64,000 nt of DNA from Yoonia vestfoldensis (GTDB lineage: Bacteria > Pseudomonadota > Alphaproteobacteria > Rhodobacterales > Rhodobacteraceae): contig NZ_CP021431.1 in assembly GCF_002158905.1 (NCBI RefSeq), positions 3,039,001-3,103,000 of the forward strand. Direction: 5' to 3'. The notes below the pieces were generated by a model. The model saw only the letters and a list, made by a program, of their open reading frames with translations. It did not search any database and was not told the origin of the DNA. Numbering within the stretch: position 1 is the first letter of the stretch; each line of letters begins with the position of its first letter. This document shows, piece after piece, positions 1-64,000 of this stretch. The position numbers were made by a program, and so were the translations under genes.

Positions 1-638
1 TCTGGATTTGCATAATTCCCGACATTCGCCATGGTGATTTCGGCATCGGTTGACCCGGTGAAAAACAAGAACTGGTCAATTTGGTGACTGCCGATATCCG
101 TCAGAATACCGCCATAGGCATTGCGATCAAAGAACCAGTCAGGCCGCGTGGCGCGATTAAGACGATGCGGACCAAGACCAACGGTCTGAATAACCCGGCC
201 AATCGCCCCCTCGGCGACAAGCTCTGCCGCCTTGGTGACGGATGGCACTTCGAAACGTTCGGAAAAGTCGATCGTCCAGATACGCCCGGTGCGCGCAACA
301 CAATCCTGCAGGTCCTTGAGCTGGTCGCGGGTCGTGCATCCGGGCTTGTCGCTCATCACGTCTTTGCCCGCATCCATGGCCTTGACGGCCCATCCCGCAC
401 GGTCGCACGGAATGCCGGACAGCAGCACCAGATCGATGCTGGCATCGTTCAACAGGATATCAGCGGCCTGAACCCGGGGCACATCGGGAAACCGTTTGAT
501 AAAGCCTTCGGTCGGCTCGGGATTGCCTTCGGTAAACCAGCCCGCGAACACGGCACCGGCATCAATCATATTCTGCGCCATGCCAAAGATGTGGCGATGG
601 TCTATTCCGATTGCAGCGAATTTAAGAGGAGCGTTCAT
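1..638 (-). CDS. Gfo/Idh/MocA-family oxidoreductase, C-terminus outside the window
   Basis: This is a partial minus-strand gene of which 212 codons are present. It starts at the ATG at 638-636 (MNAPLKFAAIGIDHRH) and is still open at base 1. The N-terminal Rossmann start, the DKPG tetrapeptide in the place of the family's EKP motif, and the later GGILTDIGSHQIDQ segment are typical of NAD(P)-dependent Gfo/Idh/MocA sugar or inositol dehydrogenases. The start ATG overlaps the stop of the preceding oxidoreductase (ATGA, 635-638), so the two are translationally coupled. The substrate is not visible. Pairing with a second Gfo/Idh enzyme and a GntR regulator suggests oxidation of a carbohydrate or cyclitol. 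The family call is firm; the function is inferred. Confidence 0.85.
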   Translation of the reverse strand, partial: MNAPLKFAAIGIDHRHIFGMAQNMIDAGAVFAGWFTEGNPEPTEGFIKRFPDVPRVQAADILLNDASIDLVLLSGIPCDRAGWAVKAMDAGKDVMSDKPGCTTRDQLKDLQDCVARTGRIWTIDFSERFEVPSVTKAAELVAEGAIGRVIQTVGLGPHRLNRATRPDWFFDRNAYGGILTDIGSHQIDQFLFFTGSTDAEITMANVGNYANP

Positions 639-1687
639 TGTGTCACATATTCGATTGAACCGCTCTTGGCAGAGCGCGTGATTGCGTTGATCAGGTTATG
701 TGCGGCCATGGCCTCGTCGCCCGGTGCCAAAAGGCGTTCTGTGCCGGTGATGGCCGCTGCGAAATTCTCGATGACGGATTGATGCCATGCGTGGGTAAAG
801 GCCATTGGATCGGCCCCACCACCCGTTGACGCCGCATCGCCATGGATGGTCTTGTCTCCGTTGCGCCGGGTGATGCAAAGCTGACCCGATTCCAGATGCA
901 GCGTCGCCTGTGCAAAATGCAGCGTGATCGATTCAGCGCCGCCTGGATAGCTTGCCGTGCTTGCCACCAGTGACCCGACCGCGCCATTGGCGAATTCCAA
1001 CCCCGCCACGACGAAATCCTCGGATTCCATTTGGTGGAACCGGGTTGTTGTCGCCATCGCGCGGACAGATTGCACAGGTCCGGTAAAGCTGAGCGCAAGA
1101 TCAATCGTGTGAATTGCCTGGCTGATCAGAACCCCACCGCCATCACGGTCATAGGTGCCCCGGCCCGGTTCGTCATAATAGGCTTGTTCGCGCCACCAAG
1201 GCACATTCATTTCGACCAGCGCCAATGGCCCCAATTCGCCCGAGCTGACCATTTGCGCCGCGATCACAGAGGCCGCCCTTGCGCGGTGCTGGAACACGAT
1301 ACCGAGCGTCACCCCGGCTTTTTTACACAGATCCACGATCTGTTGCGCCTCATCAGCGGTGCGGCCGATGGGCTTTTCCAGCAGAATGTGTTTGCCCGCC
1401 TGCGCAAGTGGCGCGATCAACTCGCCCCGCACATTGGGCGGCGTGGCGATGATCACGAAATCAATATCGGGATCATCTGCAATCTGCGCGACGGATGGAT
1501 AGGTCACAACCTCCTCGCCCAGCCGGGCAGAGGCATCTTGCGCCAGAATGGCAGCCCGCGCGTTGGATCGCGATGAAATACCTGTCAACTGCAGCTTTCC
1601 GGCCGCATCGACACAAGCATCAACATGGGTTTTGGCAACCATTCCGGCCCCGATCAGAGCAACCTTTGGGCGTTTCCGCTGTATCAT
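635..1687 (-). CDS. Gfo/Idh/MocA-family oxidoreductase
   Basis: The product has 350 residues from the ATG at 1687 (MIQRKRPKVALIGAGMVAKTH). The frame is open for 42 more codons upstream, but those run back through the operator-like repeats at 1723-1766 and look non-coding. The N-terminus carries the Rossmann motif GAGMVAKTH, then EKPIGRTADEA (the EKP motif, whose lysine contacts substrate), and a C-terminal Gfo/Idh beta-sheet domain. The family oxidises or epimerises sugars and cyclitols with NAD(P). The gene is first in an operon with the next oxidoreductase (ATGA overlap) and is divergent from the GntR regulator, which probably controls it. The exact substrate is unknown. Confidence 0.88.
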   Translation of the reverse strand: MIQRKRPKVALIGAGMVAKTHVDACVDAAGKLQLTGISSRSNARAAILAQDASARLGEEVVTYPSVAQIADDPDIDFVIIATPPNVRGELIAPLAQAGKHILLEKPIGRTADEAQQIVDLCKKAGVTLGIVFQHRARAASVIAAQMVSSGELGPLALVEMNVPWWREQAYYDEPGRGTYDRDGGGVLISQAIHTIDLALSFTGPVQSVRAMATTTRFHQMESEDFVVAGLEFANGAVGSLVASTASYPGGAESITLHFAQATLHLESGQLCITRRNGDKTIHGDAASTGGGADPMAFTHAWHQSVIENFAAAITGTERLLAPGDEAMAAHNLINAITRSAKSGSIEYVTQ

Positions 1688-1722
1688 TTGCAACCTATAT
1701 TCTACGCTTGATGCCAAAAAGC

Positions 1723-1766
1723 ATACCGGTATACAGGTTGTCAACGAAAATGTATGCCTGTATACA
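1723..1766. promoter_or_regulatory. Probable GntR operator pair in the divergent promoter
   Basis: The nonamer GTATACAGG occurs at 1729-1737 and, inverted, at 1757-1765. Around them sit the perfect palindrome ATACCGGTAT (1723-1732) and TGTAT-N6-ATACA (1751-1766). The FadR/VanR branch of GntR regulators usually binds short palindromes containing GTATAC or similar cores. The position between the oxidoreductase operon and the GntR gene fits an autoregulated divergent promoter. Binding is inferred. Confidence 0.55.
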
Positions 1767-1795
1767 ATTTGGACAAACCCGCGCCGGAGACCCCG

Positions 1796-2536
1796 ATGAG
1801 CAAAAGAGCACAAGTCATTTCACTCCCCGCGCGCCATGTTCAAAAAATTGACCCACAGCGCCCGGCGGCAGAGCAAATCGCCTCTTCGCTGAAGGCCGCA
1901 ATCCTTGAAATGAGCCTGAAGCCCGGGCAAATCATCTCTGAGACCGAAATCGGAAATCTCTATGGGGCGTCACGGACACCTGTGCGCGAGGCCTTCACAT
2001 GGCTGCGCGATCAAGGCCTGATCGTCACCTTGCCCAGTCGCGGGAATTACGTTTCAAAACTGTCGGTGCCAGAAATCGCAGGCGCGCAATTTGCACGCGC
2101 ATCACTGGAAGTCGCCATCGCTGAACGTCTGTGTGAAAAGGGGCTGCCGCCCGAAACGATCCAGGAAATCGAAACGAATTTGGCGCTGCAGCATGACTTG
2201 GCCTTGCATCATGACATGGAAGGAACCGACAACAGCAGTGCATTTCACACGCTGGACGACAATTTCCATCTGGCACTTGCCGATGCCGTCGGACATCGCC
2301 GCATTTCGGACATCATCCAAAGAGAAAAAGGCTATCTCGACCGGCTCCGCTTTTTGTCGCTGCGCAGCAAAGCGCATATGGCGGAACTGGCCACGGACCA
2401 CAGCAATATCTTTGACGCCATCCGATCAGGCGACAAGACCGCGTCACGCAGATTGGTGCGCGCGCATCTGCACCGGGTTCGGGAAACGCTGACGCAATTC
2501 AGCGAAGAAAACCGGGAATGCTTTGAAGACGAATGA
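1796..2536 (+). CDS. GntR-family transcriptional regulator (FCD/FadR type)
   Basis: The product has 246 residues from the ATG at 1796, which has GGAGA six bases upstream. An in-frame ATG at 1754 lies inside the operator-like repeat and is less likely. Residues ~30-90 form the winged helix (QIASSLKAAILEMSLKPGQ, SRTPVREAF). The C-terminal helical FCD domain keeps the metal/ligand residues in DDNFHLAL, DHSNIFDAI and RAHLHRV. FCD regulators sense organic acids or sugar acids. It is divergent from the two oxidoreductase genes and is their likely repressor. Confidence 0.9.
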   Translation: MSKRAQVISLPARHVQKIDPQRPAAEQIASSLKAAILEMSLKPGQIISETEIGNLYGASRTPVREAFTWLRDQGLIVTLPSRGNYVSKLSVPEIAGAQFARASLEVAIAERLCEKGLPPETIQEIETNLALQHDLALHHDMEGTDNSSAFHTLDDNFHLALADAVGHRRISDIIQREKGYLDRLRFLSLRSKAHMAELATDHSNIFDAIRSGDKTASRRLVRAHLHRVRETLTQFSEENRECFEDE

Positions 2537-2604
2537 TGGCGCGGCCTCTGCGCCCGCCACAGCCCGGCAAAAGCGCAGATCACCTGTCGGGCCAGCGCGG
2601 CGCA

Positions 2605-4128
2605 TCAGGTGATTGGCAAAAGGGCCTCTGGCAGGTTTTGATAGCAGACAGGCCGCAGAAAGCGCCGGATCGACAGAGTCCCGACCGAGGTCGCGCCGAA
2701 ATTGGTCGATGCAGGATATGGTCCGCCGTGGACCATGCTGTCGGCGACCTCGACCCCGGTCGGAAAGCCATTGGCCAGCACGCGGCCTGCCTTGCGTTCC
2801 AGCACGGGCATCAGGCTTTGCGCCTGCGCCATGTCACCGTCCTCCAGATGCAGCGTGCAGGTCAATTGGCCTTGCAAGGACCGCGCGATGACCGCGACCT
2901 GCGCCGCATCCTTTGCCCGGATGATCAGGCCCAGCGGGCCGAAAACCTCGTGGGCGAGATCGTCATTGGCAAGCCATGTGTCGGCGCTGACCTCATAGAG
3001 GCAGGGCGCCGCGTGGCGTCCGGCACTGTCACCCGAAAGCAATGTCGTCACACCGGCGCTGCCGGCCACCAGATCACGCCCGGCACGAAACCCTGCCGCG
3101 ATGCTGTCGGCCAGCATAAGCTGCGCAGCACTGTCTTGCAAAGCCGCCGTCGCAGTTGCGACAAAGGCATCCGCCGCGTTTCCATCGATCAGGATCGCCA
3201 GACCGGGATTGGTGCAGAATTGCCCTGCCCCCATCGTCAGGCTGGCGGCCCAGCCTTTGGCGATGGCATCGCCACGAATGGCCAATGCCTCTGGCAGGAT
3301 GAACATCGGGTTGACGCTGCCCAGCTCGCCAAAAAACGGGATCGGATCTGGCCGCGCGGCGCATAGATCGAACAAGGCGAGTCCGGCCCGCAATGACCCG
3401 GTAAAGCCGACCGCGCGGATCAGCGGATGGGTGACGAGTGCGGCCCCCATCTGATGCGTGCTTCCCTGCACCAGCGAGAAAACCCCCGGATGCAGGCCGC
3501 AGGTTACAATTGCTGCGGCGATGGCATCGCCAACCAATTCCCCTGTGCCGGGATGCGCGGGATGGCCCTTGACCACGACCGGACAGCCCGCTGCCAGCGC
3601 CGCTGCCGTATCCCCGCCACCCACCGAAAACGCCAGAGGGAAATTCGATGCGCCAAAGACCGCCACAGGCCCGATCGGCCGCTGGACCATCCGCATGTCA
3701 GGGCGCGGCAAGGGCTGGCGGTCAAGAAGCGCAGGATCATGGCGCCGGTCAAGGTAATCGCCTTTGCGGATATGATCGGCAAACAGCCGCAGCTGGCCGG
3801 TCATACGCCCGCGTTCACCGATCAGCCGCGCCTCTGGCAGGCCGGTTTCCTGCGCGCCGACACGGGTGATCGCATCACCGCGCGCATCGATTTCCTGCGC
3901 GATCTGGCCCAGAAACGCCGCGCGGGTTTCGCGGCTGGTGGCGCTGTAGGCGTCGAATGCGGCCTCTGCTGCCATGGCGGCTTGCGCGACGTGATCGGGC
4001 GTGCCTTCGCTGTAATGATGGACCGGGCCGGTGGCGGGGGAGGCTGCGAAAACCGATGCGCCCTTGACGCGCAGGCCTGCGATCAGATGGGCGCCATGTG
4101 GAATATGTGTCATGATCTCTTTGCTCAT
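2605..4128 (-). CDS. Aldehyde dehydrogenase, alpha-ketoglutaric semialdehyde (2,5-dioxovalerate) dehydrogenase type
   Basis: The product has 507 residues from the ATG at 4128, which overlaps the upstream dehydratase stop (ATGA 4125-4128). ATGs at 4137 and 4113 are alternatives. It is an NAD(P)-dependent aldehyde dehydrogenase: catalytic Cys305 in GAGQFCTNPG, general base Glu268 in FFGELGSVNP, and a cofactor-loop segment VAVFGASNFP. The FFGELGSVNP and GQFCTNPG versions of the motifs are characteristic of KGSA dehydrogenases, which make 2-oxoglutarate in the last step of non-phosphorylative L-arabinose or glucarate/galactarate breakdown. Coupling to a DapA-type dehydratase, which would make that semialdehyde, supports the call. 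Confidence 0.85.
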   Translation of the reverse strand: MSKEIMTHIPHGAHLIAGLRVKGASVFAASPATGPVHHYSEGTPDHVAQAAMAAEAAFDAYSATSRETRAAFLGQIAQEIDARGDAITRVGAQETGLPEARLIGERGRMTGQLRLFADHIRKGDYLDRRHDPALLDRQPLPRPDMRMVQRPIGPVAVFGASNFPLAFSVGGGDTAAALAAGCPVVVKGHPAHPGTGELVGDAIAAAIVTCGLHPGVFSLVQGSTHQMGAALVTHPLIRAVGFTGSLRAGLALFDLCAARPDPIPFFGELGSVNPMFILPEALAIRGDAIAKGWAASLTMGAGQFCTNPGLAILIDGNAADAFVATATAALQDSAAQLMLADSIAAGFRAGRDLVAGSAGVTTLLSGDSAGRHAAPCLYEVSADTWLANDDLAHEVFGPLGLIIRAKDAAQVAVIARSLQGQLTCTLHLEDGDMAQAQSLMPVLERKAGRVLANGFPTGVEVADSMVHGGPYPASTNFGATSVGTLSIRRFLRPVCYQNLPEALLPIT

Positions 4129-5042
4129 TTGCCCCACCGCAGGGCGATCAGGTCAAGGTCGGTTGCAAGCGCCAGCAGGCGGGTTCTGGTGCGGTCACTG
4201 AGCGGGGCCAAGGGGTGGCGCACGTAATCCGACCTGATCACGCCGCCCGCCTGCATCACCGCCTTGGCCGCACGCAAGCCACATTGTCGGTTCTCATGGT
4301 TGATCAACGGCAGGCAGCGTTGCCACTGATCCAATGCGCCGCCGGCATCACCAGAGCGATACATGGTGACGATGGGCCGGATATGTTCCGGCAACAGCGC
4401 CGAGGTCATCGTGCCGGTGCAACCCGCATCCAGATCGGCCAGCAGCGTCGCCGCTTCTTCGCCATCGAAAGGCCCTGCGATATCCGCACCACCTGCGGCG
4501 ATCAACGCGGCCAGCTTGTCCGCCGCGAAAGGCATTTCCAGCTTGAAATAGCTGACCTGGTCCAGTTCGCGCGCCATACGCGCCAGAAACGGCACCGTCA
4601 GTTGGCAGCCCGACAAAGGCGCGTCCTGCACCATGATCGGGATACGAATGGCATCCGACACCGCCTTGAAATGCTCAAAGATCAACGGCTCTGGCGGCAC
4701 GATCCCGACACCGTGATAGGGCGGCATCATCATCACCATCGCGGCCCCCAGCGCCTGTGCATCACGCGCGCGGGCCACTGCGATCTGCGTGGCGAAATGG
4801 CTGATCGTGACGATCACCGGCACCCGCCCCGCGACATGGTCAAGCGACAGGCGCATCAGCGCGGCGCGTTCGTCATCCGACAGCACGAATTGTTCCGAGT
4901 AATTGGCAAGGATGCAGATCGCATCGACGCCCTGATCAATCAGGCAATCCAGCACGCGGCGCATCCCGTCGTCATCGACCGTGCCATCAGCGTGAAAAGG
5001 TGTCGGGGCTACCGGCAGGATACCAGTCAGGGGCATAGGCAT
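4125..5042 (-). CDS. DapA-superfamily sugar-acid dehydratase (L-2-keto-3-deoxyarabonate or keto-deoxyglucarate type)
   Basis: The product has 305 residues and a TIM-barrel class I aldolase-like fold of the DHDPS/NAL superfamily. The Schiff-base lysine is Lys167 in SYFKLEMP. The N-terminus GILPVAPTPFHADGTVDDDGM is the classic family opening. In oxidative pentose and aldarate pathways, DapA-type enzymes dehydrate 2-keto-3-deoxy sugar acids to alpha-ketoglutaric semialdehyde. The next, overlapping gene is a dehydrogenase for that product. Whether the substrate is L-2-keto-3-deoxyarabonate or 5-keto-4-deoxyglucarate cannot be decided here. A biosynthetic DapA role is unlikely in this context. Confidence 0.8.
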   Translation of the reverse strand: MPMPLTGILPVAPTPFHADGTVDDDGMRRVLDCLIDQGVDAICILANYSEQFVLSDDERAALMRLSLDHVAGRVPVIVTISHFATQIAVARARDAQALGAAMVMMMPPYHGVGIVPPEPLIFEHFKAVSDAIRIPIMVQDAPLSGCQLTVPFLARMARELDQVSYFKLEMPFAADKLAALIAAGGADIAGPFDGEEAATLLADLDAGCTGTMTSALLPEHIRPIVTMYRSGDAGGALDQWQRCLPLINHENRQCGLRAAKAVMQAGGVIRSDYVRHPLAPLSDRTRTRLLALATDLDLIALRWGK

Positions 5043-5298
5043 GGCATGTCCTCAGAAATGAAAAGGGGCAGGCGGTCACCGATCACACAGCCATCACTGC
5101 CCGCGGTGCTGGGTTTCAGATCGCCCCTGCCCGACAAAGCCATGCCCAAGACACGGGGCAAAGGTGCGGATGTGAATGCCATGTTATCGTGCGACGCGCA
5201 TAAGGGTGATCTGCATCGGCTATCTTTGTCGCTTATGCGCCATAACCGTCAAATCAGTTGTTTGCAGTTCTTCATATCTTTATCGGTATATCCAGACC
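5043..5298. promoter_or_regulatory. Divergent promoter region between dehydratase operon and LysR gene
   Basis: This non-coding spacer of ~255 bp separates the two divergent units. The part next to the LysR gene (about 5230-5298) is clearly more AT-rich than its surroundings, as expected of promoters. LysR proteins normally bind such spacers. I could not pick a single convincing T-N11-A box. Confidence 0.45.
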
Positions 5299-6288
5299 AT
5301 GCAGGAGACAGGTTTGCCACCGCACAGCACCAAACGGGATCAGCTGATCCGCCACGGCCTGAAGCTGACGCATCTGCGGCTTATGGCGGCACTTGATGAA
5401 ACGCGACAGATCAGCGCCGCTGCGACGCAGATCGCGATCAGCCAGCCCGCGGCCTCGCGGCTTTTGGCAGAGATCGAACGCATTGTCGGGATGAAACTCT
5501 ATCAGCGCCATCCGCGCGGCGTGACCCTGAACGAGGCAGGCTGCCTGTTGGGCCAACGCGCAAGACGGATGCTGCGCACTTTGGACGACGCCGGGCGCGA
5601 AATCGCCGAAATCGGCAGCGGCCAGCGTGGATCGGTCAATATCGGCGCTGTCACCGGCCCCGCGATAGAGCTTGTCCTGCCGGTCATCCGCGAGGCGCGG
5701 CTGATCTATCCGGATCACGAGATCACAATTGACGTGGACACCAGCGACAGGCTGGCAGAAGGGCTGCTGAGCGGCAGGCTCGATTTCTATCTGGGTCGGG
5801 TGGTGCCGGGTCTTGATAGCAGCGCGTTTGATATGCGGGTAATCGGCGAGGAAGCTCTTAGCCTTATCCTGCGCAGCGGCCATCCTTTGTTGGACCGGGC
5901 TGAGGTCAGCCTGCAAGATTGCCTTGCCTATGATTGGGTCATGCAGCCGCCGGGCGGCTTGCTGCGCGATACCGTCGACCGCTATCTGCTGGAACATCAT
6001 CACAGGCCGCCGGCGCATATCGTAAACGCAACATCGCTATTGATGATCCTGGCGATCGTGACCCGCACAGATGCGATCGCACCGATATCGCGCGCTGTGG
6101 CTGATTTCTACACCGGGGCTGACGGGCTGTCGGCCAAGATCCAAACGCTGCCAATCGCGCATCAGCTGGCGGTTGCCCCGTTTGGAATTGTGACTTTGCG
6201 CGATTACGACCTGCCCGCAGCGAGCGCCGCAGTTCACCGGATGCTGGTTAAGCAGCTGGGCAGTGGCCCGGCGCCAGGAGCACTGTAG
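5299..6288 (+). CDS. LysR-family regulator, GbpR-like
   Basis: The product has 329 residues from the ATG at 5299. A TTG at 5314 with GGAG in front is a credible alternative (324 aa). The frame extends upstream to 5176, but that part lies in the promoter. The N-terminal winged helix (KLTHLRLMAALDETRQISAAA, SQPAASRLLAEIE) has the KLxHLRL start typical of the GbpR group, which controls sugar-binding-protein and pentose genes in Agrobacterium and Azospirillum. A periplasmic-binding-type effector domain follows. It is divergent from the dehydratase-dehydrogenase pair and is probably its sugar-acid-responsive regulator. Confidence 0.87.
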   Translation: MQETGLPPHSTKRDQLIRHGLKLTHLRLMAALDETRQISAAATQIAISQPAASRLLAEIERIVGMKLYQRHPRGVTLNEAGCLLGQRARRMLRTLDDAGREIAEIGSGQRGSVNIGAVTGPAIELVLPVIREARLIYPDHEITIDVDTSDRLAEGLLSGRLDFYLGRVVPGLDSSAFDMRVIGEEALSLILRSGHPLLDRAEVSLQDCLAYDWVMQPPGGLLRDTVDRYLLEHHHRPPAHIVNATSLLMILAIVTRTDAIAPISRAVADFYTGADGLSAKIQTLPIAHQLAVAPFGIVTLRDYDLPAASAAVHRMLVKQLGSGPAPGAL

Positions 6289-6311
6289 CACAGGGTCGTA
6301 GCTACGAACAC

Positions 6312-6333
6312 AAAAAGCGCCCCGTGGGGCGCT
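6312..6333 (-). terminator. Terminator downstream of the truncated tRNA
   Basis: A hairpin of AGCGCCC (6316-6322), a four-base loop and GGGCGCT (6327-6333) is followed, read on the minus strand, by five T residues. It lies ten bases beyond the CCA end of the tRNA fragment, where the native tRNA terminator would be. It may also stop the convergent LysR transcript. Confidence 0.75.
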
Positions 6334-6343
6334 GTGGTATATT

Positions 6344-6392
6344 TGGTTGCGGGAGTAGGATTTGAACCGACGACCTTCAGGTTATGAGCCCA
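6344..6392 (-). other. tRNA-Met (initiator-type) 3' fragment: attachment site of an integrated element
   Basis: Read on the minus strand, this is the anticodon loop CTCATAA (CAU anticodon), the 3' anticodon stem, GGTCGTC, the T-loop TTCAAAT, and CCCGCAACCA. It matches the 3' half of an fMet-type tRNA. The 5' half is absent: beyond 6392 the sequence has no D arm or acceptor strand. Tyrosine integrases commonly recombine at tRNA anticodon or T-arm sequences and leave such a displaced 3' end at one border. The native terminator on the left side says that the host chromosome is on the left and the element begins here and runs right. The intact copy is not seen in the window. Confidence 0.8.
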
Positions 6393-6733
6393 TTATTCAA
6401 CGATTCCAATAGCTTATAAATTTCAAGGACATAGGCGACAAGCCTTTGAATTCACAAATTTTCGGCCCTGAAACTCGCTGACATTGGCCCACATCCGCCG
6501 TGCCTCACACTCAAAAAATGACGTACGCACGTTGACATGGCGTTGACATGGATGATCGTTCGACCGATGGAAAGATAATCGTTTTCGGCCCTATCCATAC
6601 GTTCACGATGCACCCTACGAATGACGGGGTTCGGTCCAAAGCGTCTGAGGTTGCTGCAGTTGGCATGCTGCACAACTTTGTCACGACGGGAGAAAGCGTC
6701 CCCACGTTGCGCCGAAGGTCCTGATTTGGACTA
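6393..6733. other. Non-coding element-border sequence with an 11-bp tandem repeat
   Basis: I see no convincing gene in these ~340 bp. The undecamer CGTTGACATGG is repeated head to tail at 6530-6540 and 6541-6551. This lies about 140 bp inside the attachment fragment, where integrase arm-type sites often lie. Two TTGACA hexamers inside the repeats could alternatively be promoter -35 boxes. Confidence 0.4.
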
Positions 6734-9412
6734 TTGGCAAAAGCTGGGTCCAGTAAAAAACCAGATCAACTTCAAAGGCCGAATTTATTGCCGATAACAA
6801 ACGCGAATATTCAAACTGAAGTTGACGCATTGCGGGCAATCCTCGACTGGTCGAAGGAGCGTCCCGCTTGGCAGCGCGATGCCCTTCGGCGCCTTCTCCA
6901 AAACGGCGAACTGACCGACGCTGACATCGTGGCGCTCGTCGAGCTATGCAAGGACCAATCGAAGCCATCGCATCCCCTGAGGGAAGAGGACGTCTCGGCT
7001 CAGAAAGCAGGTGCGCCAACAGTGGCGCTGAAGAGCATTCGCAACATCCAGAACGTTAACGCACTCGCCGAGAAGCAAACTCTTTCCTTTATCCCGAAAG
7101 GGATTACGATCATCTACGGCGACAACGGCGCAGGTAAGTCCGGCTATGTCCGTATCCTGAAGCGCTCCTGCCGGGCCAGGAACGCAAAGGGCAACAAGGA
7201 GCCAATTCTTCCCAACATCTACGAAAAAGCCAAAGGGCCACAATACGCAGAGCTTGAGTACCATGCCGGGGCTCAGACGCGAAAGGCGACGTGGCAGACC
7301 GACCAGCCCGCCGATGCACTTCTTTCTGAAATCAGCGTCTTCGACTCCCGCACCGCCAACGTTCACGTGGAGGAAACCAACGATCTCGCCTACACGCCAT
7401 TTCCGATGAAAGTGCTCGAACGGCTGGTCGCGGCTTGCAGGTCGGTCAAGGAGACGATTGACAGCGAGATCGCGGCGATCAAGGCGCAGACCCCGCGCAG
7501 CGTTTTAAATCCTTCATGTTCGCCAAACACTGCCGTTGGGCAGATGATGGCAAAGCTCGGGAAGGATACGAAGCCGGAAGGCGTTGAAGCCCTGGCCGCG
7601 TTGAGCGACGAAGAGGCAGCGCGCCTTGCTGAACTGGCTGCGGATTTCGCCCACGACCCCGACGCCACGGCGCGGCGGCTCCGGGCGCAGAAGACCCGGC
7701 TCGAGAGCATCCGAACGAGGCTTCAGACTTTACGGGCCGCGGCCTCCAACGAAAACGCCGGGCAGCTGGCAACGCTCTCTTCCGATCTCCTCGCCAAAAT
7801 GGAGGCGGCCAGGCTCGCTTCCGCCGCGCTCTTCAAAAACGAGCCGCTGGAGGGCGTTGGATCGGAAACCTGGCGGATACTCTGGGAGGCAGCGCGCGCT
7901 TATTCCACCGCCGAAGCCTATCCGGACACAGCTTTCCCGGTCACCGGCGAGGAAGCCCGCTGCGTCCTTTGCCAACAAGAACTCAGCGAAGAGGCGGTAA
8001 GCCGCGTGCAGCAGTTCCAGGCGTTCATTCAGGACTGCACCCAACAGGATGAAGAAGCCGCCCGGCGCGCGTTCTCAGCCTTCGTCGACACTTTGCGCAG
8101 CGCTTGGCTCGGTCGCAGGACACGTCTGGAAGACCGCAGGTTCCTCGCAGACGAATTCGGGATCCAAGACCTCGCGGCTGCTTACAAGTCATTCACAGTC
8201 AGGACTTTATGGCGACTTCGCGCAGTGCTCCGGGGCGGCGCAGACGTCGCTCTGCCATTGCCGATCCTGGACGAGCTCGGTCTCGATGCCATGATCGATG
8301 CCCTCGATATCCGCGCCAACGCGCTGCTCGCCGATGAGGAAAGCCCCGAACGAAAGGCGCTGAGGGCTGAACTTTCCGGGCTGCAAGACCGGCAGTGGCT
8401 CGCCGGGGTGAAAGACGACGTGCTTGCCGAAATCAGACGTGCGAAGGATGTCGACGCGCTTAACACGGCCTTGAAGGACACGAAGCAGAACACGATCACT
8501 GCGAAAAACACCGAGTTGTCGAGGGCCCTGATCACCGAGCGGCTCCGCGGGCGCTTTTCCCAGGAAATCAATCACCTCGGTCTCGCAGGGCTGGCGATCG
8601 AGCTTGAACAGGCGGGTTCGCAAAGCGGGATCTCCCGGTTCAAAGTCAGCCTGATGCACAAAAAGTCGGAGAATGCCGGAACGATCCTCAGTGAAGGCGA
8701 ATACCGCTGCGTCGCGCTTGCCGGCTTCCTCGCCGAGCTCGCTACGAATGACAGCGAGTCCGGCATCATCTTCGACGATCCCGTCTCGTCTCTGGACCAT
8801 CTCCACCGTGAAGCCATCGCCAAACGTCTGGCCGAGGAAGGGCGCAAACGTCAGGTGATCGTCTTCACCCACGACCTCCCGTTTCTCTTCCTTCTGCGCA
8901 ACGCCTGCGTTCAGGTGGACGATCCCGCGCTGAAGACAGAGGTGGCGGTCCGCCACATTCAGAAGCGGCAGGACACATCGGGCTTTTGCAGGAACGAGCC
9001 GCCCGAGAAGGCGCAGGATGCACTCTCTCGCCTCAAGACAATGCGCATCCACCTCGCGAAAGCAAGGGTCCAGTATGACAACGATCCGGACGGCACAGAC
9101 TGGCTGATGACCGCCCGCGGGCTCACCGACAGCCTTCGTCAGACGTGGGAGGCCGCTGTCGAGGATTCAATTGCGCCTGTGCTCCGTACCTTCTCCAGCA
9201 AAGTGAACACGAAGGGCTTTGCCAAACTCTCAGCAATCACCGAGCAGCACGCCAAGACCATGCGCCATCACTATGGGGAATGCTCAATACTGCTTCACAA
9301 GATTTCGGATGCGATGAACCCCGTCGCTCCAACGCCTGACCGTATCGAGAAGGAACTTGACGCATTAACGGTCTGGCTCGACGATGTCTCAACCCGACAG
9401 AAGCAAATTTGA
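6734..9412 (+). CDS. AAA_13-type ABC ATPase with zinc-hook CxxC, RloC/PrrC-like
   Basis: The product is 892 residues if it starts at the TTG at 6734. TTG at 6787 (AAAGG upstream) is an alternative, and no early ATG exists. Seen: Walker A GDNGAGKSG (129-137); a long helical middle with Cys410-x2-Cys413; ABC signature LSEGEYRCVALAGF (652-665); Walker B and D-loop IIFDDPVSSLD (678-688); and switch His713 in VFTHD. The arrangement is that of AAA_13 proteins such as RloC and PrrC, which link an SMC/Rad50-like ATPase to an anticodon nuclease used against phage. The tail has R802-x3-E806 and later histidines (839, 845, 846, 855) that could mimic the nuclease R-E-H triad, but this is tentative. It sits in the cargo next to a WYL regulator. 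Confidence 0.75.
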   Translation: MAKAGSSKKPDQLQRPNLLPITNANIQTEVDALRAILDWSKERPAWQRDALRRLLQNGELTDADIVALVELCKDQSKPSHPLREEDVSAQKAGAPTVALKSIRNIQNVNALAEKQTLSFIPKGITIIYGDNGAGKSGYVRILKRSCRARNAKGNKEPILPNIYEKAKGPQYAELEYHAGAQTRKATWQTDQPADALLSEISVFDSRTANVHVEETNDLAYTPFPMKVLERLVAACRSVKETIDSEIAAIKAQTPRSVLNPSCSPNTAVGQMMAKLGKDTKPEGVEALAALSDEEAARLAELAADFAHDPDATARRLRAQKTRLESIRTRLQTLRAAASNENAGQLATLSSDLLAKMEAARLASAALFKNEPLEGVGSETWRILWEAARAYSTAEAYPDTAFPVTGEEARCVLCQQELSEEAVSRVQQFQAFIQDCTQQDEEAARRAFSAFVDTLRSAWLGRRTRLEDRRFLADEFGIQDLAAAYKSFTVRTLWRLRAVLRGGADVALPLPILDELGLDAMIDALDIRANALLADEESPERKALRAELSGLQDRQWLAGVKDDVLAEIRRAKDVDALNTALKDTKQNTITAKNTELSRALITERLRGRFSQEINHLGLAGLAIELEQAGSQSGISRFKVSLMHKKSENAGTILSEGEYRCVALAGFLAELATNDSESGIIFDDPVSSLDHLHREAIAKRLAEEGRKRQVIVFTHDLPFLFLLRNACVQVDDPALKTEVAVRHIQKRQDTSGFCRNEPPEKAQDALSRLKTMRIHLAKARVQYDNDPDGTDWLMTARGLTDSLRQTWEAAVEDSIAPVLRTFSSKVNTKGFAKLSAITEQHAKTMRHHYGECSILLHKISDAMNPVAPTPDRIEKELDALTVWLDDVSTRQKQI

Positions 9413-9568
9413 GCCACCCGAGTGATCGCCGCGCAGTAACGGGCCAAACTTTTTCGGACGGCTGCTTCTGGCGCATCGCATCCACTCATGCGAAGCGCAG
9501 CGAATGGCCGCTGTCCGGCCTCATCGACGAGTGTACAAGCTCCTTCGCAGGCCCTGGTGGACCCTGCA

Positions 9569-10561
9569 TCATGGCAACACGCGAACGGATGCATTCCGGT
9601 GTGCTAATGCCATCTCCCGCAACGCCGCCGGCTCAACCACCTCAACCTCCCTGCCCCACTTCGCGAGATGCCAAGCCATCTCGACCAGCCCGCTAGCTTC
9701 GAAGCTGACCAGTAAGCCGCCATCCTCCAGATCAGTCACTTCCTGTCGCGGGTGGAACTCAAACTCCCGGGCTGTCGGCGCAGCGGCTGGGCTGAACCGC
9801 CACACAACCCGGGTGAACTCCTCGTCCGAATGAAACGACCCGAACGATCTGGCGGCGTAGGCCTCAAGATCGAACCCCTTGTCCTTCTCGAACCAGTCAT
9901 TGGTGATTTCGGCTTTCGCGATGCGATCCATTCGAAAGCGGCGCAGGTTGGCATCCTTAGCTGTATCGCGCGCAATCAAGTAATGCCGCGTGCCGAGCAG
10001 GATCCCGTATGGCTCGATCACGCGCCTGTGCGGCTTCGCGTCCTGCGCTCCCTTGTATCGGATGATGAGCCGGAACGGCCCTCTGAGGGCAGCCGAAACG
10101 ACGTTTAGCACAGCCGGAGAGGTTTTGACCTTCGGGCCAGGGCGGCAAGCATAGCCTTTGGCCTCGAGGATCGCCTCGGCATCCACCTCCATGCTTCGGG
10201 CCTGTGCTGACGGCAAGGTTGCCACCAAGCGATCCCGCAGCGACCGCAGCGCCTCCAATTCAATATGCGCCCCCTCCCGCTCAGCCCGTATGATGCTGGC
10301 CTCGAGTGCTACGAGTTCGCGGCGATAGAGCCCCTGCATGCCGAGCATGCTGGTGTCGCGCAGCTTCCACCGGCGACGCCGCTCGCTGTCCGTCTGATGG
10401 GAGATACTTGGAAAGACATCTTTCAGGGCAGCAATCATGCGCTGGGCGGTCCGTTCATTCACGCTGAACGCTTCGGCGACCTCCTTTACAGTGATCCCAC
10501 CGTGCCGGCTGGCCGACATGCCTGCAAGCTTCAACAGGTCTTGTGCCTTTTGGAACGACAT
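9569..10561 (-). CDS. WYL-domain transcriptional regulator
   Basis: The product has 330 residues from the ATG at 10561 (MSFQKAQDLLKLAGMSASR). The frame is open upstream, but that part lies over the palindromic operators. An N-terminal winged helix (GGITVKEVAEAFSVNERTAQRMI) is followed by a WYL domain (FRLIIRYKGAQDAKPHRRVIEPYGILLGTRHYLIA) and a C-terminal WCX-like region. WYL regulators often control phage-defence loci by binding a nucleotide or nucleic-acid ligand. The gene converges on the AAA_13 ATPase, with 156 bp between their stop codons, and is divergent from the 10799 gene. A role as regulator of this cargo is inferred. Confidence 0.88.
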   Translation of the reverse strand: MSFQKAQDLLKLAGMSASRHGGITVKEVAEAFSVNERTAQRMIAALKDVFPSISHQTDSERRRRWKLRDTSMLGMQGLYRRELVALEASIIRAEREGAHIELEALRSLRDRLVATLPSAQARSMEVDAEAILEAKGYACRPGPKVKTSPAVLNVVSAALRGPFRLIIRYKGAQDAKPHRRVIEPYGILLGTRHYLIARDTAKDANLRRFRMDRIAKAEITNDWFEKDKGFDLEAYAARSFGSFHSDEEFTRVVWRFSPAAAPTAREFEFHPRQEVTDLEDGGLLVSFEASGLVEMAWHLAKWGREVEVVEPAALREMALAHRNASVRVLP

Positions 10562-10596
10562 GGCGCTTATCCCCGACAGTTCTTGACGTAGTGCCT

Positions 10597-10628
10597 GGGT
10601 TATAACCCGAGAGAGGACGATTCGTCCT
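10597..10628. promoter_or_regulatory. Two adjacent palindromes, probable WYL operators
   Basis: GGGTTATAACCC (10597-10608) is a perfect 12-bp palindrome. AGGACGATTCGTCCT (10614-10628) is a perfect seven-bp inverted repeat around one base. Both lie just upstream of the WYL gene in its divergent spacer and are good candidates for an autoregulatory operator. Confidence 0.5.
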
Positions 10629-10798
10629 AAGGATGCCGATCGATTGGAGAATTTGGCAGTCACCGCATGACCGTGAATGCGGGGGGGCTGCTTCATGCGA
10701 CCTGCACCCCGGAGTTTCTGCCTCGCTGCCACTTGGGCGGCGTCAGCAACTTGCCAGGCCGCCCGCTGTCTTACCTCGACATCAGAACTGGAGCCCGC

Positions 10799-11395
10799 AT
10801 GGCACTACCTCAAAGAGCATTCTTCACCCTGCACGAAACCGCGTCCCGATGGGGCTGCACCATCGCCGACATTGGCGGATGGGCCACCGAGGGCAAGCTG
10901 GACATCGTCACAGGGATTTCTCTCGCAATCTGCGGCGACGAGAAGGTCTCCGGCAAGATCACGATCTCGCCGATGGACATGCTGCCCCTCTTTCGCCGCG
11001 CGGGCACCGGCCCCACGGTCATCAAGCTACAGCGGATCAAGCCCGAGCATTCCCAAGACTGGTGCTATGTCACTGAGCCCGCGGATGGGGTCGAAGTCTC
11101 GATCGCCGATCTCTTGATCAGCGGCCAGGACGTTCTGCGGTTCGAAGACGAGTACGATCTTCTGCGCCGTATCGGTGGCGGCACAGGCGCGCTCTCGCCC
11201 TATGACTGGGAGGGCATGTATGTGGCCCTACTGAAGCGCGTCCACGAACATGGCATCCCCGAGACCCAGGCCGAACTGATCGGTTATCTTCAGGACTGGT
11301 TCGCCGATGTGGCCGAGAACGGGGAAATCCCTGACGAGAGTACCATTCGGCGTCGCCTGCGGCCCTTCTGGCGCGCACTTCGCGGCGAGAAGTAA
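10799..11395 (+). CDS. Hypothetical protein, possible DNA-binding domain, integrase neighbour
   Basis: The product has 198 residues from the ATG at 10799, with GGAG seven bases upstream. The N-terminus (RAFFTLHETASRWGCTIADIGGWATEGKLDI) resembles a MerR/excisionase-like winged helix. The C-terminus (GYLQDWFADVAENGEIPDESTIRRRLRPFWRAL) looks like a second helix-turn-helix with a basic helix. I do not recognise a named family. It is divergent from the WYL gene across the two palindromes and ends 12 bp from the convergent integrase. It may be an element-borne regulator or relaxosome/replication helper; the function is unknown. Confidence 0.6.
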   Translation: MALPQRAFFTLHETASRWGCTIADIGGWATEGKLDIVTGISLAICGDEKVSGKITISPMDMLPLFRRAGTGPTVIKLQRIKPEHSQDWCYVTEPADGVEVSIADLLISGQDVLRFEDEYDLLRRIGGGTGALSPYDWEGMYVALLKRVHEHGIPETQAELIGYLQDWFADVAENGEIPDESTIRRRLRPFWRALRGEK

Positions 11396-11407
11396 GCGGC
11401 CCCGATT

Positions 11408-12673
11408 TTAGGCCCGCTTTGCCTCTTTCTCGGCATCCGCGTCATGCACAATCTTCGGGCGTGGCCGGAACATGCCGGCCACAGCATCGACCCCGGCGCG
11501 CAAAGGCGAGTCCATCAAATGAGCATAGCGCAGGGTCGTCTGCATCTGGCTGTGGCCGAGAAGCTTGCCGATCATTTCCAACGAGGCGCCGCCGCTGACC
11601 AAGAGCGAAGCGAATGTATGGCGCAGGTCATGGATGCGTACATCCGGCAGATCTGCCTCGCGCTGCACCTTTACCCAAAACCGGCGGATTTCCTTGACGG
11701 GCTGGCCCGGCACATCGCCGGGGAAGAGCCATGGATTGCCCTTGGGCACTACAAGCGCCCGCTGGCGCACGATCGCCGCGACATCCGCAGAGATCGGCAC
11801 CCGGTGGATCTTGCGCTGCTTCGTGGTCGCTGCAGGCTTTGACCAAATCCCAAGCTCTAGATTGAATTGCTCGAACTGCGCCTGGCGCACCTCCCCAACG
11901 CGGGACCCCGTCAACATGCAGATGCGGATGATGCCCGCGGCCCGCTGATCTTCGGCCGCATCCAACACCTCGGCCAGCCGGCCGATTTCGTCGTGGGAGA
12001 GGAAGCGTTCACGTGCTGTCTCGACACGTTTCTTGAACCCAGCGGCCGGATTGTCCGTGCGCCAGCCCCACTGGATGGCAAGGTTAAACATCTTGCGCAG
12101 CACTTCGCCAACGCGGTTGGCGCGCACCGGCGTGGGCTTGCGCCCCTGCAGCTTGCGCGCACGATTGTTGGGCTTCGCCTTCGATGGCCGCGCCCTGCCC
12201 TCTGCAATCAGGTTCAAAAGCTTTGTCACATCATGTGGCGTGATCTCGGTCACCAGCTTGTTGCCCCAATGCGGTGCGACGAGCTTGGTCAGGAAGGATT
12301 TATGATCGGACGCGCTCAAAGGCGTCAGCGTTGAGGCATGCTCGATCAAATACCGCTCGATCATGTCGTTGAAGCGGGGCGCCTCACGCAGCGTGTCGCG
12401 TTCCTCCATCGGATCTGTGCCCTCGTCGATCAGACGGCGCAGGTCTCGGGCCCGCTCCCGGGCCGCAGTGACGCTCCACTCAGGCCAACGCCCGATCGCC
12501 ATGCGGCGCTGGCGGCCCGCAAAGCGATAATCCATCACGAAGGACCGCTCGCCCGAGGGCATCACGCGGATGGACAGCCCCCGTATCTCGGTATCGAAGA
12601 CCTGATAGGCCCGATCTTCTTCAGGGATCTGCTCACGCACGGTTTTATCATTTAATCGCAATCGGTTGACCAT
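11408..12673 (-). CDS. Tyrosine-type site-specific integrase
   Basis: The product has 421 residues from the ATG at 12673, with GGAGG seven bases upstream (ATG 12679 is too close to it). The open frame continuing to 13066 runs through repeats and is not coding. It has an N-terminal DUF4102-like arm-binding domain (RSFVMDYRFAGRQRRMAIGRW), a core-binding SAM-like domain, and a catalytic domain with Arg in LTGSRVGEV, HDLRHTF (His-x2-Arg), LLGHSQMQTT and Tyr in LRYAH. P4-type integrases of this kind insert elements at tRNA 3' ends, which fits the tRNA-Met fragment at 6344. It probably mobilises the element and is divergent from the excisionase-like gene at 13265. Confidence 0.95.
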   Translation of the reverse strand: MVNRLRLNDKTVREQIPEEDRAYQVFDTEIRGLSIRVMPSGERSFVMDYRFAGRQRRMAIGRWPEWSVTAARERARDLRRLIDEGTDPMEERDTLREAPRFNDMIERYLIEHASTLTPLSASDHKSFLTKLVAPHWGNKLVTEITPHDVTKLLNLIAEGRARPSKAKPNNRARKLQGRKPTPVRANRVGEVLRKMFNLAIQWGWRTDNPAAGFKKRVETARERFLSHDEIGRLAEVLDAAEDQRAAGIIRICMLTGSRVGEVRQAQFEQFNLELGIWSKPAATTKQRKIHRVPISADVAAIVRQRALVVPKGNPWLFPGDVPGQPVKEIRRFWVKVQREADLPDVRIHDLRHTFASLLVSGGASLEMIGKLLGHSQMQTTLRYAHLMDSPLRAGVDAVAGMFRPRPKIVHDADAEKEAKRA

Positions 12674-12755
12674 ATTCATACCTCCTTCATGCGCATGACA
12701 CAGGCGTAGATGCGCAAGCTTATCAAGCGAAGCATGAGGTTTTGGGTGGCATACA

Positions 12756-13187
12756 GGCGGTGACCGGCGGTGATGCGCCAAATGGCTGCCCGTCATTGAA
12801 AACATGGGAGAAAATGCCTGGCGGCGTTCATTGCGCTGGGCGAATCCGCCCACAAGCGGATTGGGTCTCGTGCCCAAAAGCGCACCCAAGAGGCCATTTC
12901 CCCCCCAGACCAAGCCCTGATTTTGTAAATTTCGTTTAAAATCAATGACCGGCAAGGGTCCGGACCCCTTGCCGGTTGGGCGAATACCTTTGAACGCCCG
13001 TGAAACCCGCTGAAACACGGCGAAATCTTGTAAATTGGCCAGTTTTGGGTCGCTGCGACTCTCCATCGGTCAATTCGCGAAGGTTCTGCGCCGTCCTGTG
13101 CCGCAAACTCGACCGGCGCCAAAACCGTAAAACCTCAATGATATCAATAACCGGCAGCCATTTGGCGCATCACCGCCGGTCTCCGCC
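12756..13187. repeat. 44-bp inverted repeats in the integrase-excisionase spacer
   Basis: The arm at 12756-12799 and the reverse complement of 13144-13187 match at 41 of 44 positions by eye; the shared core is CAGCCATTTGGCGCATCACC. Between them lies a strong hairpin at 12948-12976 (11-bp stem ACCGGCAAGGG, loop TCCGGAC), whose left edge again carries TCAATGACCGGCA, the end of the repeat unit. The whole spacer, 12674-13264 (590 bp), holds no gene I can support. It may contain integrase or excisionase binding sites, or the promoter and operator region of the early genes. Confidence 0.75.
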
Positions 13188-13264
13188 TTCCCGCCACCCT
13201 TTTCCGTCTGCGCTTCTGAAGCCCTGAACCCTGCCCGCGTCGGGCCAAACTCAGGAGAACCCAG

Positions 13265-13513
13265 ATGCCAGACATTGGAACTGCCCCGCGATCCAGTAGC
13301 CCTCAGCGCCTGATGAGCGGTTGGATCAGCCGCCTCGACCTCGCCCTTGAGCTCGGGGTCACCGTTGAAACCCTGCACCGCTGGGAGAAGATCCGCTTCG
13401 GCCCGCCCTGCGTGCGTGCCGGTCGCAAGATCTATTATCGCCGAGATGCCGTGCAGGAATGGCTGATGCTGCAGGAAGCCCCTGCACCGCGTCGTGCGGG
13501 GTCACGCCGATGA
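13265..13513 (+). CDS. Helix-turn-helix excisionase-like protein
   Basis: The product has 82 residues with GGAG seven bases before the ATG at 13265. The core SGWISRLDLALELGVTVETLHRWEK, then KIYYRRDAVQEWLM, is the MerR/AlpA/Xis-type winged helix used by small phage and island excisionases. It is the first gene of a tight, co-directional run (13265-15861) whose members overlap by ATGA. It probably directs excision with the integrase, or regulates the early operon. Confidence 0.8.
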   Translation: MPDIGTAPRSSSPQRLMSGWISRLDLALELGVTVETLHRWEKIRFGPPCVRAGRKIYYRRDAVQEWLMLQEAPAPRRAGSRR

Positions 13514-13773
13514 GCATCCCCCTTCCCTTTCGCAAGCCCAGCGCCCGGGACCGTGTCCGCCAGGAGTGGATTGAGGAGCGCCGGCGCGAAGCGCGCATGG
13601 TGGTCGCCGATATGGTTCACCATTCCGACTATCTCGTTCGCCTCGCCTGTAATGTGTTGGTCCAGCATGGTGAAACCCCCGAAGAGCGCGAGGATGCCCG
13701 CATCCTTCTTGTCGTACTCGATGCCAAAACACCAGGGCGGCTGCCTGCGCCAGATCGGGAGGGCCGCTCATGA
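13510..13773 (+). CDS. Small hypothetical phage protein
   Basis: The product has 87 residues from the ATG at 13510, which overlaps the previous stop (ATGA). The sequence is charged and helical (RDRVRQEWIEERRREARMVVADMVHHSDY), with no signal peptide and no membrane segment. No named family is recognised. Its place in the translationally coupled early operon, between the excisionase-like and VRR-NUC genes, points to a phage replication or regulation accessory. Confidence 0.65.
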   Translation: MSIPLPFRKPSARDRVRQEWIEERRREARMVVADMVHHSDYLVRLACNVLVQHGETPEEREDARILLVVLDAKTPGRLPAPDREGRS

Positions 13774-14165
13774 AGCGACGCGGAACACCCGAGGCAGATC
13801 TGCAGCGCGCTGTCGTAACCGCGCTGCGCTTTGCCCTCCCCAAGGGCTCGATCATTCATCACAGCGCCAACGAGGTGACAGAGGCAGGCCCGCGCGGGGC
13901 TAAGCGCCAGGCGATCTTGGTAGGCATGGGCGTCCATACCGGCTTTGCCGACCTGATCGTCCTCTGCGGTGGCCGCGTGCTGTTCCTCGAGCTGAAATCC
14001 CTCAAGGGGCGGCTGAGCCCAGCGCAGGAGGCGTTCAGGGACACCGTGCTGGCCCAGGGGTTCGGCTGGGCGCTGGTACGATCGCTTGATGACGCTCTAA
14101 GCGCCTTGGCGGATCATGGATTTACGACGCGCATCGCCTCTCCATCTGGGAGGGTCGCACCATGA
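13770..14165 (+). CDS. VRR-NUC domain nuclease
   Basis: The product has 131 residues and overlaps the previous gene by ATGA. It has the PD-(D/E)xK-like VRR-NUC fold: an early acid in GTPEADLQRAVV, Asp in GVHTGFADLIVL, and ELK in VLFLELKSLKGRLSPAQ. Stand-alone VRR-NUC proteins in phages act as structure-specific (junction or flap) endonucleases in replication or recombination. The metal-binding residues are intact. Confidence 0.88.
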   Translation: MKRRGTPEADLQRAVVTALRFALPKGSIIHHSANEVTEAGPRGAKRQAILVGMGVHTGFADLIVLCGGRVLFLELKSLKGRLSPAQEAFRDTVLAQGFGWALVRSLDDALSALADHGFTTRIASPSGRVAP

Positions 14166-15172
14166 GCCATGCTGCCACAAACTGGGCGATCCAACAGCGC
14201 GGGCTCAAGCCCACCACCAAAATCGTGCTTTGGCATCTCTGCGACCGGTTCAACCCGGACTTCGGCTGTTTTCCATCCCAGGAGCAGCTCGCCCATGATT
14301 GCGAGATCAGCCGATCAACGCTGAATGACCACCTGACGCTGCTCGAGAGTGCTGGGCTGATCCGCCGCGTACAGCGGCTGAATCCAGGCACCAAGCGACA
14401 GATGCCGACCCGCTACATCTTGGCCTTCGAGCCGGGCTTTACCCAAGATCGCGCGGTCCCGGGTCCGAAAACCGGACACGGCTTCGATGCGACCTACACA
14501 GGCGAAGCTGAGGATTCGGAAATCACAGCCATTTCTGAGGATAACTCTGTGGATAACCCGCACCTGTGTCCGAAATCCACACACGGAGCCGTGTCCGATT
14601 TTCACCCCGACCCGTGTCCGGAAAATGCCGATTCCCGTGTCCGAAATCCGGACAGTAACCTTGTAAGAGAACCAGTAAGTAAACCAGCAAAGGAGGAGGA
14701 GGACGCGCAAGCGCGCGAAATCGTCGATGAAGAGTTTTTCGGATCGCTGCTGGCGGCACTGGGCTTTGACCCTGACAGACCTCTCCCCGGCTGGTGGCAG
14801 GGCTGGCCGCCCCGGGAGCATGTTCGGCGCTGGCAAACGGACCTTGGCCTAACCGGCGCCGAGATCCTCGAGGCCGCAGAAGCGTCCCGCCAGGACCACC
14901 CCGAGCCGCCAGATGGGCCCAAGGGCCTGGATCGGGTGATGCAGCGCGCCGCCCAGCGCAAGGCGGATACAAAATCACGTGGTCGGAGCAAGGCGCGAAA
15001 GTCCGCGAAGTCCGAAACGCGGCCAATCACCGACTTGCCCGCATTCTACGCCGAGATGGTCAACTCCGATCGCTACCTGCCCGTCAGCGCGATCTCCAAC
15101 TCCATGCGCGATGCCATGCTGGCCCGGGGCCTCGTGACGGTTGAGCGTCTGCGCGACCGAGGTATCCGATGA
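14162..15172 (+). CDS. Helix-turn-helix protein, probable phage replication initiator
   Basis: The product has 336 residues, coupled to the VRR-NUC gene by ATGA. The N-terminal winged helix (TKIVLWHLCDRFNPDFGCFPSQEQLAHDCEISRSTLNDHL) is the HTH_36 type found in phage and plasmid replication initiators. The middle (about 100-180) is low in order, and its codons carry iteron-like repeats and a DnaA box. The C-terminus is basic, then ends in a short domain (DLPAFYAEMVNSDRYLPVSAIS). An origin inside an initiator gene is the arrangement known from lambda O. The initiator role is inferred from the domain, the repeats and the position. Confidence 0.7.
   Translation: MSHAATNWAIQQRGLKPTTKIVLWHLCDRFNPDFGCFPSQEQLAHDCEISRSTLNDHLTLLESAGLIRRVQRLNPGTKRQMPTRYILAFEPGFTQDRAVPGPKTGHGFDATYTGEAEDSEITAISEDNSVDNPHLCPKSTHGAVSDFHPDPCPENADSRVRNPDSNLVREPVSKPAKEEEDAQAREIVDEEFFGSLLAALGFDPDRPLPGWWQGWPPREHVRRWQTDLGLTGAEILEAAEASRQDHPEPPDGPKGLDRVMQRAAQRKADTKSRGRSKARKSAKSETRPITDLPAFYAEMVNSDRYLPVSAISNSMRDAMLARGLVTVERLRDRGIR
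14548..14660. other. Probable phage replication origin: DnaA box plus TGTCCG iterons
   Basis: A perfect DnaA box TGTGGATAA lies at 14548-14556. TGTCCG then starts at 14567, 14592, 14615 and 14638, a spacing of 25, 23 and 23 bp. Inverted copies (CGGACA) lie at 14473-14478 and 14649-14654. An A-rich stretch follows at about 14655-14695 in otherwise GC-rich DNA and could be the unwinding element. All of this is inside the initiator-like gene. Confidence 0.65.
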
Positions 15173-15861
15173 AACACGATCGCAATCTGCACAGCCGTTC
15201 ACCGCGTAACAGCCATGGGCGAGCAAAGCGCGTCATGTCCGTCCAGCAGGCGCTGGAATGGGCGTTTCGCGTTGAGCATGCCCAGCTGGAGTTACCCGAG
15301 CCACCCGACCCTGAGCGCGGTCAAGGATTCGGCTTCGGTCTCGAATACGTCCTCATGCAGCGCGCGGCGCTGGGCTGCAAAATCGACGGAGGCCAGTACA
15401 AGATGGGCACCTACACCCACGAAGACGCCGAAGTGATCGCCGCCGCCGTGGCTGGGATGCCCGACGACCTCGGCGGCAAGCGCATGGCCATTCGAGTGGC
15501 TGAGCTCGCGCGCGCTGGGCTCACCCCTGATTGGATGCCAGGGGCTGTGCCGCGCTGTGTCCCCGTGGAAATGAAGCGCAATCGACACGGTGATCATGCG
15601 ACGACCGTGGTGGTTGGGACGGAGCGCGTGCTATCGCGCGGCAAATGGCGGACCGTGGAGGTGCGGGCATGTCCGGTCGCCTATCACCCCCATCCCGATC
15701 AGATCTCGGACGCAAGGCGGGCCTACACGACCTGGCGTAAAGCGCTTGGATGGGTGAAAGAAGGACTTGTTTTGGGCAGAATGTTGCGTGAGTTGGAGAT
15801 CACACCGACAATGCCGCCTACCCAACCATGGGCTACAAAAAACCAGCGTTTTGAGGTTTGA
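15169..15861 (+). CDS. Hypothetical phage early protein
   Basis: The product has 230 residues, coupled by ATGA to the initiator-like gene. It has a basic N-terminus, then SVQQALEWAFRVEHAQLEL and a central FGFGLEYVLMQRAALGCKIDGG. The C-terminal half includes SDARRAYTTWRKALGWV, which could be a DNA-contacting helix. There is no membrane segment. I recognise it only as a type of protein that follows the replication genes in Rhodobacteraceae prophages; its function is unknown. It is the last gene of the early operon visible on this side. Confidence 0.6.
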   Translation: MKHDRNLHSRSPRNSHGRAKRVMSVQQALEWAFRVEHAQLELPEPPDPERGQGFGFGLEYVLMQRAALGCKIDGGQYKMGTYTHEDAEVIAAAVAGMPDDLGGKRMAIRVAELARAGLTPDWMPGAVPRCVPVEMKRNRHGDHATTVVVGTERVLSRGKWRTVEVRACPVAYHPHPDQISDARRAYTTWRKALGWVKEGLVLGRMLRELEITPTMPPTQPWATKNQRFEV

Positions 15862-16041
15862 AGGCCGAACACAGACAATTTGTCGATCTCCCTGGGCAAG
15901 CTTCATCCTGGACAGAAACGAATTGATTCAGCTACCTTTCCAGTGCTGCAATGCGGCAAAAGAATGTGGAGACCAATTAGCCGGTGCGTTCATGTGCCCA
16001 ATCAAAAACATCAAGAACCAATAATGGGCCTGTATGCTTGA

Positions 16042-16632
16042 ATGACCGATTTTTATGACACACACGCCACAGCTTTTATCTCGACCACACGGGATGTGGA
16101 TATGTTGGACATGCGGCGCCGATTTATGGCGGCTTTACCAATCGCAGAAGGCAAAGCTGCTAGGATCCTTGATGCGGGCTCAGGATCAGGGCGGGACGCG
16201 CTGGCATTCCGGCTTTTGGGTCACAAGGTTGAGGCATTCGATGCCTCTCCTGCGATGGTCGCAGCAACGAGGGACCATTCAGGCGTCCAGGCTCGCCAGA
16301 TGCGGTTCGAAGGTTTTTTCTGGGAACATGCCTTCGAGGGTATCTGGGCATGCGCGTCACTGCTTCATGTTGCCGAATCGGATTTGCCGGAAGTCATCAA
16401 GCGGCTGGCTGCCCATCTGACACTGGGTGGCGCGCTTTACCTGTCCTTTAAGCGCGGCACCGGCGAACGGGTGAAAGACGGACGCCGTTTCACCGATATG
16501 TCGCCGGAAAGTTTGACGGCACTCCTGGACGGGTGCCGCGCATTTGGCGAAGCTGACATCTGGGAAAGCCAGGATTGCCGACCGGATCGGGCGTCAGAAG
16601 TGTGGGTAAATGCAGTGGTAAAGAAGACGTGA
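16042..16632 (+). CDS. Class I SAM-dependent methyltransferase
   Basis: The product has 196 residues. The Rossmann SAM site is ILDAGSGSGRDALAF (motif I), followed by an acidic residue in VEAFDASPAMV (motif II) and a GALYLSFKRGTGE strand. It resembles small TehB/UbiE-like methyltransferases that act on small molecules or proteins; no DNA-methylase DPPY-type motif is present. The stop overlaps a GTG start of the following helicase gene (GTGA at 16629-16632), so the two are probably translated together. The ~180 bp between 15861 and this gene hold no supported gene. Confidence 0.85.
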   Translation: MTDFYDTHATAFISTTRDVDMLDMRRRFMAALPIAEGKAARILDAGSGSGRDALAFRLLGHKVEAFDASPAMVAATRDHSGVQARQMRFEGFFWEHAFEGIWACASLLHVAESDLPEVIKRLAAHLTLGGALYLSFKRGTGERVKDGRRFTDMSPESLTALLDGCRAFGEADIWESQDCRPDRASEVWVNAVVKKT

Positions 16633-19600
16633 CCGGCGGATCGGGTGTCCTTGAAGGGGAAAAAAGCCCTCCATGTGCATTGTGCGATGCCGCTACCAGC
16701 GCAATCGTGGAATGTGACGCCCATGTCATCCTGATCCGCCAAATGGCAGGCCTCGCTCTTGCACCCCGCCGTCATGTCGCACGGTGGCGGGAGCTCTCCG
16801 CGGCGGAACAAGCGGCCCTCGCCGCCAGGATCGGCCCTGCACAAGATCTCCTCGAGACCGATGGCTCAATCGCGCGAATGACGCTGGTTGAGGATGGTGG
16901 CCATGTCCATCTACGGCTCGACCCGCCAGTGGCACCACGAGGCCCATTACCGGGTATGCCCCATGATCGTCCTCTAATCTCGGGGGGCGAAGACGCGCTG
17001 CATGCCCATCTGCGACCCCTGATCGACCGTGCGCGCGCCGTCGATCTGTCGGTGTCGTTCCTGATGACCTCGGGCGTTCGGCTGATCCTGCCGCATCTGC
17101 GCGATCTGCTGGACCGGGGCGGCCAGTTGCGGCTGCTGACCGGCGACTATCTCGGAGTAACGGAACCGGCGGCGCTTCGGCTAATTACCGACCTTGAGGG
17201 GGCGCGGCAGTTGCATGTGTTCCAAGCCACGCAGATCCCGTTTCACCCCAAGGCCTGGATGTTCACTTTCGCAGGTGATGGCGGAGCGCTGATCGTTGGC
17301 TCGTCAAATCTGTCGCGCTCGGCACTAACCGACGGCATCGAATGGAACCTACGCCATATCGACCCAGTCGATCGGACCCCGCTTCTGGCCGCACGCGCGG
17401 CCTTCGATACACTTTTGGTAAGGCCCGAGGTCACCGAACTGACACCCACCTGGATCGACGCCTACGAGGCGCGCCGCGTAGCACCCCAATCGTCGATTAC
17501 CGGCGCCCCGGTGGAAGCCCCGGAAGCTGCCCCTACGCCGCACGAGGTTCAGGTTGAGGCGCTGGCCGCGCTGCGAGCGACCCGGGCGAAGGGCTACGGC
17601 GCTGGGCTCGTGGTGTTGGCTACCGGGCTGGGAAAAACCTTTCTCGCTGCCTTCGACAGCGCAAGTGCAGCCCGCGTCCTGTTCGTGGCGCATCGCGAAG
17701 AAATCCTTACCCAGGCGATGTCCGCCTTCCGAGCAGTGCGGCCCAGCGCGCGGCTTGGCCGCTATAGCGGCGAGGAGAAAGACGCTGGTGCCGATATTGT
17801 CTTTGCCTCGGTCCAGACGCTCGCGCGCAACGCGCATCTCACTCGCTTCGAGCCGACAGCCTTCGATTACATCGTGGTCGATGAGTTCCATCATGCAGCA
17901 GCGGCAACCTATCGGCGCATCATCGATTATTTCCAGCCAAGCTTCCTGCTGGGCCTGACCGCCACGCCCGATCGCAGCGATGGCGGTGACCTGTTGGGGC
18001 TTTGCGAAGAGAACCTGGTCTATGAATGCGACCTCTGGTCTGGGATCGATCGCGGATTGCTGGCACCGTTCCACTATTTTGGCGTGCCTGACCCCGTTGA
18101 ATACGCCCAAATTCCATGGCGCAGCGGTCGGTTCGACGAGGCCGCTCTGACCGAAGCTGTTGCCACCCAGGCCCGAGCCGAGAACGCGCTGGAGCAGCTC
18201 ACCAAGAGGGGCGGCAAGAAGACCATCGGCTTCTGCGTTTCGCGCCGGCATGCAGATTTCATGGCCGATTTCGCACGGCAGCGTGGGTTGCGCGCGGTTG
18301 CAGTCCATTCGGGTGAGACTTCCGCCCCCCGGGCCAGCGCACTGAAGGCGCTCGAAGATGGCGATTTAGACATCGTCTTTGCCGTCGACATGTTCAACGA
18401 AGGCGTCGATGTGCCCTCGATCGACACGGTGCTGATGCTGCGTCCCACCGAAAGCCCGGTGATCTGGCTGCAGCAACTGGGCCGCGGTCTGCGCCGCTCG
18501 GCGGAAAAGACCCATCTGGCCGTGATCGACTACATCGGCAACCACCGCATCTTTCTGACAAAGTTGCGCACGCTCTTGCAGGTGGGCGCGGGCGATGGTG
18601 CGCTTCGCCTGGCGCTGGAGCGGTTTGAAGACAAGATGATCCAGTTCCCTGCAGGCTGCGAGGTGACCTATGATCTACAGGCGCTCGACATTCTGCGATC
18701 CCTGATCCGCCAGCCCCGTGATGGCGAGGAACTGGCCGCGTTCTATCGCGATTTCCGCGAGCGCCATGGAGCAAGGCCCACGGCCTCTGAGGTGCAGCAT
18801 GCCGGCTTCAACCCCGGTCGGACGGGGCATGCGGGCTGGCTGGGTTTCGTTGCCGATATGGGTGACCTGTCCGATACACAGCGCGCCGCATGGACGGCGA
18901 ACCGTGGTCTTCTGGACGAGATCGAAACGACCCGCATGACCCGCAGCTACAAAATGCTGGTCCTACGCGCGATGATCGAGACCGGTGCCTTCCCGGGCCA
19001 GATCGCCCTGACCGATCTGGTCGAGCGCGTCGCCCGGCAGGCTCGCCGCAATCCGCAGATCAAGAATGATCTGAGCGTTGATCCAGATGACACTCGCCGG
19101 CTCCGAGCGGTCATGATGCAGCAACCCCTTAAGATCCTGGCCGAGACAGAGTGGTTCCGGCTCGGGCCGGGAAACTTTGAGACCAACTTCGCAGAAACAT
19201 CGAACACCGCTCTGACCACGCTTGCTTCTCTGAACTCGTGGACTGGCGGCTCCTGCGCTATTTTCAAGCAAAGGACCTGGTCTATGACTCGCCCAAGGAC
19301 ACCAGCCCGGCCGAGGCCGCCGAGGACGCGGCCCCCGCCCCCAAGCCGCCAGGCAAGGACCTGCAACTCTGGCAAGAGTATCAGCGCGACCAGATCGCAC
19401 CATATTTCGGGGCGGTGTTTAATACCGGGTCATGGAACGCTGGCATCGTGGTGCTGAAGGAGGCGCGGGCGATGATCCTGCTGGTGACGATGGACAAGGG
19501 TAGCATGTCCGTCGGCAGCCATTACGCAGATCAGTTCGCCAGCCCCACGCGCTTTGTCTGGCAAACCCAGACCAGCACCCGCCGCGATAACATGCGCGGC

Positions 19601-19807
19601 CGCATCATCTCCGGCGCAGAACCCGGCTGGACGGTACACCTGTTTTTACGCAAATCCAAGCTGCGTGACGGCCGTGCGGCGCCCTTTCGATATGCTGGCC
19701 CGGTGCGCTTCGCCGGCTGGGAGGGCGAGGCGCCCATTACTGTGCAGTGGGACCTCGCACAACCGGTACCTAGGCAACTGACAATGTTGTTTGGAATTGC
19801 GGAGTGA
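16629..19807 (+). pseudogene. HIT-PLD-DEAD/DEAH helicase-DUF3427 protein with a frameshift near 19225
   Basis: The start is GTG at 16629 overlapping the methyltransferase stop. Domain order: HIT-like N-terminus (CALCDAA; HVHLRL, with the third triad His lost); phospholipase-D-like domain (HPKAW, GSSNLSRSAL); SF2 helicase with ATGLGKT, DEFHH (a DEAH-box variant), LTATPDR and QQLGRGLRRS; then a DUF3427-type C-terminus. The frame from 16629 stays helicase-like up to TSNTALTTL and then turns into a proline/arginine-rich out-of-frame tail ending at 19457. The expected continuation FSELVDWRLLRYFQ runs one frame over from 19226 to the stop at 19807. One base appears to be missing at about 19224-19226. 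It is either a real inactivation or a sequencing error. Such helicases are frequent in mobile cargo. Confidence 0.75.
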
Positions 19808-19882
19808 CAACATAAATCAGCGTGTTGCGTGGGGAGCTCAGGTTGAAATCATGGGTAGCTTGGTGGAGTTGGAGGCACTTTG

Positions 19883-20167
19883 ATGGGAAAATTGCAGACG
19901 ATTGTTCAGAACCACGACATCATGAGTGACGCTGGTTTTTCAAGCGCCCTTAAAGAAGCCCGAACTGTGTCAGAGGGTGAGCTACATTTTGTAGCTGGCT
20001 ATGATCCTGGGCCACAGTCAAAGCCCTTTCAACACATGATTGCGCTCGCCAAGGCAGAGTTGGGCAGACGGGAAGCCGCAGAGCAACGCAAACTGGTCTG
20101 GATATCTGCCGCTTCAGGATTAGCAGGGGTTATTGTCGGGGCGATACTGACGGCAGTCTTAACCTAG
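19883..20167 (+). CDS. Small single-pass membrane protein, unknown function
   Basis: The product has 94 residues from the ATG at 19883, with GGAGG seven bases upstream. A soluble, charged N-terminal part (KEARTVSEGELHFVAGYDPG) is followed by an amphipathic helix and one C-terminal hydrophobic segment (LVWISAASGLAGVIVGAILT), giving a tail-anchored topology. No family is recognised. It lies just before the left direct repeat that bounds the T6SS locus and after the broken helicase. Tail-anchored small proteins in mobile cargo are sometimes toxins or immunity factors; nothing here proves that. Confidence 0.6.
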   Translation: MGKLQTIVQNHDIMSDAGFSSALKEARTVSEGELHFVAGYDPGPQSKPFQHMIALAKAELGRREAAEQRKLVWISAASGLAGVIVGAILTAVLT

Positions 20168-20177
20168 CCCCCTACCA

Positions 20178-20457
20178 ATGGTTCCTCCCCGGCCCCATCC
20201 GTATACGGGGGGGCGCAGCGCGCCATTTCGCTAGCGCGTGGCTTTTTCACCGGGGAATCCACCTTGAAGCCAGTCTGGCTCGGCTCGAGATAAAAGTGAC
20301 TCATTATCAAAGCGTTGGCGCGCGAAACCGGTGGCTGATGGGTGGATTTTACTATTTTAGTCAAGAATCCACCTTAGCCAAAATCCAGCCAGGCTAGCCA
20401 GCGTAGGAAGCCTCCCCGGCGGTGGTGCTTTTTCCATTCAGCAGAACATTTAATTGA
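20178..20457. repeat. Direct repeat, left copy, bounding the T6SS locus
   Basis: This copy aligns along its whole length with 50699-50949 in the same orientation. Both start ATGGTTCCTCC and end AGCAGAACATNTTAATT. The best block is 20300-20395: CTCATTATCAAAG, TTGGCGCGCG, TATTTTAGTCAAGAATCCACC and AAAATCCAGCCAG are shared. An inverted repeat GGTGGATT/AATCCACC (20341-20348 and 20366-20373) can form a hairpin in both copies. It holds no supported gene and ends eight bases from the PAAR stop codon. Confidence 0.85.
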
Positions 20458-20464
20458 AACCCGC

Positions 20465-20752
20465 TCACCCGCCGACCAGCACTGTTGGGCAGCCCAGCAC
20501 GATTGTTCCGCCATGCGCCGTGGTGTCACCCATTCGCGCCAAGGGCCGCCCCCCCGCAAGAACGGTCGCGCTGCCCTTGGCGATCACATCAGGCGGGCCG
20601 ACACAGACACACATGCTGCCCAGTCCTGCAGCAGGCAGGCTACCGATCAGAACATTCGGCGCACTGGGCATGACAACAGGCCCACCCACATGCGGTATGA
20701 TCACGGTGACCATCGGACAGACATGCATGTCGGTTATTCGTGCAGCCAGCAT
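20465..20752 (-). CDS. PAAR-domain T6SS spike-tip protein
   Basis: The product has 95 residues from the ATG at 20752, overlapping the upstream stop (TGATG). The sequence is a PAAR repeat protein: MLAARITDMHVCPM, then PAAPNV-like turns, GGRPLARMGDTTAHGGTIV and a terminal CPTVLVGG. PAAR proteins cap the VgrG trimer with a zinc-bound cone (conserved His and Cys are present) and often carry or recruit effectors. This one has no C-terminal effector extension. It is the last gene of the T6SS operon: only eight bases separate its stop from the left direct repeat, so any effector/immunity pair that once followed is gone. Confidence 0.9.
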   Translation of the reverse strand: MLAARITDMHVCPMVTVIIPHVGGPVVMPSAPNVLIGSLPAAGLGSMCVCVGPPDVIAKGSATVLAGGRPLARMGDTTAHGGTIVLGCPTVLVGG

Positions 20753-21333
20753 CAGCGATCTTCCTCGGGGTGCAGATGTGGCCAAAACCCGTCAGCGACA
20801 CGCCGTGCAAGCGCGTCGATAGATTGTGTCGGGGCGGCCCGATCTTCTGCGCGATCAGGCAAGCAGAGTGCGGTGGCCCCAAACACGGCCTTTGCATGCA
20901 GCCACATCGGCGGCAACACTTCGGGCAGATCGCCAGCAACGATGCTGCCTGACCCGCACCAGCCCACAGCAAGGCAAAGCCAGCCCACCGGACCTTCATT
21001 CCCAAGCTTGTCGGCCATCGCCATGCAATCGCGGCGGCGCGTTTCGCTCGGATCGCGCAGCCAGGCAGTCACCTGGTCGAGCGCGTGGATTTCATCAGCC
21101 GTCTGCGCCGGGCAAAGCGTCACGATCACCGCCAAAGACCAGCAAATCCCCTCGCGGGGTGGGACCGCATGTGCAAAAAACCGGATATAATCGACGATTG
21201 TCTCGGGCGTGGCCAAGGCGTCAAGCACCGCTGCGGGCGTCATCGCAGGGTCCAGCCCATCATCCGTCTGGGCGGCAAACCCGGCCCGCGTCAGTATTTC
21301 GCCACTGGTGCTATGGGGTATTTTCTTGAACAT
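20752..21333 (-). CDS. T6SS-associated hypothetical protein (DUF6931-like)
   Basis: The product has 193 residues, mostly helical and soluble (TPAAVLDALATPETIVDYIRFFAHAVPPREGICWSL; ALDQVTAWLRDPSETRRRDCMAMADKLGNEGP). I recall this type as a DUF6931-like protein that accompanies alphaproteobacterial T6SS loci, usually between VgrG and PAAR; the name is from memory and unchecked. The position, coupled to PAAR and eight bases after vgrG, suggests an adaptor or chaperone that loads PAAR or an effector on the spike. No catalytic motif is visible. Confidence 0.65.
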   Translation of the reverse strand: MFKKIPHSTSGEILTRAGFAAQTDDGLDPAMTPAAVLDALATPETIVDYIRFFAHAVPPREGICWSLAVIVTLCPAQTADEIHALDQVTAWLRDPSETRRRDCMAMADKLGNEGPVGWLCLAVGWCGSGSIVAGDLPEVLPPMWLHAKAVFGATALCLPDRAEDRAAPTQSIDALARRVADGFWPHLHPEEDR

Positions 21334-21341
21334 GCTGCGCC

Positions 21342-23261
21342 CTAGTTGATCTGCACGATACCGCCCTTGACCGTGGTCATCCCACTGGCCTGAAGCGTTA
21401 ACATACCCCCCGCCTTGACAGTCGTCATAGCGCTGCCCTCTGCGGTCAATTGCAGCCCCTTGAGGCTAAGTGGTCCAGATGCCTGGACATTGCCGCTGCC
21501 GCCCGAAAGCTTGAACTTCCCGCTGCCTTTCGCATCCAGTGACGCCGCATCGATCTTGACCGTGCTGGCCTTGATTGTGATGCCAGAGGCCGTCAGCTCG
21601 ACCTGCGAGGATCCGACCTTAAGGACAAGGCTGGATTGCGCCTCGAGCGTGATTGTCTTGGCCTTGCAAGTGGCGTCTTTGGCCACATCGATATCCAGCT
21701 TGTCGCTATATCCGTGGGTCGCTGCGCCCGTGATTTGGCGGGTCTCGGTCGTGCCGATCTTGGTGGTGGCCGCTTCGGTGACATGCAGATCGAAATCTTT
21801 GGCAGCGCGCAAGCTCAGCTTTTCGTGGCCTTGCTTGTCATCGAATTCCAGCTCGTTTGCCAGCTCTTGCGTCAGTTTCGATGTCAAACCCGACCGCGTT
21901 CCCCCCGGCTCCATGTAAGGATGCACATGCTTGCCATTATAGAGGCTGCCAGTGATCACAGGAGCATCGGGGTCACCATTCAAGAACCCGACAAGCACTT
22001 CCTGGCCCGCGCGCGGCGTGAACAGCGCACCATAGCCGTTTCCGGCCAGCGGCGAGGCGACCCGCAGCCAGCAACTGGTATCTTGCTGCTTGCCCGTCAT
22101 ATCCCACAGGAACCGGATTTTGACCCGGCCTTGCCCATCCTGAACGGCCGTGTCGGCATCGCCTCCCACGACCACGGCGGTGTGGACGCCGGGGATCATC
22201 GGCTTGCGAGGGCGCGGGGGCACCGGCCCGGCCGTCCGCGGGCTGGCCTGAAACGACAGATATGCGGTTTTGTCGTTTCCAACACGGTAATCAAGCCGTG
22301 AGACGACATAATCGCCCGCGATGTCACTGGCGGTCGAGGAAATCGTCAGCGCCTGCCCAATATAGGCGGCCGGGTGACTGCATTGCCCCGAGATTTCTTC
22401 AGCGGCAGACCGCCTCTCAGCGACGCTACGCCGGCGGGCATCCTGTCGCAAATCCCCCGAGGGCGCGACCAGATGCCGGGTTTCACCTGTGGCCTTCATG
22501 CCGGGCGACATGCCGACAGGGTCAGGGCCGGTGGCGCTCTGGATAGCCTTGGCGATGTCGTGACTGGTCAAGCCCACCTTGCCAGTTGCGACGCGACTGA
22601 CCCGCGACAAAGCATCGGCGCGCAACCGATCTGCACGCGGCACCGAGGCATCGGTCAGCGCAATCGCGCCATCCGCCACGGCCGGAAAAGGGCGCGCGCT
22701 GTCATGCATGACAAGGACATTGGCGTCATGCCCATCCCCGAAAAAGAATGCAATCCCATCCTCGGCCAACAGCCGTGTGACGAAGGACAGGTCATCCTCG
22801 TTATATTGGATGCATATTTCGCGCCGCGGCGGATTCGCCCCGATCCGGACAGGGCTGCGCTGCAAACCGTTGAATGCCAATATATCCGAAAAGATCTCGA
22901 CACTGCTTTTGTTCTGGTGAACGTGGCAGCGGGTCGAATATGCCAGCAACGCCAGGAAAGGCCGGACAGTCAGCCGGACGTGCCCCCCGTCAGAGGTGGC
23001 CGCGCGCTCGTCGCTGATAAGTTCCGCAGCGGTGACCACGCCGCAAAAGCGCCGGGGCGCGATCCCCAATGCGTTTTCTGTCGCAGGCAGCAAGATCTCG
23101 GCCTTTTCGCCCAAATGTCCTGCAAGTGGCGCATTTTCATTGGCATAGTCGATCGTATATGTCGGCACGGTGTTGATCGCCTCTGACACGGTCAGGCTGC
23201 GCGCCTCGCGTGGCGCAGTCCGGCCAAGGATCAGACGCAGGTTTCTGGGATCAATGGACAT
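21342..23261 (-). CDS. vgrG: VgrG spike protein (TssI)
   Basis: The product has 639 residues. An N-terminal gp27-like part (VSEAINTVPTYTIDYANENAPLAG; RRFCGVVTAAEL) is followed by a gp5 OB fold (HTAVVVGGDADTAVQDGQGRVKIRFLWD; GNGYGALFTPRAGQEVLVGFLNGDPDAPVITGSLYN) and the long repetitive beta-helix needle, to GGIVQIN. It ends at the needle, so it carries no evolved effector domain. VgrG trimers form the puncturing spike that PAAR sharpens. The start overlaps the kinase gene's end by 11 bp. Confidence 0.95.
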   Translation of the reverse strand: MSIDPRNLRLILGRTAPREARSLTVSEAINTVPTYTIDYANENAPLAGHLGEKAEILLPATENALGIAPRRFCGVVTAAELISDERAATSDGGHVRLTVRPFLALLAYSTRCHVHQNKSSVEIFSDILAFNGLQRSPVRIGANPPRREICIQYNEDDLSFVTRLLAEDGIAFFFGDGHDANVLVMHDSARPFPAVADGAIALTDASVPRADRLRADALSRVSRVATGKVGLTSHDIAKAIQSATGPDPVGMSPGMKATGETRHLVAPSGDLRQDARRRSVAERRSAAEEISGQCSHPAAYIGQALTISSTASDIAGDYVVSRLDYRVGNDKTAYLSFQASPRTAGPVPPRPRKPMIPGVHTAVVVGGDADTAVQDGQGRVKIRFLWDMTGKQQDTSCWLRVASPLAGNGYGALFTPRAGQEVLVGFLNGDPDAPVITGSLYNGKHVHPYMEPGGTRSGLTSKLTQELANELEFDDKQGHEKLSLRAAKDFDLHVTEAATTKIGTTETRQITGAATHGYSDKLDIDVAKDATCKAKTITLEAQSSLVLKVGSSQVELTASGITIKASTVKIDAASLDAKGSGKFKLSGGSGNVQASGPLSLKGLQLTAEGSAMTTVKAGGMLTLQASGMTTVKGGIVQIN

Positions 23262-23886
23262 GCTGCCCTGCCTCTCTGACCTGGTCGCCAGCCTGCAAAG
23301 CGATCGGGGCTGACGTCACCGCGCCTTGCGGGCCACAGAACCGCGCCAATGCATGCAAATCATGCGCCGGTCGGACTAGCCCCCGTCCCCAGATCAGGTC
23401 GGGATGGGTCCAGCCGGAACTATAGGGCCGCCGGGCCAAGTCGGCGACCCGGGCGCCGTGATGCGCCGCCATGCCCCAGTCGATCACCCATGCGCGACCC
23501 TGACGCAAAAGAACATTGGACGGCTTTAGATCGCAATGCACCACACCGGCATCATGGGCCAAGCGGACGGCGCGGTGCAGGGCCCGGATCGAGCCACCAT
23601 CCGGATCAAGCCTGGCAAACGGATGCTGGCCGCGCAGATGCGTCATCACCAACCGTGCCCGCCCCCCCAATTCGGCATAGGCGATCAGCCGCGGCGCGAC
23701 GCCAGTCGGCGCAAGTTTGCGCAGCATCGCGGCTTCATGCGCCAAGGCAGCGACCCGGACGGGACCGGCGGCAAACTTAAGGATCACCGACACCCCCTCC
23801 AGATCGCAAAGCCAGACATATCGCGCGATCCTGCGATGCTGGCTTAATGCGCCATGGCCGGGCCAGTCTGGAATGGTGATCGTCAT
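23251..23886 (-). CDS. Minimal Ser/Thr protein kinase of the T6SS locus
   Basis: The product has 211 residues, a very small kinase. The visible residues are catalytic Lys37 (VILKF), Glu51, HCDLKPSN (117-124) with catalytic Asp119 and Asn124, and DWG (136-138) in place of DFG. The N-lobe is short, with no obvious Gly-rich loop, and there is no membrane anchor or sensor domain, unlike PpkA. In threonine-phosphorylation-controlled T6SS, a kinase phosphorylates the FHA protein (here TagH) or TssL to license assembly. No PppA-type phosphatase is visible. Overlaps with tssM (ATGA) and vgrG show that it is part of the operon. Confidence 0.8.
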   Translation of the reverse strand: MTITIPDWPGHGALSQHRRIARYVWLCDLEGVSVILKFAAGPVRVAALAHEAAMLRKLAPTGVAPRLIAYAELGGRARLVMTHLRGQHPFARLDPDGGSIRALHRAVRLAHDAGVVHCDLKPSNVLLRQGRAWVIDWGMAAHHGARVADLARRPYSSGWTHPDLIWGRGLVRPAHDLHALARFCGPQGAVTSAPIALQAGDQVREAGQHVH

Positions 23887-26800
23887 GGAAACATCTCCTC
23901 TGGCAGGGTCAGGCCAGTGAAGAACGCAGGATCAAAGGGCCTCGCCGACCCTGTGTTGCTGAATTGCAGCGTCGTCTCTAGCCCACCGGATTGAAAGCGC
24001 GCCTCGGCGACATTGAGCGAGGGATTGACCGCGCGCTGCCCCGCCTGGGCCAGCCTGAACCATGACCAAGCCCCGCCAGCCGCCTCGTCAAGAACCAGTC
24101 GCGACCGGTTGTACAATCGCAACCGAAGGCCGCTATCGGCAAGCCCGGTCATCGGCCAGGCCTGCTGCGACCAGATGACCGGCCCATGGCTATAGCTATG
24201 CAGCGTCAGCCCCGAGGTGATGGCCAGGCGGCTCAATCCCGGGTCCATATAGCCAACGCGCAGCTGAAAGGTCAGCCCAGGCTTGCCCTCTCGGAACAGG
24301 GCCTGACCCAAGTCATCGGCGCGCATCAGCGCAGATCCGGCCTGCGATGACATTTGCACCCGGCGGAACGGCAGAAAGGTCGCTGCTGGCTGAAGGCTGC
24401 CCGCCGGCCCTTCGAACCGCGCGAGATAGGTTTGCCGGAACTTGCGGATGTCGCCGTTGATCGGCTCGAACAGCTGGGTGAATATGTCCAATGACAGATC
24501 AGACGGGCTATCGGCATCAAAGGGAAAGCTGCTGGCAATAAGATTGCCATAGGGCAGCCATATCTCAGTGCGCCAGGCCGCATTGATGTAATCCTCGACA
24601 AGCGCGATCGCAGCGCGGTCAAGAACAGAGGCAAGCCCAGTGCCGAAATTGCGGATGATATCCAGATCGGATGTGATCGCGAATTGATATAACTTGGCAA
24701 CCGGGGTCGCCTTGTCACCGGCAGCATATTCCTCGAACAGGAATTTGCCCGTGCCGTTTGCGGCCGTTGTTGCGGCCTCGATCCATTGCGCGACATCGCG
24801 GGCATAGGCGACCAGAACATCGAATTCCGTGCGCGCATCCTCGCCCAAGGCGGCAGGTGCAAGATAGGGCCGGAAGGATTGCGCAATCTGCTGCGCCGCA
24901 CGGCGGCCGCTGGCATCGGACAACTCTGTGCCCGTTTCTGCGTGGGCTGGCGTCGCCGCCCCGTCAAGAGGCGCGGCAGCACCATCTGACGCGCCCGCAG
25001 CCGGGGGCTGATCCGCCTGTGCCAGCATCGTATTCTCGCGTAATGAGCGGACCAGACGGGTGACAGGGTTCTCGAATGTATTGCCCAGCGAGGTCATCAG
25101 CAACTGCGCCTCGCCCAAGGAGGCAGCATCGCGCAGGCGCAGGTTTTCAACAAAGCTGGTCCAAGAGGCGATGTAATCAGCGGTATAAAGATCCACCACG
25201 CGCCTCAGCAGCGTATTGGCCTGCGCGGCATTCATCTCGCCGATCAGCACCTCATAATTGCGGATCTGATCGCGCGTGCGGGCCAACTCTCCTTGTGTGA
25301 AAATCTGTTCGAATCCGTCGCGAGTAAAGGCCTTTTGCACGAGGTAGGACTGGGCCGGTCCGGTCGGTTCGAAGACCTCGCCAAAACGTGGTCCGGCGAA
25401 AGCGCGCAGATCGACACGCTGGCTTAGCTCTGGATTGCGCAGCATCGTGCGATACAGCATTTCGGCCGTATCCAACCCCCGCAAGGTCCGCGCCACCACC
25501 CGGTTCAGCTCTGAATCACGATCCAGCACCTGCGGCTGGTTCAACGCGAACAGATCCGCCAATGTCCCACGGAAAGCGGCGGTGAATTCCGCACCAATCT
25601 CGCCTTGATTGGCAAGTTCCGTCAGGAAATGGCCCGTCAGTGTTTCGCCATGCGCAGATTGATCGGTGTGAAATTGCACTTCTGTCAGCGCCAGCGCAAA
25701 AAGCGATACGCCGTCTTGCAGGGCATTGAAGGCGAACAGGTCTTTTTCGATGTAATCCTGCAATGCCATCTGAAAGCCACCGACAAGCTCTGCCTCATAG
25801 CGCGCGCGATACACATGTTCTTGTGACCAGCTTGCGCGGGGCAAGGCCACGCCCTCGGCCGCGTCATAGGCCGCCAGGCCATTTCGCAGATCACCCAGCA
25901 AAAGCACCCGTGGCACAAGCCCGTCCGCGCCCGGATCAATTTCACCAACAGCCGCAAAATAGGTATCGAACCGCGCCTCCATCTGCGCATTCAGCGGCGC
26001 GAATGTCTGATGGTCACGATAAGCCGCAACCGCAGCAAAGGCGACAACAGCCGCCAGCAGCAATGTCACCGCGACGCTGCGCAGCCGGCTTTGCCAAAGC
26101 GCTGCCTCATTCGGCCTGACGCGGAAGGCTTCGAGATGAAAAGCGTTCGCCACCTGTCCCGCATAGCGTTTTGTCACAACGCTTTCCGGCACACGGCCCG
26201 ATTCCGCAAGCGCTGCGGGCAAGCCGAAAAACCGCTGTGCCGAAAGCTGCGCCAGCGGATCAACGATGCGCTCGGTCGGCGCAGTCCCCAGGAAAAACAC
26301 GCTATGGATACGCAAGGGGCGCGTGCGTGGCGGCATCGCGGCTGTCACCTCGCGGAAGGCCGGGCGCAACCGGGCCAGCAATAGGCCCAATTGCAAAGGC
26401 GCCGTGACGAGGGCGCTACAGAATGCAGGTGCAAGCTGCTTTTGCAGCGCAACAAGACGCGCCGCATCAAAGCGCGCGGCCATATCCGCGAAAAGGGCGT
26501 CAATCGCCGTTTCGTTATCCTCGGCGGTCTCGTCAAGAAAACCGCCAAACATGGCCTGCTCGCCGATACCGCCCGTCAAAACCGCCGCCCTGACCAGATC
26601 AGGCGCATTTTCCAACCCCACCAAGGACAGATGCACCGGCAGGTCCAGCCGCAAAACCGTGACGGCGTGACTGGCGATCTGGTTGGTCACGCGTCTTTGG
26701 CGCGCGCCTTCGGCATCATCGCCCAGACGGGCCAGATCCAGCTCGATATGGATCGCATTCAGCGGCAGTGCGGGATTGTCCTTGCGCAATAGCTGCAAAA

Positions 26801-27320
26801 CGTATCCCAGCTGATCCAGCGACAATGCCGCATCCGCGCCAAGTTCAAACCGATAGGCAACGGCGGTCTGTGCGCTCCAGGTGGATAGGCGAATGCCGTC
26901 AGATTCCATCGCGCTGCCAAATGGGGCATAGCCCAGCTCTGCCATGGAACACAGGCCGTTTTCGTGTTCGCGGATGGGGGTGACGAACAGCGCGCGACTG
27001 GCCGGTGCGTTGCGGCTGTCCAGCGATCGGGCGCGCGCCCGAAACCCGCGATGCAGCCTTTTCAATCTTGCGCGCAGGACGCGGCGGGCTTCTGCCTCGG
27101 GATGGGGCAACCAGATCCGGCGGCGCCAGATCAGCGCCATGCTGGCGACCAGCACCGTGGTCAGGATCAATATGGCGCTGCCAACCCGGACCCACAGACC
27201 GCTTGCGATGCCATACCAGGCGACAACGGCCAGAATGCCCGCACCAAGCACGACCACCAAAGCGTAAATCAAAAGCAAAATCCGGTAAAACCGCTCTGTT
27301 GTGACACGTTGCTCAGTCAT
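23883..27320 (-). CDS. tssM: TssM (IcmF-like) inner-membrane T6SS protein
   Basis: The product has 1145 residues from the ATG at 27320 (ATG at 27362 is less likely). Two N-terminal membrane segments lie at about 12-32 and 38-58, a third at about 410-430 (SVAVTLLLAAVVAFAAVAAY), followed by the large periplasmic region with IcmF-related and C2-like ends. TssM links TssL to the lipoprotein TssJ and builds the membrane complex. The cytoplasmic part (80-200) lacks the GxxxxGKT P-loop seen in many TssM proteins; ENGLCSMAELGYAPFGSAMESDG stands there instead. Overlaps with tssL (8 bp) and the kinase gene (ATGA). Confidence 0.93.
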   Translation of the reverse strand: MTEQRVTTERFYRILLLIYALVVVLGAGILAVVAWYGIASGLWVRVGSAILILTTVLVASMALIWRRRIWLPHPEAEARRVLRARLKRLHRGFRARARSLDSRNAPASRALFVTPIREHENGLCSMAELGYAPFGSAMESDGIRLSTWSAQTAVAYRFELGADAALSLDQLGYVLQLLRKDNPALPLNAIHIELDLARLGDDAEGARQRRVTNQIASHAVTVLRLDLPVHLSLVGLENAPDLVRAAVLTGGIGEQAMFGGFLDETAEDNETAIDALFADMAARFDAARLVALQKQLAPAFCSALVTAPLQLGLLLARLRPAFREVTAAMPPRTRPLRIHSVFFLGTAPTERIVDPLAQLSAQRFFGLPAALAESGRVPESVVTKRYAGQVANAFHLEAFRVRPNEAALWQSRLRSVAVTLLLAAVVAFAAVAAYRDHQTFAPLNAQMEARFDTYFAAVGEIDPGADGLVPRVLLLGDLRNGLAAYDAAEGVALPRASWSQEHVYRARYEAELVGGFQMALQDYIEKDLFAFNALQDGVSLFALALTEVQFHTDQSAHGETLTGHFLTELANQGEIGAEFTAAFRGTLADLFALNQPQVLDRDSELNRVVARTLRGLDTAEMLYRTMLRNPELSQRVDLRAFAGPRFGEVFEPTGPAQSYLVQKAFTRDGFEQIFTQGELARTRDQIRNYEVLIGEMNAAQANTLLRRVVDLYTADYIASWTSFVENLRLRDAASLGEAQLLMTSLGNTFENPVTRLVRSLRENTMLAQADQPPAAGASDGAAAPLDGAATPAHAETGTELSDASGRRAAQQIAQSFRPYLAPAALGEDARTEFDVLVAYARDVAQWIEAATTAANGTGKFLFEEYAAGDKATPVAKLYQFAITSDLDIIRNFGTGLASVLDRAAIALVEDYINAAWRTEIWLPYGNLIASSFPFDADSPSDLSLDIFTQLFEPINGDIRKFRQTYLARFEGPAGSLQPAATFLPFRRVQMSSQAGSALMRADDLGQALFREGKPGLTFQLRVGYMDPGLSRLAITSGLTLHSYSHGPVIWSQQAWPMTGLADSGLRLRLYNRSRLVLDEAAGGAWSWFRLAQAGQRAVNPSLNVAEARFQSGGLETTLQFSNTGSARPFDPAFFTGLTLPEEMFP

Positions 27321-28197
27321 CTGCCCGCCTTTCGGTGGTGCCGGACCCGCTTGAATAGACAAAGATTGCGCCAGCGTCGCGCGACATTGCGGCGCTTTGT
27401 TCCAAAAGACCTGCCGTGACCCTATTGGCCTCGACCTGCTGGACCATCGCAGTCAGACCGAACCCCGCAAAGATCACGACCGTTGCAAAGATCATCTTAG
27501 AGACAGCGCTGCGTGGCGGTTTTATCGCGCGGGTCCGTGTCGGTGCGCGCCCATAGCGGGCGGGCGATACCTCGGCGCGGTCAAGATCCAGCGCAGTCTC
27601 TAGCCGTCCGATCAGCCGATCACGCAGGAAATCATCGCCCGGCTTAAACCGCCCACGATACCCAAGCTTTAAAAAGATATAGACGATCTCGATGAAGGGG
27701 CGCAGCGTGCGCGGCTGCATCAAAGCGCGGTCAGCCACCTCATAGAACCGGTCACCGCCATCACGGAACCCAAAGAGATCGGCAACAAGCGTGAGGTTCT
27801 CCCAACCTGAATCCCGTCCCCATGGGCTGGTCAGGATAAATTCATCAATGACAATCGCGTATAAAAGACACAGGTTTTCCGCCACCGATGGCGGATAATC
27901 CAGCTGAACCACCCGATATTTTAGATCAATGATCGCCCGTCCGATCTCTGCGCGCGTGGTGCCAACCGCGCCGCAATCATCAATCCGGTGCAGCACTGAA
28001 ACAAGACCCATCAAATCGCTGGATGCCGCGATCAACGCGTTTGATGCCTGTCGGGACGCGCGCAAGGCGGCATCAAGATCACCGATCGCCGATGTCGAAA
28101 GCACCCCTGGCCCAGCCAAGCGACCGTCATCTGCCACGATGCGATCGGCGGTCAGGATGACCGTGCTGGGGTCTTGATCGGTATCGGTGCGCGGCAT
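27313..28197 (-). CDS. tssL: TssL (DotU-like) inner-membrane T6SS protein
   Basis: The product has 294 residues with the DotU hook-shaped cytoplasmic domain: ENLCLLYAIVIDEFILTSPWG and FFYEVADRALMQP-like helices, then EIVYIFLKLGYRGRF. One C-terminal membrane segment (about 232-252, MIFATVVIFAGFGLTAMV) and a short ~40-residue periplasmic tail follow. It lacks the OmpA-like peptidoglycan-binding extension some TssL carry, so anchoring to the wall must come from elsewhere. It partners with TssM and recruits the TssK baseplate. It lies between tssK and tssM. Confidence 0.92.
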   Translation of the reverse strand: MPRTDTDQDPSTVILTADRIVADDGRLAGPGVLSTSAIGDLDAALRASRQASNALIAASSDLMGLVSVLHRIDDCGAVGTTRAEIGRAIIDLKYRVVQLDYPPSVAENLCLLYAIVIDEFILTSPWGRDSGWENLTLVADLFGFRDGGDRFYEVADRALMQPRTLRPFIEIVYIFLKLGYRGRFKPGDDFLRDRLIGRLETALDLDRAEVSPARYGRAPTRTRAIKPPRSAVSKMIFATVVIFAGFGLTAMVQQVEANRVTAGLLEQSAAMSRDAGAIFVYSSGSGTTERRADD

Positions 28198-28199
28198 GA

Positions 28200-29522
28200 T
28201 TATCCTATCAGGTAAAGCGTGGCCGCAGGGGCGGCGATGCGCTCGTCGATATGCAGGCCAAGCGCCTCTTTTTTCTCGATGAACCGCGTCCAGAGCAGGC
28301 TGCCGGTATCAACTGCGAAAAAGGCAGTATCTGGCTTGTCGCGCAATTCGGGCGGGGCCACAGGAAGATGGGTCAGCCGCACACCTTGTAGCCCGAGCGT
28401 GACCAGCTCTGGCATTGCCGATATCCCGGCAAGCTTGCACGCCTTGGGGACCAGCTCGCCAAGTTTGCGGTCCTGTCCCGGATCAGAAATCGCAAGAATG
28501 GGCCGCCGCCCTTCGTCCAAAAGGCGCTGTGGCACGACGAGCCGCAGCAGGCGACGTTTTTCAAACAGCTCTCCATTCCAAATGAGGCTGATCACATTGG
28601 CATGCGCTTCAAGCGTCAGATGTCCGCGCAGCTGGGTGATGATCTTTTCAAAGGCACCGGTCGGGTCCAGCGGGTTCCACAAGACATCGGGCTTGGTGGT
28701 GCGGGCCGCATGGGCATCAAGCCCTGCAAGCAATTCAGCCAGCAGCCCGTATAACCGCCGCGGCGACATCCAGGGATGATGCTGGGCAGCCTGCAAGGCG
28801 ATAATCGAGCGGTTGAGCAGTTCCAATTCCAACCGCTCACCGAACAGACTGGCCGAAGATTGCGCCCCTTGCGCCAGGCGCAACCGCATCGCCGCGTTAT
28901 TGGCACGCGCGCGGGCTAGGGACAGGATTTCCTGAAGCCGTGCCAGCAGGCGCTGCGACGCCCCGATCGCAATGCACACAGCGAGATATGTATCGTCAAG
29001 AACTACCCGCCCCTCGGCCGTTTTTTCCAATATGCGTGCAAAGGGTATGCAGGCATAGCCCGACAGATCATCGGACGCCAGTTTCAGGCAGGCACCCGGC
29101 GCGGCAAGCTCGGCCTCGACCGGGGGCGCATCCGCATCGGTGATGTCATCAAGCAGCGCATCGCGCACCACCCAACGATGCAGCCCGCGCGTCTCGCCAA
29201 CGATGGTGATGCCGCCATTGTGCAACGGCACGGCGAGCAGCAAAATCTGATCGACCGTGCCATCCGGCACATCCAAAAACAATTCACCGGCCAGATCGAA
29301 ATAGGTCTGATCGGGAAACAGGCCTGCGGCCTCACTCACGACGACCTTTCCGGTGGCCAGCAGGTCCTGATTGATCCGGATACGGCTTAGGCCAAAGTCA
29401 TCGCCGGACAGATCCAATCGCCCAAGCGATGCCATGCTGGCCCGCAGCTCTCGGTCAAGATGCTGGAGATGCTGAGGCGCGATGAACATTCCCTCGCGCC
29501 AGACAATCATACCGGCGGTCAT
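28200..29522 (-). CDS. tssK: TssK baseplate-to-membrane connector
   Basis: The product has 440 residues and opens with MIVWREGMFIAPQHLQHLDREL, the signature start of TssK (ImpJ/VasE). TssK trimers resemble phage receptor-binding proteins and join the TssFGE wedge to TssL/TssM. The length is normal for the family. The start codon overlaps the tssJ stop (ATGA), and tssL follows after two bases. Confidence 0.95.
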   Translation of the reverse strand: MTAGMIVWREGMFIAPQHLQHLDRELRASMASLGRLDLSGDDFGLSRIRINQDLLATGKVVVSEAAGLFPDQTYFDLAGELFLDVPDGTVDQILLLAVPLHNGGITIVGETRGLHRWVVRDALLDDITDADAPPVEAELAAPGACLKLASDDLSGYACIPFARILEKTAEGRVVLDDTYLAVCIAIGASQRLLARLQEILSLARARANNAAMRLRLAQGAQSSASLFGERLELELLNRSIIALQAAQHHPWMSPRRLYGLLAELLAGLDAHAARTTKPDVLWNPLDPTGAFEKIITQLRGHLTLEAHANVISLIWNGELFEKRRLLRLVVPQRLLDEGRRPILAISDPGQDRKLGELVPKACKLAGISAMPELVTLGLQGVRLTHLPVAPPELRDKPDTAFFAVDTGSLLWTRFIEKKEALGLHIDERIAAPAATLYLIG

Positions 29523-30067
29523 GTCGTGGCTCCGAATAGCTTGTCGATAAAGCCCATGATGGGGCCGCGTCTTTGCTCTTGCGGCCTGCCGTCAAGCGTC
29601 AGACCGCCCGCCGCGATGTCAATCCCTGACGCGGAGATCGAGACAATCACACCTTGGTCCAGAACCCTGTCGCTGATCGCTTCAAGCGCGCTGAAACGCT
29701 GGCTTTCATAATCGGCGAATTCGGCAAATACCCCCAGATAGCGGGTGTCCGGCGCCAGATCGAAAGGCACAACGCGGGTCTCGGCCGGATAGATCGGCCC
29801 GATGCTCTGGACGCTTAGCACGACACCGGCAAGGTTTTCGCCGCTGCCGTCAAACAATTCCCAGAAACCGGCCTCTTCAAAGGCGGTCCGGTTCGACAAT
29901 TGATAAAGCCGGAGCACCACAGGGTTGGAGGCCTCGTTGTAAGGATTGATCTCACGGCTGGCAGAGATGCCGACCGTCTTGGAAACCGGCACTTGTATCT
30001 CTTGCGAAGCACAGCCGGCCCCCAACACGAGAACGGCGACAGCTGTCATGATGGCGGGTCGCAACAT
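29519..30067 (-). CDS. tssJ: TssJ outer-membrane lipoprotein
   Basis: The product has 182 residues from the ATG at 30067 (AAGGA seven bases upstream); ATG 30073 overlaps the tagH stop and is possible. A hydrophobic signal (MLRPAIMTAVAVLVLGAG) ends in a lipobox-like LGAGC with Cys19 as the lipidation site. The following domain (EINPYNEASNPVVLRLYQLSNRTAFEEAGFW) is the typical TssJ/VasD transthyretin-like fold. TssJ anchors TssM to the outer membrane. Confidence 0.92.
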   Translation of the reverse strand: MLRPAIMTAVAVLVLGAGCASQEIQVPVSKTVGISASREINPYNEASNPVVLRLYQLSNRTAFEEAGFWELFDGSGENLAGVVLSVQSIGPIYPAETRVVPFDLAPDTRYLGVFAEFADYESQRFSALEAISDRVLDQGVIVSISASGIDIAAGGLTLDGRPQEQRRGPIMGFIDKLFGATT

Positions 30068-30069
30068 GT

Positions 30070-30987
30070 TCATTTCCTTCGTATCTCCTCGGCCAGGATG
30101 GCGCGAAAGGTGCGTCCGTAGTCGCCGTTCTCGCGGCGGCGGCGGAATTGTTTGTGAAACAGGCTCCAATAGCGGTGCTTGCGGCGTGCGAATGGACCAA
30201 GGAAATCACGATATTCCTTTTCCAGCTCGGCCGGGTCGAACTGATCCAGAAAACGTGCCACGGCGCGGTCGATTGCCCCTGACAATTCCTCCCGCTCGAG
30301 CGCCGCCGACCTGGGGTCCTGCGCGGCTGTCGCGGTCAGCCCCATCGGCACAAACTGCCCGCCCCCCGCGACACTGCTGTCGGGAAAACCCATCCGAGAC
30401 ACGATTGGCGCCGCATCCATCGGCGCATAAGGGGCAGGTTTGTCTGCCTGTGCTTCGGAAACCGGCGTATCACGCAGACCGGGGCCATCCTCGAACGGGT
30501 CGAAAAGCAGATCAGCCTCTAGCGCCTTGATATCGCCCCCAAAGGGTTCCTCTGCCTCTTCTCCCGGCTGGGCTGTCATGTCATCCACGACTTCGAGCGG
30601 GGACAATGACATCGGCCGCATCTCGGGCTTCGGTGCAGGTGCTGGTTCGACGACCGGCGCGGATGGGCGGGAGGTGACACTGATCAACAGCCGGTACCCC
30701 GCGAATTCCACAACATCCCCATCGGCCACCGGTCGTCCGCCCTGCTGATGGATCGACGTGCCGTTCAGCATGGTGCCATTGCGCGACAGGTCAGTGACGC
30801 GATAGCCGGTAAAGGGTGCCCCGTCGATTTGCAGGTGGCGGCGCGACAGGGTGGAGGAGCTGTCAGGCAGACTAAGATCACAGTCGAAATCCCGCCCGAT
30901 GACGAAGGGACAAGACGGCACCGCAATCTCGCGGCGCGGCAAGATCTCGCCCTCGGGCAGAGACAATATTTGCAGGCTGACGCTCAT
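30070..30987 (-). CDS. tagH: TagH/Fha FHA-domain T6SS protein
   Basis: The product has 305 residues from the ATG at 30987 (overlapping the upstream stop). An N-terminal FHA domain (FVIGRDFDCDLSLPD, SRRHLQI, LSRNGTMLNG) keeps the Gly-Arg, Ser-Arg-His and Asn-Gly phosphothreonine-binding residues. A proline/acid-rich linker leads to the C-terminal TagH domain (AVARFLDQFDPAELEKEYRDFLGPFARRKHRYWSLFHKQF). It is the likely phospho-dependent switch read by the small kinase encoded downstream in the same operon. Confidence 0.93.
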   Translation of the reverse strand: MSVSLQILSLPEGEILPRREIAVPSCPFVIGRDFDCDLSLPDSSSTLSRRHLQIDGAPFTGYRVTDLSRNGTMLNGTSIHQQGGRPVADGDVVEFAGYRLLISVTSRPSAPVVEPAPAPKPEMRPMSLSPLEVVDDMTAQPGEEAEEPFGGDIKALEADLLFDPFEDGPGLRDTPVSEAQADKPAPYAPMDAAPIVSRMGFPDSSVAGGGQFVPMGLTATAAQDPRSAALEREELSGAIDRAVARFLDQFDPAELEKEYRDFLGPFARRKHRYWSLFHKQFRRRRENGDYGRTFRAILAEEIRRK

Positions 30988-31724
30988 GTTTCCTGCCTCA
31001 TGCATTGGGCAAGGCGGGTATTGAAATCTGCGATAAAGGACGGGCGCGCCGCATCGAACTGATGCGAAAAGTGAACGCTCATAGCGTTCGTATCGTAGGG
31101 GATCGCCCGGAAATCGGCGGGGTCGAGCCCGCGTTTGCGCATGTAATATTCGAAGATCAGATCGTATTCCAAGGCGACATCAATATCACCGTTGACCAGC
31201 ATGCTCAGCAGGCTGTCGGCATCGCGCGGTTTCATCACCACGTTGAAACCTTCGCGATGCAGGAACAACCATTTGCTTGTCGCAAATTTGGCCGAATAGC
31301 GCGCCGACAGCCGGCCAGCGGGATCGGCCGGATCGATCGATGCGCCGCGCCGCATGTACCAGATCAGAGATTCCGAAACCACCGGTGCCGATGCAATGGA
31401 AAACCTCTCGCGTGCGGAATTTGGTGAGCCGACGAAAAAGCCGTCCATATCCCCGTTTTCCGTCATCAATTGCGCGGTCGACCAATCCATCATATGCAGT
31501 TCATAGGGCTGGCCCATAGCGTCGAGCGCGCAGCGCACACGCTGCACGGCAATCCCCGACATCTCGCCGTTTTCGATCATCTGGTAAGGCGGCAAAAGCT
31601 GCGTTGCGAGCCGGATCGGCGCCCTGTCCTGCCCATGAACCGGGCTACCATGAAGGGCATAAACCAGCATTGCAAAAAGCGCCGCGATGCGCAGATCGGT
31701 TTTCACCGTATCAAGCCAAGTCAA
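30984..31724 (-). CDS. Periplasmic solute-binding protein, family 3, within the T6SS operon
   Basis: The product has 246 residues if it starts at the TTG at 31724 (AGGAG seven bases upstream). ATG 31742 (no ribosome site, 32-bp overlap with clpV) and GTG 31706 are alternatives. A hydrophobic signal (RIAALFAMLVYALHG) is followed by a SBP_bac_3-like fold: IRLATQLLPPYQMIENGEMSGIAVQRVRCALDAMG, then MDGFFVGSPNSARERFSIASAPVVSESLIWYMRR. Such proteins bind amino acids or small organic acids. No ABC permease or ATPase lies nearby, so a sensing or envelope role is more likely than transport. It is coupled to tagH by ATGA. Confidence 0.75.
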   Translation of the reverse strand: MTWLDTVKTDLRIAALFAMLVYALHGSPVHGQDRAPIRLATQLLPPYQMIENGEMSGIAVQRVRCALDAMGQPYELHMMDWSTAQLMTENGDMDGFFVGSPNSARERFSIASAPVVSESLIWYMRRGASIDPADPAGRLSARYSAKFATSKWLFLHREGFNVVMKPRDADSLLSMLVNGDIDVALEYDLIFEYYMRKRGLDPADFRAIPYDTNAMSVHFSHQFDAARPSFIADFNTRLAQCMRQET

Positions 31725-34260
31725 TGCGCAGCTCCTTTCCATCGTGGTCGACGTTGATCTGCGTCAGCGGGTCACCGGTGATGGCCATGGCAATGCACCG
31801 TTCGGCCAGGCGGGGCAAAAGCTGACGGTTGATGATCGCCTCCAAGGCGCGGCCACCACTCAGCACATCCGTATTGCAGCGGACGACATGATCGACGAAA
31901 CCGCTGCTCCACTCGAAACCCGCGCCATATTGGGCGGCAATCCGCGCGCGGATCCGGCGCATCTGGATGCCGACCAACTGCCGGCTCGCCGCATCATCAA
32001 GCGGGCGATATGCGATAACCTCGGTCCGGCCAAGGAAAGCGGGGCTGAAGAAATCCAGCAATATGGGCCGCAGGTGATGCGCCAATGTCTCGGCATCAGG
32101 CGGATTGTCCTGCGCATCCACAAAACTGCGGATATCCTCGCCACCAGCATTGGCGGTCATAATGATGATGGTATTGCGAAAATCGACCTCGTTGCCTTCA
32201 GAGTCGCTGATATGGCCTTTGTCAAAAATCTGGAAAAAGATGTCGTGGATCGCCGGATGGGCCTTTTCCATCTCGTCCAAAAGCAACACGGAATAGGGGC
32301 GGCGGCGCACGGCCTCTGTCAGCACGCCACCCTTGCCATAGCCGACATATCCCGCCGCGGCGCCCAACAGCATCGACGTCTTATGCGCGTCCTTGAACTC
32401 GGTCATATTGATGGTGGTGATCGCATCTTCGCCGCCAAAGACCTGTTCGGCAATCGCAAGCGCCGTTTCGGTCTTGCCGACACCAGAGGGACCACACATC
32501 AGGAAAACGCCAATCGGCTTGCGCGTATCGGTCAACCCCGCGCGGCTGATCTTGAGCGAGCGTGCGATGGCCTCCACAGCGCTATCCTGACCGATAATCC
32601 GGGATTTCAGCGCCTCATCCAGACGCAATAGCCGGTCCGCCTCGCTGCGTTCAAGATTGTTCAGCGGCACGCCTGTCCAGTCCGAAACAACGGCTGCAAT
32701 CGAGGCTGCGCTGACCCATGGAAAGACATATTCAGAGGTTTCCGGCAGCGCAGGCGACGGTTCGGCATCTGCTGGCTTGTCCTGCCCCAGATGCGCAGCG
32801 ACCTGATCGCGTTCAGCAGCCCAGCGCTGTGTTGCCTGATCCAACGCGTCGCGCAGCACGTCAACGCGGGCGTCAAGCGCGGCAACATCCACCGTGACCT
32901 TGCCAAAGCGGTTGCCGTCCTCGCGGGTCTGATCGCGTTCTGCTTCGGCAAATCGCATCCGTTCTTCCAGCGCATCAAGCGCAGAGGGCCGCGCCGTTTG
33001 TGACAGGGCCACACGGGCGCAGGCGGTATCAAGCACGCTGATCGCCTTGTCGGGCAGACGGCGTGCGGGCATGTAACGCGTGGACAGATCGACCGCCGCG
33101 CACAGCGCCTCTTGCTGGATCAGCACGCCGTGATGGGCGGCCAGCCCCTCTGATACACGTCGCAAAATATGCACAGCGGCTTCGGCTGTCGGCTCTTCCA
33201 CGGTGATCGGCTGAAACCGGCGCGACAGGGCGGGGTCTTTTTCGAAATATTTCTTGTATTCTGCAAAGGTGGTCGCCGCAATCGTGCGGAATTCGCCCCG
33301 CGCAAGCGCGGGCTTAAGCAAATTGGCCGCGTCATTCTGGCCTTCGGTGCCCCCTGCGCCGATCATGGTATGCGCCTCGTCGATGAACATCAGGATCGGC
33401 CTGTCAGAAGATTGCACTTCTTTCAGCACGTTCTTGAGGCGGTCCTCGAACTCGCCCTTGACGCTGGCACCGGCCTGTAAAAGCCCCATGTCCAAGCTCA
33501 GAAGCTCGGCTTCGGCAAGCGCCTGCGGCACCTCTCCGGCCACGATCTTTTGGGCCAGCCCCTCGACGATGGCGGTCTTGCCGACGCCGGGTTGACCCAA
33601 CAGGATCGGATTGTTCTGACGCTTGCGCAGCAGCACGTCGATCGCCTTGGCGACCTCATCAGTCCGACCGACCACAGCGTCCAGCGCACCGCTACGGGCA
33701 AGCTCGGTCAGATTGACCGTATATTTGCCCAGCGCGCCCTCGCCGACCGCACCTGCCGCAGACGCGACATCAGAGCGGGCGGCACCCGGCCCAGCGGCCA
33801 GATTGACACCCCGCGCGCGGGCAAAATCGCGCATGGCCTCGCCAGACACGGATGCCAGCGCCTGATAGCTTTCGTTTCTCAGACCGGCAGCATTGGGCTG
33901 CATTGCCGCCAGCAACAGGGTTTCGGGAAGGATCGCTGTCTGTTCCAGCTCGACGGATGCGATCAACCAAGCGGCTTCTAGAAGTTTGACCACATTGCCC
34001 GAGATCGTGGGCCGGTCCGTCGGGCTGCCAGACCCGCGCGGCATTCGGCTTTCGATCTCGGCTTCAAGCGCCGTCAGGGTGACGCCCTGCCCCTCAAGAA
34101 AGGCTTGCAGCGCATCATCGGCGCCAAAAAGACTATGAAACAGCCAATGCGCGGGTTCGACAGTCGCGCTGCGTCGTTTCATGGCCTCGCCGACCGCATT
34201 CTCCAGCGCGTCCTTGAGCCTTGGCGAAAGTTTTCCGACCAGTCGTGTCAATTGCACCAT
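31711..34260 (-). CDS. tssH: ClpV (TssH) AAA+ sheath-recycling ATPase
   Basis: The product has 849 residues: an N-terminal ClpN domain, a first AAA+ module with GQPGVGKT and FIDEAH, a middle coiled region (SALDALEERMRFAEAERDQTRED), and a second AAA+ module with GPSGVGKT and LLLDEMEKAHP. This is the normal ClpV layout and length. ClpV disassembles contracted TssB/TssC sheath for reuse. The start overlaps the tssG stop (TGATG). All nucleotide-binding motifs look intact. Confidence 0.96.
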   Translation of the reverse strand: MVQLTRLVGKLSPRLKDALENAVGEAMKRRSATVEPAHWLFHSLFGADDALQAFLEGQGVTLTALEAEIESRMPRGSGSPTDRPTISGNVVKLLEAAWLIASVELEQTAILPETLLLAAMQPNAAGLRNESYQALASVSGEAMRDFARARGVNLAAGPGAARSDVASAAGAVGEGALGKYTVNLTELARSGALDAVVGRTDEVAKAIDVLLRKRQNNPILLGQPGVGKTAIVEGLAQKIVAGEVPQALAEAELLSLDMGLLQAGASVKGEFEDRLKNVLKEVQSSDRPILMFIDEAHTMIGAGGTEGQNDAANLLKPALARGEFRTIAATTFAEYKKYFEKDPALSRRFQPITVEEPTAEAAVHILRRVSEGLAAHHGVLIQQEALCAAVDLSTRYMPARRLPDKAISVLDTACARVALSQTARPSALDALEERMRFAEAERDQTREDGNRFGKVTVDVAALDARVDVLRDALDQATQRWAAERDQVAAHLGQDKPADAEPSPALPETSEYVFPWVSAASIAAVVSDWTGVPLNNLERSEADRLLRLDEALKSRIIGQDSAVEAIARSLKISRAGLTDTRKPIGVFLMCGPSGVGKTETALAIAEQVFGGEDAITTINMTEFKDAHKTSMLLGAAAGYVGYGKGGVLTEAVRRRPYSVLLLDEMEKAHPAIHDIFFQIFDKGHISDSEGNEVDFRNTIIIMTANAGGEDIRSFVDAQDNPPDAETLAHHLRPILLDFFSPAFLGRTEVIAYRPLDDAASRQLVGIQMRRIRARIAAQYGAGFEWSSGFVDHVVRCNTDVLSGGRALEAIINRQLLPRLAERCIAMAITGDPLTQINVDHDGKELRIDLA

Positions 34261-35237
34261 CAGGAATGGCCTCCGCTGTATGGGGTTGGTGAGAAATCGA
34301 GTTTGAGCCGGGCCGTCGCCTGTGGCCGCGTCGCTGGTTCAAGGCATCCATGCTGTCCCAAGCGCAGTGCCTGCGCGCGATCGCGCGACAGGCGCGGCCG
34401 CGCAAGCTGGTCTCTTGGCAGGCGGGCGAAATAGCTGACAGGCACCGGGTCGCGCAGAAACAGCCGGGTCAGCGTCGGCACCGCGCCAAGCCGACCCTGC
34501 CGCGCGCGCAATCCTGCCAGATCCTCGGCGTCGTTGCAGATGATCTCGATCTCCAGTCGCCCCGATGCAGGCACGGCACGCCGCCCGACAACCACGCCGC
34601 CCCCCAAGACGTTGCCAAGGCCCGCCGACCGCGAAATCCGCAGCCTGCAATCGGGATCAAGGTGATATTTGTGGTTAAAGCGGGGGATGATGGATACCTC
34701 GCGCGCGATCAACCAGCTCAGGACGCGGCGCAATGTTTCTAGGTTCTGGCTGCGCAGGACAAGGGCCAACAGGGCTGGCAAAAGCTGCGCGCCCGCCGCC
34801 CGCTCATCTGCGTTGACGCCGATCAGCCGGGCGATCCCGTCTTTGATAATGCCGGGGTGGGCCGCCTTCGCATCAGCCTCTGACACAAGGATTGCGCGCT
34901 GTCCGGCCCCAAGCCAAAGCTGCAACAGACGCCGGTCAAACACGCCCAGAAAGTCATGTAACCCGGCTTCATCCGCGTTCATCTCGGCCTGCAATGCCTC
35001 GATCAGGTAATCCGGAAGCGAGCCATCCAGCGAACGCAGAAGATTGGCGACAAAACGTCGTTCATGCTTGACGCCGTCGCGCGACACGATGCCCCGGTGA
35101 TTGCCCGCAAGTTGGCTGCCATGCCCGAACGGATCGGAGCTGCCTTCATCGATCAGGCGACGAAATGCGTCCAGACCGATGCGCAAGCCCTGCACCGGAT
35201 CAAGATCGACAAGGTTCTGCACATGCCCGGCAGTCAT
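34260..35237 (-). CDS. tssG: TssG baseplate protein
   Basis: The product has 325 residues. The Family VasA/ImpH signature is seen in ADAKAAHPGIIKDGIARLIG-like text replaced around RFVANLLRSLDGSLPDYLIEAL, and in LRRVLSWLIAREVSIIPRF and SAGLGNVLGGGVVVGRRA. The call rests on these and on the strict tssE-tssF-tssG order. TssG forms the core of the TssFGE wedge. The start overlaps tssF (ATGA), and the stop overlaps clpV. Confidence 0.88.
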   Translation of the reverse strand: MTAGHVQNLVDLDPVQGLRIGLDAFRRLIDEGSSDPFGHGSQLAGNHRGIVSRDGVKHERRFVANLLRSLDGSLPDYLIEALQAEMNADEAGLHDFLGVFDRRLLQLWLGAGQRAILVSEADAKAAHPGIIKDGIARLIGVNADERAAGAQLLPALLALVLRSQNLETLRRVLSWLIAREVSIIPRFNHKYHLDPDCRLRISRSAGLGNVLGGGVVVGRRAVPASGRLEIEIICNDAEDLAGLRARQGRLGAVPTLTRLFLRDPVPVSYFARLPRDQLARPRLSRDRAQALRLGQHGCLEPATRPQATARLKLDFSPTPYSGGHS

Positions 35238-37018
35238 GATACCATCTGGCTCCCATGGCGACGGGGTGGGGCGAAAAACGGATGATCCGCCCCGTTTTCC
35301 CGCATCTGGATCTGCACAAACCGGTCATGGCTGACAAAGCTGGATAGGAAATCTGCAATGACATGGCCAAAAACGGTCGCAGGGACCGACAAGTAATCCG
35401 GGTTGATCACGATATCGACCCAAATGCCCGACGCGATCAGGTTTTGCCCATCCAGACGGATAGGGGCAAAGCGACGCGCGAGATTGACGGCGACAATCGC
35501 CTTGGCATCGGACGCATAGCCTGTCGGCGCGCAAAGATGCAGGCTGTCTCGCAGCACGCGCGCAGGATCGTCTTCGGACAAAAGCGCATTGAAATTGCCG
35601 CCAATCAGGGCCACGAGATCCCACCGGCGATTGCTGTCCAGCCGCGCGGGCACGGCAGGGCTTGGTTCCTCTAGCACCGCGAAATCGGCATCGGCCAGAT
35701 CGTCATTGTCGATCCGCACTCGTTCGCCGGGACGCAAGCGCATCGCCGCAGCGCCATTCGAACACAAAAGCTGGGCCACTAGATCAAGGCCTGTGTCGGT
35801 CAGGCCGTCATCTTCGGGAATGGACAGGCTGATGTCGCGCCTTGCGGGATCAGGCTCGCCGCTGAACATCCGCTCCTGCCATACCGGCCCCTGCGCGCCC
35901 GCGACACCGACGGGGGCTGCAAGTTCGGGCAAGATCGTTTCGCCATCCGGGGTCAGGCGCGTCACAGAGCGCAGCCGCAATATCTCTGGTCGCGCGCCCT
36001 GCCCGCGCGGCACCCGGACCGGCATCCGGTCACGCGCGAAACTGTAATGCTGCGGTTCGGACATCGTCTCGAACAGGTTCAGACATGGCAGAGCGTTCAA
36101 CACGATATCGCCCGGTTCGACCCGGCGGATATGTTCCATCCCGCGCCGCCCCAAGAAAATGCGAAACTCCGCTGTCCCCGCCTCAAGCAGCTGGGCACCA
36201 CGCGCCAGTTGACCAAGCCGAAATGCATAGGCCTGATCGGGATAGGCCAGGAAATCGTGCAATTGCTCCATGCCTTGCGGCTGTGAAAAGAACTGCGGCA
36301 AAAAGCCGTTATGCCCGCCCGCCATCACGCGCCCCAGCGCATCTGCCCCCAGCAGGACACCGGCCGAGGATGACCCGGTTGCCGCAACGGCGACACCTTT
36401 GACATCAGCGGCCAGCGCCTCGGCAATGCGGCGCCGGTGGCTGGTCTGACGCGGCAGGTAGAATTCAAGCTTGCGGCCAAGCGACTGCGCCAAGCTCCGC
36501 CCAGGATCCTTGCTGCGCACTTCAAGGATCAATGCGCCTTCGACCTTGTCCACCCCCGGCGGCACAGCATGCGACAAGGGAACGGTTTCCATGCGCAGAC
36601 CGGTCAGGACAAGTGGCGCCAATTCGACGGTGCGGGCCAGCGTATAGACACAGCTTACCTGCGCGTCATGCATGAAAGGCACCCGCGTCCCTGCCGCCAA
36701 AGTCACGGGATCATCTGGCAGATCGGCATCAGAGGCAGGCACAAGACAGATGTGGCTGGGCGCGCCCAACAGCAGGCTTGGCGCGACGGTCCGCAACAGA
36801 TCAAGCGCGATATCGCCATTCGCATCCTCCATCTGTTTTTGCAGCCGCGCAGCGACATAGGCAAAACCGTCGGAAAGACGCTGAAGGTCAGGATCGCGGC
36901 TGCGCCCGGCGGACAGACCAAGCGCGCGGGCCTTCTCTGGATTGGCTGCTTCGAACTCCGCAAGCGAGCGACGCATCAGATCAAGCTCGGCCTCGTAATA
37001 TTGTAAGAAGCTACTCAT
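35234..37018 (-). CDS. tssF: TssF baseplate protein
   Basis: The product has 594 residues. The start MSSFLQYYEAELDLMRRSLAEFEAANPEKARAL is a textbook TssF (VasA/ImpG) N-terminus, and DPDLQRLSDGFAYVAARL follows. The C-terminus (LFPFPASGS-like region replaced by DPARVLRDSLHLCAPTGYASD and RFVQIQMRENG) is normal in length. Two TssF and one TssG make the baseplate wedge with TssE. It is coupled to tssE and tssG by ATGA overlaps. Confidence 0.94.
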   Translation of the reverse strand: MSSFLQYYEAELDLMRRSLAEFEAANPEKARALGLSAGRSRDPDLQRLSDGFAYVAARLQKQMEDANGDIALDLLRTVAPSLLLGAPSHICLVPASDADLPDDPVTLAAGTRVPFMHDAQVSCVYTLARTVELAPLVLTGLRMETVPLSHAVPPGVDKVEGALILEVRSKDPGRSLAQSLGRKLEFYLPRQTSHRRRIAEALAADVKGVAVAATGSSSAGVLLGADALGRVMAGGHNGFLPQFFSQPQGMEQLHDFLAYPDQAYAFRLGQLARGAQLLEAGTAEFRIFLGRRGMEHIRRVEPGDIVLNALPCLNLFETMSEPQHYSFARDRMPVRVPRGQGARPEILRLRSVTRLTPDGETILPELAAPVGVAGAQGPVWQERMFSGEPDPARRDISLSIPEDDGLTDTGLDLVAQLLCSNGAAAMRLRPGERVRIDNDDLADADFAVLEEPSPAVPARLDSNRRWDLVALIGGNFNALLSEDDPARVLRDSLHLCAPTGYASDAKAIVAVNLARRFAPIRLDGQNLIASGIWVDIVINPDYLSVPATVFGHVIADFLSSFVSHDRFVQIQMRENGADHPFFAPPRRHGSQMVS

Positions 37019-37422
37019 GCGCCCGGCTTCTCGACAAATTGGTTGAGCAAGGACAACCGAGTCTCAAATGAAAACGGCTCGATCCGCCGCCGATCACGCA
37101 TCTGCGCACGCAGGCGAAAAGTGACCTCATTACGTTCCGCAACCTCGATCACATCAATGTCGTTGATCGCGTCGAAACGGGGTTCAAATAGCCTTAGCCT
37201 TTCACGAAAGGACAGACGCATCGTATCCTCACGACCAAGATCACCGCGCACCCAAGTCATACTTGTTCCATGCGACAGATTGCTTGACCGCACCTGTGCA
37301 AGCCCCTCGGGGATCGCGGCATCTGGGCTGATGGATTGCAGCAGAATGCTGACATTGCCCGCAATCTGTGCGGCCTCTTCGTCGTCCGAGCGACCGAGGA
37401 AAACGGCGGCAAAGGCACTCAT
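37015..37422 (-). CDS. tssE: TssE gp25-like baseplate protein
   Basis: The product has 135 residues and is the homologue of phage T4 gp25 lysozyme-like baseplate protein: IAGNVSILLQSI, EGLAQVRSSNLSHGTSM and RERLRLFEPRFDAINDIDVIEV, which includes the family's ExR-type and PRL-like region (LFEPRFD). It starts sheath polymerisation. ATGA overlaps occur on both sides. Confidence 0.92.
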   Translation of the reverse strand: MSAFAAVFLGRSDDEEAAQIAGNVSILLQSISPDAAIPEGLAQVRSSNLSHGTSMTWVRGDLGREDTMRLSFRERLRLFEPRFDAINDIDVIEVAERNEVTFRLRAQMRDRRRIEPFSFETRLSLLNQFVEKPGA

Positions 37423-38825
37423 GCCGGCCTCCGGCTGTCCGAGCGGAAATCGGTGGTGAACGAGATGTCACCGAGCAGATTGTCGACCTGATATTGCGGG
37501 CGGATGTCGATGGCGCAGATGAATCTGGCTCCATCGCCGGCCCCCTCCTGCACCACTTGCGCCCGCGCGCTGCGCAGCGGATATCGCGCCAGAATCTCGG
37601 GGGAACCATCTGCGACATTCGCGCAATATTGTTCCAGCCAATTGTTCAGGATGACCTCGCATTCCGAGGCCGACTTGATCTGGCCGATCAGACCACGGAT
37701 CAATACCTTGAGGTAATGCACCATCCGGCAGGCGATCAGCACCGACTGGATCTGTGTCAGAACCTCGCAGGCCGTCGCGCCCCCGCATGCGGTGACAGAC
37801 CGGTTGCCCACAAAATAGAGATCATGCGACTTCAGGCTTTCGCAAAGCGGAATCAAACCTTGTTCCGACAGAAACTGGCCGGTGCTGCGCGTCAGGCGCA
37901 GACGCGCCACAGCCACGCGGCTGGACCCGGCGGGTATTGGCGTCCGGGCCAAGGATACCACCGCGCCCTCGCCCGCCCCATTGCCGACCATTTTGAGAAA
38001 ACCAAACCAGGCACAGCGCCGGTATTCAGCGATGATCGTGCAGAGAAAAGCGATGCCGCCCTGCCCCCAGACGCCGCTGCCGCTGGACGGCCATTGATGA
38101 AAGGGGAAACCCGCATCACAATCTTCATAACGTCCCCGCAACAGGACTTCGGGCCAAGCGATGCCCAGAAACCGCGCATTGGCATGATGCCGCAGCATAT
38201 GCCAGCTGCGGTAATCATCGCCCGTCAAAATACTGGCAATGCGGCGATAGTTGGTCACCCAGGCCGCATCGTTTTCTCCAAAGAAATCGGGCGCAAGACC
38301 GAGGATCACCGGGCAGGCCGCAGCGGCCCCAAGATCGCAAAACAATTGCGCGGTGTGGAAATCATCATATTCATTGTCGATCGACAGGCTCAGCCCATGA
38401 TCGACAAACAGCACGCCGAACGGCTCTCCGCCGGGCGTGTCCAATTCGCGCATCACGATATTGCGGTAAGACACCGAGCGTCGGCTATCCAGACCCGACT
38501 GCAGATCGCGCGACAGTTCCGACCATGTCTGATCAAACATCTTGACCCGTATATCCGCACTGCCCGCGCTGGCGGCCACCACCAGTTCTGTCCCCCTCCA
38601 GGCTGCCTCTAGCGCCTTGAAGCGCGGATGCTCCAGCAGCACGTTCAGCTGCGCGGCCAGACAGGTATCAATCCCCAGGATCATACGCCCAAGCAGCAGG
38701 CGCAGATCGGCGGGGTCGTCACACAGACGACGCAGAGCCGCGGCAATCGCTGCCGCGGTTTCGCCCGGTGCATTGGTCTGATGACCACCCACCGGGCTGC
38801 CGGTCTGCGCGTCAAACGCGTGCAT
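37419..38825 (-). CDS. Second TssC-family sheath protein (TssC40-like paralogue)
   Basis: The product has 468 residues and clearly belongs to the TssC/VipB family: LLLGRMILGIDTCLAAQLNVLLEHPRFKALEAAWRGTELVV, and TPGGEPFGVLFVDH in the place of TssC's TAGGEPYGLLIGDY. It lies next to the standard tssC. Agrobacterium also has two such genes (tssC40 and tssC41), so a specialised role at the sheath base or baseplate is plausible. The N-terminal part that pairs with TssB in the sheath is shorter here. A nine-base gap separates it from tssC. Confidence 0.88.
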   Translation of the reverse strand: MHAFDAQTGSPVGGHQTNAPGETAAAIAAALRRLCDDPADLRLLLGRMILGIDTCLAAQLNVLLEHPRFKALEAAWRGTELVVAASAGSADIRVKMFDQTWSELSRDLQSGLDSRRSVSYRNIVMRELDTPGGEPFGVLFVDHGLSLSIDNEYDDFHTAQLFCDLGAAAACPVILGLAPDFFGENDAAWVTNYRRIASILTGDDYRSWHMLRHHANARFLGIAWPEVLLRGRYEDCDAGFPFHQWPSSGSGVWGQGGIAFLCTIIAEYRRCAWFGFLKMVGNGAGEGAVVSLARTPIPAGSSRVAVARLRLTRSTGQFLSEQGLIPLCESLKSHDLYFVGNRSVTACGGATACEVLTQIQSVLIACRMVHYLKVLIRGLIGQIKSASECEVILNNWLEQYCANVADGSPEILARYPLRSARAQVVQEGAGDGARFICAIDIRPQYQVDNLLGDISFTTDFRSDSRRPA

Positions 38826-38834
38826 CTGCTGTGA

Positions 38835-40313
38835 TCACCCCGGTATCTTCGTGACCATCCGAACCGAGGTGGTCAGCTCTTCGAGCTGCAACCAGGGGCG
38901 CAGATGCGCCACCGCCGAATACGATCCGGGACGGCCCGGCTGTTCGACCACTTGAATCCGGCTTTCGGCCAGCGGGGTGCGTGACCGCTCTTCATTCCCG
39001 ACGGCACCAGAATTCGTATACTGGTCGATCCAAGCTTGCAGATTACGCTGGATATCAGTCGCTTCGAGGTTGGAACCCAGCTGGTCGCGGCCCATCACCT
39101 TCAGGAAATGGGCGATCCGGCTGGACGCCATGATATAGGGCAGACGCGCCGAAATCGCGGCATTTTCTGTTGCCGAAGCATCGGTATAGGCCTTGGGCCG
39201 TTGGGCCGTCTGACTGCCGATGAACACACCAAAGTTGGTGTTTTTGTAATGCACCAGCGGTAGGAAACCCAAGTCGCTGAGCTCTTTCTCGCGCTCATCG
39301 GTCAGATTTACCTCGATCGGGCAATGCTGTTGGATGTCGCCGGCGTCCGACTTGTACACAAGGTTTGGCAGGTTCTCGACCTTGCCGCCGTTTTCCAGCC
39401 CACGGATCGCGGTGCACCAGCCGAAGGCCGTGAAGGCCTGGTTCATCTTCAACGCCATCTCATAGGCCGCGTTTGACCAGACCAGCTGTGCATTCGCCTT
39501 TGGCCGCTGATTGCCTTCGGCATCGGTATCAAGCTCTGCGAAATTGAAGCTCTCCGCCTTGAGGCCATTCGCGCCATAAGGCAGACGCGCCAGCGTGCTG
39601 GGCAGCGTCAGCGTGACATAGCGGGCCTCGTCGGTGTCGCGGAACGCATTCCAGGCCGCATATTGCGGGCTGTCGAAACCGGCCGCCACGGGGCGTCCCT
39701 CGGCAAAGGACTCGAAACTTTTATAGTCGAACATTTCAGGACCAGCCGCCGCAACCAAAGGCGCATGGCAGGCCGCCGCAGTTTCGCCCATATAGGTCAG
39801 CAGCGCGACATCTTCGTCGCCATAGCCAAAATAGTAATCCCCGATCAGCAGACCATAAGGTTCACCACCTGCCGTCCCGAACTCGTTTTGATACAACGCA
39901 TCGAACAGCGGGCTGCGGTCGACAGCCGGCGCATCCTCGAATTGTTCCAGCAGTTCTGTTTTGCTGAAATCCACCAGCCTGATTTTCTGGCCAGCGCCAA
40001 GCTCGCTTTCCTTCACGACCTTTTGCAATCCACGCCAGGACCCTTCAAGGCTGCGGAACTTGGCGTCCTGAATAACAGCTGACATCTGTCTGGACATCAG
40101 CACGTCGATTTGGGCGACCGCTTTATGGATGGTTTCGCCGACGTTTTTGTCCCAGGTCATCGTGCCTTGCATGGCCTCGGAGACCAGAACAGACAGTAAT
40201 TCGCGTGTTGTATCTTGTGGGGTCGTCGCGGTTGCGGCAAGCGCCTGGTCCAGCAGGCTCTGCTCTGTGGCCGTCGCGCCATTGGCGCCTTGTATTTCCA
40301 TATCGGACATCAT
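38835..40313 (-). CDS. tssC: TssC large sheath protein
   Basis: The product has 492 residues. Family text is seen throughout: IDVLMSRQMSAVIQDAKFRSLEGSWRGLQKVV, DALYQNEFGTAGGEPYGLLIGDYYFG, LPYGANGLKAESFNFAE and FLPLVHYKNTNFGVFIGSQT. With TssB it forms the contractile sheath. Two adjacent ATGs (40313, 40310) follow GGAGG, and the first overlaps the tssB stop. Confidence 0.96.
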   Translation of the reverse strand: MMSDMEIQGANGATATEQSLLDQALAATATTPQDTTRELLSVLVSEAMQGTMTWDKNVGETIHKAVAQIDVLMSRQMSAVIQDAKFRSLEGSWRGLQKVVKESELGAGQKIRLVDFSKTELLEQFEDAPAVDRSPLFDALYQNEFGTAGGEPYGLLIGDYYFGYGDEDVALLTYMGETAAACHAPLVAAAGPEMFDYKSFESFAEGRPVAAGFDSPQYAAWNAFRDTDEARYVTLTLPSTLARLPYGANGLKAESFNFAELDTDAEGNQRPKANAQLVWSNAAYEMALKMNQAFTAFGWCTAIRGLENGGKVENLPNLVYKSDAGDIQQHCPIEVNLTDEREKELSDLGFLPLVHYKNTNFGVFIGSQTAQRPKAYTDASATENAAISARLPYIMASSRIAHFLKVMGRDQLGSNLEATDIQRNLQAWIDQYTNSGAVGNEERSRTPLAESRIQVVEQPGRPGSYSAVAHLRPWLQLEELTTSVRMVTKIPG

Positions 40314-40816
40314 TCGCCCTCCTTGTCAGACTGAACACCCAGTTCGTCACCAAGCGCCTTGATGGCGTCTTCGTCCTGCAGGATGTCCTTCAAAAGCTTC
40401 TCTAAATCGCGTGAACGATCCGCTTTGGCCAAAAGCGTCATCAGCTGTTCGCGCTTCTTGGCCAACTGCCTGAGTGGCTCTACTTTCGCGACGATCGCAT
40501 CGGGTTCAAAATCCTTCATCGAGCGGAATTCCAGATCAACCTCGAATTCCGAGCCATCATCCTGAAGCCGGTTCGGCACCTTGTATGTCAGGCGCGGTGC
40601 GACGCGTGACATGACCTGCCCAAAGTTATCTTTGTCCACCTGATAGAAGGTGCGCTCTTCTAGCGGTTCCCGATCCTGCCGGTCGGCCGAATAATTGCCA
40701 ATCATGCCGATGACGAAAGGCAATTCCTTTTTCTCAGAGGCGCCATTCGTCTCGACATCATAGGTAATGCTGACGCGGTTCTTTCGAACCCGCTTGTGTT
40801 GTGCGTTCAAAGCCAT
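40310..40816 (-). CDS. tssB: TssB small sheath protein
   Basis: The product has 168 residues: RVRKNRVSITYDVETNGASEKKELPFVIGMIGNYS is the classic TssB/VipA N-terminus, followed by VAPRLTYKVPNRL and an acidic C-terminal helix that contacts ClpV or TssC. Normal length. It is coupled to tssC by ATGA and preceded by a 40-bp gap from hcp. Confidence 0.96.
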   Translation of the reverse strand: MALNAQHKRVRKNRVSITYDVETNGASEKKELPFVIGMIGNYSADRQDREPLEERTFYQVDKDNFGQVMSRVAPRLTYKVPNRLQDDGSEFEVDLEFRSMKDFEPDAIVAKVEPLRQLAKKREQLMTLLAKADRSRDLEKLLKDILQDEDAIKALGDELGVQSDKEGE

Positions 40817-40856
40817 TTGTAAGTTTCCTTTTTCAAGTGCCGTGCAATCCGGTTAA

Positions 40857-41381
40857 TCATGGCAATTTGGCCTTCGAGACCAGTTGCGCGGTCTTCAGGT
40901 CGAATTTGATCGTGTCGCCCTTCTCGATCTTGCCGCCTTCATCCTCGGTGTAATGCGTGATCGAAAATGCAGTGTAGGCGATGGTGAAGTTTTCCTGCGC
41001 CGTCGCCTGTTCGCAGCTGATCGAATAGGAATTCGGGCGCGCCTCTTCGAGGGTCAGGATCATCGATGGCACTTCGCCCGCGCCGTCACGATCCGCCTTG
41101 GTGATCAAAAACTCAACCGTTTTGCCGTCACCGGTGGGGGCAAAGAAGAAGGTTTCGATGAACGGCGATGCCCCGTCGGCTGATCGGCTGACAGACACAT
41201 CCGACAGCGAGACCTGGCCGGTCTCGGCACCCGAAGCTGCGCCGACCTGCACCGAGACCGGCCGCGATGTTGCCCAATTGATTGACGAAACGGGGATCAG
41301 CCCCTTTTTCTTTCCGACTTCTTTCAGGGTCGCAGACCCTTTGATTTCATCAAGTTTGTCGATCTTCATATAAATTGCCAT
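40857..41381 (-). CDS. hcp: Hcp inner-tube protein (TssD)
   Basis: The product has 174 residues: MAIYMKIDKLDEIKGSATL, then HKGLIPVSSINWATSRPV-like text and a beta-barrel with FIETFFFAPTGDGKTVEFLITKADRDG. Hexameric rings of Hcp form the expelled tube. The 57-bp gap to tssA and 40-bp gap to tssB give it its own spacers in an otherwise overlapping operon, as fits a protein made in large excess. No effector extension is present. Confidence 0.93.
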   Translation of the reverse strand: MAIYMKIDKLDEIKGSATLKEVGKKKGLIPVSSINWATSRPVSVQVGAASGAETGQVSLSDVSVSRSADGASPFIETFFFAPTGDGKTVEFLITKADRDGAGEVPSMILTLEEARPNSYSISCEQATAQENFTIAYTAFSITHYTEDEGGKIEKGDTIKFDLKTAQLVSKAKLP

Positions 41382-41438
41382 GTCATCCTCATTTGACTGT
41401 CGCTGCGTTGTCCGACCGGCATGCCGATGCGGAACGAA

Positions 41439-42734
41439 CTACCATTCGAAACTCGTTATCTTGCCCTCGGGGGGCGGGCTGGACTCCTGCGCCACATCCT
41501 GCTGTGGCGCGTCATCAGGTGTTTGAATGCCCGTCTCTGCGCGTTCCGGCGGCGTCACTGAAACCGCAACGGGCGCAACCATGGTTACCGGCCGCGCAAG
41601 CCGTTCACCGGCGCTTTCAAGTCCGGCCATCATCGACAGACGCGCCATCGCTTCGCTGTCGGCACCAAGAACCTCGCTCATGACATCGGGCAACGGCATC
41701 CGCGCCCAGCGCAGGGCGCGCGCCAAAAGCGTGTGAACCGGTGAATGCGGCTCTGTGATCCGGAAATGCGCGATCAGTGCTTCAAGGTTGGACAAAGCGG
41801 TTTCGCGGCTGAGGCTGGCATCAGCGCCGGTCATCTGGCGCGCGGCACCATGCCCCAAGGCGGCCTCGGCCGGGGCGAGATCATCGGCGTCATCGGCCTT
41901 GGGCTGGTCCGTCTCGACAATCGGCCAGACAAATGCAGTTCCCTCGGTCAAAACGAGTAGCGCGCGCAGCAGATCGGCCACCTGCTTGGCCAGGCGTGCC
42001 ACCTGAACCGGCGGTTCACCCGACCGGGCAGCCGCCGCACGCAACGCGATATCCAGCCGATCAAGCGCGCTCTGCAGGTCGCCAAGCTGTAAGACGCGAT
42101 CACGCAGGATCGCGCTTTCATCCGCGATCTCGGCGGCAACCTCTGCCTTCAACGCGGCGATTGCACCATCACGTTCTGCCGCGAGGAAATTGCCAAGCGT
42201 TGTGCGCCCGACCAGGACCAGGTTGGTCAACGGCAAATGCAGCAGACCGCTGCCCGGGACCTCGCCGACCAGCTGGACGAAACTGCGCAGCCTGAGCGCG
42301 TCGATTTCCTTAGCTTGACCGCTTTCATCCGCGGCCTTCAGCTTGTCCGCAGGCGGAATAGGCTGAAGCTGGTCCCAGCTGGTCTCGACAAGCTCGGTCA
42401 CGGTCAGCACCGCGGCCAGCAAACGTGTCAGCGGCGTCTCTAGGTGAATCTGGGCTGCGATGTACCAACACAACAGTTCCAGGTCGCGGCTTTGAGCGGT
42501 CAGAACCGTCTGCGCCTCGTCTGAGAGCGCTTGCCATGCCTCGCGGTTTTGCATCTGCAGCTCGCGGTCAGCAAGGCTTTCAACCGTTTCCGACAGCGCG
42601 CGATAGGCTGTCTGGGCCGCGTTAAAGCGATTGCGCAGCGCCCGATACAGGGCGCGATCCGCTTTCAGATAGGTCCCGAAAGGGGCATCCTCAGAAATCG
42701 GGGCCAGCAGGGCTGCGATTGGTGCGACAGTCAT
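41439..42734 (-). CDS. tssA: TssA (ImpA N-terminal domain) T6SS protein
   Basis: The product has 431 residues. The ImpA_N domain is clear: LLAPISEDAPFGTYLKADRALYRALRNRFN, LLCWYIAAQIHLETPLTRLLAAVL and SWDQLQPIPPADK. The C-terminal half is helical, with an alanine/proline-rich tail, and does not show the VasJ or VasL endings I know. TssA caps the growing tube and sheath at one end. The start overlaps the stop of the periplasmic binding protein gene (ATGA), so the sensor-transport genes upstream are in the same operon. Confidence 0.88.
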   Translation of the reverse strand: MTVAPIAALLAPISEDAPFGTYLKADRALYRALRNRFNAAQTAYRALSETVESLADRELQMQNREAWQALSDEAQTVLTAQSRDLELLCWYIAAQIHLETPLTRLLAAVLTVTELVETSWDQLQPIPPADKLKAADESGQAKEIDALRLRSFVQLVGEVPGSGLLHLPLTNLVLVGRTTLGNFLAAERDGAIAALKAEVAAEIADESAILRDRVLQLGDLQSALDRLDIALRAAAARSGEPPVQVARLAKQVADLLRALLVLTEGTAFVWPIVETDQPKADDADDLAPAEAALGHGAARQMTGADASLSRETALSNLEALIAHFRITEPHSPVHTLLARALRWARMPLPDVMSEVLGADSEAMARLSMMAGLESAGERLARPVTMVAPVAVSVTPPERAETGIQTPDDAPQQDVAQESSPPPEGKITSFEW

Positions 42735-43750
42735 GGCCCCTCCTGCCTGCCGATAATCTCGGCGATATTGATCAGGTCGAGGGGCGGATAGAGGCCAAGA
42801 TCAGCGGCCACCCCCATGTTCAAAAAGACAGAAAACCGGTCAAGCGAGGCGATCGGCAGATCACCTGGTGTCTGGCCTTGGTCTAGCACCTTCAATGCTT
42901 GTGCCGCCGCAAGCCTGCCGACATTGGCATAGGCATTCGCAACCGCCATCAGCGCTTGGCTGTCCTGAACCATCTGCGCATAGGCGGTGAAAACTGGCAG
43001 CCCCCTGGCGACTGCAGCGGCGGTGAACGCGTGGCGCTGTTCCAGGTTGGTCGAGCTGGAACCAACATAGACGGCCTGAACGCCAGCGCCTTTCAGCCTG
43101 TCCATCAGCATCGGGATCTGACGCAGGTCTGGCGTGCCGTCGGGCATCAGGTCATATGCCAAGGCGGTCACCTTGAAATTATTCTCGTGACCCAGCGCGC
43201 GCAGCGTTTCCGTGTTCAGCTGGCTATTATGTTCATGCGGATCATTGATCACGCCAACATGCGCCAAATCCATATAGGTTTTGATCAATTGGATCTGGGT
43301 CGTTTCCGGCACGCGGTTTTGGACCCCGGTCACCATTGGTCGGCCAGAGCTGGCATAGCTTTCGACCAGATCCGAACGGACCGGATCAGCCACGATCATG
43401 AAAAGCGCGGGAATATCGCCCAATGCCGTTCTTGCGCCATATGCTTCACGCGTGCCCAATAGCCCGACACTGACGCTGGTGCCCCAGGTCACCACCATGT
43501 CGGGGCGCGAAGCGATGATGTCGTCACGCACCTCTGGCAGCTTGGTCTGATCGCGATCAACATCGATCACCCGAATGTCCACAGGCAGGCTACGTTCTTC
43601 AAAGAAACTGCGGAATGCCTGGCAGGCTTCCTCGCAGCCACGCCAGACGACCATGTCAATGCGTGACTTGCCTTGCGCCTGAACCACCGGCGCGCCAAGC
43701 ATCACGCCCAGAGCAATAATCGCGACGTATCCGCACAACACCCTATGCAT
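42731..43750 (-). CDS. ABC-type periplasmic substrate-binding protein (PF04392, TrpX-like)
   Basis: The product has 339 residues from the ATG at 43750 (the TTG just upstream is not needed). A cleavable signal (VLCGYVAIIALGVMLGAPVVQAQG) is followed by the ABC_sub_bind fold: DIRVIDVDRDQTKLPEVRDDIIASRPDMVVTWGTSVSVGLLG, HVGVINDPHEHNSQLNTE, VQAVYVGSSSTN. Relatives bind tryptophan/tyrosine or similar ligands, normally with ABC permease genes. None are here; instead the gene lies between a sensor-HAMP-MFS fusion and tssA, overlapping both. A ligand-sensing role for T6SS control is inferred. Confidence 0.82.
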   Translation of the reverse strand: MHRVLCGYVAIIALGVMLGAPVVQAQGKSRIDMVVWRGCEEACQAFRSFFEERSLPVDIRVIDVDRDQTKLPEVRDDIIASRPDMVVTWGTSVSVGLLGTREAYGARTALGDIPALFMIVADPVRSDLVESYASSGRPMVTGVQNRVPETTQIQLIKTYMDLAHVGVINDPHEHNSQLNTETLRALGHENNFKVTALAYDLMPDGTPDLRQIPMLMDRLKGAGVQAVYVGSSSTNLEQRHAFTAAAVARGLPVFTAYAQMVQDSQALMAVANAYANVGRLAAAQALKVLDQGQTPGDLPIASLDRFSVFLNMGVAADLGLYPPLDLINIAEIIGRQEGP

Positions 43751-45797
43751 CAAGCTTGGCCCCCGGCAAAATCTGGTTGCGCGTGGACAGAACGATTGCC
43801 GCGTTCACAAGGCCGACCAGGGCGATTGCAAATCCCAGCAAAACCGCCGTCATTTCATGGGTAAAGACGACCATCATTGCCGCCACCAACACGGGACCAA
43901 CCACGGATCCGATACGCTCTGAGGTGCGCAGGACGCTGAGCGCGCTGGTGCGGGTAACATCCGCGCTTTTCTCGGCGGCATCCATCGCCGCGACAATCAA
44001 CGGGGCCTTGATGAACGCATGGACAATCCCCAGGGCCAGCACCACCAGCAGAACCCGCGCGACCGATTCACTCTGATACAGGCCGATCAGCACGATACCT
44101 GATAGGATAGTCGCGCAAATCACGACCCATTGGCTGTTTCCCAGCCGGTCTGCAAACCGCGCGGCCAGCGGGCTGATCGGGATGATGATCAATGAATAGA
44201 CCATCATGATGCGGCCGATCTCGGATTGCGAAGCCTCAAGACCGGCCAGGTAAATCGGCACGAAAAGATACAGAAAACCCGTCAGAATGATCTTTGCCGG
44301 AATCGCACAAAACAGCACGATCATCACAAAGTTGGAATTGCGCATCAGCGACCCAATGCCGCCGGATTTCTTGTCAGCCCCCTGTGCCGCCGGCGCGTCG
44401 ACATCAGCGCCCAGCATCGCATAGCCCAGCATCCCAGCCACAAGCGCCAGCAGGATCGAGACCAGAAAGACAGGCTTGTATCCCAGCCAATCGGCAAGGA
44501 TCGCACCAATGGCGGTGCCGCACATGGTTCCGGCCATCAGAACGCCAACAAAGATCGCCATGCCACGGGCGCGGTTCTCTTTGGTCAAAACCGCCGCGAT
44601 GTAGCTCTGGCTGCTGATGACGATGATGGCATAACCAACCGCCGTGACACTGCGCGCGATCACGATATCATTCCCGCTATTGGCGACATAGCACATGACA
44701 TATCCGCCGATTGCCGGCACCAGCCCAGCCATGAACAACCGGCGACTGCCAAAGCGGTCTACCAATTTGCCAGCAAAGGGCGTGATGAAAGCGATCACGA
44801 ACATGAAACAAGAAATCGGCAGGCCGACCATGATATCGCGTGCAAACAGATCGGTGGCGCGGTGATATTCGCTGACAAAAAGCGGCAGGAAGGATTTTTG
44901 CAGCTCTTCCGCCACAGAGAAAACGAACAAAGGCAGACGGGCATCAATGATCGTCCCCTCGCGCCGGGGGGCCGTGCGTTCTAGGGCGTGAAAGGCCTGC
45001 AATTCGCGCAGCTTGGCGCGTACCGTTTCAGAAGCCTGCGCCACAAGGCTGCGCACGCGGTCGCGCAATTCGGCATTGGCGCTGTTCAGGAATGCGATGA
45101 ACCGGGCCACTTCGCCAGTGCCGCGCACAAGCTGATATTGCCCCAGATCACCACTTGCGCGGGTTGAAACGGCTTGGTCCAACCGTTGCAACGGCCGCGT
45201 GGTCAGCGATGCGGAAATGACAACAACCACCTCGAGCGCGATCAGCGCGACCGCGACCAATATGACAAGCGAGTCGAAAAAGAGTTCTTGCATCTGCTCA
45301 AGAACAAAGGCCTCGTCGATCCGCGCCATGGCATGGCCCACGACAGCACCGTCAGCACCGCGTATTTCACGAAAAAAGGGGGCGCTGTCGCCAGCGACAC
45401 CCGTCAGCACGTCAACCATATCCGCAGCGCGCGCAACAAAAGATTGCTCTGGGTCGCCAGCCTCTGCGACGCGGTCAGCAACCGGTGGCGGGCCTGCGGC
45501 AACCTGCAAATCCCCGACCTCTGGATGCTGGCGGTCCAATGCCTCTAGAAGGGCGTCGACGCCGCGCAGCTCATTGAATGGCACCCCCACTTCAAGAGCA
45601 TATTCAATATCACCACCGATCTTTTGCACGATGGTTTCGGCCTTTGCGGCCAGCAATGGGCGCAGGTGGCTTTTGAATTCGGTCGCCGTGTAAATGATAC
45701 TTAGCGCTGCGGCCAAAAGCATGGCAGCCGCTGTTGCCAGATACAGCCGGCCGGAGAAATACGCCTCTAGCCCCGATGATTTGCTATTTCCGGTCAT
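43743..45797 (-). CDS. Sensor-HAMP domain fused to an MFS transporter
   Basis: The product has 684 residues. The N-terminal third has a membrane segment (about 19-41), a ~140-residue periplasmic sensor region, a second membrane segment (about 180-202), then a HAMP-like linker (SLTTRPLQRLDQAVSTRASGDLG) and coiled coil. The remaining ~380 residues are a 12-helix-like MFS unit with FAGKLVDRFGSRR (the GxLaDrxGrr loop-2/3 motif) and FADRLGNSQW. A chemoreceptor-like input on a major-facilitator permease is unusual: signal could gate transport, or the MFS part could be the signalling output. It overlaps its two neighbours (ATGA at 45794-45797; 8 bp at the other end). Confidence 0.85.
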   Translation of the reverse strand: MTGNSKSSGLEAYFSGRLYLATAAAMLLAAALSIIYTATEFKSHLRPLLAAKAETIVQKIGGDIEYALEVGVPFNELRGVDALLEALDRQHPEVGDLQVAAGPPPVADRVAEAGDPEQSFVARAADMVDVLTGVAGDSAPFFREIRGADGAVVGHAMARIDEAFVLEQMQELFFDSLVILVAVALIALEVVVVISASLTTRPLQRLDQAVSTRASGDLGQYQLVRGTGEVARFIAFLNSANAELRDRVRSLVAQASETVRAKLRELQAFHALERTAPRREGTIIDARLPLFVFSVAEELQKSFLPLFVSEYHRATDLFARDIMVGLPISCFMFVIAFITPFAGKLVDRFGSRRLFMAGLVPAIGGYVMCYVANSGNDIVIARSVTAVGYAIIVISSQSYIAAVLTKENRARGMAIFVGVLMAGTMCGTAIGAILADWLGYKPVFLVSILLALVAGMLGYAMLGADVDAPAAQGADKKSGGIGSLMRNSNFVMIVLFCAIPAKIILTGFLYLFVPIYLAGLEASQSEIGRIMMVYSLIIIPISPLAARFADRLGNSQWVVICATILSGIVLIGLYQSESVARVLLVVLALGIVHAFIKAPLIVAAMDAAEKSADVTRTSALSVLRTSERIGSVVGPVLVAAMMVVFTHEMTAVLLGFAIALVGLVNAAIVLSTRNQILPGAKLDA

Positions 45798-46576
45798 GCC
45801 GCGCCATCTTTCAGCACGTCTTTGGCAAGGACATCAACCTTGGCGCGCACATCCTGGTCGACCGCATGCCCGGCCTGCAGTTTTGCGACCAACCCTGCCA
45901 TGTCTGGATGCACGGCTGATTGCGCCGGAACATGGCCTGCGCGCATATCGCGCAACACCAGATAGAGCGAGGCGAAACCGCGGAATTGATACATCACAAC
46001 CGGCAAGACCAAGGCAGGCACTGACAGCGCGATCATCAAATATGTCCAACCGATATTTTGACCAAGCGACACCAGCCTGGGCATGAAAAGACTTGTCGGT
46101 GCCACCATGACGACGGCACCAATGATGTCTCCGGTTGATCCGGTGATCATCCGGCCAGAATAGATCCAGCCTCTGCGCTCGATGACGGTTTCGGCCTCGT
46201 TGGCGGACAGGATTCTGCGCAATATCGCTGCGCGATCGGCATCCAGAATGGCCAGCTCGGCTGTGGCCTGCACCACATTGCCGACCGGATTGAGGATCGC
46301 AATGCGATCAATCACCGCTGATTGCGTGGCCTCCCGCATGATCAATTCCGGCAGCCGCTCCATTTCGGCGATACCAAGGCCCAATTGTTCCCACCGCAGC
46401 AGGCTGGACTCGATGGTGGAACCGACCACCTGCATCTGCGAGGCAGTGGCCTGTGCAGCCATGGATTTGAACTTGATGACGCTAAGCCCGCCCTGCATCG
46501 CAAGCATGGCAGCAACCACGACACAGACCGCCGGAATGACCTTGCTATAGATTTCCGAAAAGGCCGAGCCGCGCAT
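45794..46576 (-). CDS. Membrane sensor protein without output domain
   Basis: The product has 260 residues. Two membrane segments (about 13-33 and 179-200) bracket a ~145-residue extracytoplasmic region that is Cache-like in look (ATASQMQVVGSTIESSLLRWEQLG; GNVVQATAELAI; GRMITGSTGDIIGAVVMVAPTS). The short cytoplasmic tail (about 60 residues, FASLYLVLRDMRAGHVPAQS) looks HAMP-like but has no kinase, cyclase or methyl-accepting module. It is the first gene of the long minus-strand T6SS operon and is coupled to the sensor-MFS gene. It may form a complex with that protein or with the divergent kinase. Confidence 0.75.
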   Translation of the reverse strand: MRGSAFSEIYSKVIPAVCVVVAAMLAMQGGLSVIKFKSMAAQATASQMQVVGSTIESSLLRWEQLGLGIAEMERLPELIMREATQSAVIDRIAILNPVGNVVQATAELAILDADRAAILRRILSANEAETVIERRGWIYSGRMITGSTGDIIGAVVMVAPTSLFMPRLVSLGQNIGWTYLMIALSVPALVLPVVMYQFRGFASLYLVLRDMRAGHVPAQSAVHPDMAGLVAKLQAGHAVDQDVRAKVDVLAKDVLKDGAA

Positions 46577-46819
46577 CTATTACTCCAAACATGCTGTCTT
46601 TTTTCATCAGTCAGACACCGCAGGCTTTCGCGGCGCACCCGACAGCAGTTGCGGATACCAAATAAAAATTCTTAAGAGTTACATTTGGTTACGCCATCCA
46701 ATGATAGCTTTCAGGCAACTTTAGATACACTTGCGCTACACCGAGAGCTGGCAAATGTTTGCCCCCTTGGATGCTCATAGAGGATAGCAACAGAGCAAAG
46801 GGAGGAAACCGCGTTTACA
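46577..46819. promoter_or_regulatory. Divergent promoter of the T6SS operon and kinase gene, with GTTAC tandem half-sites
   Basis: This 243-bp spacer is AT-richer than its flanks. GTTAC occurs at 46678-46682 and 46688-46692, ten bases apart in the same direction, which is the spacing of OmpR/PhoB-type half-sites. The adjacent OmpR-family regulator is the obvious candidate to bind. GGAGG (46801-46805) lies 14 bases before the kinase ATG, rather far for a ribosome site. Confidence 0.5.
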
Positions 46820-48658
46820 ATGACACGATCCCCCGCGCTCGCCCTTCTTGTGTGTTATCTGCTGGCCACCGCATCCATGGCTTGGGCCGATATGCAGGTG
46901 ATCGGCTATGTCACCGGTGAGCAAACCGCCGCGGAGGTGGCGCAACTGGATGATACGGCGTTTACACCGCTGCGCGATGGCCAGAGCCTTGGGTTCGTCG
47001 ATGGCGCAATATGGGTAAAACTGGACCTTGACGCAGCGCCGGACCAAGAACCCATCTTCTTGACCATTCGGCCTAATCATCTGGACCGGATCGCCGTGTA
47101 TGACAGCCAGCGCCCGCAAACACCGTTTTTTATGGGTGGCGATTCCGTTGCCTCACCCGCCACGTTTCTTCGTAACGGCTATACGGTGCCACTTTCTAGA
47201 GATTTATCTGGCGGCAGCCTTCTTGTGCGGCTTGACTCCCACAATCTGATGCAACCCTCGTTCGGAGTTATGCGCCTGAACGAAATACTGCGTCTCGAAC
47301 ATATTCTTAGCATCGTGTTTACCGTTGCGCTTTCAGCCACACTCTTTTACCTGCTATGGGCTTTAAGTGCAGCATTCCTGCATCCTTCGGTGCTTTTGGG
47401 CAGCTACGTCCTCAGGCTGACTTGTTATCTTATGGTGTTGTTCGTCCATTCCGGCACCTGGCGCGTCCTGACATCAGGCGAAACCCTCGCGCCTCAGGAT
47501 GTTGCTCACAACCTCAGCGCACTCTGCTACATCAGCTTTGCTCAGATTTTCGATTACGTCCTGTTGCGAGAATTGCGCGGCCGGTGGTGGCAACGCCTTT
47601 TTCTGGCAACAGTGGTTGCGTTCTCACTTGCGAAATCCGCAGCATTTGCCGGCGGTTCCGTAGCACTCGCTCTACAGCTCAACAATTTGTCTGCACTGGT
47701 AACGCTCTTCCTCGGCACTGGCGCAGCAATTGCCGCTCAGCACGCACAATCAGGGTCTTTCCGAATTTCCCGGACCGCGGTCGGCCTGTATTTCATCCTG
47801 CAAGCGCTTCCGCTTTTGGTGCTAATATTGGCCGATCAGATGGAAAGCGCGCATTTCCGCGCGCTGCAAGAACTGGCTTTGATCAATTACTCTATCCTGC
47901 CGGGCGCTTATGTCACCTACCTGTTGTTTCAGCGTCAGCGCAGGGTCGTCCATGAACAGCGCATGTTGGCGGAACAGCGCAATGCGCTGCAGGCGACAGC
48001 CGAGATCGAGATCGCAAAGCGGCGTGAAATCAGCGATCTATTGGCTATGCTGACCCATGAGGTAAAGACCCCTCTGGCCATGCTGCAAATGGCCCAAACC
48101 ATCGGCGAGATGAACGAACAACTGGTTGGCAAAGCGGCCGGAACGATCAAGCATATTCTGCAGCAATGCGACCGGGTTGACGAAATCGAGAATGGCCAAT
48201 TGACGGTCGAAATGGCACCGATCAATCTGACCCAAGCGCTGCGAAACGCATCCGATGATACGCGCGCCAGTGTCGACATCGCATCATGCCCTGCCGCGCA
48301 GGTCGATGCCGACCCAAACCTGTTGCAGATCGTGCTGCAAAACCTGCTCTATAATGCGCAGAAATATCACCGCCCGGGTACGCCGATCACAGCCGAGATC
48401 ACGCAGGACGAAACCCAGACCGAACTGAGGCTTGCTAACCTCTGCCGATCCAACACCATGCCAGACCCCAATCGCATGTTCGACAAATATTACCGTCACA
48501 GCGGCGCTGCGGCGCAATCGGGCACCGGTCTTGGGCTTTACATCGTCGCGCAGCTCTGCAGCCGGATGGCGGTTACGGTGCATGCCGAAATCGTGGCAGA
48601 GCGCGTGATCCTTGTCTTGAGATTTGCACGGGCTACCAAAATTTATGTAAGCAAATGA
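46820..48658 (+). CDS. 7TMR-DISM sensor histidine kinase
   Basis: The product has 612 residues. A signal peptide (to about 23) is followed by an extracytoplasmic 7TMR-DISMED2-like beta domain (LGFVDGAIWVKLDLDAAPD, 57-150), seven membrane segments between about 162 and 370, a coiled coil, the H box with His413 (LTHEVKTPLAML), the N box NLLYNAQKYH (508-517) and the G box SGTGLGLY (567-574). DISM receptors sense carbohydrates or other small extracellular ligands. It is divergent from the T6SS operon and is followed 57 bp later by its regulator gene. Control of the T6SS is inferred from position. Confidence 0.9.
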   Translation: MTRSPALALLVCYLLATASMAWADMQVIGYVTGEQTAAEVAQLDDTAFTPLRDGQSLGFVDGAIWVKLDLDAAPDQEPIFLTIRPNHLDRIAVYDSQRPQTPFFMGGDSVASPATFLRNGYTVPLSRDLSGGSLLVRLDSHNLMQPSFGVMRLNEILRLEHILSIVFTVALSATLFYLLWALSAAFLHPSVLLGSYVLRLTCYLMVLFVHSGTWRVLTSGETLAPQDVAHNLSALCYISFAQIFDYVLLRELRGRWWQRLFLATVVAFSLAKSAAFAGGSVALALQLNNLSALVTLFLGTGAAIAAQHAQSGSFRISRTAVGLYFILQALPLLVLILADQMESAHFRALQELALINYSILPGAYVTYLLFQRQRRVVHEQRMLAEQRNALQATAEIEIAKRREISDLLAMLTHEVKTPLAMLQMAQTIGEMNEQLVGKAAGTIKHILQQCDRVDEIENGQLTVEMAPINLTQALRNASDDTRASVDIASCPAAQVDADPNLLQIVLQNLLYNAQKYHRPGTPITAEITQDETQTELRLANLCRSNTMPDPNRMFDKYYRHSGAAAQSGTGLGLYIVAQLCSRMAVTVHAEIVAERVILVLRFARATKIYVSK

Positions 48659-48715
48659 AACCTTGCAGACCGCGTCCATGAAATATTGGGAAAGCAACCT
48701 TCAAGGGCTTGAGCC

Positions 48716-49390
48716 ATGACAACGATCACACTCGTTGAGGATAATGACGACCTGCGCCAGCTGACCAGCCGTTTCCTAAACTCCAAGGGATACGAGGTCA
48801 TGCAAGCAGCATCCGCCGAGGAATTGGCAGAGCTGTCGGGACTTCCTAACGTCTATATCGTTGACCTTAACCTTCCCGAAACCAATGGCTACGACTTGAT
48901 CCGCAATCTGCGCAGCATATCGAATGACGTGGGCATAGTTGTCTTGTCCGCACGTGATCGATCAATCGACATCACACAGGGTTACGAGGCGGGCGCCGAT
49001 GTCTATCTGACCAAACCTGTTGATCCCAATATCCTCATTGCTGCCCTGCGCCGTCTTGAAGCGCGCAACGCGCGCACGCCAGACGACGCTAGCGTTCTGG
49101 TAATCGACAAAGACCGACGCGAGATTGATCAGGAGGGTGCGAACATTCGATTATCCGAACCAGAGTTTAACCTGCTCTACCAGCTGTCCATCGCTGGCGA
49201 GCGAGGCCTTGAACGCTGGGAAGTGGCCGAGGTCATGGGAATGAACCTTGATCGTGACGTGACGAAAGCCCTTGAGGTGCGGATCACGCGGCTGCGCAAA
49301 AAACTGCGCGCAGGCGGCGCCCCCGATTACGCCATCGAAGCGCGGCGTGGTTTTGGATACCGGCTGCGGGGGGAGCTGCGTTTCAAATGA
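48716..49390 (+). CDS. OmpR-family response regulator
   Basis: The product has 224 residues. The receiver domain has the acidic pair in LVEDNDD, the phospho-acceptor Asp50 (YIVDLNLP), Ser78 and Lys100 (LTKPV). A winged-helix Trans_reg_C domain follows (RLSEPEFNLLYQLSIAGERGLERWEV; ALEVRITRLRKKL; GFGYRLRG). It is the partner of the preceding 7TM kinase by arrangement. The tandem GTTAC sites in the divergent spacer are possible targets. Confidence 0.93.
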   Translation: MTTITLVEDNDDLRQLTSRFLNSKGYEVMQAASAEELAELSGLPNVYIVDLNLPETNGYDLIRNLRSISNDVGIVVLSARDRSIDITQGYEAGADVYLTKPVDPNILIAALRRLEARNARTPDDASVLVIDKDRREIDQEGANIRLSEPEFNLLYQLSIAGERGLERWEVAEVMGMNLDRDVTKALEVRITRLRKKLRAGGAPDYAIEARRGFGYRLRGELRFK

Positions 49391-49477
49391 TGTTTCTGTA
49401 GAGAACACGAATGTCGCTAATACCCCTTTGTCATGCATTCACCGGTAATGTTGCTCAGACGGTTTATCCACTTGCCA

Positions 49478-50152
49478 TCAAGAGCCGTATTGCCCACGCA
49501 AATAAACCCAGATGTCATCCTGACTGACGCCTTTTCGCTTGCGCACAAAATCCTCAAAAGACAAAAGCGCGAAACCGCCAGGCGTCGGCGGTGTGAACAT
49601 TATCTTCCCACCTTGAATAGACCGGGAATATCCGCTTACCTTGAGCGCCGCGATTTCAGTTGATGTCACCGTCTGTTTTATCCCTGCATGGCCGGGTGTC
49701 ATAGACGCCTCGATCGAGGAACAAAGCTCAAACTTTCTGTAACTACAGATACCGCCGAATATCCAGCAATCATTGATACATTGGGACCAGATCTTTAGCT
49801 TTTGTACAACGCCCTGATTGTCTTGTATCGCATGGAGCTTCTTTTTTTCCGTGCCGTAATTCTTGGGGCTCGGGCTCGAATTGGGGCGCGGGGCTGTCAC
49901 TGTATTAAACAATCTACCAATGATCAATTTGTCCTGGAGCCGGGCAACTTCATCCTCGGGATGGATAAATTTATCCCGGTGTGTAAATGTATCCGCATAG
50001 ACTTCGGCCGCAATGGACGCAAGGTCAATTCTTGGGTATATTTCCTTCTGGCCCGCCGTATAAATGGCAGTTATCTCCTCATTGGTGTATATACCATCCC
50101 TACTGAGGATGATTGATTTTATTTGCATTTGCGACTCAATAAGTCCGGGCAT
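49478..50152 (-). CDS. Orphan hypothetical protein at the right end of the T6SS locus
   Basis: The product has 224 residues from the ATG at 50152 (AGGGGA seven bases before). No signal peptide or membrane segment. There is a cysteine-rich middle (QCINDCWIFGGICSYRKFELCSS). The base composition is lower in GC than the T6SS core. No family is recognised. It converges on the response regulator gene and sits between it and the right direct repeat, the position where orphan effector or immunity genes are often found in T6SS loci. That reading is speculative. Confidence 0.5.
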   Translation of the reverse strand: MPGLIESQMQIKSIILSRDGIYTNEEITAIYTAGQKEIYPRIDLASIAAEVYADTFTHRDKFIHPEDEVARLQDKLIIGRLFNTVTAPRPNSSPSPKNYGTEKKKLHAIQDNQGVVQKLKIWSQCINDCWIFGGICSYRKFELCSSIEASMTPGHAGIKQTVTSTEIAALKVSGYSRSIQGGKIMFTPPTPGGFALLSFEDFVRKRKGVSQDDIWVYLRGQYGS

Positions 50153-50698
50153 TCCCAATTCCCCTACATATCCCTAGCGCAACTTGCGACGGGCATTCTC
50201 GAACCCCAGCCGATGTTGCCTTTGCATCATGGTTAAACAACGGCAACCTAGCCGCAGCGATCACGCGATGCCTTCATTGGCCTACATTGCCAATTCAACG
50301 AACATCAGATCAGCGGCTTCAGATGCCACGAGAGTATCACCGGATCTTCCGACCGCCAAAGTTCGGTGGCCCAGCAGCTGTTATCGTGCTCTCCGAACCA
50401 CTCGCGAGGCCCTTTCGTGGGTTTCGGGCAGTCTTGTGCACATACCATAAGCCTCCGTCGTTTCAGGAGCAGTTTGCAGAGCGCCAACAGCATAAAAAGC
50501 TAAACATGTTTTTTGCAAAGCCCCTGTTACAGGTCTTTACGTTGCCAAACTGGCGCCAGAAGATCCGGAAGAGATGCTCAAATTCGTCCCCGACGATAGT
50601 GATGATGCGGTCAATCTTGGCGTCAATCAGGTGAAGTTCACCACATTTGGTGGATTGCGCATCACAAATAACGCGCCTGCCCAAGACCATCCTCCTGC
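50153..50698. other. Intergenic stretch with a start-less coding remnant
   Basis: I see no intact gene here. On the plus strand, a frame open from 50496 reads coherently (VTGLYVAKLAPEDPEEM, then KFVPDDSDDAVNLGVNQVKF) but has no ATG, GTG or TTG start near its beginning. It runs into the right repeat at 50699, ending at 50746. It looks like the remnant of a gene whose 3' end was replaced by the repeat. The minus strand is also open, so strand choice is uncertain. Confidence 0.35.
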
Positions 50699-50949
50699 AT
50701 GGTTCCTCCTTGGCTTTATCCGAATCTGTGGGCTTAGCGCGTGAATTTTTCACTAGGCAAACCACCCTGGCTGAGCTGAAGATAAAACTGTCTCATTATC
50801 AAAGAGTTGGCGCGCGCAAGCGTTGGCCGATAGGTGGATTTTAGTATTTTAGTCAAGAATCCACCCAAGCCAAAATCCAGCCAGTTTAGCCAGCTTGGAC
50901 AGCCATCCTGACGGCGATGCTTTTTGGTATCAGCAGAACATGTTAATTC
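50699..50949. repeat. Direct repeat, right copy, bounding the T6SS locus
   Basis: This is the partner of 20178-20457, in the same orientation (shared segments are given there). It is ~30 bp shorter, the missing bases being near its left end. The hairpin GGTGGATT/AATCCACC is kept (50833-50840 and 50857-50864). The minus-strand reading of both copies keeps similar short peptide text (TKI-KST and LIM--FYL), but no proper gene is supported. From here to 51138 I see no gene. Confidence 0.85.
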
Positions 50950-51138
50950 AACACGTAAAAAGGGTTTGACATTTCTAGCCCCCTTGACGTACCCCTTGAT
51001 CATCGGAGATTTGCACCCAGAGGAAAGATCTCGCGGGTGCGTTAAATTCCCCCACATCCCGGACCCCGATCCTGACGCTGGCCATCCCGCCCGCGCCCAT
51101 GCGCATGTCCGCCTTATCCTAGATATGAGACCTGCATT

Positions 51139-52401
51139 ATGGACCTCGTCTTTGCACCGAGCCAGATTGAAAGCTGGCCGATTGCCCGGCTGCACCCTTA
51201 CGTCCGCAATGCCAAGATGCACACCAACGACCAGGTGGCGAAGATCGCGGCAAGCATGGCCAAGTTTGGCTGGACCGTGCCCTGCATGGTGGCTGATGAT
51301 GGCGAGTTGATCGCGGGTCATGGTCGGGTACTGGCCGCAACGATGCTGGGACTGACCGAGGTTCCAGTAATCCGGCTGGGTCATCTGGACGAGGCCGAGC
51401 GTCGGGCCTACCGCATCGCCGACAATAAACTGACTGAGATGGGCGAATGGGATGAAGCCATGCTCCGCGACGAGATCGCGGGGCTGCTGGCTGAGGATTT
51501 TGACCTGACGCTGCTGGGCATGAGCGACGATGATCTGGAAGCGCTGCTGCGGGACCCCGATGCGCTGGGCGCTGATGGCCCAGTCGAGGGTGAGGATGAT
51601 GTTCCAGAGCTGCCGGTGACGCCGGTGTCGGTTCCGGGCGATGTCTGGCATCTGGGCGCACACCGTTTGATTTGCGGCGACAGTACCTCTGCCGATGTGG
51701 TCGGACGGCTTCTTGGCGATGTGAAGCCACAGCTGATGGTCACTGACCCGCCTTACGGCGTGGAATACGATCCCGGGTGGCGTAATAAAGCAGGCGCTGC
51801 AGCAACCAAACGCACCGGCAAGGTACTGAACGACGACCGCGCTGACTGGCGCGAGGCTTGGTCACTGTTCCCTGGTGACGTTGCCTATATCTGGCACGGC
51901 GCGCTGCATGCTGCGACCGTGGCGGAAAGCCTCACGGTGACTGGCTTCAATATCCGCTCGCAAATTATCTGGGCAAAGGACCGGTTGGTGCTGAGCCGCG
52001 GTGACTACCACTGGCAGCACGAGCCCTGCTGGTATGCGGTGCGCGCCAAGGGCAAAGGCCATTGGGCGGGCGACCGGAAGCAGACCACGCTCTGGCAAAT
52101 TGCAAACAAGGATCAGGACGCAGAGACCGTCCACGGCACGCAGAAACCGGTTGAATGCATGCGCCGACCGATCCTGAACAACTCAAGCCCCGGCCAAGCG
52201 GTCTATGAGCCCTTTATGGGATCCGGCACGACGCTGATCGCGGCGGAGACCACCGAGCGCGTGTGCTTCGGGGTCGAGTTGAACCCGGCCTATGTTGATG
52301 TGGCCATCGAGCGCTGGCAGTCGTTCACTGGTAAGGAAGCCTTACTGGCGGAGACCGGCGAGAGCTTCGGCGCCCTCAAGGCAAAGCGGCTGGCAGCGTG
52401 A
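51139..52401 (+). CDS. ParB-domain DNA methyltransferase (phage)
   Basis: The product has 420 residues. An N-terminal ParB/Srx-like nuclease domain (YVRNAKMHTNDQVAKIAASMAKFGW; GHGR at 61-64) is fused to a DNA methylase with DPPY (203-206) and a C-terminal SAM site FMGSG (359-363), the beta-class motif order. Such proteins modify N6-adenine or N4-cytosine and are common in alphaproteobacterial prophages, where they protect phage DNA. It is the first gene after the T6SS locus and its right repeat and belongs with the packaging module by type and direction. Confidence 0.93.
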   Translation: MDLVFAPSQIESWPIARLHPYVRNAKMHTNDQVAKIAASMAKFGWTVPCMVADDGELIAGHGRVLAATMLGLTEVPVIRLGHLDEAERRAYRIADNKLTEMGEWDEAMLRDEIAGLLAEDFDLTLLGMSDDDLEALLRDPDALGADGPVEGEDDVPELPVTPVSVPGDVWHLGAHRLICGDSTSADVVGRLLGDVKPQLMVTDPPYGVEYDPGWRNKAGAAATKRTGKVLNDDRADWREAWSLFPGDVAYIWHGALHAATVAESLTVTGFNIRSQIIWAKDRLVLSRGDYHWQHEPCWYAVRAKGKGHWAGDRKQTTLWQIANKDQDAETVHGTQKPVECMRRPILNNSSPGQAVYEPFMGSGTTLIAAETTERVCFGVELNPAYVDVAIERWQSFTGKEALLAETGESFGALKAKRLAA

Positions 52402-52613
52402 TGGCGTCTTTACGTTTCGGCCAGTGACATGAGTTGCAATATTCTACATTGCAGAATTGCCGCCAAAACTGTCGCAGCCATGGCTGCTGGCAGACCACCG
52501 CAAACGCTGATGCGCCTTGACCAATTTGTCTTGGTCAATGAAGCTTCAAAAAGATACTGCGCGCGATGACCAGTTGACTGACCTCCAGCAGCAAAGTGCA
52601 AAGAAAGCGGAAG

Positions 52614-53216
52614 ATGATGTCTGACCTTCATGTTGTTCCAGCCTGCCATGGCCGTGCAGTGCATTTGTCAAAAGGGCAAGCGATCCAGATCATCAACACC
52701 CATGGCCAACAGGTTGTCGATACGTGGTGCTTTAATGCCCATGACATGTCCGAGTTCATGTCGATGGAACATCTGCATGCTACGCTTCAGGGTATCTTCC
52801 CCGCAAAGTTCGACGGGCTGACGACCAACCGTCGGCGGCCTATTTTGATCATGGAGGAAGATACATCACCAGGCCGGCATGACACGGTGATCGCGGCTTG
52901 TGATGTCCACCGCTATGCCGCACTGGGCTGCACGCAGTACCATAACAATTGCACCGATAATCTGCACGCAGCACTTGCGCAGATTGATCGACGGGCAACT
53001 GATTGCCCAGCACCGTTGAACTTATGGATGAACATTCCCGTCGGCCCTGATGGCAAAATCACATGGGGAGAGCCACTCAGCAAGCCAGGAGATCATGTGA
53101 TCTTGCGTGCCATGATCGATTGCATCGTGGTCATGTCCGCCTGTCCACAAGATTTGATCCCGATTAACGGTGCGGCGTGTAAACCAACTGAAGTGCACTA
53201 TCGCCTGCTGGACTAA
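52614..53216 (+). CDS. DUF1989 / urea carboxylase-associated family protein
   Basis: The product has 200 residues from the ATG at 52614 (ATG 52617 also possible). Family hallmarks are GQAIQIINTHGQQVVDTWCFNAHDMSEFMSMEHLHA, then GRHDTVIAACDVHRYAALG and NLWMNIPVGPDGKI. DUF1989 proteins accompany urea carboxylase/allophanate and carboxyguanidine metabolism. There are no such genes nearby, so this metabolic gene appears to be a solitary passenger in the prophage. The Cys, His and Glu residues that could bind a metal are present. Confidence 0.85.
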   Translation: MMSDLHVVPACHGRAVHLSKGQAIQIINTHGQQVVDTWCFNAHDMSEFMSMEHLHATLQGIFPAKFDGLTTNRRRPILIMEEDTSPGRHDTVIAACDVHRYAALGCTQYHNNCTDNLHAALAQIDRRATDCPAPLNLWMNIPVGPDGKITWGEPLSKPGDHVILRAMIDCIVVMSACPQDLIPINGAACKPTEVHYRLLD

Positions 53217-53233
53217 CCCACTGTCACGCAGGA

Positions 53234-53791
53234 TCAGATTGATTGCTGATCGATCCGGTATACCCGTCCTCGGTCAGCCTGCTTTGCGGAAGTAACAGCT
53301 AAGCCAAACTTCTTGCTCAAGACACCCGAGATCATGCCTCTGGCGCTGTGCGGCGCCCAGCCCGTCCTTTCGACGATCTCGCCGATGCTCGCCCCTTCAG
53401 GGCGCTGCAAAAGCGCAATGACTTCTGCCTGCTTGGTGCCGCTACGCGGCGTCGGCGTCAGTGTCGGAATCTTGGAACTTGCCTTTTCAGCAGCGCGATT
53501 GCGGACTGCTGCCATTGTTTTAACAACCACTGGCTCAATCCCGACCGCCAGCATCCCTGCGTCGGTCACCACCAGCGTGGTGGCATGACCATCGCCGGTT
53601 TCGCGCCAGAGCGGCTCGCCATTGCGCATGTCGGCATCGACTTCTTCGAGCCAGCCCTGCGCGATCATGGTGGACACGGACATCTTTGCGGCAGCGCCGT
53701 GCAACCCTTCCGGCAAGGGCATCGCCAGATTGTCAGGGCGGTTTGCTGCGCGACTGAGGATAAGGGTCTGGGTATCGGTGAGTTTGGGCAT
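53234..53791 (-). CDS. DUF3489-domain phage protein
   Basis: The product has 185 residues. The C-terminal DUF3489 region (RSGTKQAEVIALLQRPEGASIGEIVERTGWAPHSARGMISGVLSKKFGLAV) is a winged-helix-like DNA-binding fold. The N-terminal half (LTDTQTLILSRAANRP) also resembles a regulatory winged helix. It is often found beside phage methylase and terminase genes. It lies at the end of a run of minus-strand genes that faces the plus-strand methylase side. Function probably regulatory. Confidence 0.85.
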   Translation of the reverse strand: MPKLTDTQTLILSRAANRPDNLAMPLPEGLHGAAAKMSVSTMIAQGWLEEVDADMRNGEPLWRETGDGHATTLVVTDAGMLAVGIEPVVVKTMAAVRNRAAEKASSKIPTLTPTPRSGTKQAEVIALLQRPEGASIGEIVERTGWAPHSARGMISGVLSKKFGLAVTSAKQADRGRVYRIDQQSI

Positions 53792-53831
53792 CTGGGCCTC
53801 CTGTCAGGATTGGGGGAATTTAGTTTTGCGT

Positions 53832-54233
53832 TCAGTCAGGCTCGGCCATAGCGGCGGCGACGGCGAAGTGCTGCACCCAGCCTGTCAGGTAGGGCAGCCC
53901 TGCGGGTATCCCCTCCTCACGCTCGGTCTGGCGGCTGATATGCCAGTCCTGCCAGCGGCGGATCGCTGACTTGATGGCGGGCTCAAGACCAATGTTGCCG
54001 CCCGTCATGTTGCCGACGACATCATCGGCAAAATGGCGACCCATGCGGCTATCCAGAAAGTAACGAATGCCGATCATTTCGTCCTCGCTGGCGGCGCAGA
54101 TGGCCTCGGCGATCATGCATGATGCCAGCGCCCAGACCTCGGCGCTGCGGCGGTCGCGCAGCGGGAAAACAGTCATGGCGCGGAAGAATCCATAATCCTC
54201 GTTGCGACTGGGCAGAATGGCTGGCGCGGTCAT
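53832..54233 (-). CDS. Hypothetical phage protein
   Basis: The product has 133 residues from the ATG at 54233 overlapping the upstream stop (ATGA). Helical and soluble (AEVWALASCMIAEAICAASEDEMIGIRYFLDSRMGRHFADDVVGN). No family recognised, no membrane segment. It is part of a five-gene minus-strand cassette (53234-54937) that transcribes against the surrounding phage genes. Confidence 0.65.
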   Translation of the reverse strand: MTAPAILPSRNEDYGFFRAMTVFPLRDRRSAEVWALASCMIAEAICAASEDEMIGIRYFLDSRMGRHFADDVVGNMTGGNIGLEPAIKSAIRRWQDWHISRQTEREEGIPAGLPYLTGWVQHFAVAAAMAEPD

Positions 54234-54511
54234 CGGCCAACCCTCCACTCAACCCAGCAGCCTTGCTCCCACACATAAGTGTAGCAAAAGTCGCAGCGCG
54301 GTTCGGGATGGATTACAGGCGCGCGAGCAGGAGCAAAGCAATCGAGCGCGTCGGTACTGACGTGGCGGATTTCGCGGGCGGCCAGAATGTCCTCGGGCGT
54401 CCAGCGCGCCAGCGCTGGCAGCATGTGAGAGGGGTAGCCGTCGAAGTGGCAGTAAACATGAGCCCATGTTTTGGGCCCCGTCTGGATGGCGATCTGTGCA
54501 CGCGTGCTCAT
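54230..54511 (-). CDS. Small hypothetical phage protein
   Basis: The product has 93 residues: MSTRAQIAIQTGPKTWAHVY, then CHFDGYPSHMLPALARW, and a Cys pair in RCDFCYTY. The CHFDGYPSHMLPAL block is familiar from unannotated phage proteins, but I know no function. ATGA overlap with the next gene; 13 bp after the previous one. Confidence 0.65.
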   Translation of the reverse strand: MSTRAQIAIQTGPKTWAHVYCHFDGYPSHMLPALARWTPEDILAAREIRHVSTDALDCFAPARAPVIHPEPRCDFCYTYVWEQGCWVEWRVGR

Positions 54512-54524
54512 GTTCTGTCCTCCG

Positions 54525-54743
54525 TCAAATCAGCGTCAGCTCGGCCAACACGGCGCAGGCGGCAGCAAGCTGGCTGGTCGGCAGTTCGATCTTGATGTGG
54601 CTGATCACGTCCGAGGCCTCGGCGGTGATCCCGTCCTCGCGCAGCGCTGTCTCGATTGCCGCGGCGATGGCGTCAGGTCGGCTGCGGTCGAAATGATCCG
54701 GCAGTGCGACGTGGTCGACGCGAATGGTTGTGGTGGCGGTCAC
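54525..54743 (-). CDS. Small hypothetical phage protein
   Basis: The product has 72 residues from the GTG at 54743, with GAGAGG six bases upstream; an earlier TTG at 54758 is less likely. Sequence VTATTTIRVDHVALPDHF, then an acidic/helical remainder. No family recognised. Same minus-strand cassette. Confidence 0.55.
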   Translation of the reverse strand: MTATTTIRVDHVALPDHFDRSRPDAIAAAIETALREDGITAEASDVISHIKIELPTSQLAAACAVLAELTLI

Positions 54744-54754
54744 GGTCCGGCCTC

Positions 54755-54937
54755 TCAATTTTGGTGGTCGATCATGGCAAGAATGGCGATTGCCATCCCG
54801 CCGAGGTATTCGCTGCGGCGAAAGACGATGTCGTCGATCTCGCCGGCGCTGGTGATGGTGGGATCGACTGCCAGGCTGTCTGCCATGTGCGGCAGGATGC
54901 GGCGGGTCTCAGCGTTGTAGCGTTCTGCAAGGGTCAT
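54755..54937 (-). CDS. Small hypothetical phage protein
   Basis: The product has 60 residues: MTLAERYNAETRRILPHMAD, then SAGEIDDIVFRRSEYLGGMAIAILAMIDHQN. It has a weakly hydrophobic C-terminus that is too short for a clear membrane call. It is the first gene of the minus-strand cassette, with the AT-rich divergent spacer just upstream. Confidence 0.55.
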   Translation of the reverse strand: MTLAERYNAETRRILPHMADSLAVDPTITSAGEIDDIVFRRSEYLGGMAIAILAMIDHQN

Positions 54938-55059
54938 GGTTTTGTCTCCGGTCAGGCGTGTTTGCGTGAGACCAGATTCGCTCTATCGCGAAGTGTAATC
55001 AACTCAATTAGATCAATAACTCTGTTTATTTACAATGCGTTGAGGACAAACCAATCGCC
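54938..55059. promoter_or_regulatory. AT-rich divergent spacer between the minus-strand cassette and the terminase operon
   Basis: These 122 bp are the most AT-rich part of the right-hand phage module (around 54995-55040) and separate two oppositely transcribed gene sets. They probably hold both promoters, including the late packaging promoter. No clear operator repeat was found. Confidence 0.45.
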
Positions 55060-55629
55060 ATGGAAGGACTGTCTGAACGCGCCTATGCAGAGCACGCCGG
55101 TCTGTCGCGCGGCGCCGTGCAGAAGGCCCGCAAGAACGGGCGGTTGGTGCTGTTTGCAGACGGGTCCATCAATGCGCTGGCGTCAGATGCACGGCGTGGC
55201 GCGATGACGGATCCGGATCAGCAGATGCGCTCGCGGGGCAGTTTGGGCGCTGGGAGTGATGGTGGAGCGATCGGGGGCGGCAGCGTCTCCGGTCCAGGAG
55301 ACAGCACCTCGTATCTCAAGGCGCGCACAGCGCTGACCGTTTATCAGGCGCAAGAGCGGCAGCTATCGATCCAGCGCAAGAAAGGCGTGCTGGTTGATCG
55401 CGCGCGCGCCGAGACGCTGGTGTTTCGTCTTGCGCGCCAGGAGCGCGATACATGGGTGACCTGGCCAACCCGTGTGGCAGCCCTGATGGCCGCGCAATTA
55501 TCCGCAGAGATGGAGAAGGTATCGGGGGTACCTGTGACAATCGAGACTGCGATCCTGCAAAGGGTGCTGGAAACCCATGTCCGAGAGCAGCTCAACGCCC
55601 TGGCAGACCTCCGCGTCTCGCTTGAATGA
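55060..55629 (+). CDS. Terminase small subunit-like protein
   Basis: The product has 189 residues. An N-terminal helix-turn-helix (LSERAYAEHAGLSRGAVQKARKNGRL) is followed by a Gly/Ser-rich linker and a coiled C-terminus (QERQLSIQRKKGVLVDRARAETLVFRLARQERD), the Nu1-like layout of a small terminase that recognises packaging DNA. It lies directly upstream of, and overlaps by 53 bp, the large terminase. Confidence 0.85.
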   Translation: MEGLSERAYAEHAGLSRGAVQKARKNGRLVLFADGSINALASDARRGAMTDPDQQMRSRGSLGAGSDGGAIGGGSVSGPGDSTSYLKARTALTVYQAQERQLSIQRKKGVLVDRARAETLVFRLARQERDTWVTWPTRVAALMAAQLSAEMEKVSGVPVTIETAILQRVLETHVREQLNALADLRVSLE

Positions 55630-57640
55630 CGGACGTGATTGGAACGCTGATCAGGGCCTGAACGATGGCGAGCTGACCGAGGGCCTTGATCTCGGCTTTG
55701 ATGGCGCCGAGGATATCCTGCGTGTCTGGCGCCGCGGCATACGGCCAGATCCGGACCTGACGGTGTCGCAATGGGCGGATGCGCATCGCAAGCTGTCCTC
55801 GCGGGCAAGCGCCGAGCCCGGACAATATCGTACATCGCGGACGCCTTATCTGCGTGCCATCATGGATGCGCTCTCACCCGGTCATCCGGCGCAGCGTGTC
55901 ACGTTTATGAAAGCGGCGCAGGTTGGGGCGACGGAAGCAGGGAATAACTGGATCGGCTTTGTGATCCATCACGCGCCGGGGCCGATGCTGGCCGTGCTGC
56001 CAACGGTCGAGATGGCCAAGCGCACATCGCGTGGCAGGATTGATCCGCTGATTGAAGACAGCCCCGCGCTGAAAGAACGGGTCCAGCCGGCGCGGTCGCG
56101 CGATGCGGGCAATTCGATGCTCTCCAAGGAGTTTCCGGGCGGCATTCTTGTGCTCACCGGGGCGAACTCGGCAACCGGCCTGCGCTCGATGCCAGCACGC
56201 TATGTGTTTCTGGACGAGGTTGACGCCTATCCAGCTTCAGCAGATGAAGAAGGTGATCCGGTCACACTGGCAGAAGCGCGAACCACCACCTTTGCGCACC
56301 GGCGCAAGGTGTTCATGGTCTCAACCCCGACGATCCGGGGGCTGAGCCGGATCGAGCGCGAGTTTGAAGCCAGCGACCAGAGGCGGTATTTCGTGCCCTG
56401 CCCGCATTGTGGCCATCAGCAATGGCTGCAGTTCGAGCGGCTGCGCTGGGCGAAAGGCAAACCTGAGACGGCCGCCTATCATTGTGCCGGCTGCGAACGG
56501 CCCATCGTCGAACACCACAAGACGCAGATGCTGGAGCGTGGCGAATGGCGGGCGACGGCAGTGTCGGATAACCCGCACGCTATCGGCTTCCACCTCTCGG
56601 CGCTCTATTCGCCGATTGGCTGGAAAAGCTGGGAGCAGATCGCGCGGGACTGGCTGGCCGCCCAAGGCTCCGACGAGATGCTGCGCGCCGCGCGCAACAC
56701 GCTGTTGGGCGAGACTTGGGTTGAGAGCGGCGAGGCACCGGAATGGCAGCGGCTGGCGGATCGGCGCTTTGCTTTCTCGGCGCAGATCCCCGCAGGTGGG
56801 TTGTTCCTGACCGCCGGGGCCGACGTGCAAAAAGACCGCATTGAGGTCGATGTCTGGGCCTGGGGCCGCGGGCTGGAAAGCTGGCTCGTCGATCACATCG
56901 TCATTCCGGGCGGGCCGGATGATCCGGCCTGCTGGGATAAGCTGAGTGCGTTGCTGGGCCGGACATGGACGCATCAGAACGGTGCGATCATGACGCTGGC
57001 AAAGCTTGCAATCGACACCGGCTACGAGTCCGCCGCCGTCTATGCCTGGGCGCGCAAGCAGGGCATCGCGCAGGTCGCACCCGTCAAAGGCTTGGAAGGG
57101 TTCAACAGGGCCACGCCAGTATCAGGGCCAACATTCGTGGATGCCACGGTAAATGGCCGCAAGCTCAAGCGCGGTGCGCGGCTCTGGACGGTGGCCACGG
57201 CCACCTTCAAGGCCGAGACCTATCGGTATCTGCGTATCGAGAGACCGTCTGACGAGGATCGGGCGCTGGGCGCGGCAACCCCCCCAGGAACCATCCACCT
57301 CCCCGACTGGGTAGACAGCGAATGGCTCAAGCAGCTGGTGGCCGAGCAGCTGGTCACCGTGCGCAACAAGCGCGGCTACGCCCGCCAGGAATGGCAAAAG
57401 CTCCGCGAACGCAACGAGGCGCTGGATACACGGGTCTATGCACGCGCCGCCGCCTGGATTCTTGGGGCCGACCGCTTTGATGAGCGCATGTGGCGACAGC
57501 TGGAGAAACAGGCTGGGGTCGAGACATTGGCGACCGTGGCACAACCCGAGACTGACAAAGCAACAGAACCGCAAGCTGGACGTATCACCACCCCGCGGCG
57601 GCGCGGCTGGAAGATCAGCACGCCCAAATACATGGAGTAA
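55577..57640 (+). CDS. Terminase large subunit, GpA family
   Basis: The product has 687 residues; TTG at 55622 would shorten the overlap with the small subunit. The ATPase part has a GpA-type Walker A (MKAAQVGATE, 111-120) and Walker B VFLDEVDAYP (210-219). A zinc-finger-like CPHCG with a second Cys pair (CAGCERP) follows, then the nuclease half. GpA-type terminases cut and pump DNA into the prohead in lambda-like phages. Length is normal. Confidence 0.95.
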   Translation: MSESSSTPWQTSASRLNDGRDWNADQGLNDGELTEGLDLGFDGAEDILRVWRRGIRPDPDLTVSQWADAHRKLSSRASAEPGQYRTSRTPYLRAIMDALSPGHPAQRVTFMKAAQVGATEAGNNWIGFVIHHAPGPMLAVLPTVEMAKRTSRGRIDPLIEDSPALKERVQPARSRDAGNSMLSKEFPGGILVLTGANSATGLRSMPARYVFLDEVDAYPASADEEGDPVTLAEARTTTFAHRRKVFMVSTPTIRGLSRIEREFEASDQRRYFVPCPHCGHQQWLQFERLRWAKGKPETAAYHCAGCERPIVEHHKTQMLERGEWRATAVSDNPHAIGFHLSALYSPIGWKSWEQIARDWLAAQGSDEMLRAARNTLLGETWVESGEAPEWQRLADRRFAFSAQIPAGGLFLTAGADVQKDRIEVDVWAWGRGLESWLVDHIVIPGGPDDPACWDKLSALLGRTWTHQNGAIMTLAKLAIDTGYESAAVYAWARKQGIAQVAPVKGLEGFNRATPVSGPTFVDATVNGRKLKRGARLWTVATATFKAETYRYLRIERPSDEDRALGAATPPGTIHLPDWVDSEWLKQLVAEQLVTVRNKRGYARQEWQKLRERNEALDTRVYARAAAWILGADRFDERMWRQLEKQAGVETLATVAQPETDKATEPQAGRITTPRRRGWKISTPKYME

Positions 57641-57937
57641 TCAGAAGCCAGAGAACACCATATCGAGGGCGCCTCGGATCTCGTAGTCGGATGAGCGAAG
57701 ATCAGCGACAGACCCACCCTTGAGCAGCGCCGACGGGATCGCAGCCATCTCAGCCGTGTGAAGAACGTATGTTGCACCCTCGATCTTGAAGACTGGCTCG
57801 AGGCGCCCGATGGCCTTTGGCCCTGAACCTGCTGGTATGAGCGGCGCCACCACGCGTGTACCGGTCTCGATAAGATCTGTCTGCAGGTCGAGAACAAATC
57901 GACCACCGGCGATATGATAAACCTGGAACTGTGCCAT
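57641..57937 (-). CDS. ccdB: CcdB-type toxin
   Basis: The product has 98 residues from the ATG at 57937, overlapping the ccdA stop (TGATG). MAQFQVYHIAGGRFVLDLQT, then TRVVAPLIPAG, GRLEPVFKIEGATYVLHTAEMAAIPS and the end ALDMVFSGF are CcdB features, including the terminal hydrophobic-Gly-Phe region needed for gyrase poisoning. The pair is inverted relative to the phage head genes and sits between terminase and gpW. Confidence 0.9.
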   Translation of the reverse strand: MAQFQVYHIAGGRFVLDLQTDLIETGTRVVAPLIPAGSGPKAIGRLEPVFKIEGATYVLHTAEMAAIPSALLKGGSVADLRSSDYEIRGALDMVFSGF

Positions 57938-58182
57938 CAGTCGAGCTTCAGAACCTGAATATCCGATAAGGGCGTTCCATTCGCTTCGATCCAGGCACAA
58001 CGCTCTGCGATGGCTGATGCATTCTCTTGAGCCCAAGCCTTTGCTTTTGCCAAGCGGACGGCTTCGGCGACTGCAGCGTCACTGATCGCCGAAACATTAA
58101 GACCAAACTCCCGCGCGGCGGCTAAGTTTGCGGCCGTCAGGGTGATGTTGGTGCGTTGTTTTTCTGTTGTAGCGTGCTGCAT
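57937..58182 (-). CDS. ccdA: CcdA-type antitoxin
   Basis: The product has 81 residues from the ATG at 58182 (MQHATTEKQRTNITLTAANLAA), preceded by GGAGG. It has a ribbon-helix-helix N-terminus and a C-terminal toxin-wrapping tail (ENASAIAERCAWIEANGTPLSDIQVLKL), the CcdA shape. It overlaps ccdB. It would repress its own promoter and hold the gyrase toxin. Confidence 0.88.
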   Translation of the reverse strand: MQHATTEKQRTNITLTAANLAAAREFGLNVSAISDAAVAEAVRLAKAKAWAQENASAIAERCAWIEANGTPLSDIQVLKLD

Positions 58183-58210
58183 CGGGCCCTCCTGACACAT
58201 ACTGAATATA

Positions 58211-58225
58211 CACACTCAAAGTGTG
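58211..58225. promoter_or_regulatory. Palindrome in the ccdAB promoter, probable CcdA operator
   Basis: CACACT-CAA-AGTGTG (six-bp arms, three-base spacer) lies 28 bp upstream of the ccdA ATG and 17 bp before the divergent gpW gene. It is a good candidate for antitoxin autoregulation; binding is inferred. Confidence 0.5.
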
Positions 58226-58242
58226 CCATACAAGTGAGTTCC

Positions 58243-58452
58243 ATGACCCTCGATGAGATGAAACTCCGCCACAGTGCGCTGCTGGCCGCGCGCTACAGCG
58301 GCACACGGTCGGTCAGCTATGACGGCAAGACAGTAAATTACGGCTCTGATGCCGAACTCGCGGCCGCGATCGGAGATATCGAACGGCGCATCGCCAAGCT
58401 GGAACGCGGCGCTGGGCGCATCTTGCGTCCCTATGCTGTGAAGGATCTGTGA
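58243..58452 (+). CDS. gpW-like head-tail joining protein
   Basis: The product has 69 residues from the ATG at 58243: MTLDEMKLRHSALLAARYSG, TRSVSYDGKTVNYGSDAELAAAI and ERRIAKLERGAGRI. This is the lambda gpW fold (small, helical with a beta hairpin) found just before the portal. Frame upstream (to 58156) runs over ccdA and is not coding. Confidence 0.88.
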   Translation: MTLDEMKLRHSALLAARYSGTRSVSYDGKTVNYGSDAELAAAIGDIERRIAKLERGAGRILRPYAVKDL

Positions 58453-59960
58453 TGAACTGGCGGCAGCGCCTTGGCGCTTTCATTGGTGGGTTCGATGCGG
58501 GTCAACACCACCGACGTCTGCGCGGGTTCCAGGCAACAAGGGCCCATGTCAACGCGCTGATCGCAGCCTCGGGCCCCGACATCACCGCCCGCGCCCGCTG
58601 GCTGGTGCGCAACAATGGCTATGCGGTGAACGCTGTGGAAAGCTGGGCCGCCAATACAGTGGGCGATGGCATCAAGCCGATATCAAAAATAGGCGACGCC
58701 GCGCGCAAGGAAGAGCTGCAGCGGCTGTGGCTTGCATGGACCGACGAGGCTGATGCGGAGGGGCTGACCGACTTCTACGGGTTGCAGCGCCGTGCCGCGC
58801 GCGAGGTGTTTCTGGCCGGCGAGGTGTTTTTCCGCATCCGCATGCGCCGCCCAGGCGATGGGCTGACCGTCCCCCTGCAGCTGCAGATGTTGCCTGCAGA
58901 GATGTTGCCACTGGAGCAAACTGGCATCGCCGCGAACGGGAATGCCATCCGGCAGGGCATTGAGTTCGACCGCATTGGACGGCGCGTCGCCTATCACTTT
59001 TTCCGCCGCCATCCAGGCGACAGCACCGATCCGGGGTTGGCAGGGGAGATTGTCCGCGTGCCCGCATCTGAGGTCATCCATGTCATTGATCCCGTCGAGG
59101 GTGGGCAGCTGCGCGGTGTGTCGAAACTAGCGCCCGCCATCGTGAAGCTGTTCCTGCTCGATCAGTACGACGACGCCGAGCTCGACCGAAAGAAGGTCGC
59201 CGCAATGTATGCAATGTTTGTGACCTCCCCGGCCCCGGAGAACCCCCTTGCCCCTGCCGAGGATGATGAGATGCCTGCCGGGGTCGAAATCAGCCCTGGC
59301 CAGATCGTGCGGCTGGACCCAGGCGAAGATGTAACCGTCGGACAGCCTGCCGACAGCGGTGGAACCTATGAGCCGTTCCAGTACCGGACCTTGCTGCAAA
59401 TCTCGGCAGCACTTGGAATCCCCTACCCCTATATTGCCAATGATATGGTGAAGGGGAATTTCTCGAACTCGCGTCTCGCTCTGATCGAATTCCGCCGCCG
59501 GGTCTCGGCTTGGCAACACTCGGTGATGGTGTATCAGCTCTGCCGCCCCGTTTATGCGCGCTGGATGGATGCCGCCGTGCTGTCGGGCGCACTAACCCTG
59601 CCCGGCTATGAGGCCAACCGCATACGGCTGCTGACCGCAGATTGGCTCCCCACCAAATGGGACTGGGTGGATCCGCTGAAAGACGCCAATGCCGAAATCG
59701 CCTCGATCGAAGCAGGGCTGAAATCGCGCACCCAAGCCATCGCCGAGCGTGGCTATGACGCCGAACAGGTCGATCGCGAAATCGCTGCAGAACGTGCGCG
59801 CGAGCGCGCGCTCGGCCTTGACTTCCGCCGGCCGGGCTCTCCTGCGCAGGGCGTGCAGGCTGTACAGGTCAACGATGACGACAGCGAAGATGATGATAGC
59901 AGCGATGACACAGCCGATGACGTGACTGCGCGTTCTCGCACAGCTGAGGACCAATCCTGA
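58452..59960 (+). CDS. Phage portal protein, lambda gpB family
   Basis: The product has 502 residues from the ATG at 58452 (AAGGA six bases upstream; a GTG at 58449 is just in front). Seen: RARWLVRNNGYAVNAVESWAANTVGDGIKP and LPAEMLPLEQTG, then VSKLAPAIVKLFLLDQYDDAELDRKK, ISAALGIPYPYIANDMVKGNFSNSRLALIEFRR. Portal dodecamers form the DNA entry vertex. An acidic Asp/Ser tail ends the protein. It overlaps the protease gene by 1 bp (TGATG). Confidence 0.95.
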   Translation: MNWRQRLGAFIGGFDAGQHHRRLRGFQATRAHVNALIAASGPDITARARWLVRNNGYAVNAVESWAANTVGDGIKPISKIGDAARKEELQRLWLAWTDEADAEGLTDFYGLQRRAAREVFLAGEVFFRIRMRRPGDGLTVPLQLQMLPAEMLPLEQTGIAANGNAIRQGIEFDRIGRRVAYHFFRRHPGDSTDPGLAGEIVRVPASEVIHVIDPVEGGQLRGVSKLAPAIVKLFLLDQYDDAELDRKKVAAMYAMFVTSPAPENPLAPAEDDEMPAGVEISPGQIVRLDPGEDVTVGQPADSGGTYEPFQYRTLLQISAALGIPYPYIANDMVKGNFSNSRLALIEFRRRVSAWQHSVMVYQLCRPVYARWMDAAVLSGALTLPGYEANRIRLLTADWLPTKWDWVDPLKDANAEIASIEAGLKSRTQAIAERGYDAEQVDREIAAERARERALGLDFRRPGSPAQGVQAVQVNDDDSEDDDSSDDTADDVTARSRTAEDQS

Positions 59961-61456
59961 TGCTCCACGCCCGCATTGCCGCACGCGCGTTCAATACGCC
60001 GCTGCTTGTTGAACCCTCCAAAGCCATGGCGTTTCTGTCCGGACTTGGGCCGCGCATCCTTGGGCGACAGGTCGAACTGTCAGGCAGCGATGTGACCGAT
60101 ACGCCCGGCACCGCCGCCCTACCCACCCGCGCCAGCATTCTCGCAGGGAACCTCGCCGAGCGCCTGCGCCAACATGGCGATGCGCCCTACCCGGTTGTAG
60201 ATGGCATCGCTGTGATCGAGATCGCGGGCGTGCTGATCCATCGCGGCAGCTGGATCGGGCAGTCGTCAGGCCAGACCAGCTACGAAGGGATCGCGGCACA
60301 GATCGACGCTGCAGCCAGCGATCCGGCCGTGCGCGGTATTGCGCTGGACATCGATAGTTTCGGCGGTGAGGTCGCTGGCGTCTTTGATCTCGCAGATCGC
60401 ATTCGGGCCATTCGGGGCAGCAAGCCGGTCTGGGCCTTTGTCGCAGAACACGCTTTCTCGGCGGGATATGCGCTCGCCTCACAGGCCAATCGCATCCTGC
60501 TGCCGCGGACCGGTGCGGTCGGCAGCATCGGCGTGGTCGTTATGCATGCCGATCTGAGCGGACAGCTAGATCAGGACGGCGTGCGCGTCACCCTGATCCA
60601 CTCGGGCCGCCACAAAGTCGATGGCAATCCGTATGCGCCGCTGCCAGAGGCGGTGCAGGGCGATATTCAGCGCGAGATCGATGTGCTGCGGTTTCTCTTC
60701 GCCGAAACCGTCGCCGCCGGCCGTGCAGGGCGGCTGAGCCAGGAGGCAGCGCTGGCGACCGAGGCCGCAACCTGTCGCGGGGCGGATGCTGTGGCTGTAG
60801 GTCTCGCCGATGAAGTCATCGATCTCACCCGTGGCTTCAGCGCCTTTCGGCAAGCTGTGAGAAGCCGGCCCGTTTCCATGATGACGCGTTCAACCACCGC
60901 ATCAGCCCGCCAATCAGTTACCCAACCCATCACCCGAAAGGACACCACCATGGCCCACACGCCTGACCCTGAAAACACGCCGCCAGAGGATGTCGATTAT
61001 GCAAAGCTGGATGATCAAGGAGATACTGATCTTGCTACGCCAGCCGCTGATGTCGACGTGGTGGTACCCACCACACCTGCAGCGCGTAAGACACCGACCT
61101 CTTCAGCAGCATCGTCAGTTGAACCCACCCCCGCGCCATCTGCATCATCCGCACCTGTTGCCGCAGCGACTGGCGATCTGGCAGCACTTACAGCGCAGTT
61201 GCGCGAGGCCGCGGCAGAGATTGCCGAGATCGCGGCGCAAGCAGGGCGCCTTGGCATTGCAATCGATGCAGCAAAAGCTCTTCGTGACGGTACAGCACCT
61301 GAGGCTTTGCGCGCACAGGTACTCCAACGCGCAGCCACTGCAGCTGATGCCCGTGATATCGTGGCAGCCCCGCCATCACCCATTCTCCCCAAATCCGCTG
61401 AAAGCCCGATTGTGGCGGCCGCGAAGAAGGCCGCATCGGCTGGCAGCAGGCACTGA
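59960..61456 (+). CDS. S49-family prohead protease with C-terminal scaffold (lambda gpC-like)
   Basis: The product has 498 residues. The N-terminal two thirds are an SppA-like S49 protease: IALDIDSFGGEVAG, Ser167 in AFSAGYALASQ (nucleophile) and Lys219 in SGRHKVDGNPY (general base). The C-terminal third (from 331) is acidic then Ala/Pro/Ser-rich and helical, as expected of a scaffold. An internal in-frame ATG at 60950 with AAAGGA in front probably yields the scaffold alone, as with lambda C and Nu3. Confidence 0.92.
   Translation: MLHARIAARAFNTPLLVEPSKAMAFLSGLGPRILGRQVELSGSDVTDTPGTAALPTRASILAGNLAERLRQHGDAPYPVVDGIAVIEIAGVLIHRGSWIGQSSGQTSYEGIAAQIDAAASDPAVRGIALDIDSFGGEVAGVFDLADRIRAIRGSKPVWAFVAEHAFSAGYALASQANRILLPRTGAVGSIGVVVMHADLSGQLDQDGVRVTLIHSGRHKVDGNPYAPLPEAVQGDIQREIDVLRFLFAETVAAGRAGRLSQEAALATEAATCRGADAVAVGLADEVIDLTRGFSAFRQAVRSRPVSMMTRSTTASARQSVTQPITRKDTTMAHTPDPENTPPEDVDYAKLDDQGDTDLATPAADVDVVVPTTPAARKTPTSSAASSVEPTPAPSASSAPVAAATGDLAALTAQLREAAAEIAEIAAQAGRLGIAIDAAKALRDGTAPEALRAQVLQRAATAADARDIVAAPPSPILPKSAESPIVAAAKKAASAGSRH
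60950..61456 (+). CDS. Nested scaffold protein (lambda Nu3-like), same frame as the protease
   Basis: The product has 168 residues, identical to the C-terminus of the protease gene, from the ATG at 60950. AAAGGA stands at 60937-60942 with about seven bases to the ATG. The content (MAHTPDPENTPPEDVDYAKL, then a long helical GDLAALTAQLREAAAEIAEI segment) fits a removable scaffold. Internal initiation is inferred from the ribosome site and the lambda precedent. Confidence 0.6.
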   Translation: MAHTPDPENTPPEDVDYAKLDDQGDTDLATPAADVDVVVPTTPAARKTPTSSAASSVEPTPAPSASSAPVAAATGDLAALTAQLREAAAEIAEIAAQAGRLGIAIDAAKALRDGTAPEALRAQVLQRAATAADARDIVAAPPSPILPKSAESPIVAAAKKAASAGSRH

Positions 61457-61493
61457 AACACCGAGCTCAGAGCCTGACGCCCGGCCACCTGAT

Positions 61494-61530
61494 CCCCCAC
61501 CGATCCTCCCCGGTGGGGGATTTCTTTTAT
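61494..61530 (+). terminator. Rho-independent-type terminator between scaffold and decoration genes
   Basis: A nine-bp stem CCCCCACCG (61494-61502) / CGGTGGGGG (61511-61519) with an eight-base loop is followed by ATTTCTTTTAT. It lies 38 bp after the protease/scaffold stop and 25 bp before the decoration protein. A partial terminator here would set the ratio of early head to capsid messages, or a separate capsid promoter may exist. Confidence 0.75.
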
Positions 61531-61554
61531 CTCCTGACCACAAGGATCCCCAAC

Positions 61555-61935
61555 ATGAATGTTCTCAGAAAGCCTCCCAGCACAGGCGATATGCTGAAAT
61601 ACGAGCTCAACCCAAACTTCACCCGCGAAACGATCACCCTGCTGGCAGGCGCCGCCTATCCCGTTGGCGCCGTGCTCGGCCGGATTACCGCCAGCGGCAA
61701 ATACAAGCTTGCGTCCTCAGGTGGCACAGATGGTGCGCAAACCGCAGCGGCTGTTCTGCTCTACGCAGCTGATGCCACGTCCGCTGATGCGACAGGATCG
61801 GTTGTCATGCGCGGCCCCGCCATCGTCTCAAAAGCGGCACTGGTCTTTGACGCCACCGTCGATGACGCAGCGAAGATTGCCACCAAGCACGGCCAGCTCG
61901 CTGCGCTGGGCATCATCCCGCGCGATACCGCCTGA
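61555..61935 (+). CDS. Head decoration protein (gpD-like)
   Basis: The product has 126 residues from the ATG at 61555. NPNFTRETITLLAGAAYPVGAVLGRITASGKYKL and AAAVLLYAADATSADATGSVVMRGPAIVS match the lambda gpD / PF02924 beta-tadpole. It stabilises the expanded capsid. It is followed by the major capsid gene, as in lambda. Confidence 0.92.
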   Translation: MNVLRKPPSTGDMLKYELNPNFTRETITLLAGAAYPVGAVLGRITASGKYKLASSGGTDGAQTAAAVLLYAADATSADATGSVVMRGPAIVSKAALVFDATVDDAAKIATKHGQLAALGIIPRDTA

Positions 61936-62001
61936 TTAGGCAGATCTCCCTTCTCATCATTGCGCTTGCGCACATCACCCCCTCATTCTCCGGAGTTTCC
62001 C

Positions 62002-63024
62002 ATGACCATCACCCGCAACCCGTTTGACGCGGGCGGCTATTCGCTCGCCGAGATGACGCAGGCCATCAACATCCTGCCCAATCTCTATACCCGTCTGGGC
62101 CAGCTTGGCCTGTTCCGCTTTCAAGGTGTCACACAGCGCTCTGTTGTCATCGAGCAGCGTGAGGGCGTACTCAGCCTTCTACCATCGGTTCCGCTGGGTG
62201 CGCCGGCAACGTTGGGCACGCGCGAGTTGCGGTCCATGCGCAGCTTTAGCCTGCCATGGATCCCGCATGACGACATCATCCTTCCTGGAGATATCCAGGG
62301 TGTACCTGCGCTTGGCATGTCAGACATGGCTGACCCATTAACCGAGGTAATGACCGAAAAGCTCACAGTGATGCGGCGTAAACACGCACAGACACGCGAG
62401 TACATGGAGATGAATGCGCTGCGCGGTATCGTCAAGGACGGCGCGGGTAGCACACTTTATGATTATTTTGCTGAGTTTGGCCTTGAGCAAATCTCCGTCG
62501 ATTTTGCCTTTGGCACAGCCGGCAGCAACATCCAGGCAAAGATCCGCACCGTGCTGCGCGCAATCGAAGATAACCTCATGGGCGAGACCATGAGCACCGC
62601 CCATGCACTGGTCAGTTCGGAGTTCTTTGACAAGCTGATCAGCCACCCCAAAACCGAAGACGCCTACAAGTTCTTTTCAGCCTCTGGCGGGCAACCGTTG
62701 AGAGACGACATGCGGCGAGCCTTTCCTTTTGGCGGCCTTCTGTTCGAGGAATATAACGGCCGTGCTCCGCTGTCGAACGGCACGACAGAGCGCTTCATTG
62801 GTGTGGGCGAAGGGATCGCTTTTCCGCTGGGCACTTTCGATACGTTTACGACCTACGGCGGCCCCGCCAATCTGCTGGAGGCCGCGAATACAGTCGGCTT
62901 GCCGCTCTATGCCCGCCAGCAAGTTGATGCCAAGGGGCGTTGGATTGATTTGATGACAGAGGCATCCATCCTACCGGTCAACAAGCGGCCGCGGTTGGCG
63001 ATCCGTTTGCACTCTAGCAACTGA
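62002..63024 (+). CDS. Major capsid protein E family
   Basis: The product has 340 residues from the ATG at 62002 with CGGAG six bases upstream. MTITRNPFDAGGYSLAEMTQAINILPN, then RRKHAQTREYMEMNALRG (the family's long helix) and FPFGGLLFEEYNG, with GEGIAFPLGT, match PF03864 (lambda gpE). Length is normal. Confidence 0.95.
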   Translation: MTITRNPFDAGGYSLAEMTQAINILPNLYTRLGQLGLFRFQGVTQRSVVIEQREGVLSLLPSVPLGAPATLGTRELRSMRSFSLPWIPHDDIILPGDIQGVPALGMSDMADPLTEVMTEKLTVMRRKHAQTREYMEMNALRGIVKDGAGSTLYDYFAEFGLEQISVDFAFGTAGSNIQAKIRTVLRAIEDNLMGETMSTAHALVSSEFFDKLISHPKTEDAYKFFSASGGQPLRDDMRRAFPFGGLLFEEYNGRAPLSNGTTERFIGVGEGIAFPLGTFDTFTTYGGPANLLEAANTVGLPLYARQQVDAKGRWIDLMTEASILPVNKRPRLAIRLHSSN

Positions 63025-63036
63025 AGCTGAACGGGC

Positions 63037-63381
63037 ATGACGGCATTCGTTGCAGCGCTTGATTTGCTTTTTGCCGATCCGAACCTTTCCACCCCGGCGC
63101 TCTACCAGCAGGCGGGGATCGGGGTGGAACAGCCGCTCCGCGTGATGCGGCGCAGCCCTGACCGCATGGTCGAGTTTGGCGCCGCGCGCCTGGTCAGTGA
63201 CAGCGTGGTTCTGGATGTCCGTGTGAGCGATTGTCCGGAACTGGCCGCAGGGGATCGGTTCGAGATCGCAGGCGAGATCTTTGTGGTGCAAGGCACGCCG
63301 AAGCGCGACCGCGAGCGGCTGGTCTGGACGGTGGAGTTGCTGCCATGGTGGCCTGACCCGCATGCTGATGTCACGGGCTAA
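63037..63381 (+). CDS. Head-tail joining protein
   Basis: The product has 114 residues: ALDLLFADPNLSTPALYQQAG, VMRRSPDRMVEFGAARLV and AGDRFEIAGEIFVVQGTPKRDRERLVWTVEL. It resembles the small beta-rich gpFII-like connector proteins encoded just after the capsid gene. Twelve bases separate it from the capsid stop. Confidence 0.75.
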   Translation: MTAFVAALDLLFADPNLSTPALYQQAGIGVEQPLRVMRRSPDRMVEFGAARLVSDSVVLDVRVSDCPELAAGDRFEIAGEIFVVQGTPKRDRERLVWTVELLPWWPDPHADVTG

Positions 63382-63603
63382 AGAAGGGGCGCGCGCATGA
63401 TCAGCACCTGATCCGTCAAACATCTTTGGCCTCTATCGTCGCGTTTGTGTCGCTTCATTTGAGGCTTCATTGGGGCAGTAGATCATTTGCGGGGCTCTTT
63501 TGCGTGCTCGCAATACTTTTGAACTGCGCGAGGCGAACGGGATAGATTGACCCAAGCCGCTTGCACCTCGTTTCATTGCACCTTGTCTTGGAAGGGAAAC
63601 CTG

Positions 63604-63801
63604 ATGCGCCAAAAGCTACGAGAAATCCGCTGTGTTTGCGCAAAGGGCCAAGAGGTGCTTGTCATCGAATGGGGCTTTGGCGCCTCTGCGGCGGATCAGA
63701 AATCCAGCCGGGAGTTTCGGTTGGAAGACGGATCACCTGTGAATTACATCGGCAGTGCCTTTGAACACTTTTACACAGGGCAAGTCTTTACGCCGGTCTG
63801 A
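63604..63801 (+). CDS. Small hypothetical phage protein
   Basis: The product has 65 residues from the ATG at 63604 with AGGG eight bases upstream: MRQKLREIRCVCAKGQEVLV, IEWGFGASAADQ and AFEHFYTGQVFTPV. No family recognised. The ~220 bp before it (63382-63603) hold no supported gene. Confidence 0.5.
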   Translation: MRQKLREIRCVCAKGQEVLVIEWGFGASAADQKSSREFRLEDGSPVNYIGSAFEHFYTGQVFTPV

Positions 63802-63840
63802 ACATCATCACCAAGCCCACCGATGTAATTGGACACGACC

Positions 63841-64000
63841 ATGAAACTGAATGTCGCAGCTGTGCCCAATTTGGTGGGCATGATGGCTGCTGAAATCACC
63901 GCTGGTGAAAAGGCCGTCACAAAGGCCGTGGGTGACGCGGGCACCAGCCTCAAAACTGCTTGGCGCGCGCAGATCACGGGAGCCGGTCTTGGCCAACGAC
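63841..64000 (+). CDS. Phage minor tail-type protein (DUF6441-like), C-terminus outside the window
   Basis: 53 codons are visible (MKLNVAAVPNLVGMMAAEIT, AGEKAVTKAVGDAGTSLKTAW, ITGAGLGQR), cut by the window end. The pattern of an AGEKAVTKAV helix, then WRAQITGAGLGQRL, is what I recall from DUF6441 phage proteins next to the head-tail genes. The name is from memory and the gene is partial. Confidence 0.6.
   Translation, partial: MKLNVAAVPNLVGMMAAEITAGEKAVTKAVGDAGTSLKTAWRAQITGAGLGQR

Follow-up and report, generated by a model that had tools for sequence, protein, structure and literature searches.

Analysis of a 64,000-nucleotide stretch of the Yoonia vestfoldensis genome (the window) placed it, from 6.34 kb on, within one 97.0-kb att-bounded element (A) spanning 6.34-103.35 kb in window coordinates. 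A is very probably a single cargo-laden prophage island interrupted by an acquired type VI secretion system (T6SS), a bacterial injection weapon, rather than two elements. It contains a single integrase, a presumed replication block and a head-tail-lysis module, with the T6SS in between. A preliminary description of the window had suggested one prophage split by a T6SS-containing stretch, which is supported by the one att pair, the one integrase, colinear relatives and a sister element elsewhere in the same genome (B) without a T6SS; the prophage is larger than supposed there, the att repeats at 6343 and 103302 having been overlooked.

Boundaries and integration site of element A

The left repeat, attL (6343..6390, plus strand), is 48 bp long and agrees at 47 positions with the tRNA-Met(CAT) 3′ end, and its 48-bp direct-repeat partner attR lies beyond the window at 103302-103349 (window coordinates); no further att copy was found between 6.4 and 103.3 kb. 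Matches to the Phage_integrase family (PF00589) number 40 in the genome and only one, the integrase at 11408-12673, is inside the att pair of A, the next match being that of the adjoining element C. The second integrase to the right of 64 kb that the preliminary description had named, together with a second replication set, as a sign of two independent elements is thus absent, and the other such sign, a tail module to the left of the T6SS, was not found among the proteins scanned.

A is the leftmost member of an array that ends in a tRNA-Met beside an rRNA operon. The right ends of B and of the array both carry an intact tRNA-Met followed by 5S and 23S rRNA, and the other tRNA-Met site has the same flank over 1,960 bases at 100%. 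Neither flank gave a clean empty site. The sequence to the left of attL lacks conservation across the genus (matched in 2 of 56 genus genomes, its own included); the right flank is matched in 41 of the 56 but is rRNA and repeated within genomes. The best reading of these junctions is that A is prophage-derived and integrated at the 3′ end of a tRNA-Met gene. Two further observations concern this locus: site 2443001 shares a terminator-like flank with the left flank of A and has no intact tRNA, and 17.9 kb (176.7-194.6 kb), ending at an intact tRNA, are not accounted for by the best explanation.

Phage modules of A and related elements

The left part of A encodes an AAA/ABC-type ATPase (6830..9412, plus strand; PADLOC PDC-S06), a candidate defence protein, a WYL regulator common to B at 93% protein identity (9569..10561, minus) and the tyrosine integrase (11408..12673, minus), 98.8% identical to that of B with a dN/dS of 0.015. 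These are followed on the plus strand by a VRR_NUC-like nuclease below the Pfam cut-off (13770..14165), an HTH_36 protein presumed to be the replication initiator (14162..15172) and a helicase with a PLDc-like domain (16575..19457), which is type IV restriction-like (PADLOC mREase_IV). A DUF3427 match at 19238-19807 lies in a different frame from the helicase. The preliminary description had seen in this block an integrase, an excisionase-like gene, a nuclease and an initiator with an origin, without structural genes; the integrase, the VRR_NUC-like and HTH_36 proteins and the lack of structural genes among the proteins scanned stand, while the proposed excisionase (13459-13773) has no Pfam match, and neither does the 15169-15861 product, so that these labels and that of the origin are tentative. 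Its view of the helicase as interrupting cargo needs correcting: relatives also have variable genes at this position, and what sets A apart is the T6SS block inserted to the right of the first cos-like site (cos1).

The right block, described earlier as running from a methylase and terminase to the capsid, was confirmed and continues beyond the window as a virion module to 77.1 kb. The genes placed by coordinate below are on the plus strand. The packaging arm begins with a ParB-DNA methylase fusion (phrog_498; 51139..52401), followed by the small (TerS; 55060..55629) and large (TerL; 55622..57640) terminase subunits, a connector, the portal (58452..59960), a head maturation protease (59960..61456), a head decoration protein (61591..61935) and the major head protein (62002..63024), and past the window by a tail terminator, tail proteins, a tape measure, a fibre and an endolysin. 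A dN/dS of 0.015-0.09 was obtained for the integrase, TerL, portal, major head protein, tape measure and fibre, and by this measure the main phage genes of A are under purifying selection. A combines the terminase, head, tail and lysis genes of a siphoprophage with the att repeats and internal integrase of a temperate one; a gene-transfer agent, by contrast, would have neither integrase nor att.

The run from integrase through VRR and initiator to methylase, TerS and TerL was colinear in 10 of 13 relative stretches (11 elements), none of the 13 showing T6SS genes, such T6SS-less relatives being what the preliminary description had proposed to look for. Ten of these elements have the modules 3-15 kb apart, and the remaining one has them 39 kb apart. 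B, the T6SS-less sister, is 87.2 kb long, with the same att repeat and both ends common with A; DNA identity to A is 89.5% in the left module and mostly 91-97% in the virion module (82.7% in one piece), and a 17.6-kb cargo of efflux and transport genes occupies the place of the T6SS. The recurrence in B of both blocks and of the att repeats is beyond chance. C, the neighbour of A, retains the integrase, initiator, cos and methylase and carries metabolic genes. The best INPHARED matches of TerL (62%) are to RcC-cluster Rhodobacter capsulatus phages (RcKemmy, RcBaka and others). RcKemmy has a ParB-type gene, TerS, TerL, a gpW-like gene and the portal in the same order as A, together with a similar cos-end sequence, but its protease is fused to the capsid. 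A belongs to a family of lambda-like siphophages that integrate, probably package from cos and are common among Rhodobacteraceae.

The T6SS block and its cos-like flanks

The T6SS spans 20752-46576 on the minus strand. In order of position the genes encode a DUF6931 protein (20752..21333) adjoining VgrG (TssI; 21342..23261), a kinase-like protein (23251..23787), TssM (IcmF; 23883..27320), TssL (DotU; 27313..28197), TssK (28200..29522), the TssJ lipoprotein (29519..30073), an FHA protein (30070..30987), an SBP_bac_3 protein with syntenic counterparts at related T6SS loci (30984..31724), TssH (ClpV; 31711..34260), TssG (34260..35237), TssF (35234..37018), a candidate TssE (37015..37422), a second VipB/TssC-type sheath protein (37419..38825), TssC (38835..40313), TssB (40310..40816), Hcp (TssD; 40857..41381), TssA (41439..42734) and, within 42731..46576, an ABC_sub_bind protein, an MFS transporter and an unknown protein that are T6SS-syntenic in several relatives. 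Families were matched for TssA, B, C, the second VipB-type TssC, Hcp, F, G, ClpV, VgrG, J, K, L, M and FHA. Twelve of the 13 tssA-tssM core components were found, ClpV being named from its domains (AAA_2, ClpB_D2-small) and position; the tssE candidate has no family match and is proposed from its expected position and synteny alone (33-41% identity to syntenic relatives). A histidine kinase and response regulator (46820..49390, plus strand) have no match beside related T6SS loci.

Two cos-like copies flank this block: cos1 (20168..20455, plus strand), a presumed cohesive-end site whose core at 20180 looks intact, and cos2 (50701..50948, plus), whose core is short of about 18 bp. In 10 of 10 relative stretches the start of the repeated block has a match of 69-250 bp, placed 395-475 bp upstream of the methylase. 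This conserved sequence is also similar to the joined ends of RcKemmy, a member of a cluster with 11-base 5′ overhangs (PMC8601537). The block repeated at 20180 and 50701 is presumed on these similarities to be the phage cos site. IMG/VR contigs end at cos in just a few cases and were not used as evidence. Identities of 79.6% between cos1 and cos2, 81.9% between cos1 and B and 75.8% between cos2 and B mean that the duplication is not datable, and on the same values an origin of cos1 and cos2 in different lineages was dropped.

Related T6SS loci were found at 17 GTDB places, none with the methylase or integrase of A in its 21-kb surroundings; the nearest homologues, with TssK 97% and 84% identical, fall outside this comparison. 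Loci of marine Rhodobacterales (Donghicola, Sulfitobacter, Epibacterium, Planktotalea, HTCC2083) share the gene set and order of A and also include DUF6931, MFS, ABC_sub_bind and SBP genes, but have VgrG-DUF6931 at the opposite end. An 80-kb T6SS stretch of one genome (G039) contains a 22% match to the integrase of A about 9 kb from the T6SS. Among the matches listed for sampled genomes, those with both phage and T6SS have them on different contigs, save for G093, where some 208 kb separate the two, and contig C5 of G386, where the distance is about 2.5 Mb, the listed positions being compared by eye with the methylase place missing for G013, G137, G294 and G333. As its kin are found away from this phage, the T6SS of A is, on sequence comparison, acquired cargo of the marine type.

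A marine-type T6SS of about 26 kb and the two-component system would have been inserted between cos and the methylase-terminase arm, so that a cos-like copy now stands at either side; the route may have been recombination, either through cos or involving two related elements. The lysogen may put this weapon to use, and the prophage would then tend to be retained. No second genome or viral contig joining a T6SS to an A-type phage was found, making it equally possible that the T6SS entered a prophage already resident in the chromosome and has not been transferred by phage since then.

Alternative readings and known T6SS carriers

In the window 35 kb separate the two phage blocks, and neither makes up a complete phage, as would be expected if a chromosomal T6SS stood between two independent elements, a small integrative island to its left and a separate phage remnant to its right. 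This two-element reading is highly improbable and, unless the assembly is wrong, refuted: one att pair spans both blocks with no extra att between them, there is one integrase, and B and the relatives carry the blocks in the order seen in A, with a shorter distance between them in 10 of 11 elements. It is barely conceivable that A is an integrative conjugative element (ICE) with captured phage genes, although its size, tRNA target and modular cargo are ICE-like and Bacteroidales ICEs carry T6SS (PMC8102008); A has a virion module, and none of the genome's matches to the VirB4-type ATPase (PF03135, n=3) or to the one relaxase family searched (PF03432, n=1) falls within A, B or C. The composition of C, with its integrase, initiator, cos, methylase and metabolic cargo, a TerS match limited to 56 of 189 residues and none of the further virion genes found in A, might suggest that all three are satellites or cargo islands with their own integrase and cos, mobilised in particles from helper phages. 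Satellites however lack virion genes of their own, whereas A and B have them with low dN/dS, and such an explanation is improbable.

A functional temperate phage, packaging the entire 97-kb unit with its T6SS from cos1 and infecting other cells, would account for the purifying selection on the virion genes, the intact cos1 core and the size of the closest kin, all of which are large (B; G237, 109.5 and 73.4 kb, its tape measure 84-86% identical). We nevertheless consider it unlikely. Relatives with both att copies measure 47-53 kb in five genomes (G093, G183, G247, G288, G023), about half the size of A, and only G200 reaches 72.5 kb; the G361 element spans 41.6 kb in two pieces. The 73-110 kb spread among close kin is broader than the genome-size range that cos phages such as lambda are known to accept. 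Scanning IMG/VR with TssK and TssC revealed no relative of the T6SS of A, the sole INPHARED TssK match is weak and partial (29.5% over 59%) in a record not named as an RcC phage, and the best plasmid TssK is only 34% identical. RcC phages have genomes of 37.6-42 kb (about 41 kb) and 66-nm heads, with life style marked as not determined (PMC8601537). Being larger than most measured kin, the cargo-laden prophage island probably moves rarely or just in pieces.

More broadly, it is possible, if rather doubtful, that phage-derived carriers of about 50-110 kb load chromosomal blocks (T6SS, efflux, transporters, catabolic genes) beside cos, integrate at tRNA-Met near rRNA operons, stack in tandem and move their cargo in particles or by phage-aided recombination. 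With a presumed cos site on either side of it, the T6SS would be the first part packaged from cos1, much like a cosmid insert. The wider family of A shows that such prophages can accommodate 30-40 kb of plain chromosomal genes and stack at tRNA-Met genes linked to rRNA, a finding relevant to the movement of large gene blocks within Rhodobacteraceae. The T6SS vehicles reported in PMC9113992 are genomic islands, ICEs and plasmids; a T6SS inside the att bounds of a tailed-phage element with selected virion genes represents an additional candidate vehicle. T6SS-bearing plasmids resemble A in carrying the T6SS as mobile cargo (PMC9113992), although the carrier is a plasmid and not a prophage. The Bacteroidales ICEs GA1 and GA2 (PMC8102008, PMC4714493) hold a complete T6SS within an integrating mobile element, as A probably does, but move by conjugative transfer, whereas the carrier in A is derived from a tailed phage.

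Att-bounded elements at a tRNA-Met gene

The genome comprises 3.99 Mb in three contigs and the window (G000:C1:3039001-3103000) was analysed together with both flanks and with a second genome region 95 % identical to its capsid end. Self-comparison and an att search identified 48 bp direct repeats at window positions 6343 and 103302 (coordinates run past 64,000 into the flank) which correspond to the 3′ end of tRNA-Met(CAT) and bound a prophage-like element of 97.0 kb, A. The second region belongs to a sister element of 87.2 kb, B, which has the same repeats at genome positions 2510865 and 2598042, the right copy within an intact tRNA-Met. The boundaries of A are firm because A and B resemble each other at both ends (6343-6591 and 102365-103350 by self-comparison). 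Searches via the left and right flanks in 56 genus genomes found no clean empty att site.

To the right of A lies a third element of 73.4 kb, C, with att at 103302 and 176693, followed by a 17.9 kb interval (176693-194645) that gave no integrase match in a genome-wide Phage_integrase search and ends at an intact tRNA-Met. This far-right tRNA-Met precedes 5S rRNA, 23S rRNA and a tRNA-Ala, is adjoined on its 3′ side by terminator-like sequence, and shares a flank identical across 1,960 bases with the tRNA-Met at B. Terminator-like sequence also lies at genome 2443001-2443070, next to a short piece of tRNA-Met 3′ end but no intact tRNA; this is perhaps a scar or the left end of another element. 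One of the 40 Phage_integrase matches in the genome falls inside A, one inside B and two inside C.

The leftmost genes of A encode, in order, a candidate defence ATPase, a WYL regulator, an integrase, a VRR_NUC-like protein and an HTH_36 protein (the presumed replication initiator), with a helicase resembling type IV restriction enzymes to the left of the T6SS (20752-46576). This helicase gene and a DUF3427 match occupy two overlapping frames at 16575-19807, as would arise from a frameshift within a single gene, or from an error in sequencing. After the T6SS come a histidine kinase and response regulator, then a ParB-DNA methylase fusion, terminases, portal, protease, decoration and head protein, and then tail, tape measure, fibre and endolysin up to 77.1 kb. 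Right of the endolysin lie further genes resembling defence genes, among them those for a DUF4011 helicase and HsdM (the protein scan of 77-103 kb covered part of the ORFs), and candidate defence genes were noted at 77166-90428, right of the lysis genes (PADLOC PDC-S37, PDC-S14 and a type I methylase). A 2.5 kb stretch precedes the right att; this insertion (99856-102366) is 100 % identical to a copy directly left of B, and its largest protein has a 49 % match to an IS66-type transposase gene of C.

Self-comparison showed that A and B share 9544-15677 at 89.5 % and most of 50937-77505 at 90.8-97.1 % by piece, with one piece at 82.7 % and the last 0.5 kb located 6.5 kb further along in B. Between these modules B carries different cargo, nine proteins of which were scanned: TetR, HlyD, an AcrB-type pump and a nucleotidyltransferase of the aminoglycoside-2''-adenylyltransferase family, as well as an ABC transporter, GDPD and a LacI-type protein. 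TssK of A has its sole match within the genome in A itself. Over 38 A-B gene pairs dN/dS ranged from 0.014 to 0.62, with the top values belonging to small proteins, and was 0.015 for integrase, 0.075 for TerL, 0.031 for portal, 0.090 for the major head protein, 0.075 for tape measure, 0.066 for fibre and 0.20 for protease. Selection therefore maintained the virion genes for much of the time after the A-B split; the values put no date on T6SS acquisition.

Related elements and a presumed cos pair

Of the 394 family genomes, 103 have a match to the methylase with E<=1e-60, and 13 stretches around it, from 11 genomes, formed the comparison set. The order integrase, VRR, initiator, methylase, TerS, TerL is kept in 10 of the 13, representing 11 elements since G237 holds two; among the exceptions G361 has a 44 % TerL past an internal att, while TerL was not found in the G183 stretch nor integrase in that of G303b. 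Initiator and methylase are 3.4 to 15.2 kb apart across the 11 elements save for the first one of G237, where the distance is 39 kb, and none of ten T6SS proteins tried had a match in any of the 13 stretches. Att-to-att sizes were 47.2 kb (G183), 51.2 or 52.6 kb (G093), 51.4 kb (G023), 51.6 kb (G288), 52.4 kb (G247), 72.5 kb (G200) and 41.6 kb in two pieces (G361). Contig C32 of G237 holds two members of this element family in tandem, 109.5 and 73.4 kb long. The larger carries 37 kb of mostly metabolic cargo left of cos; in a scan of ten proteins, nine of which are encoded between initiator and cos, this cargo included ABC and TRAP transporters, a nested integrase, an acyl-CoA dehydrogenase and a transketolase-like protein.

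A block at 20168-20455 of A is repeated at 50767-50948 (83 % over 183 bp, E 1.9e-39 by self-comparison). Matches to its start (69 to 250 bp) sit 395-475 bp upstream of the methylase in ten of ten relative stretches, with one extra match elsewhere in each of G361 and G303a. Among the best 80 of at least 600 matching IMG/VR stretches the cos-like pattern lay within 600 bp upstream in 52 and farther off in 5; it was not seen in 23, of which 20 begin no more than 437 bp from the gene and the other three farther away. The record of Rhodobacter phage RcKemmy begins 110 bp ahead of its ParB gene and its joined genome ends resemble the block; 11-base 5′ overhangs are reported for its cluster (PMC8601537). 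From the upstream position in relatives, the RcKemmy ends and the cluster overhangs we read the block as a presumed cos. The core is full in the copy at 20180 and lacks about 18 bp in that at 50701; B has a single copy with an altered G run, and that of C is intact. The two copies flank the T6SS block of A, for which the simplest origin is a recombination event, either through cos or involving two related elements; the likeness among cos copies would fit more than one order of events.

Distribution of the T6SS, and element C as a possible derivative

TssK occurs at >=50 % identity in three of 394 family genomes (its own, G039 and G223) and at E<=1e-100 in two of 388 relatives (its own and G039), with none among the 20 other same-genus genomes listed. 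A TssC scan of GTDB contigs yielded 17 loci, each covered over 20-21 kb, in Rhodobacterales, Marinomonas, Marinobacterium, Pseudoalteromonas, Vibrionaceae and others. All 17 matched TssA, Hcp, TssB and TssC; 16 also matched DUF6931, 13 the MFS gene and 10 the ABC_sub_bind gene, and within these spans neither methylase nor integrase of the phage matched in any. An 80 kb stretch of G039 has a 22 % integrase match about 9 kb from its T6SS. A TssK protein search returned 57 proteins at E<=1e-50 with 7995 candidates scored, the closest among the matches scored being 97 % (24 kb contig) and 84 % (3.5 Mb contig) identical. Two tandem VipB/TssC-type sheath genes (37419-40313) are also matched in related T6SS loci.

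C retains WYL, integrase, initiator, cos, methylase and a 56-residue TerS match. None of the remaining virion genes of A is seen in it, and its cargo, sampled by a scan of ten proteins, includes transport and catabolic genes. A second integrase at genome 3205969, near its right part, means that C may be composite; it is possibly a satellite-like or composite derivative. A, B, C and the G237 element thus hold large chromosomal-type cargo.

Possible mobility of the T6SS-bearing element

Transduction of the whole of A in phage particles, T6SS included, would accord with modules under selection, an apparently intact cos at 20180 and closest kin that are also large. However, five relatives measure 47-53 kb, roughly half the length of A, and the sizes of close kin span 73 to 110 kb, a spread exceeding what a cos-cut phage is expected to tolerate, and we consider such transfer unlikely. 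IMG/VR scans found no viral contig with this T6SS. An integrative conjugative element that captured phage genes is a very improbable reading: a genome search covering a VirB4-type ATPase family (PF03135, three matches) and one relaxase family (PF03432, one match) placed every match beyond the bounds of A, B and C. Among the papers listed in open-access searches for a prophage-borne T6SS, none describes such a locus within a tailed prophage in its title or abstract opening, and phrase searches can miss reports; T6SS loci are known from integrative conjugative elements (PMC8102008, PMC4714493) and from plasmids (PMC9113992).
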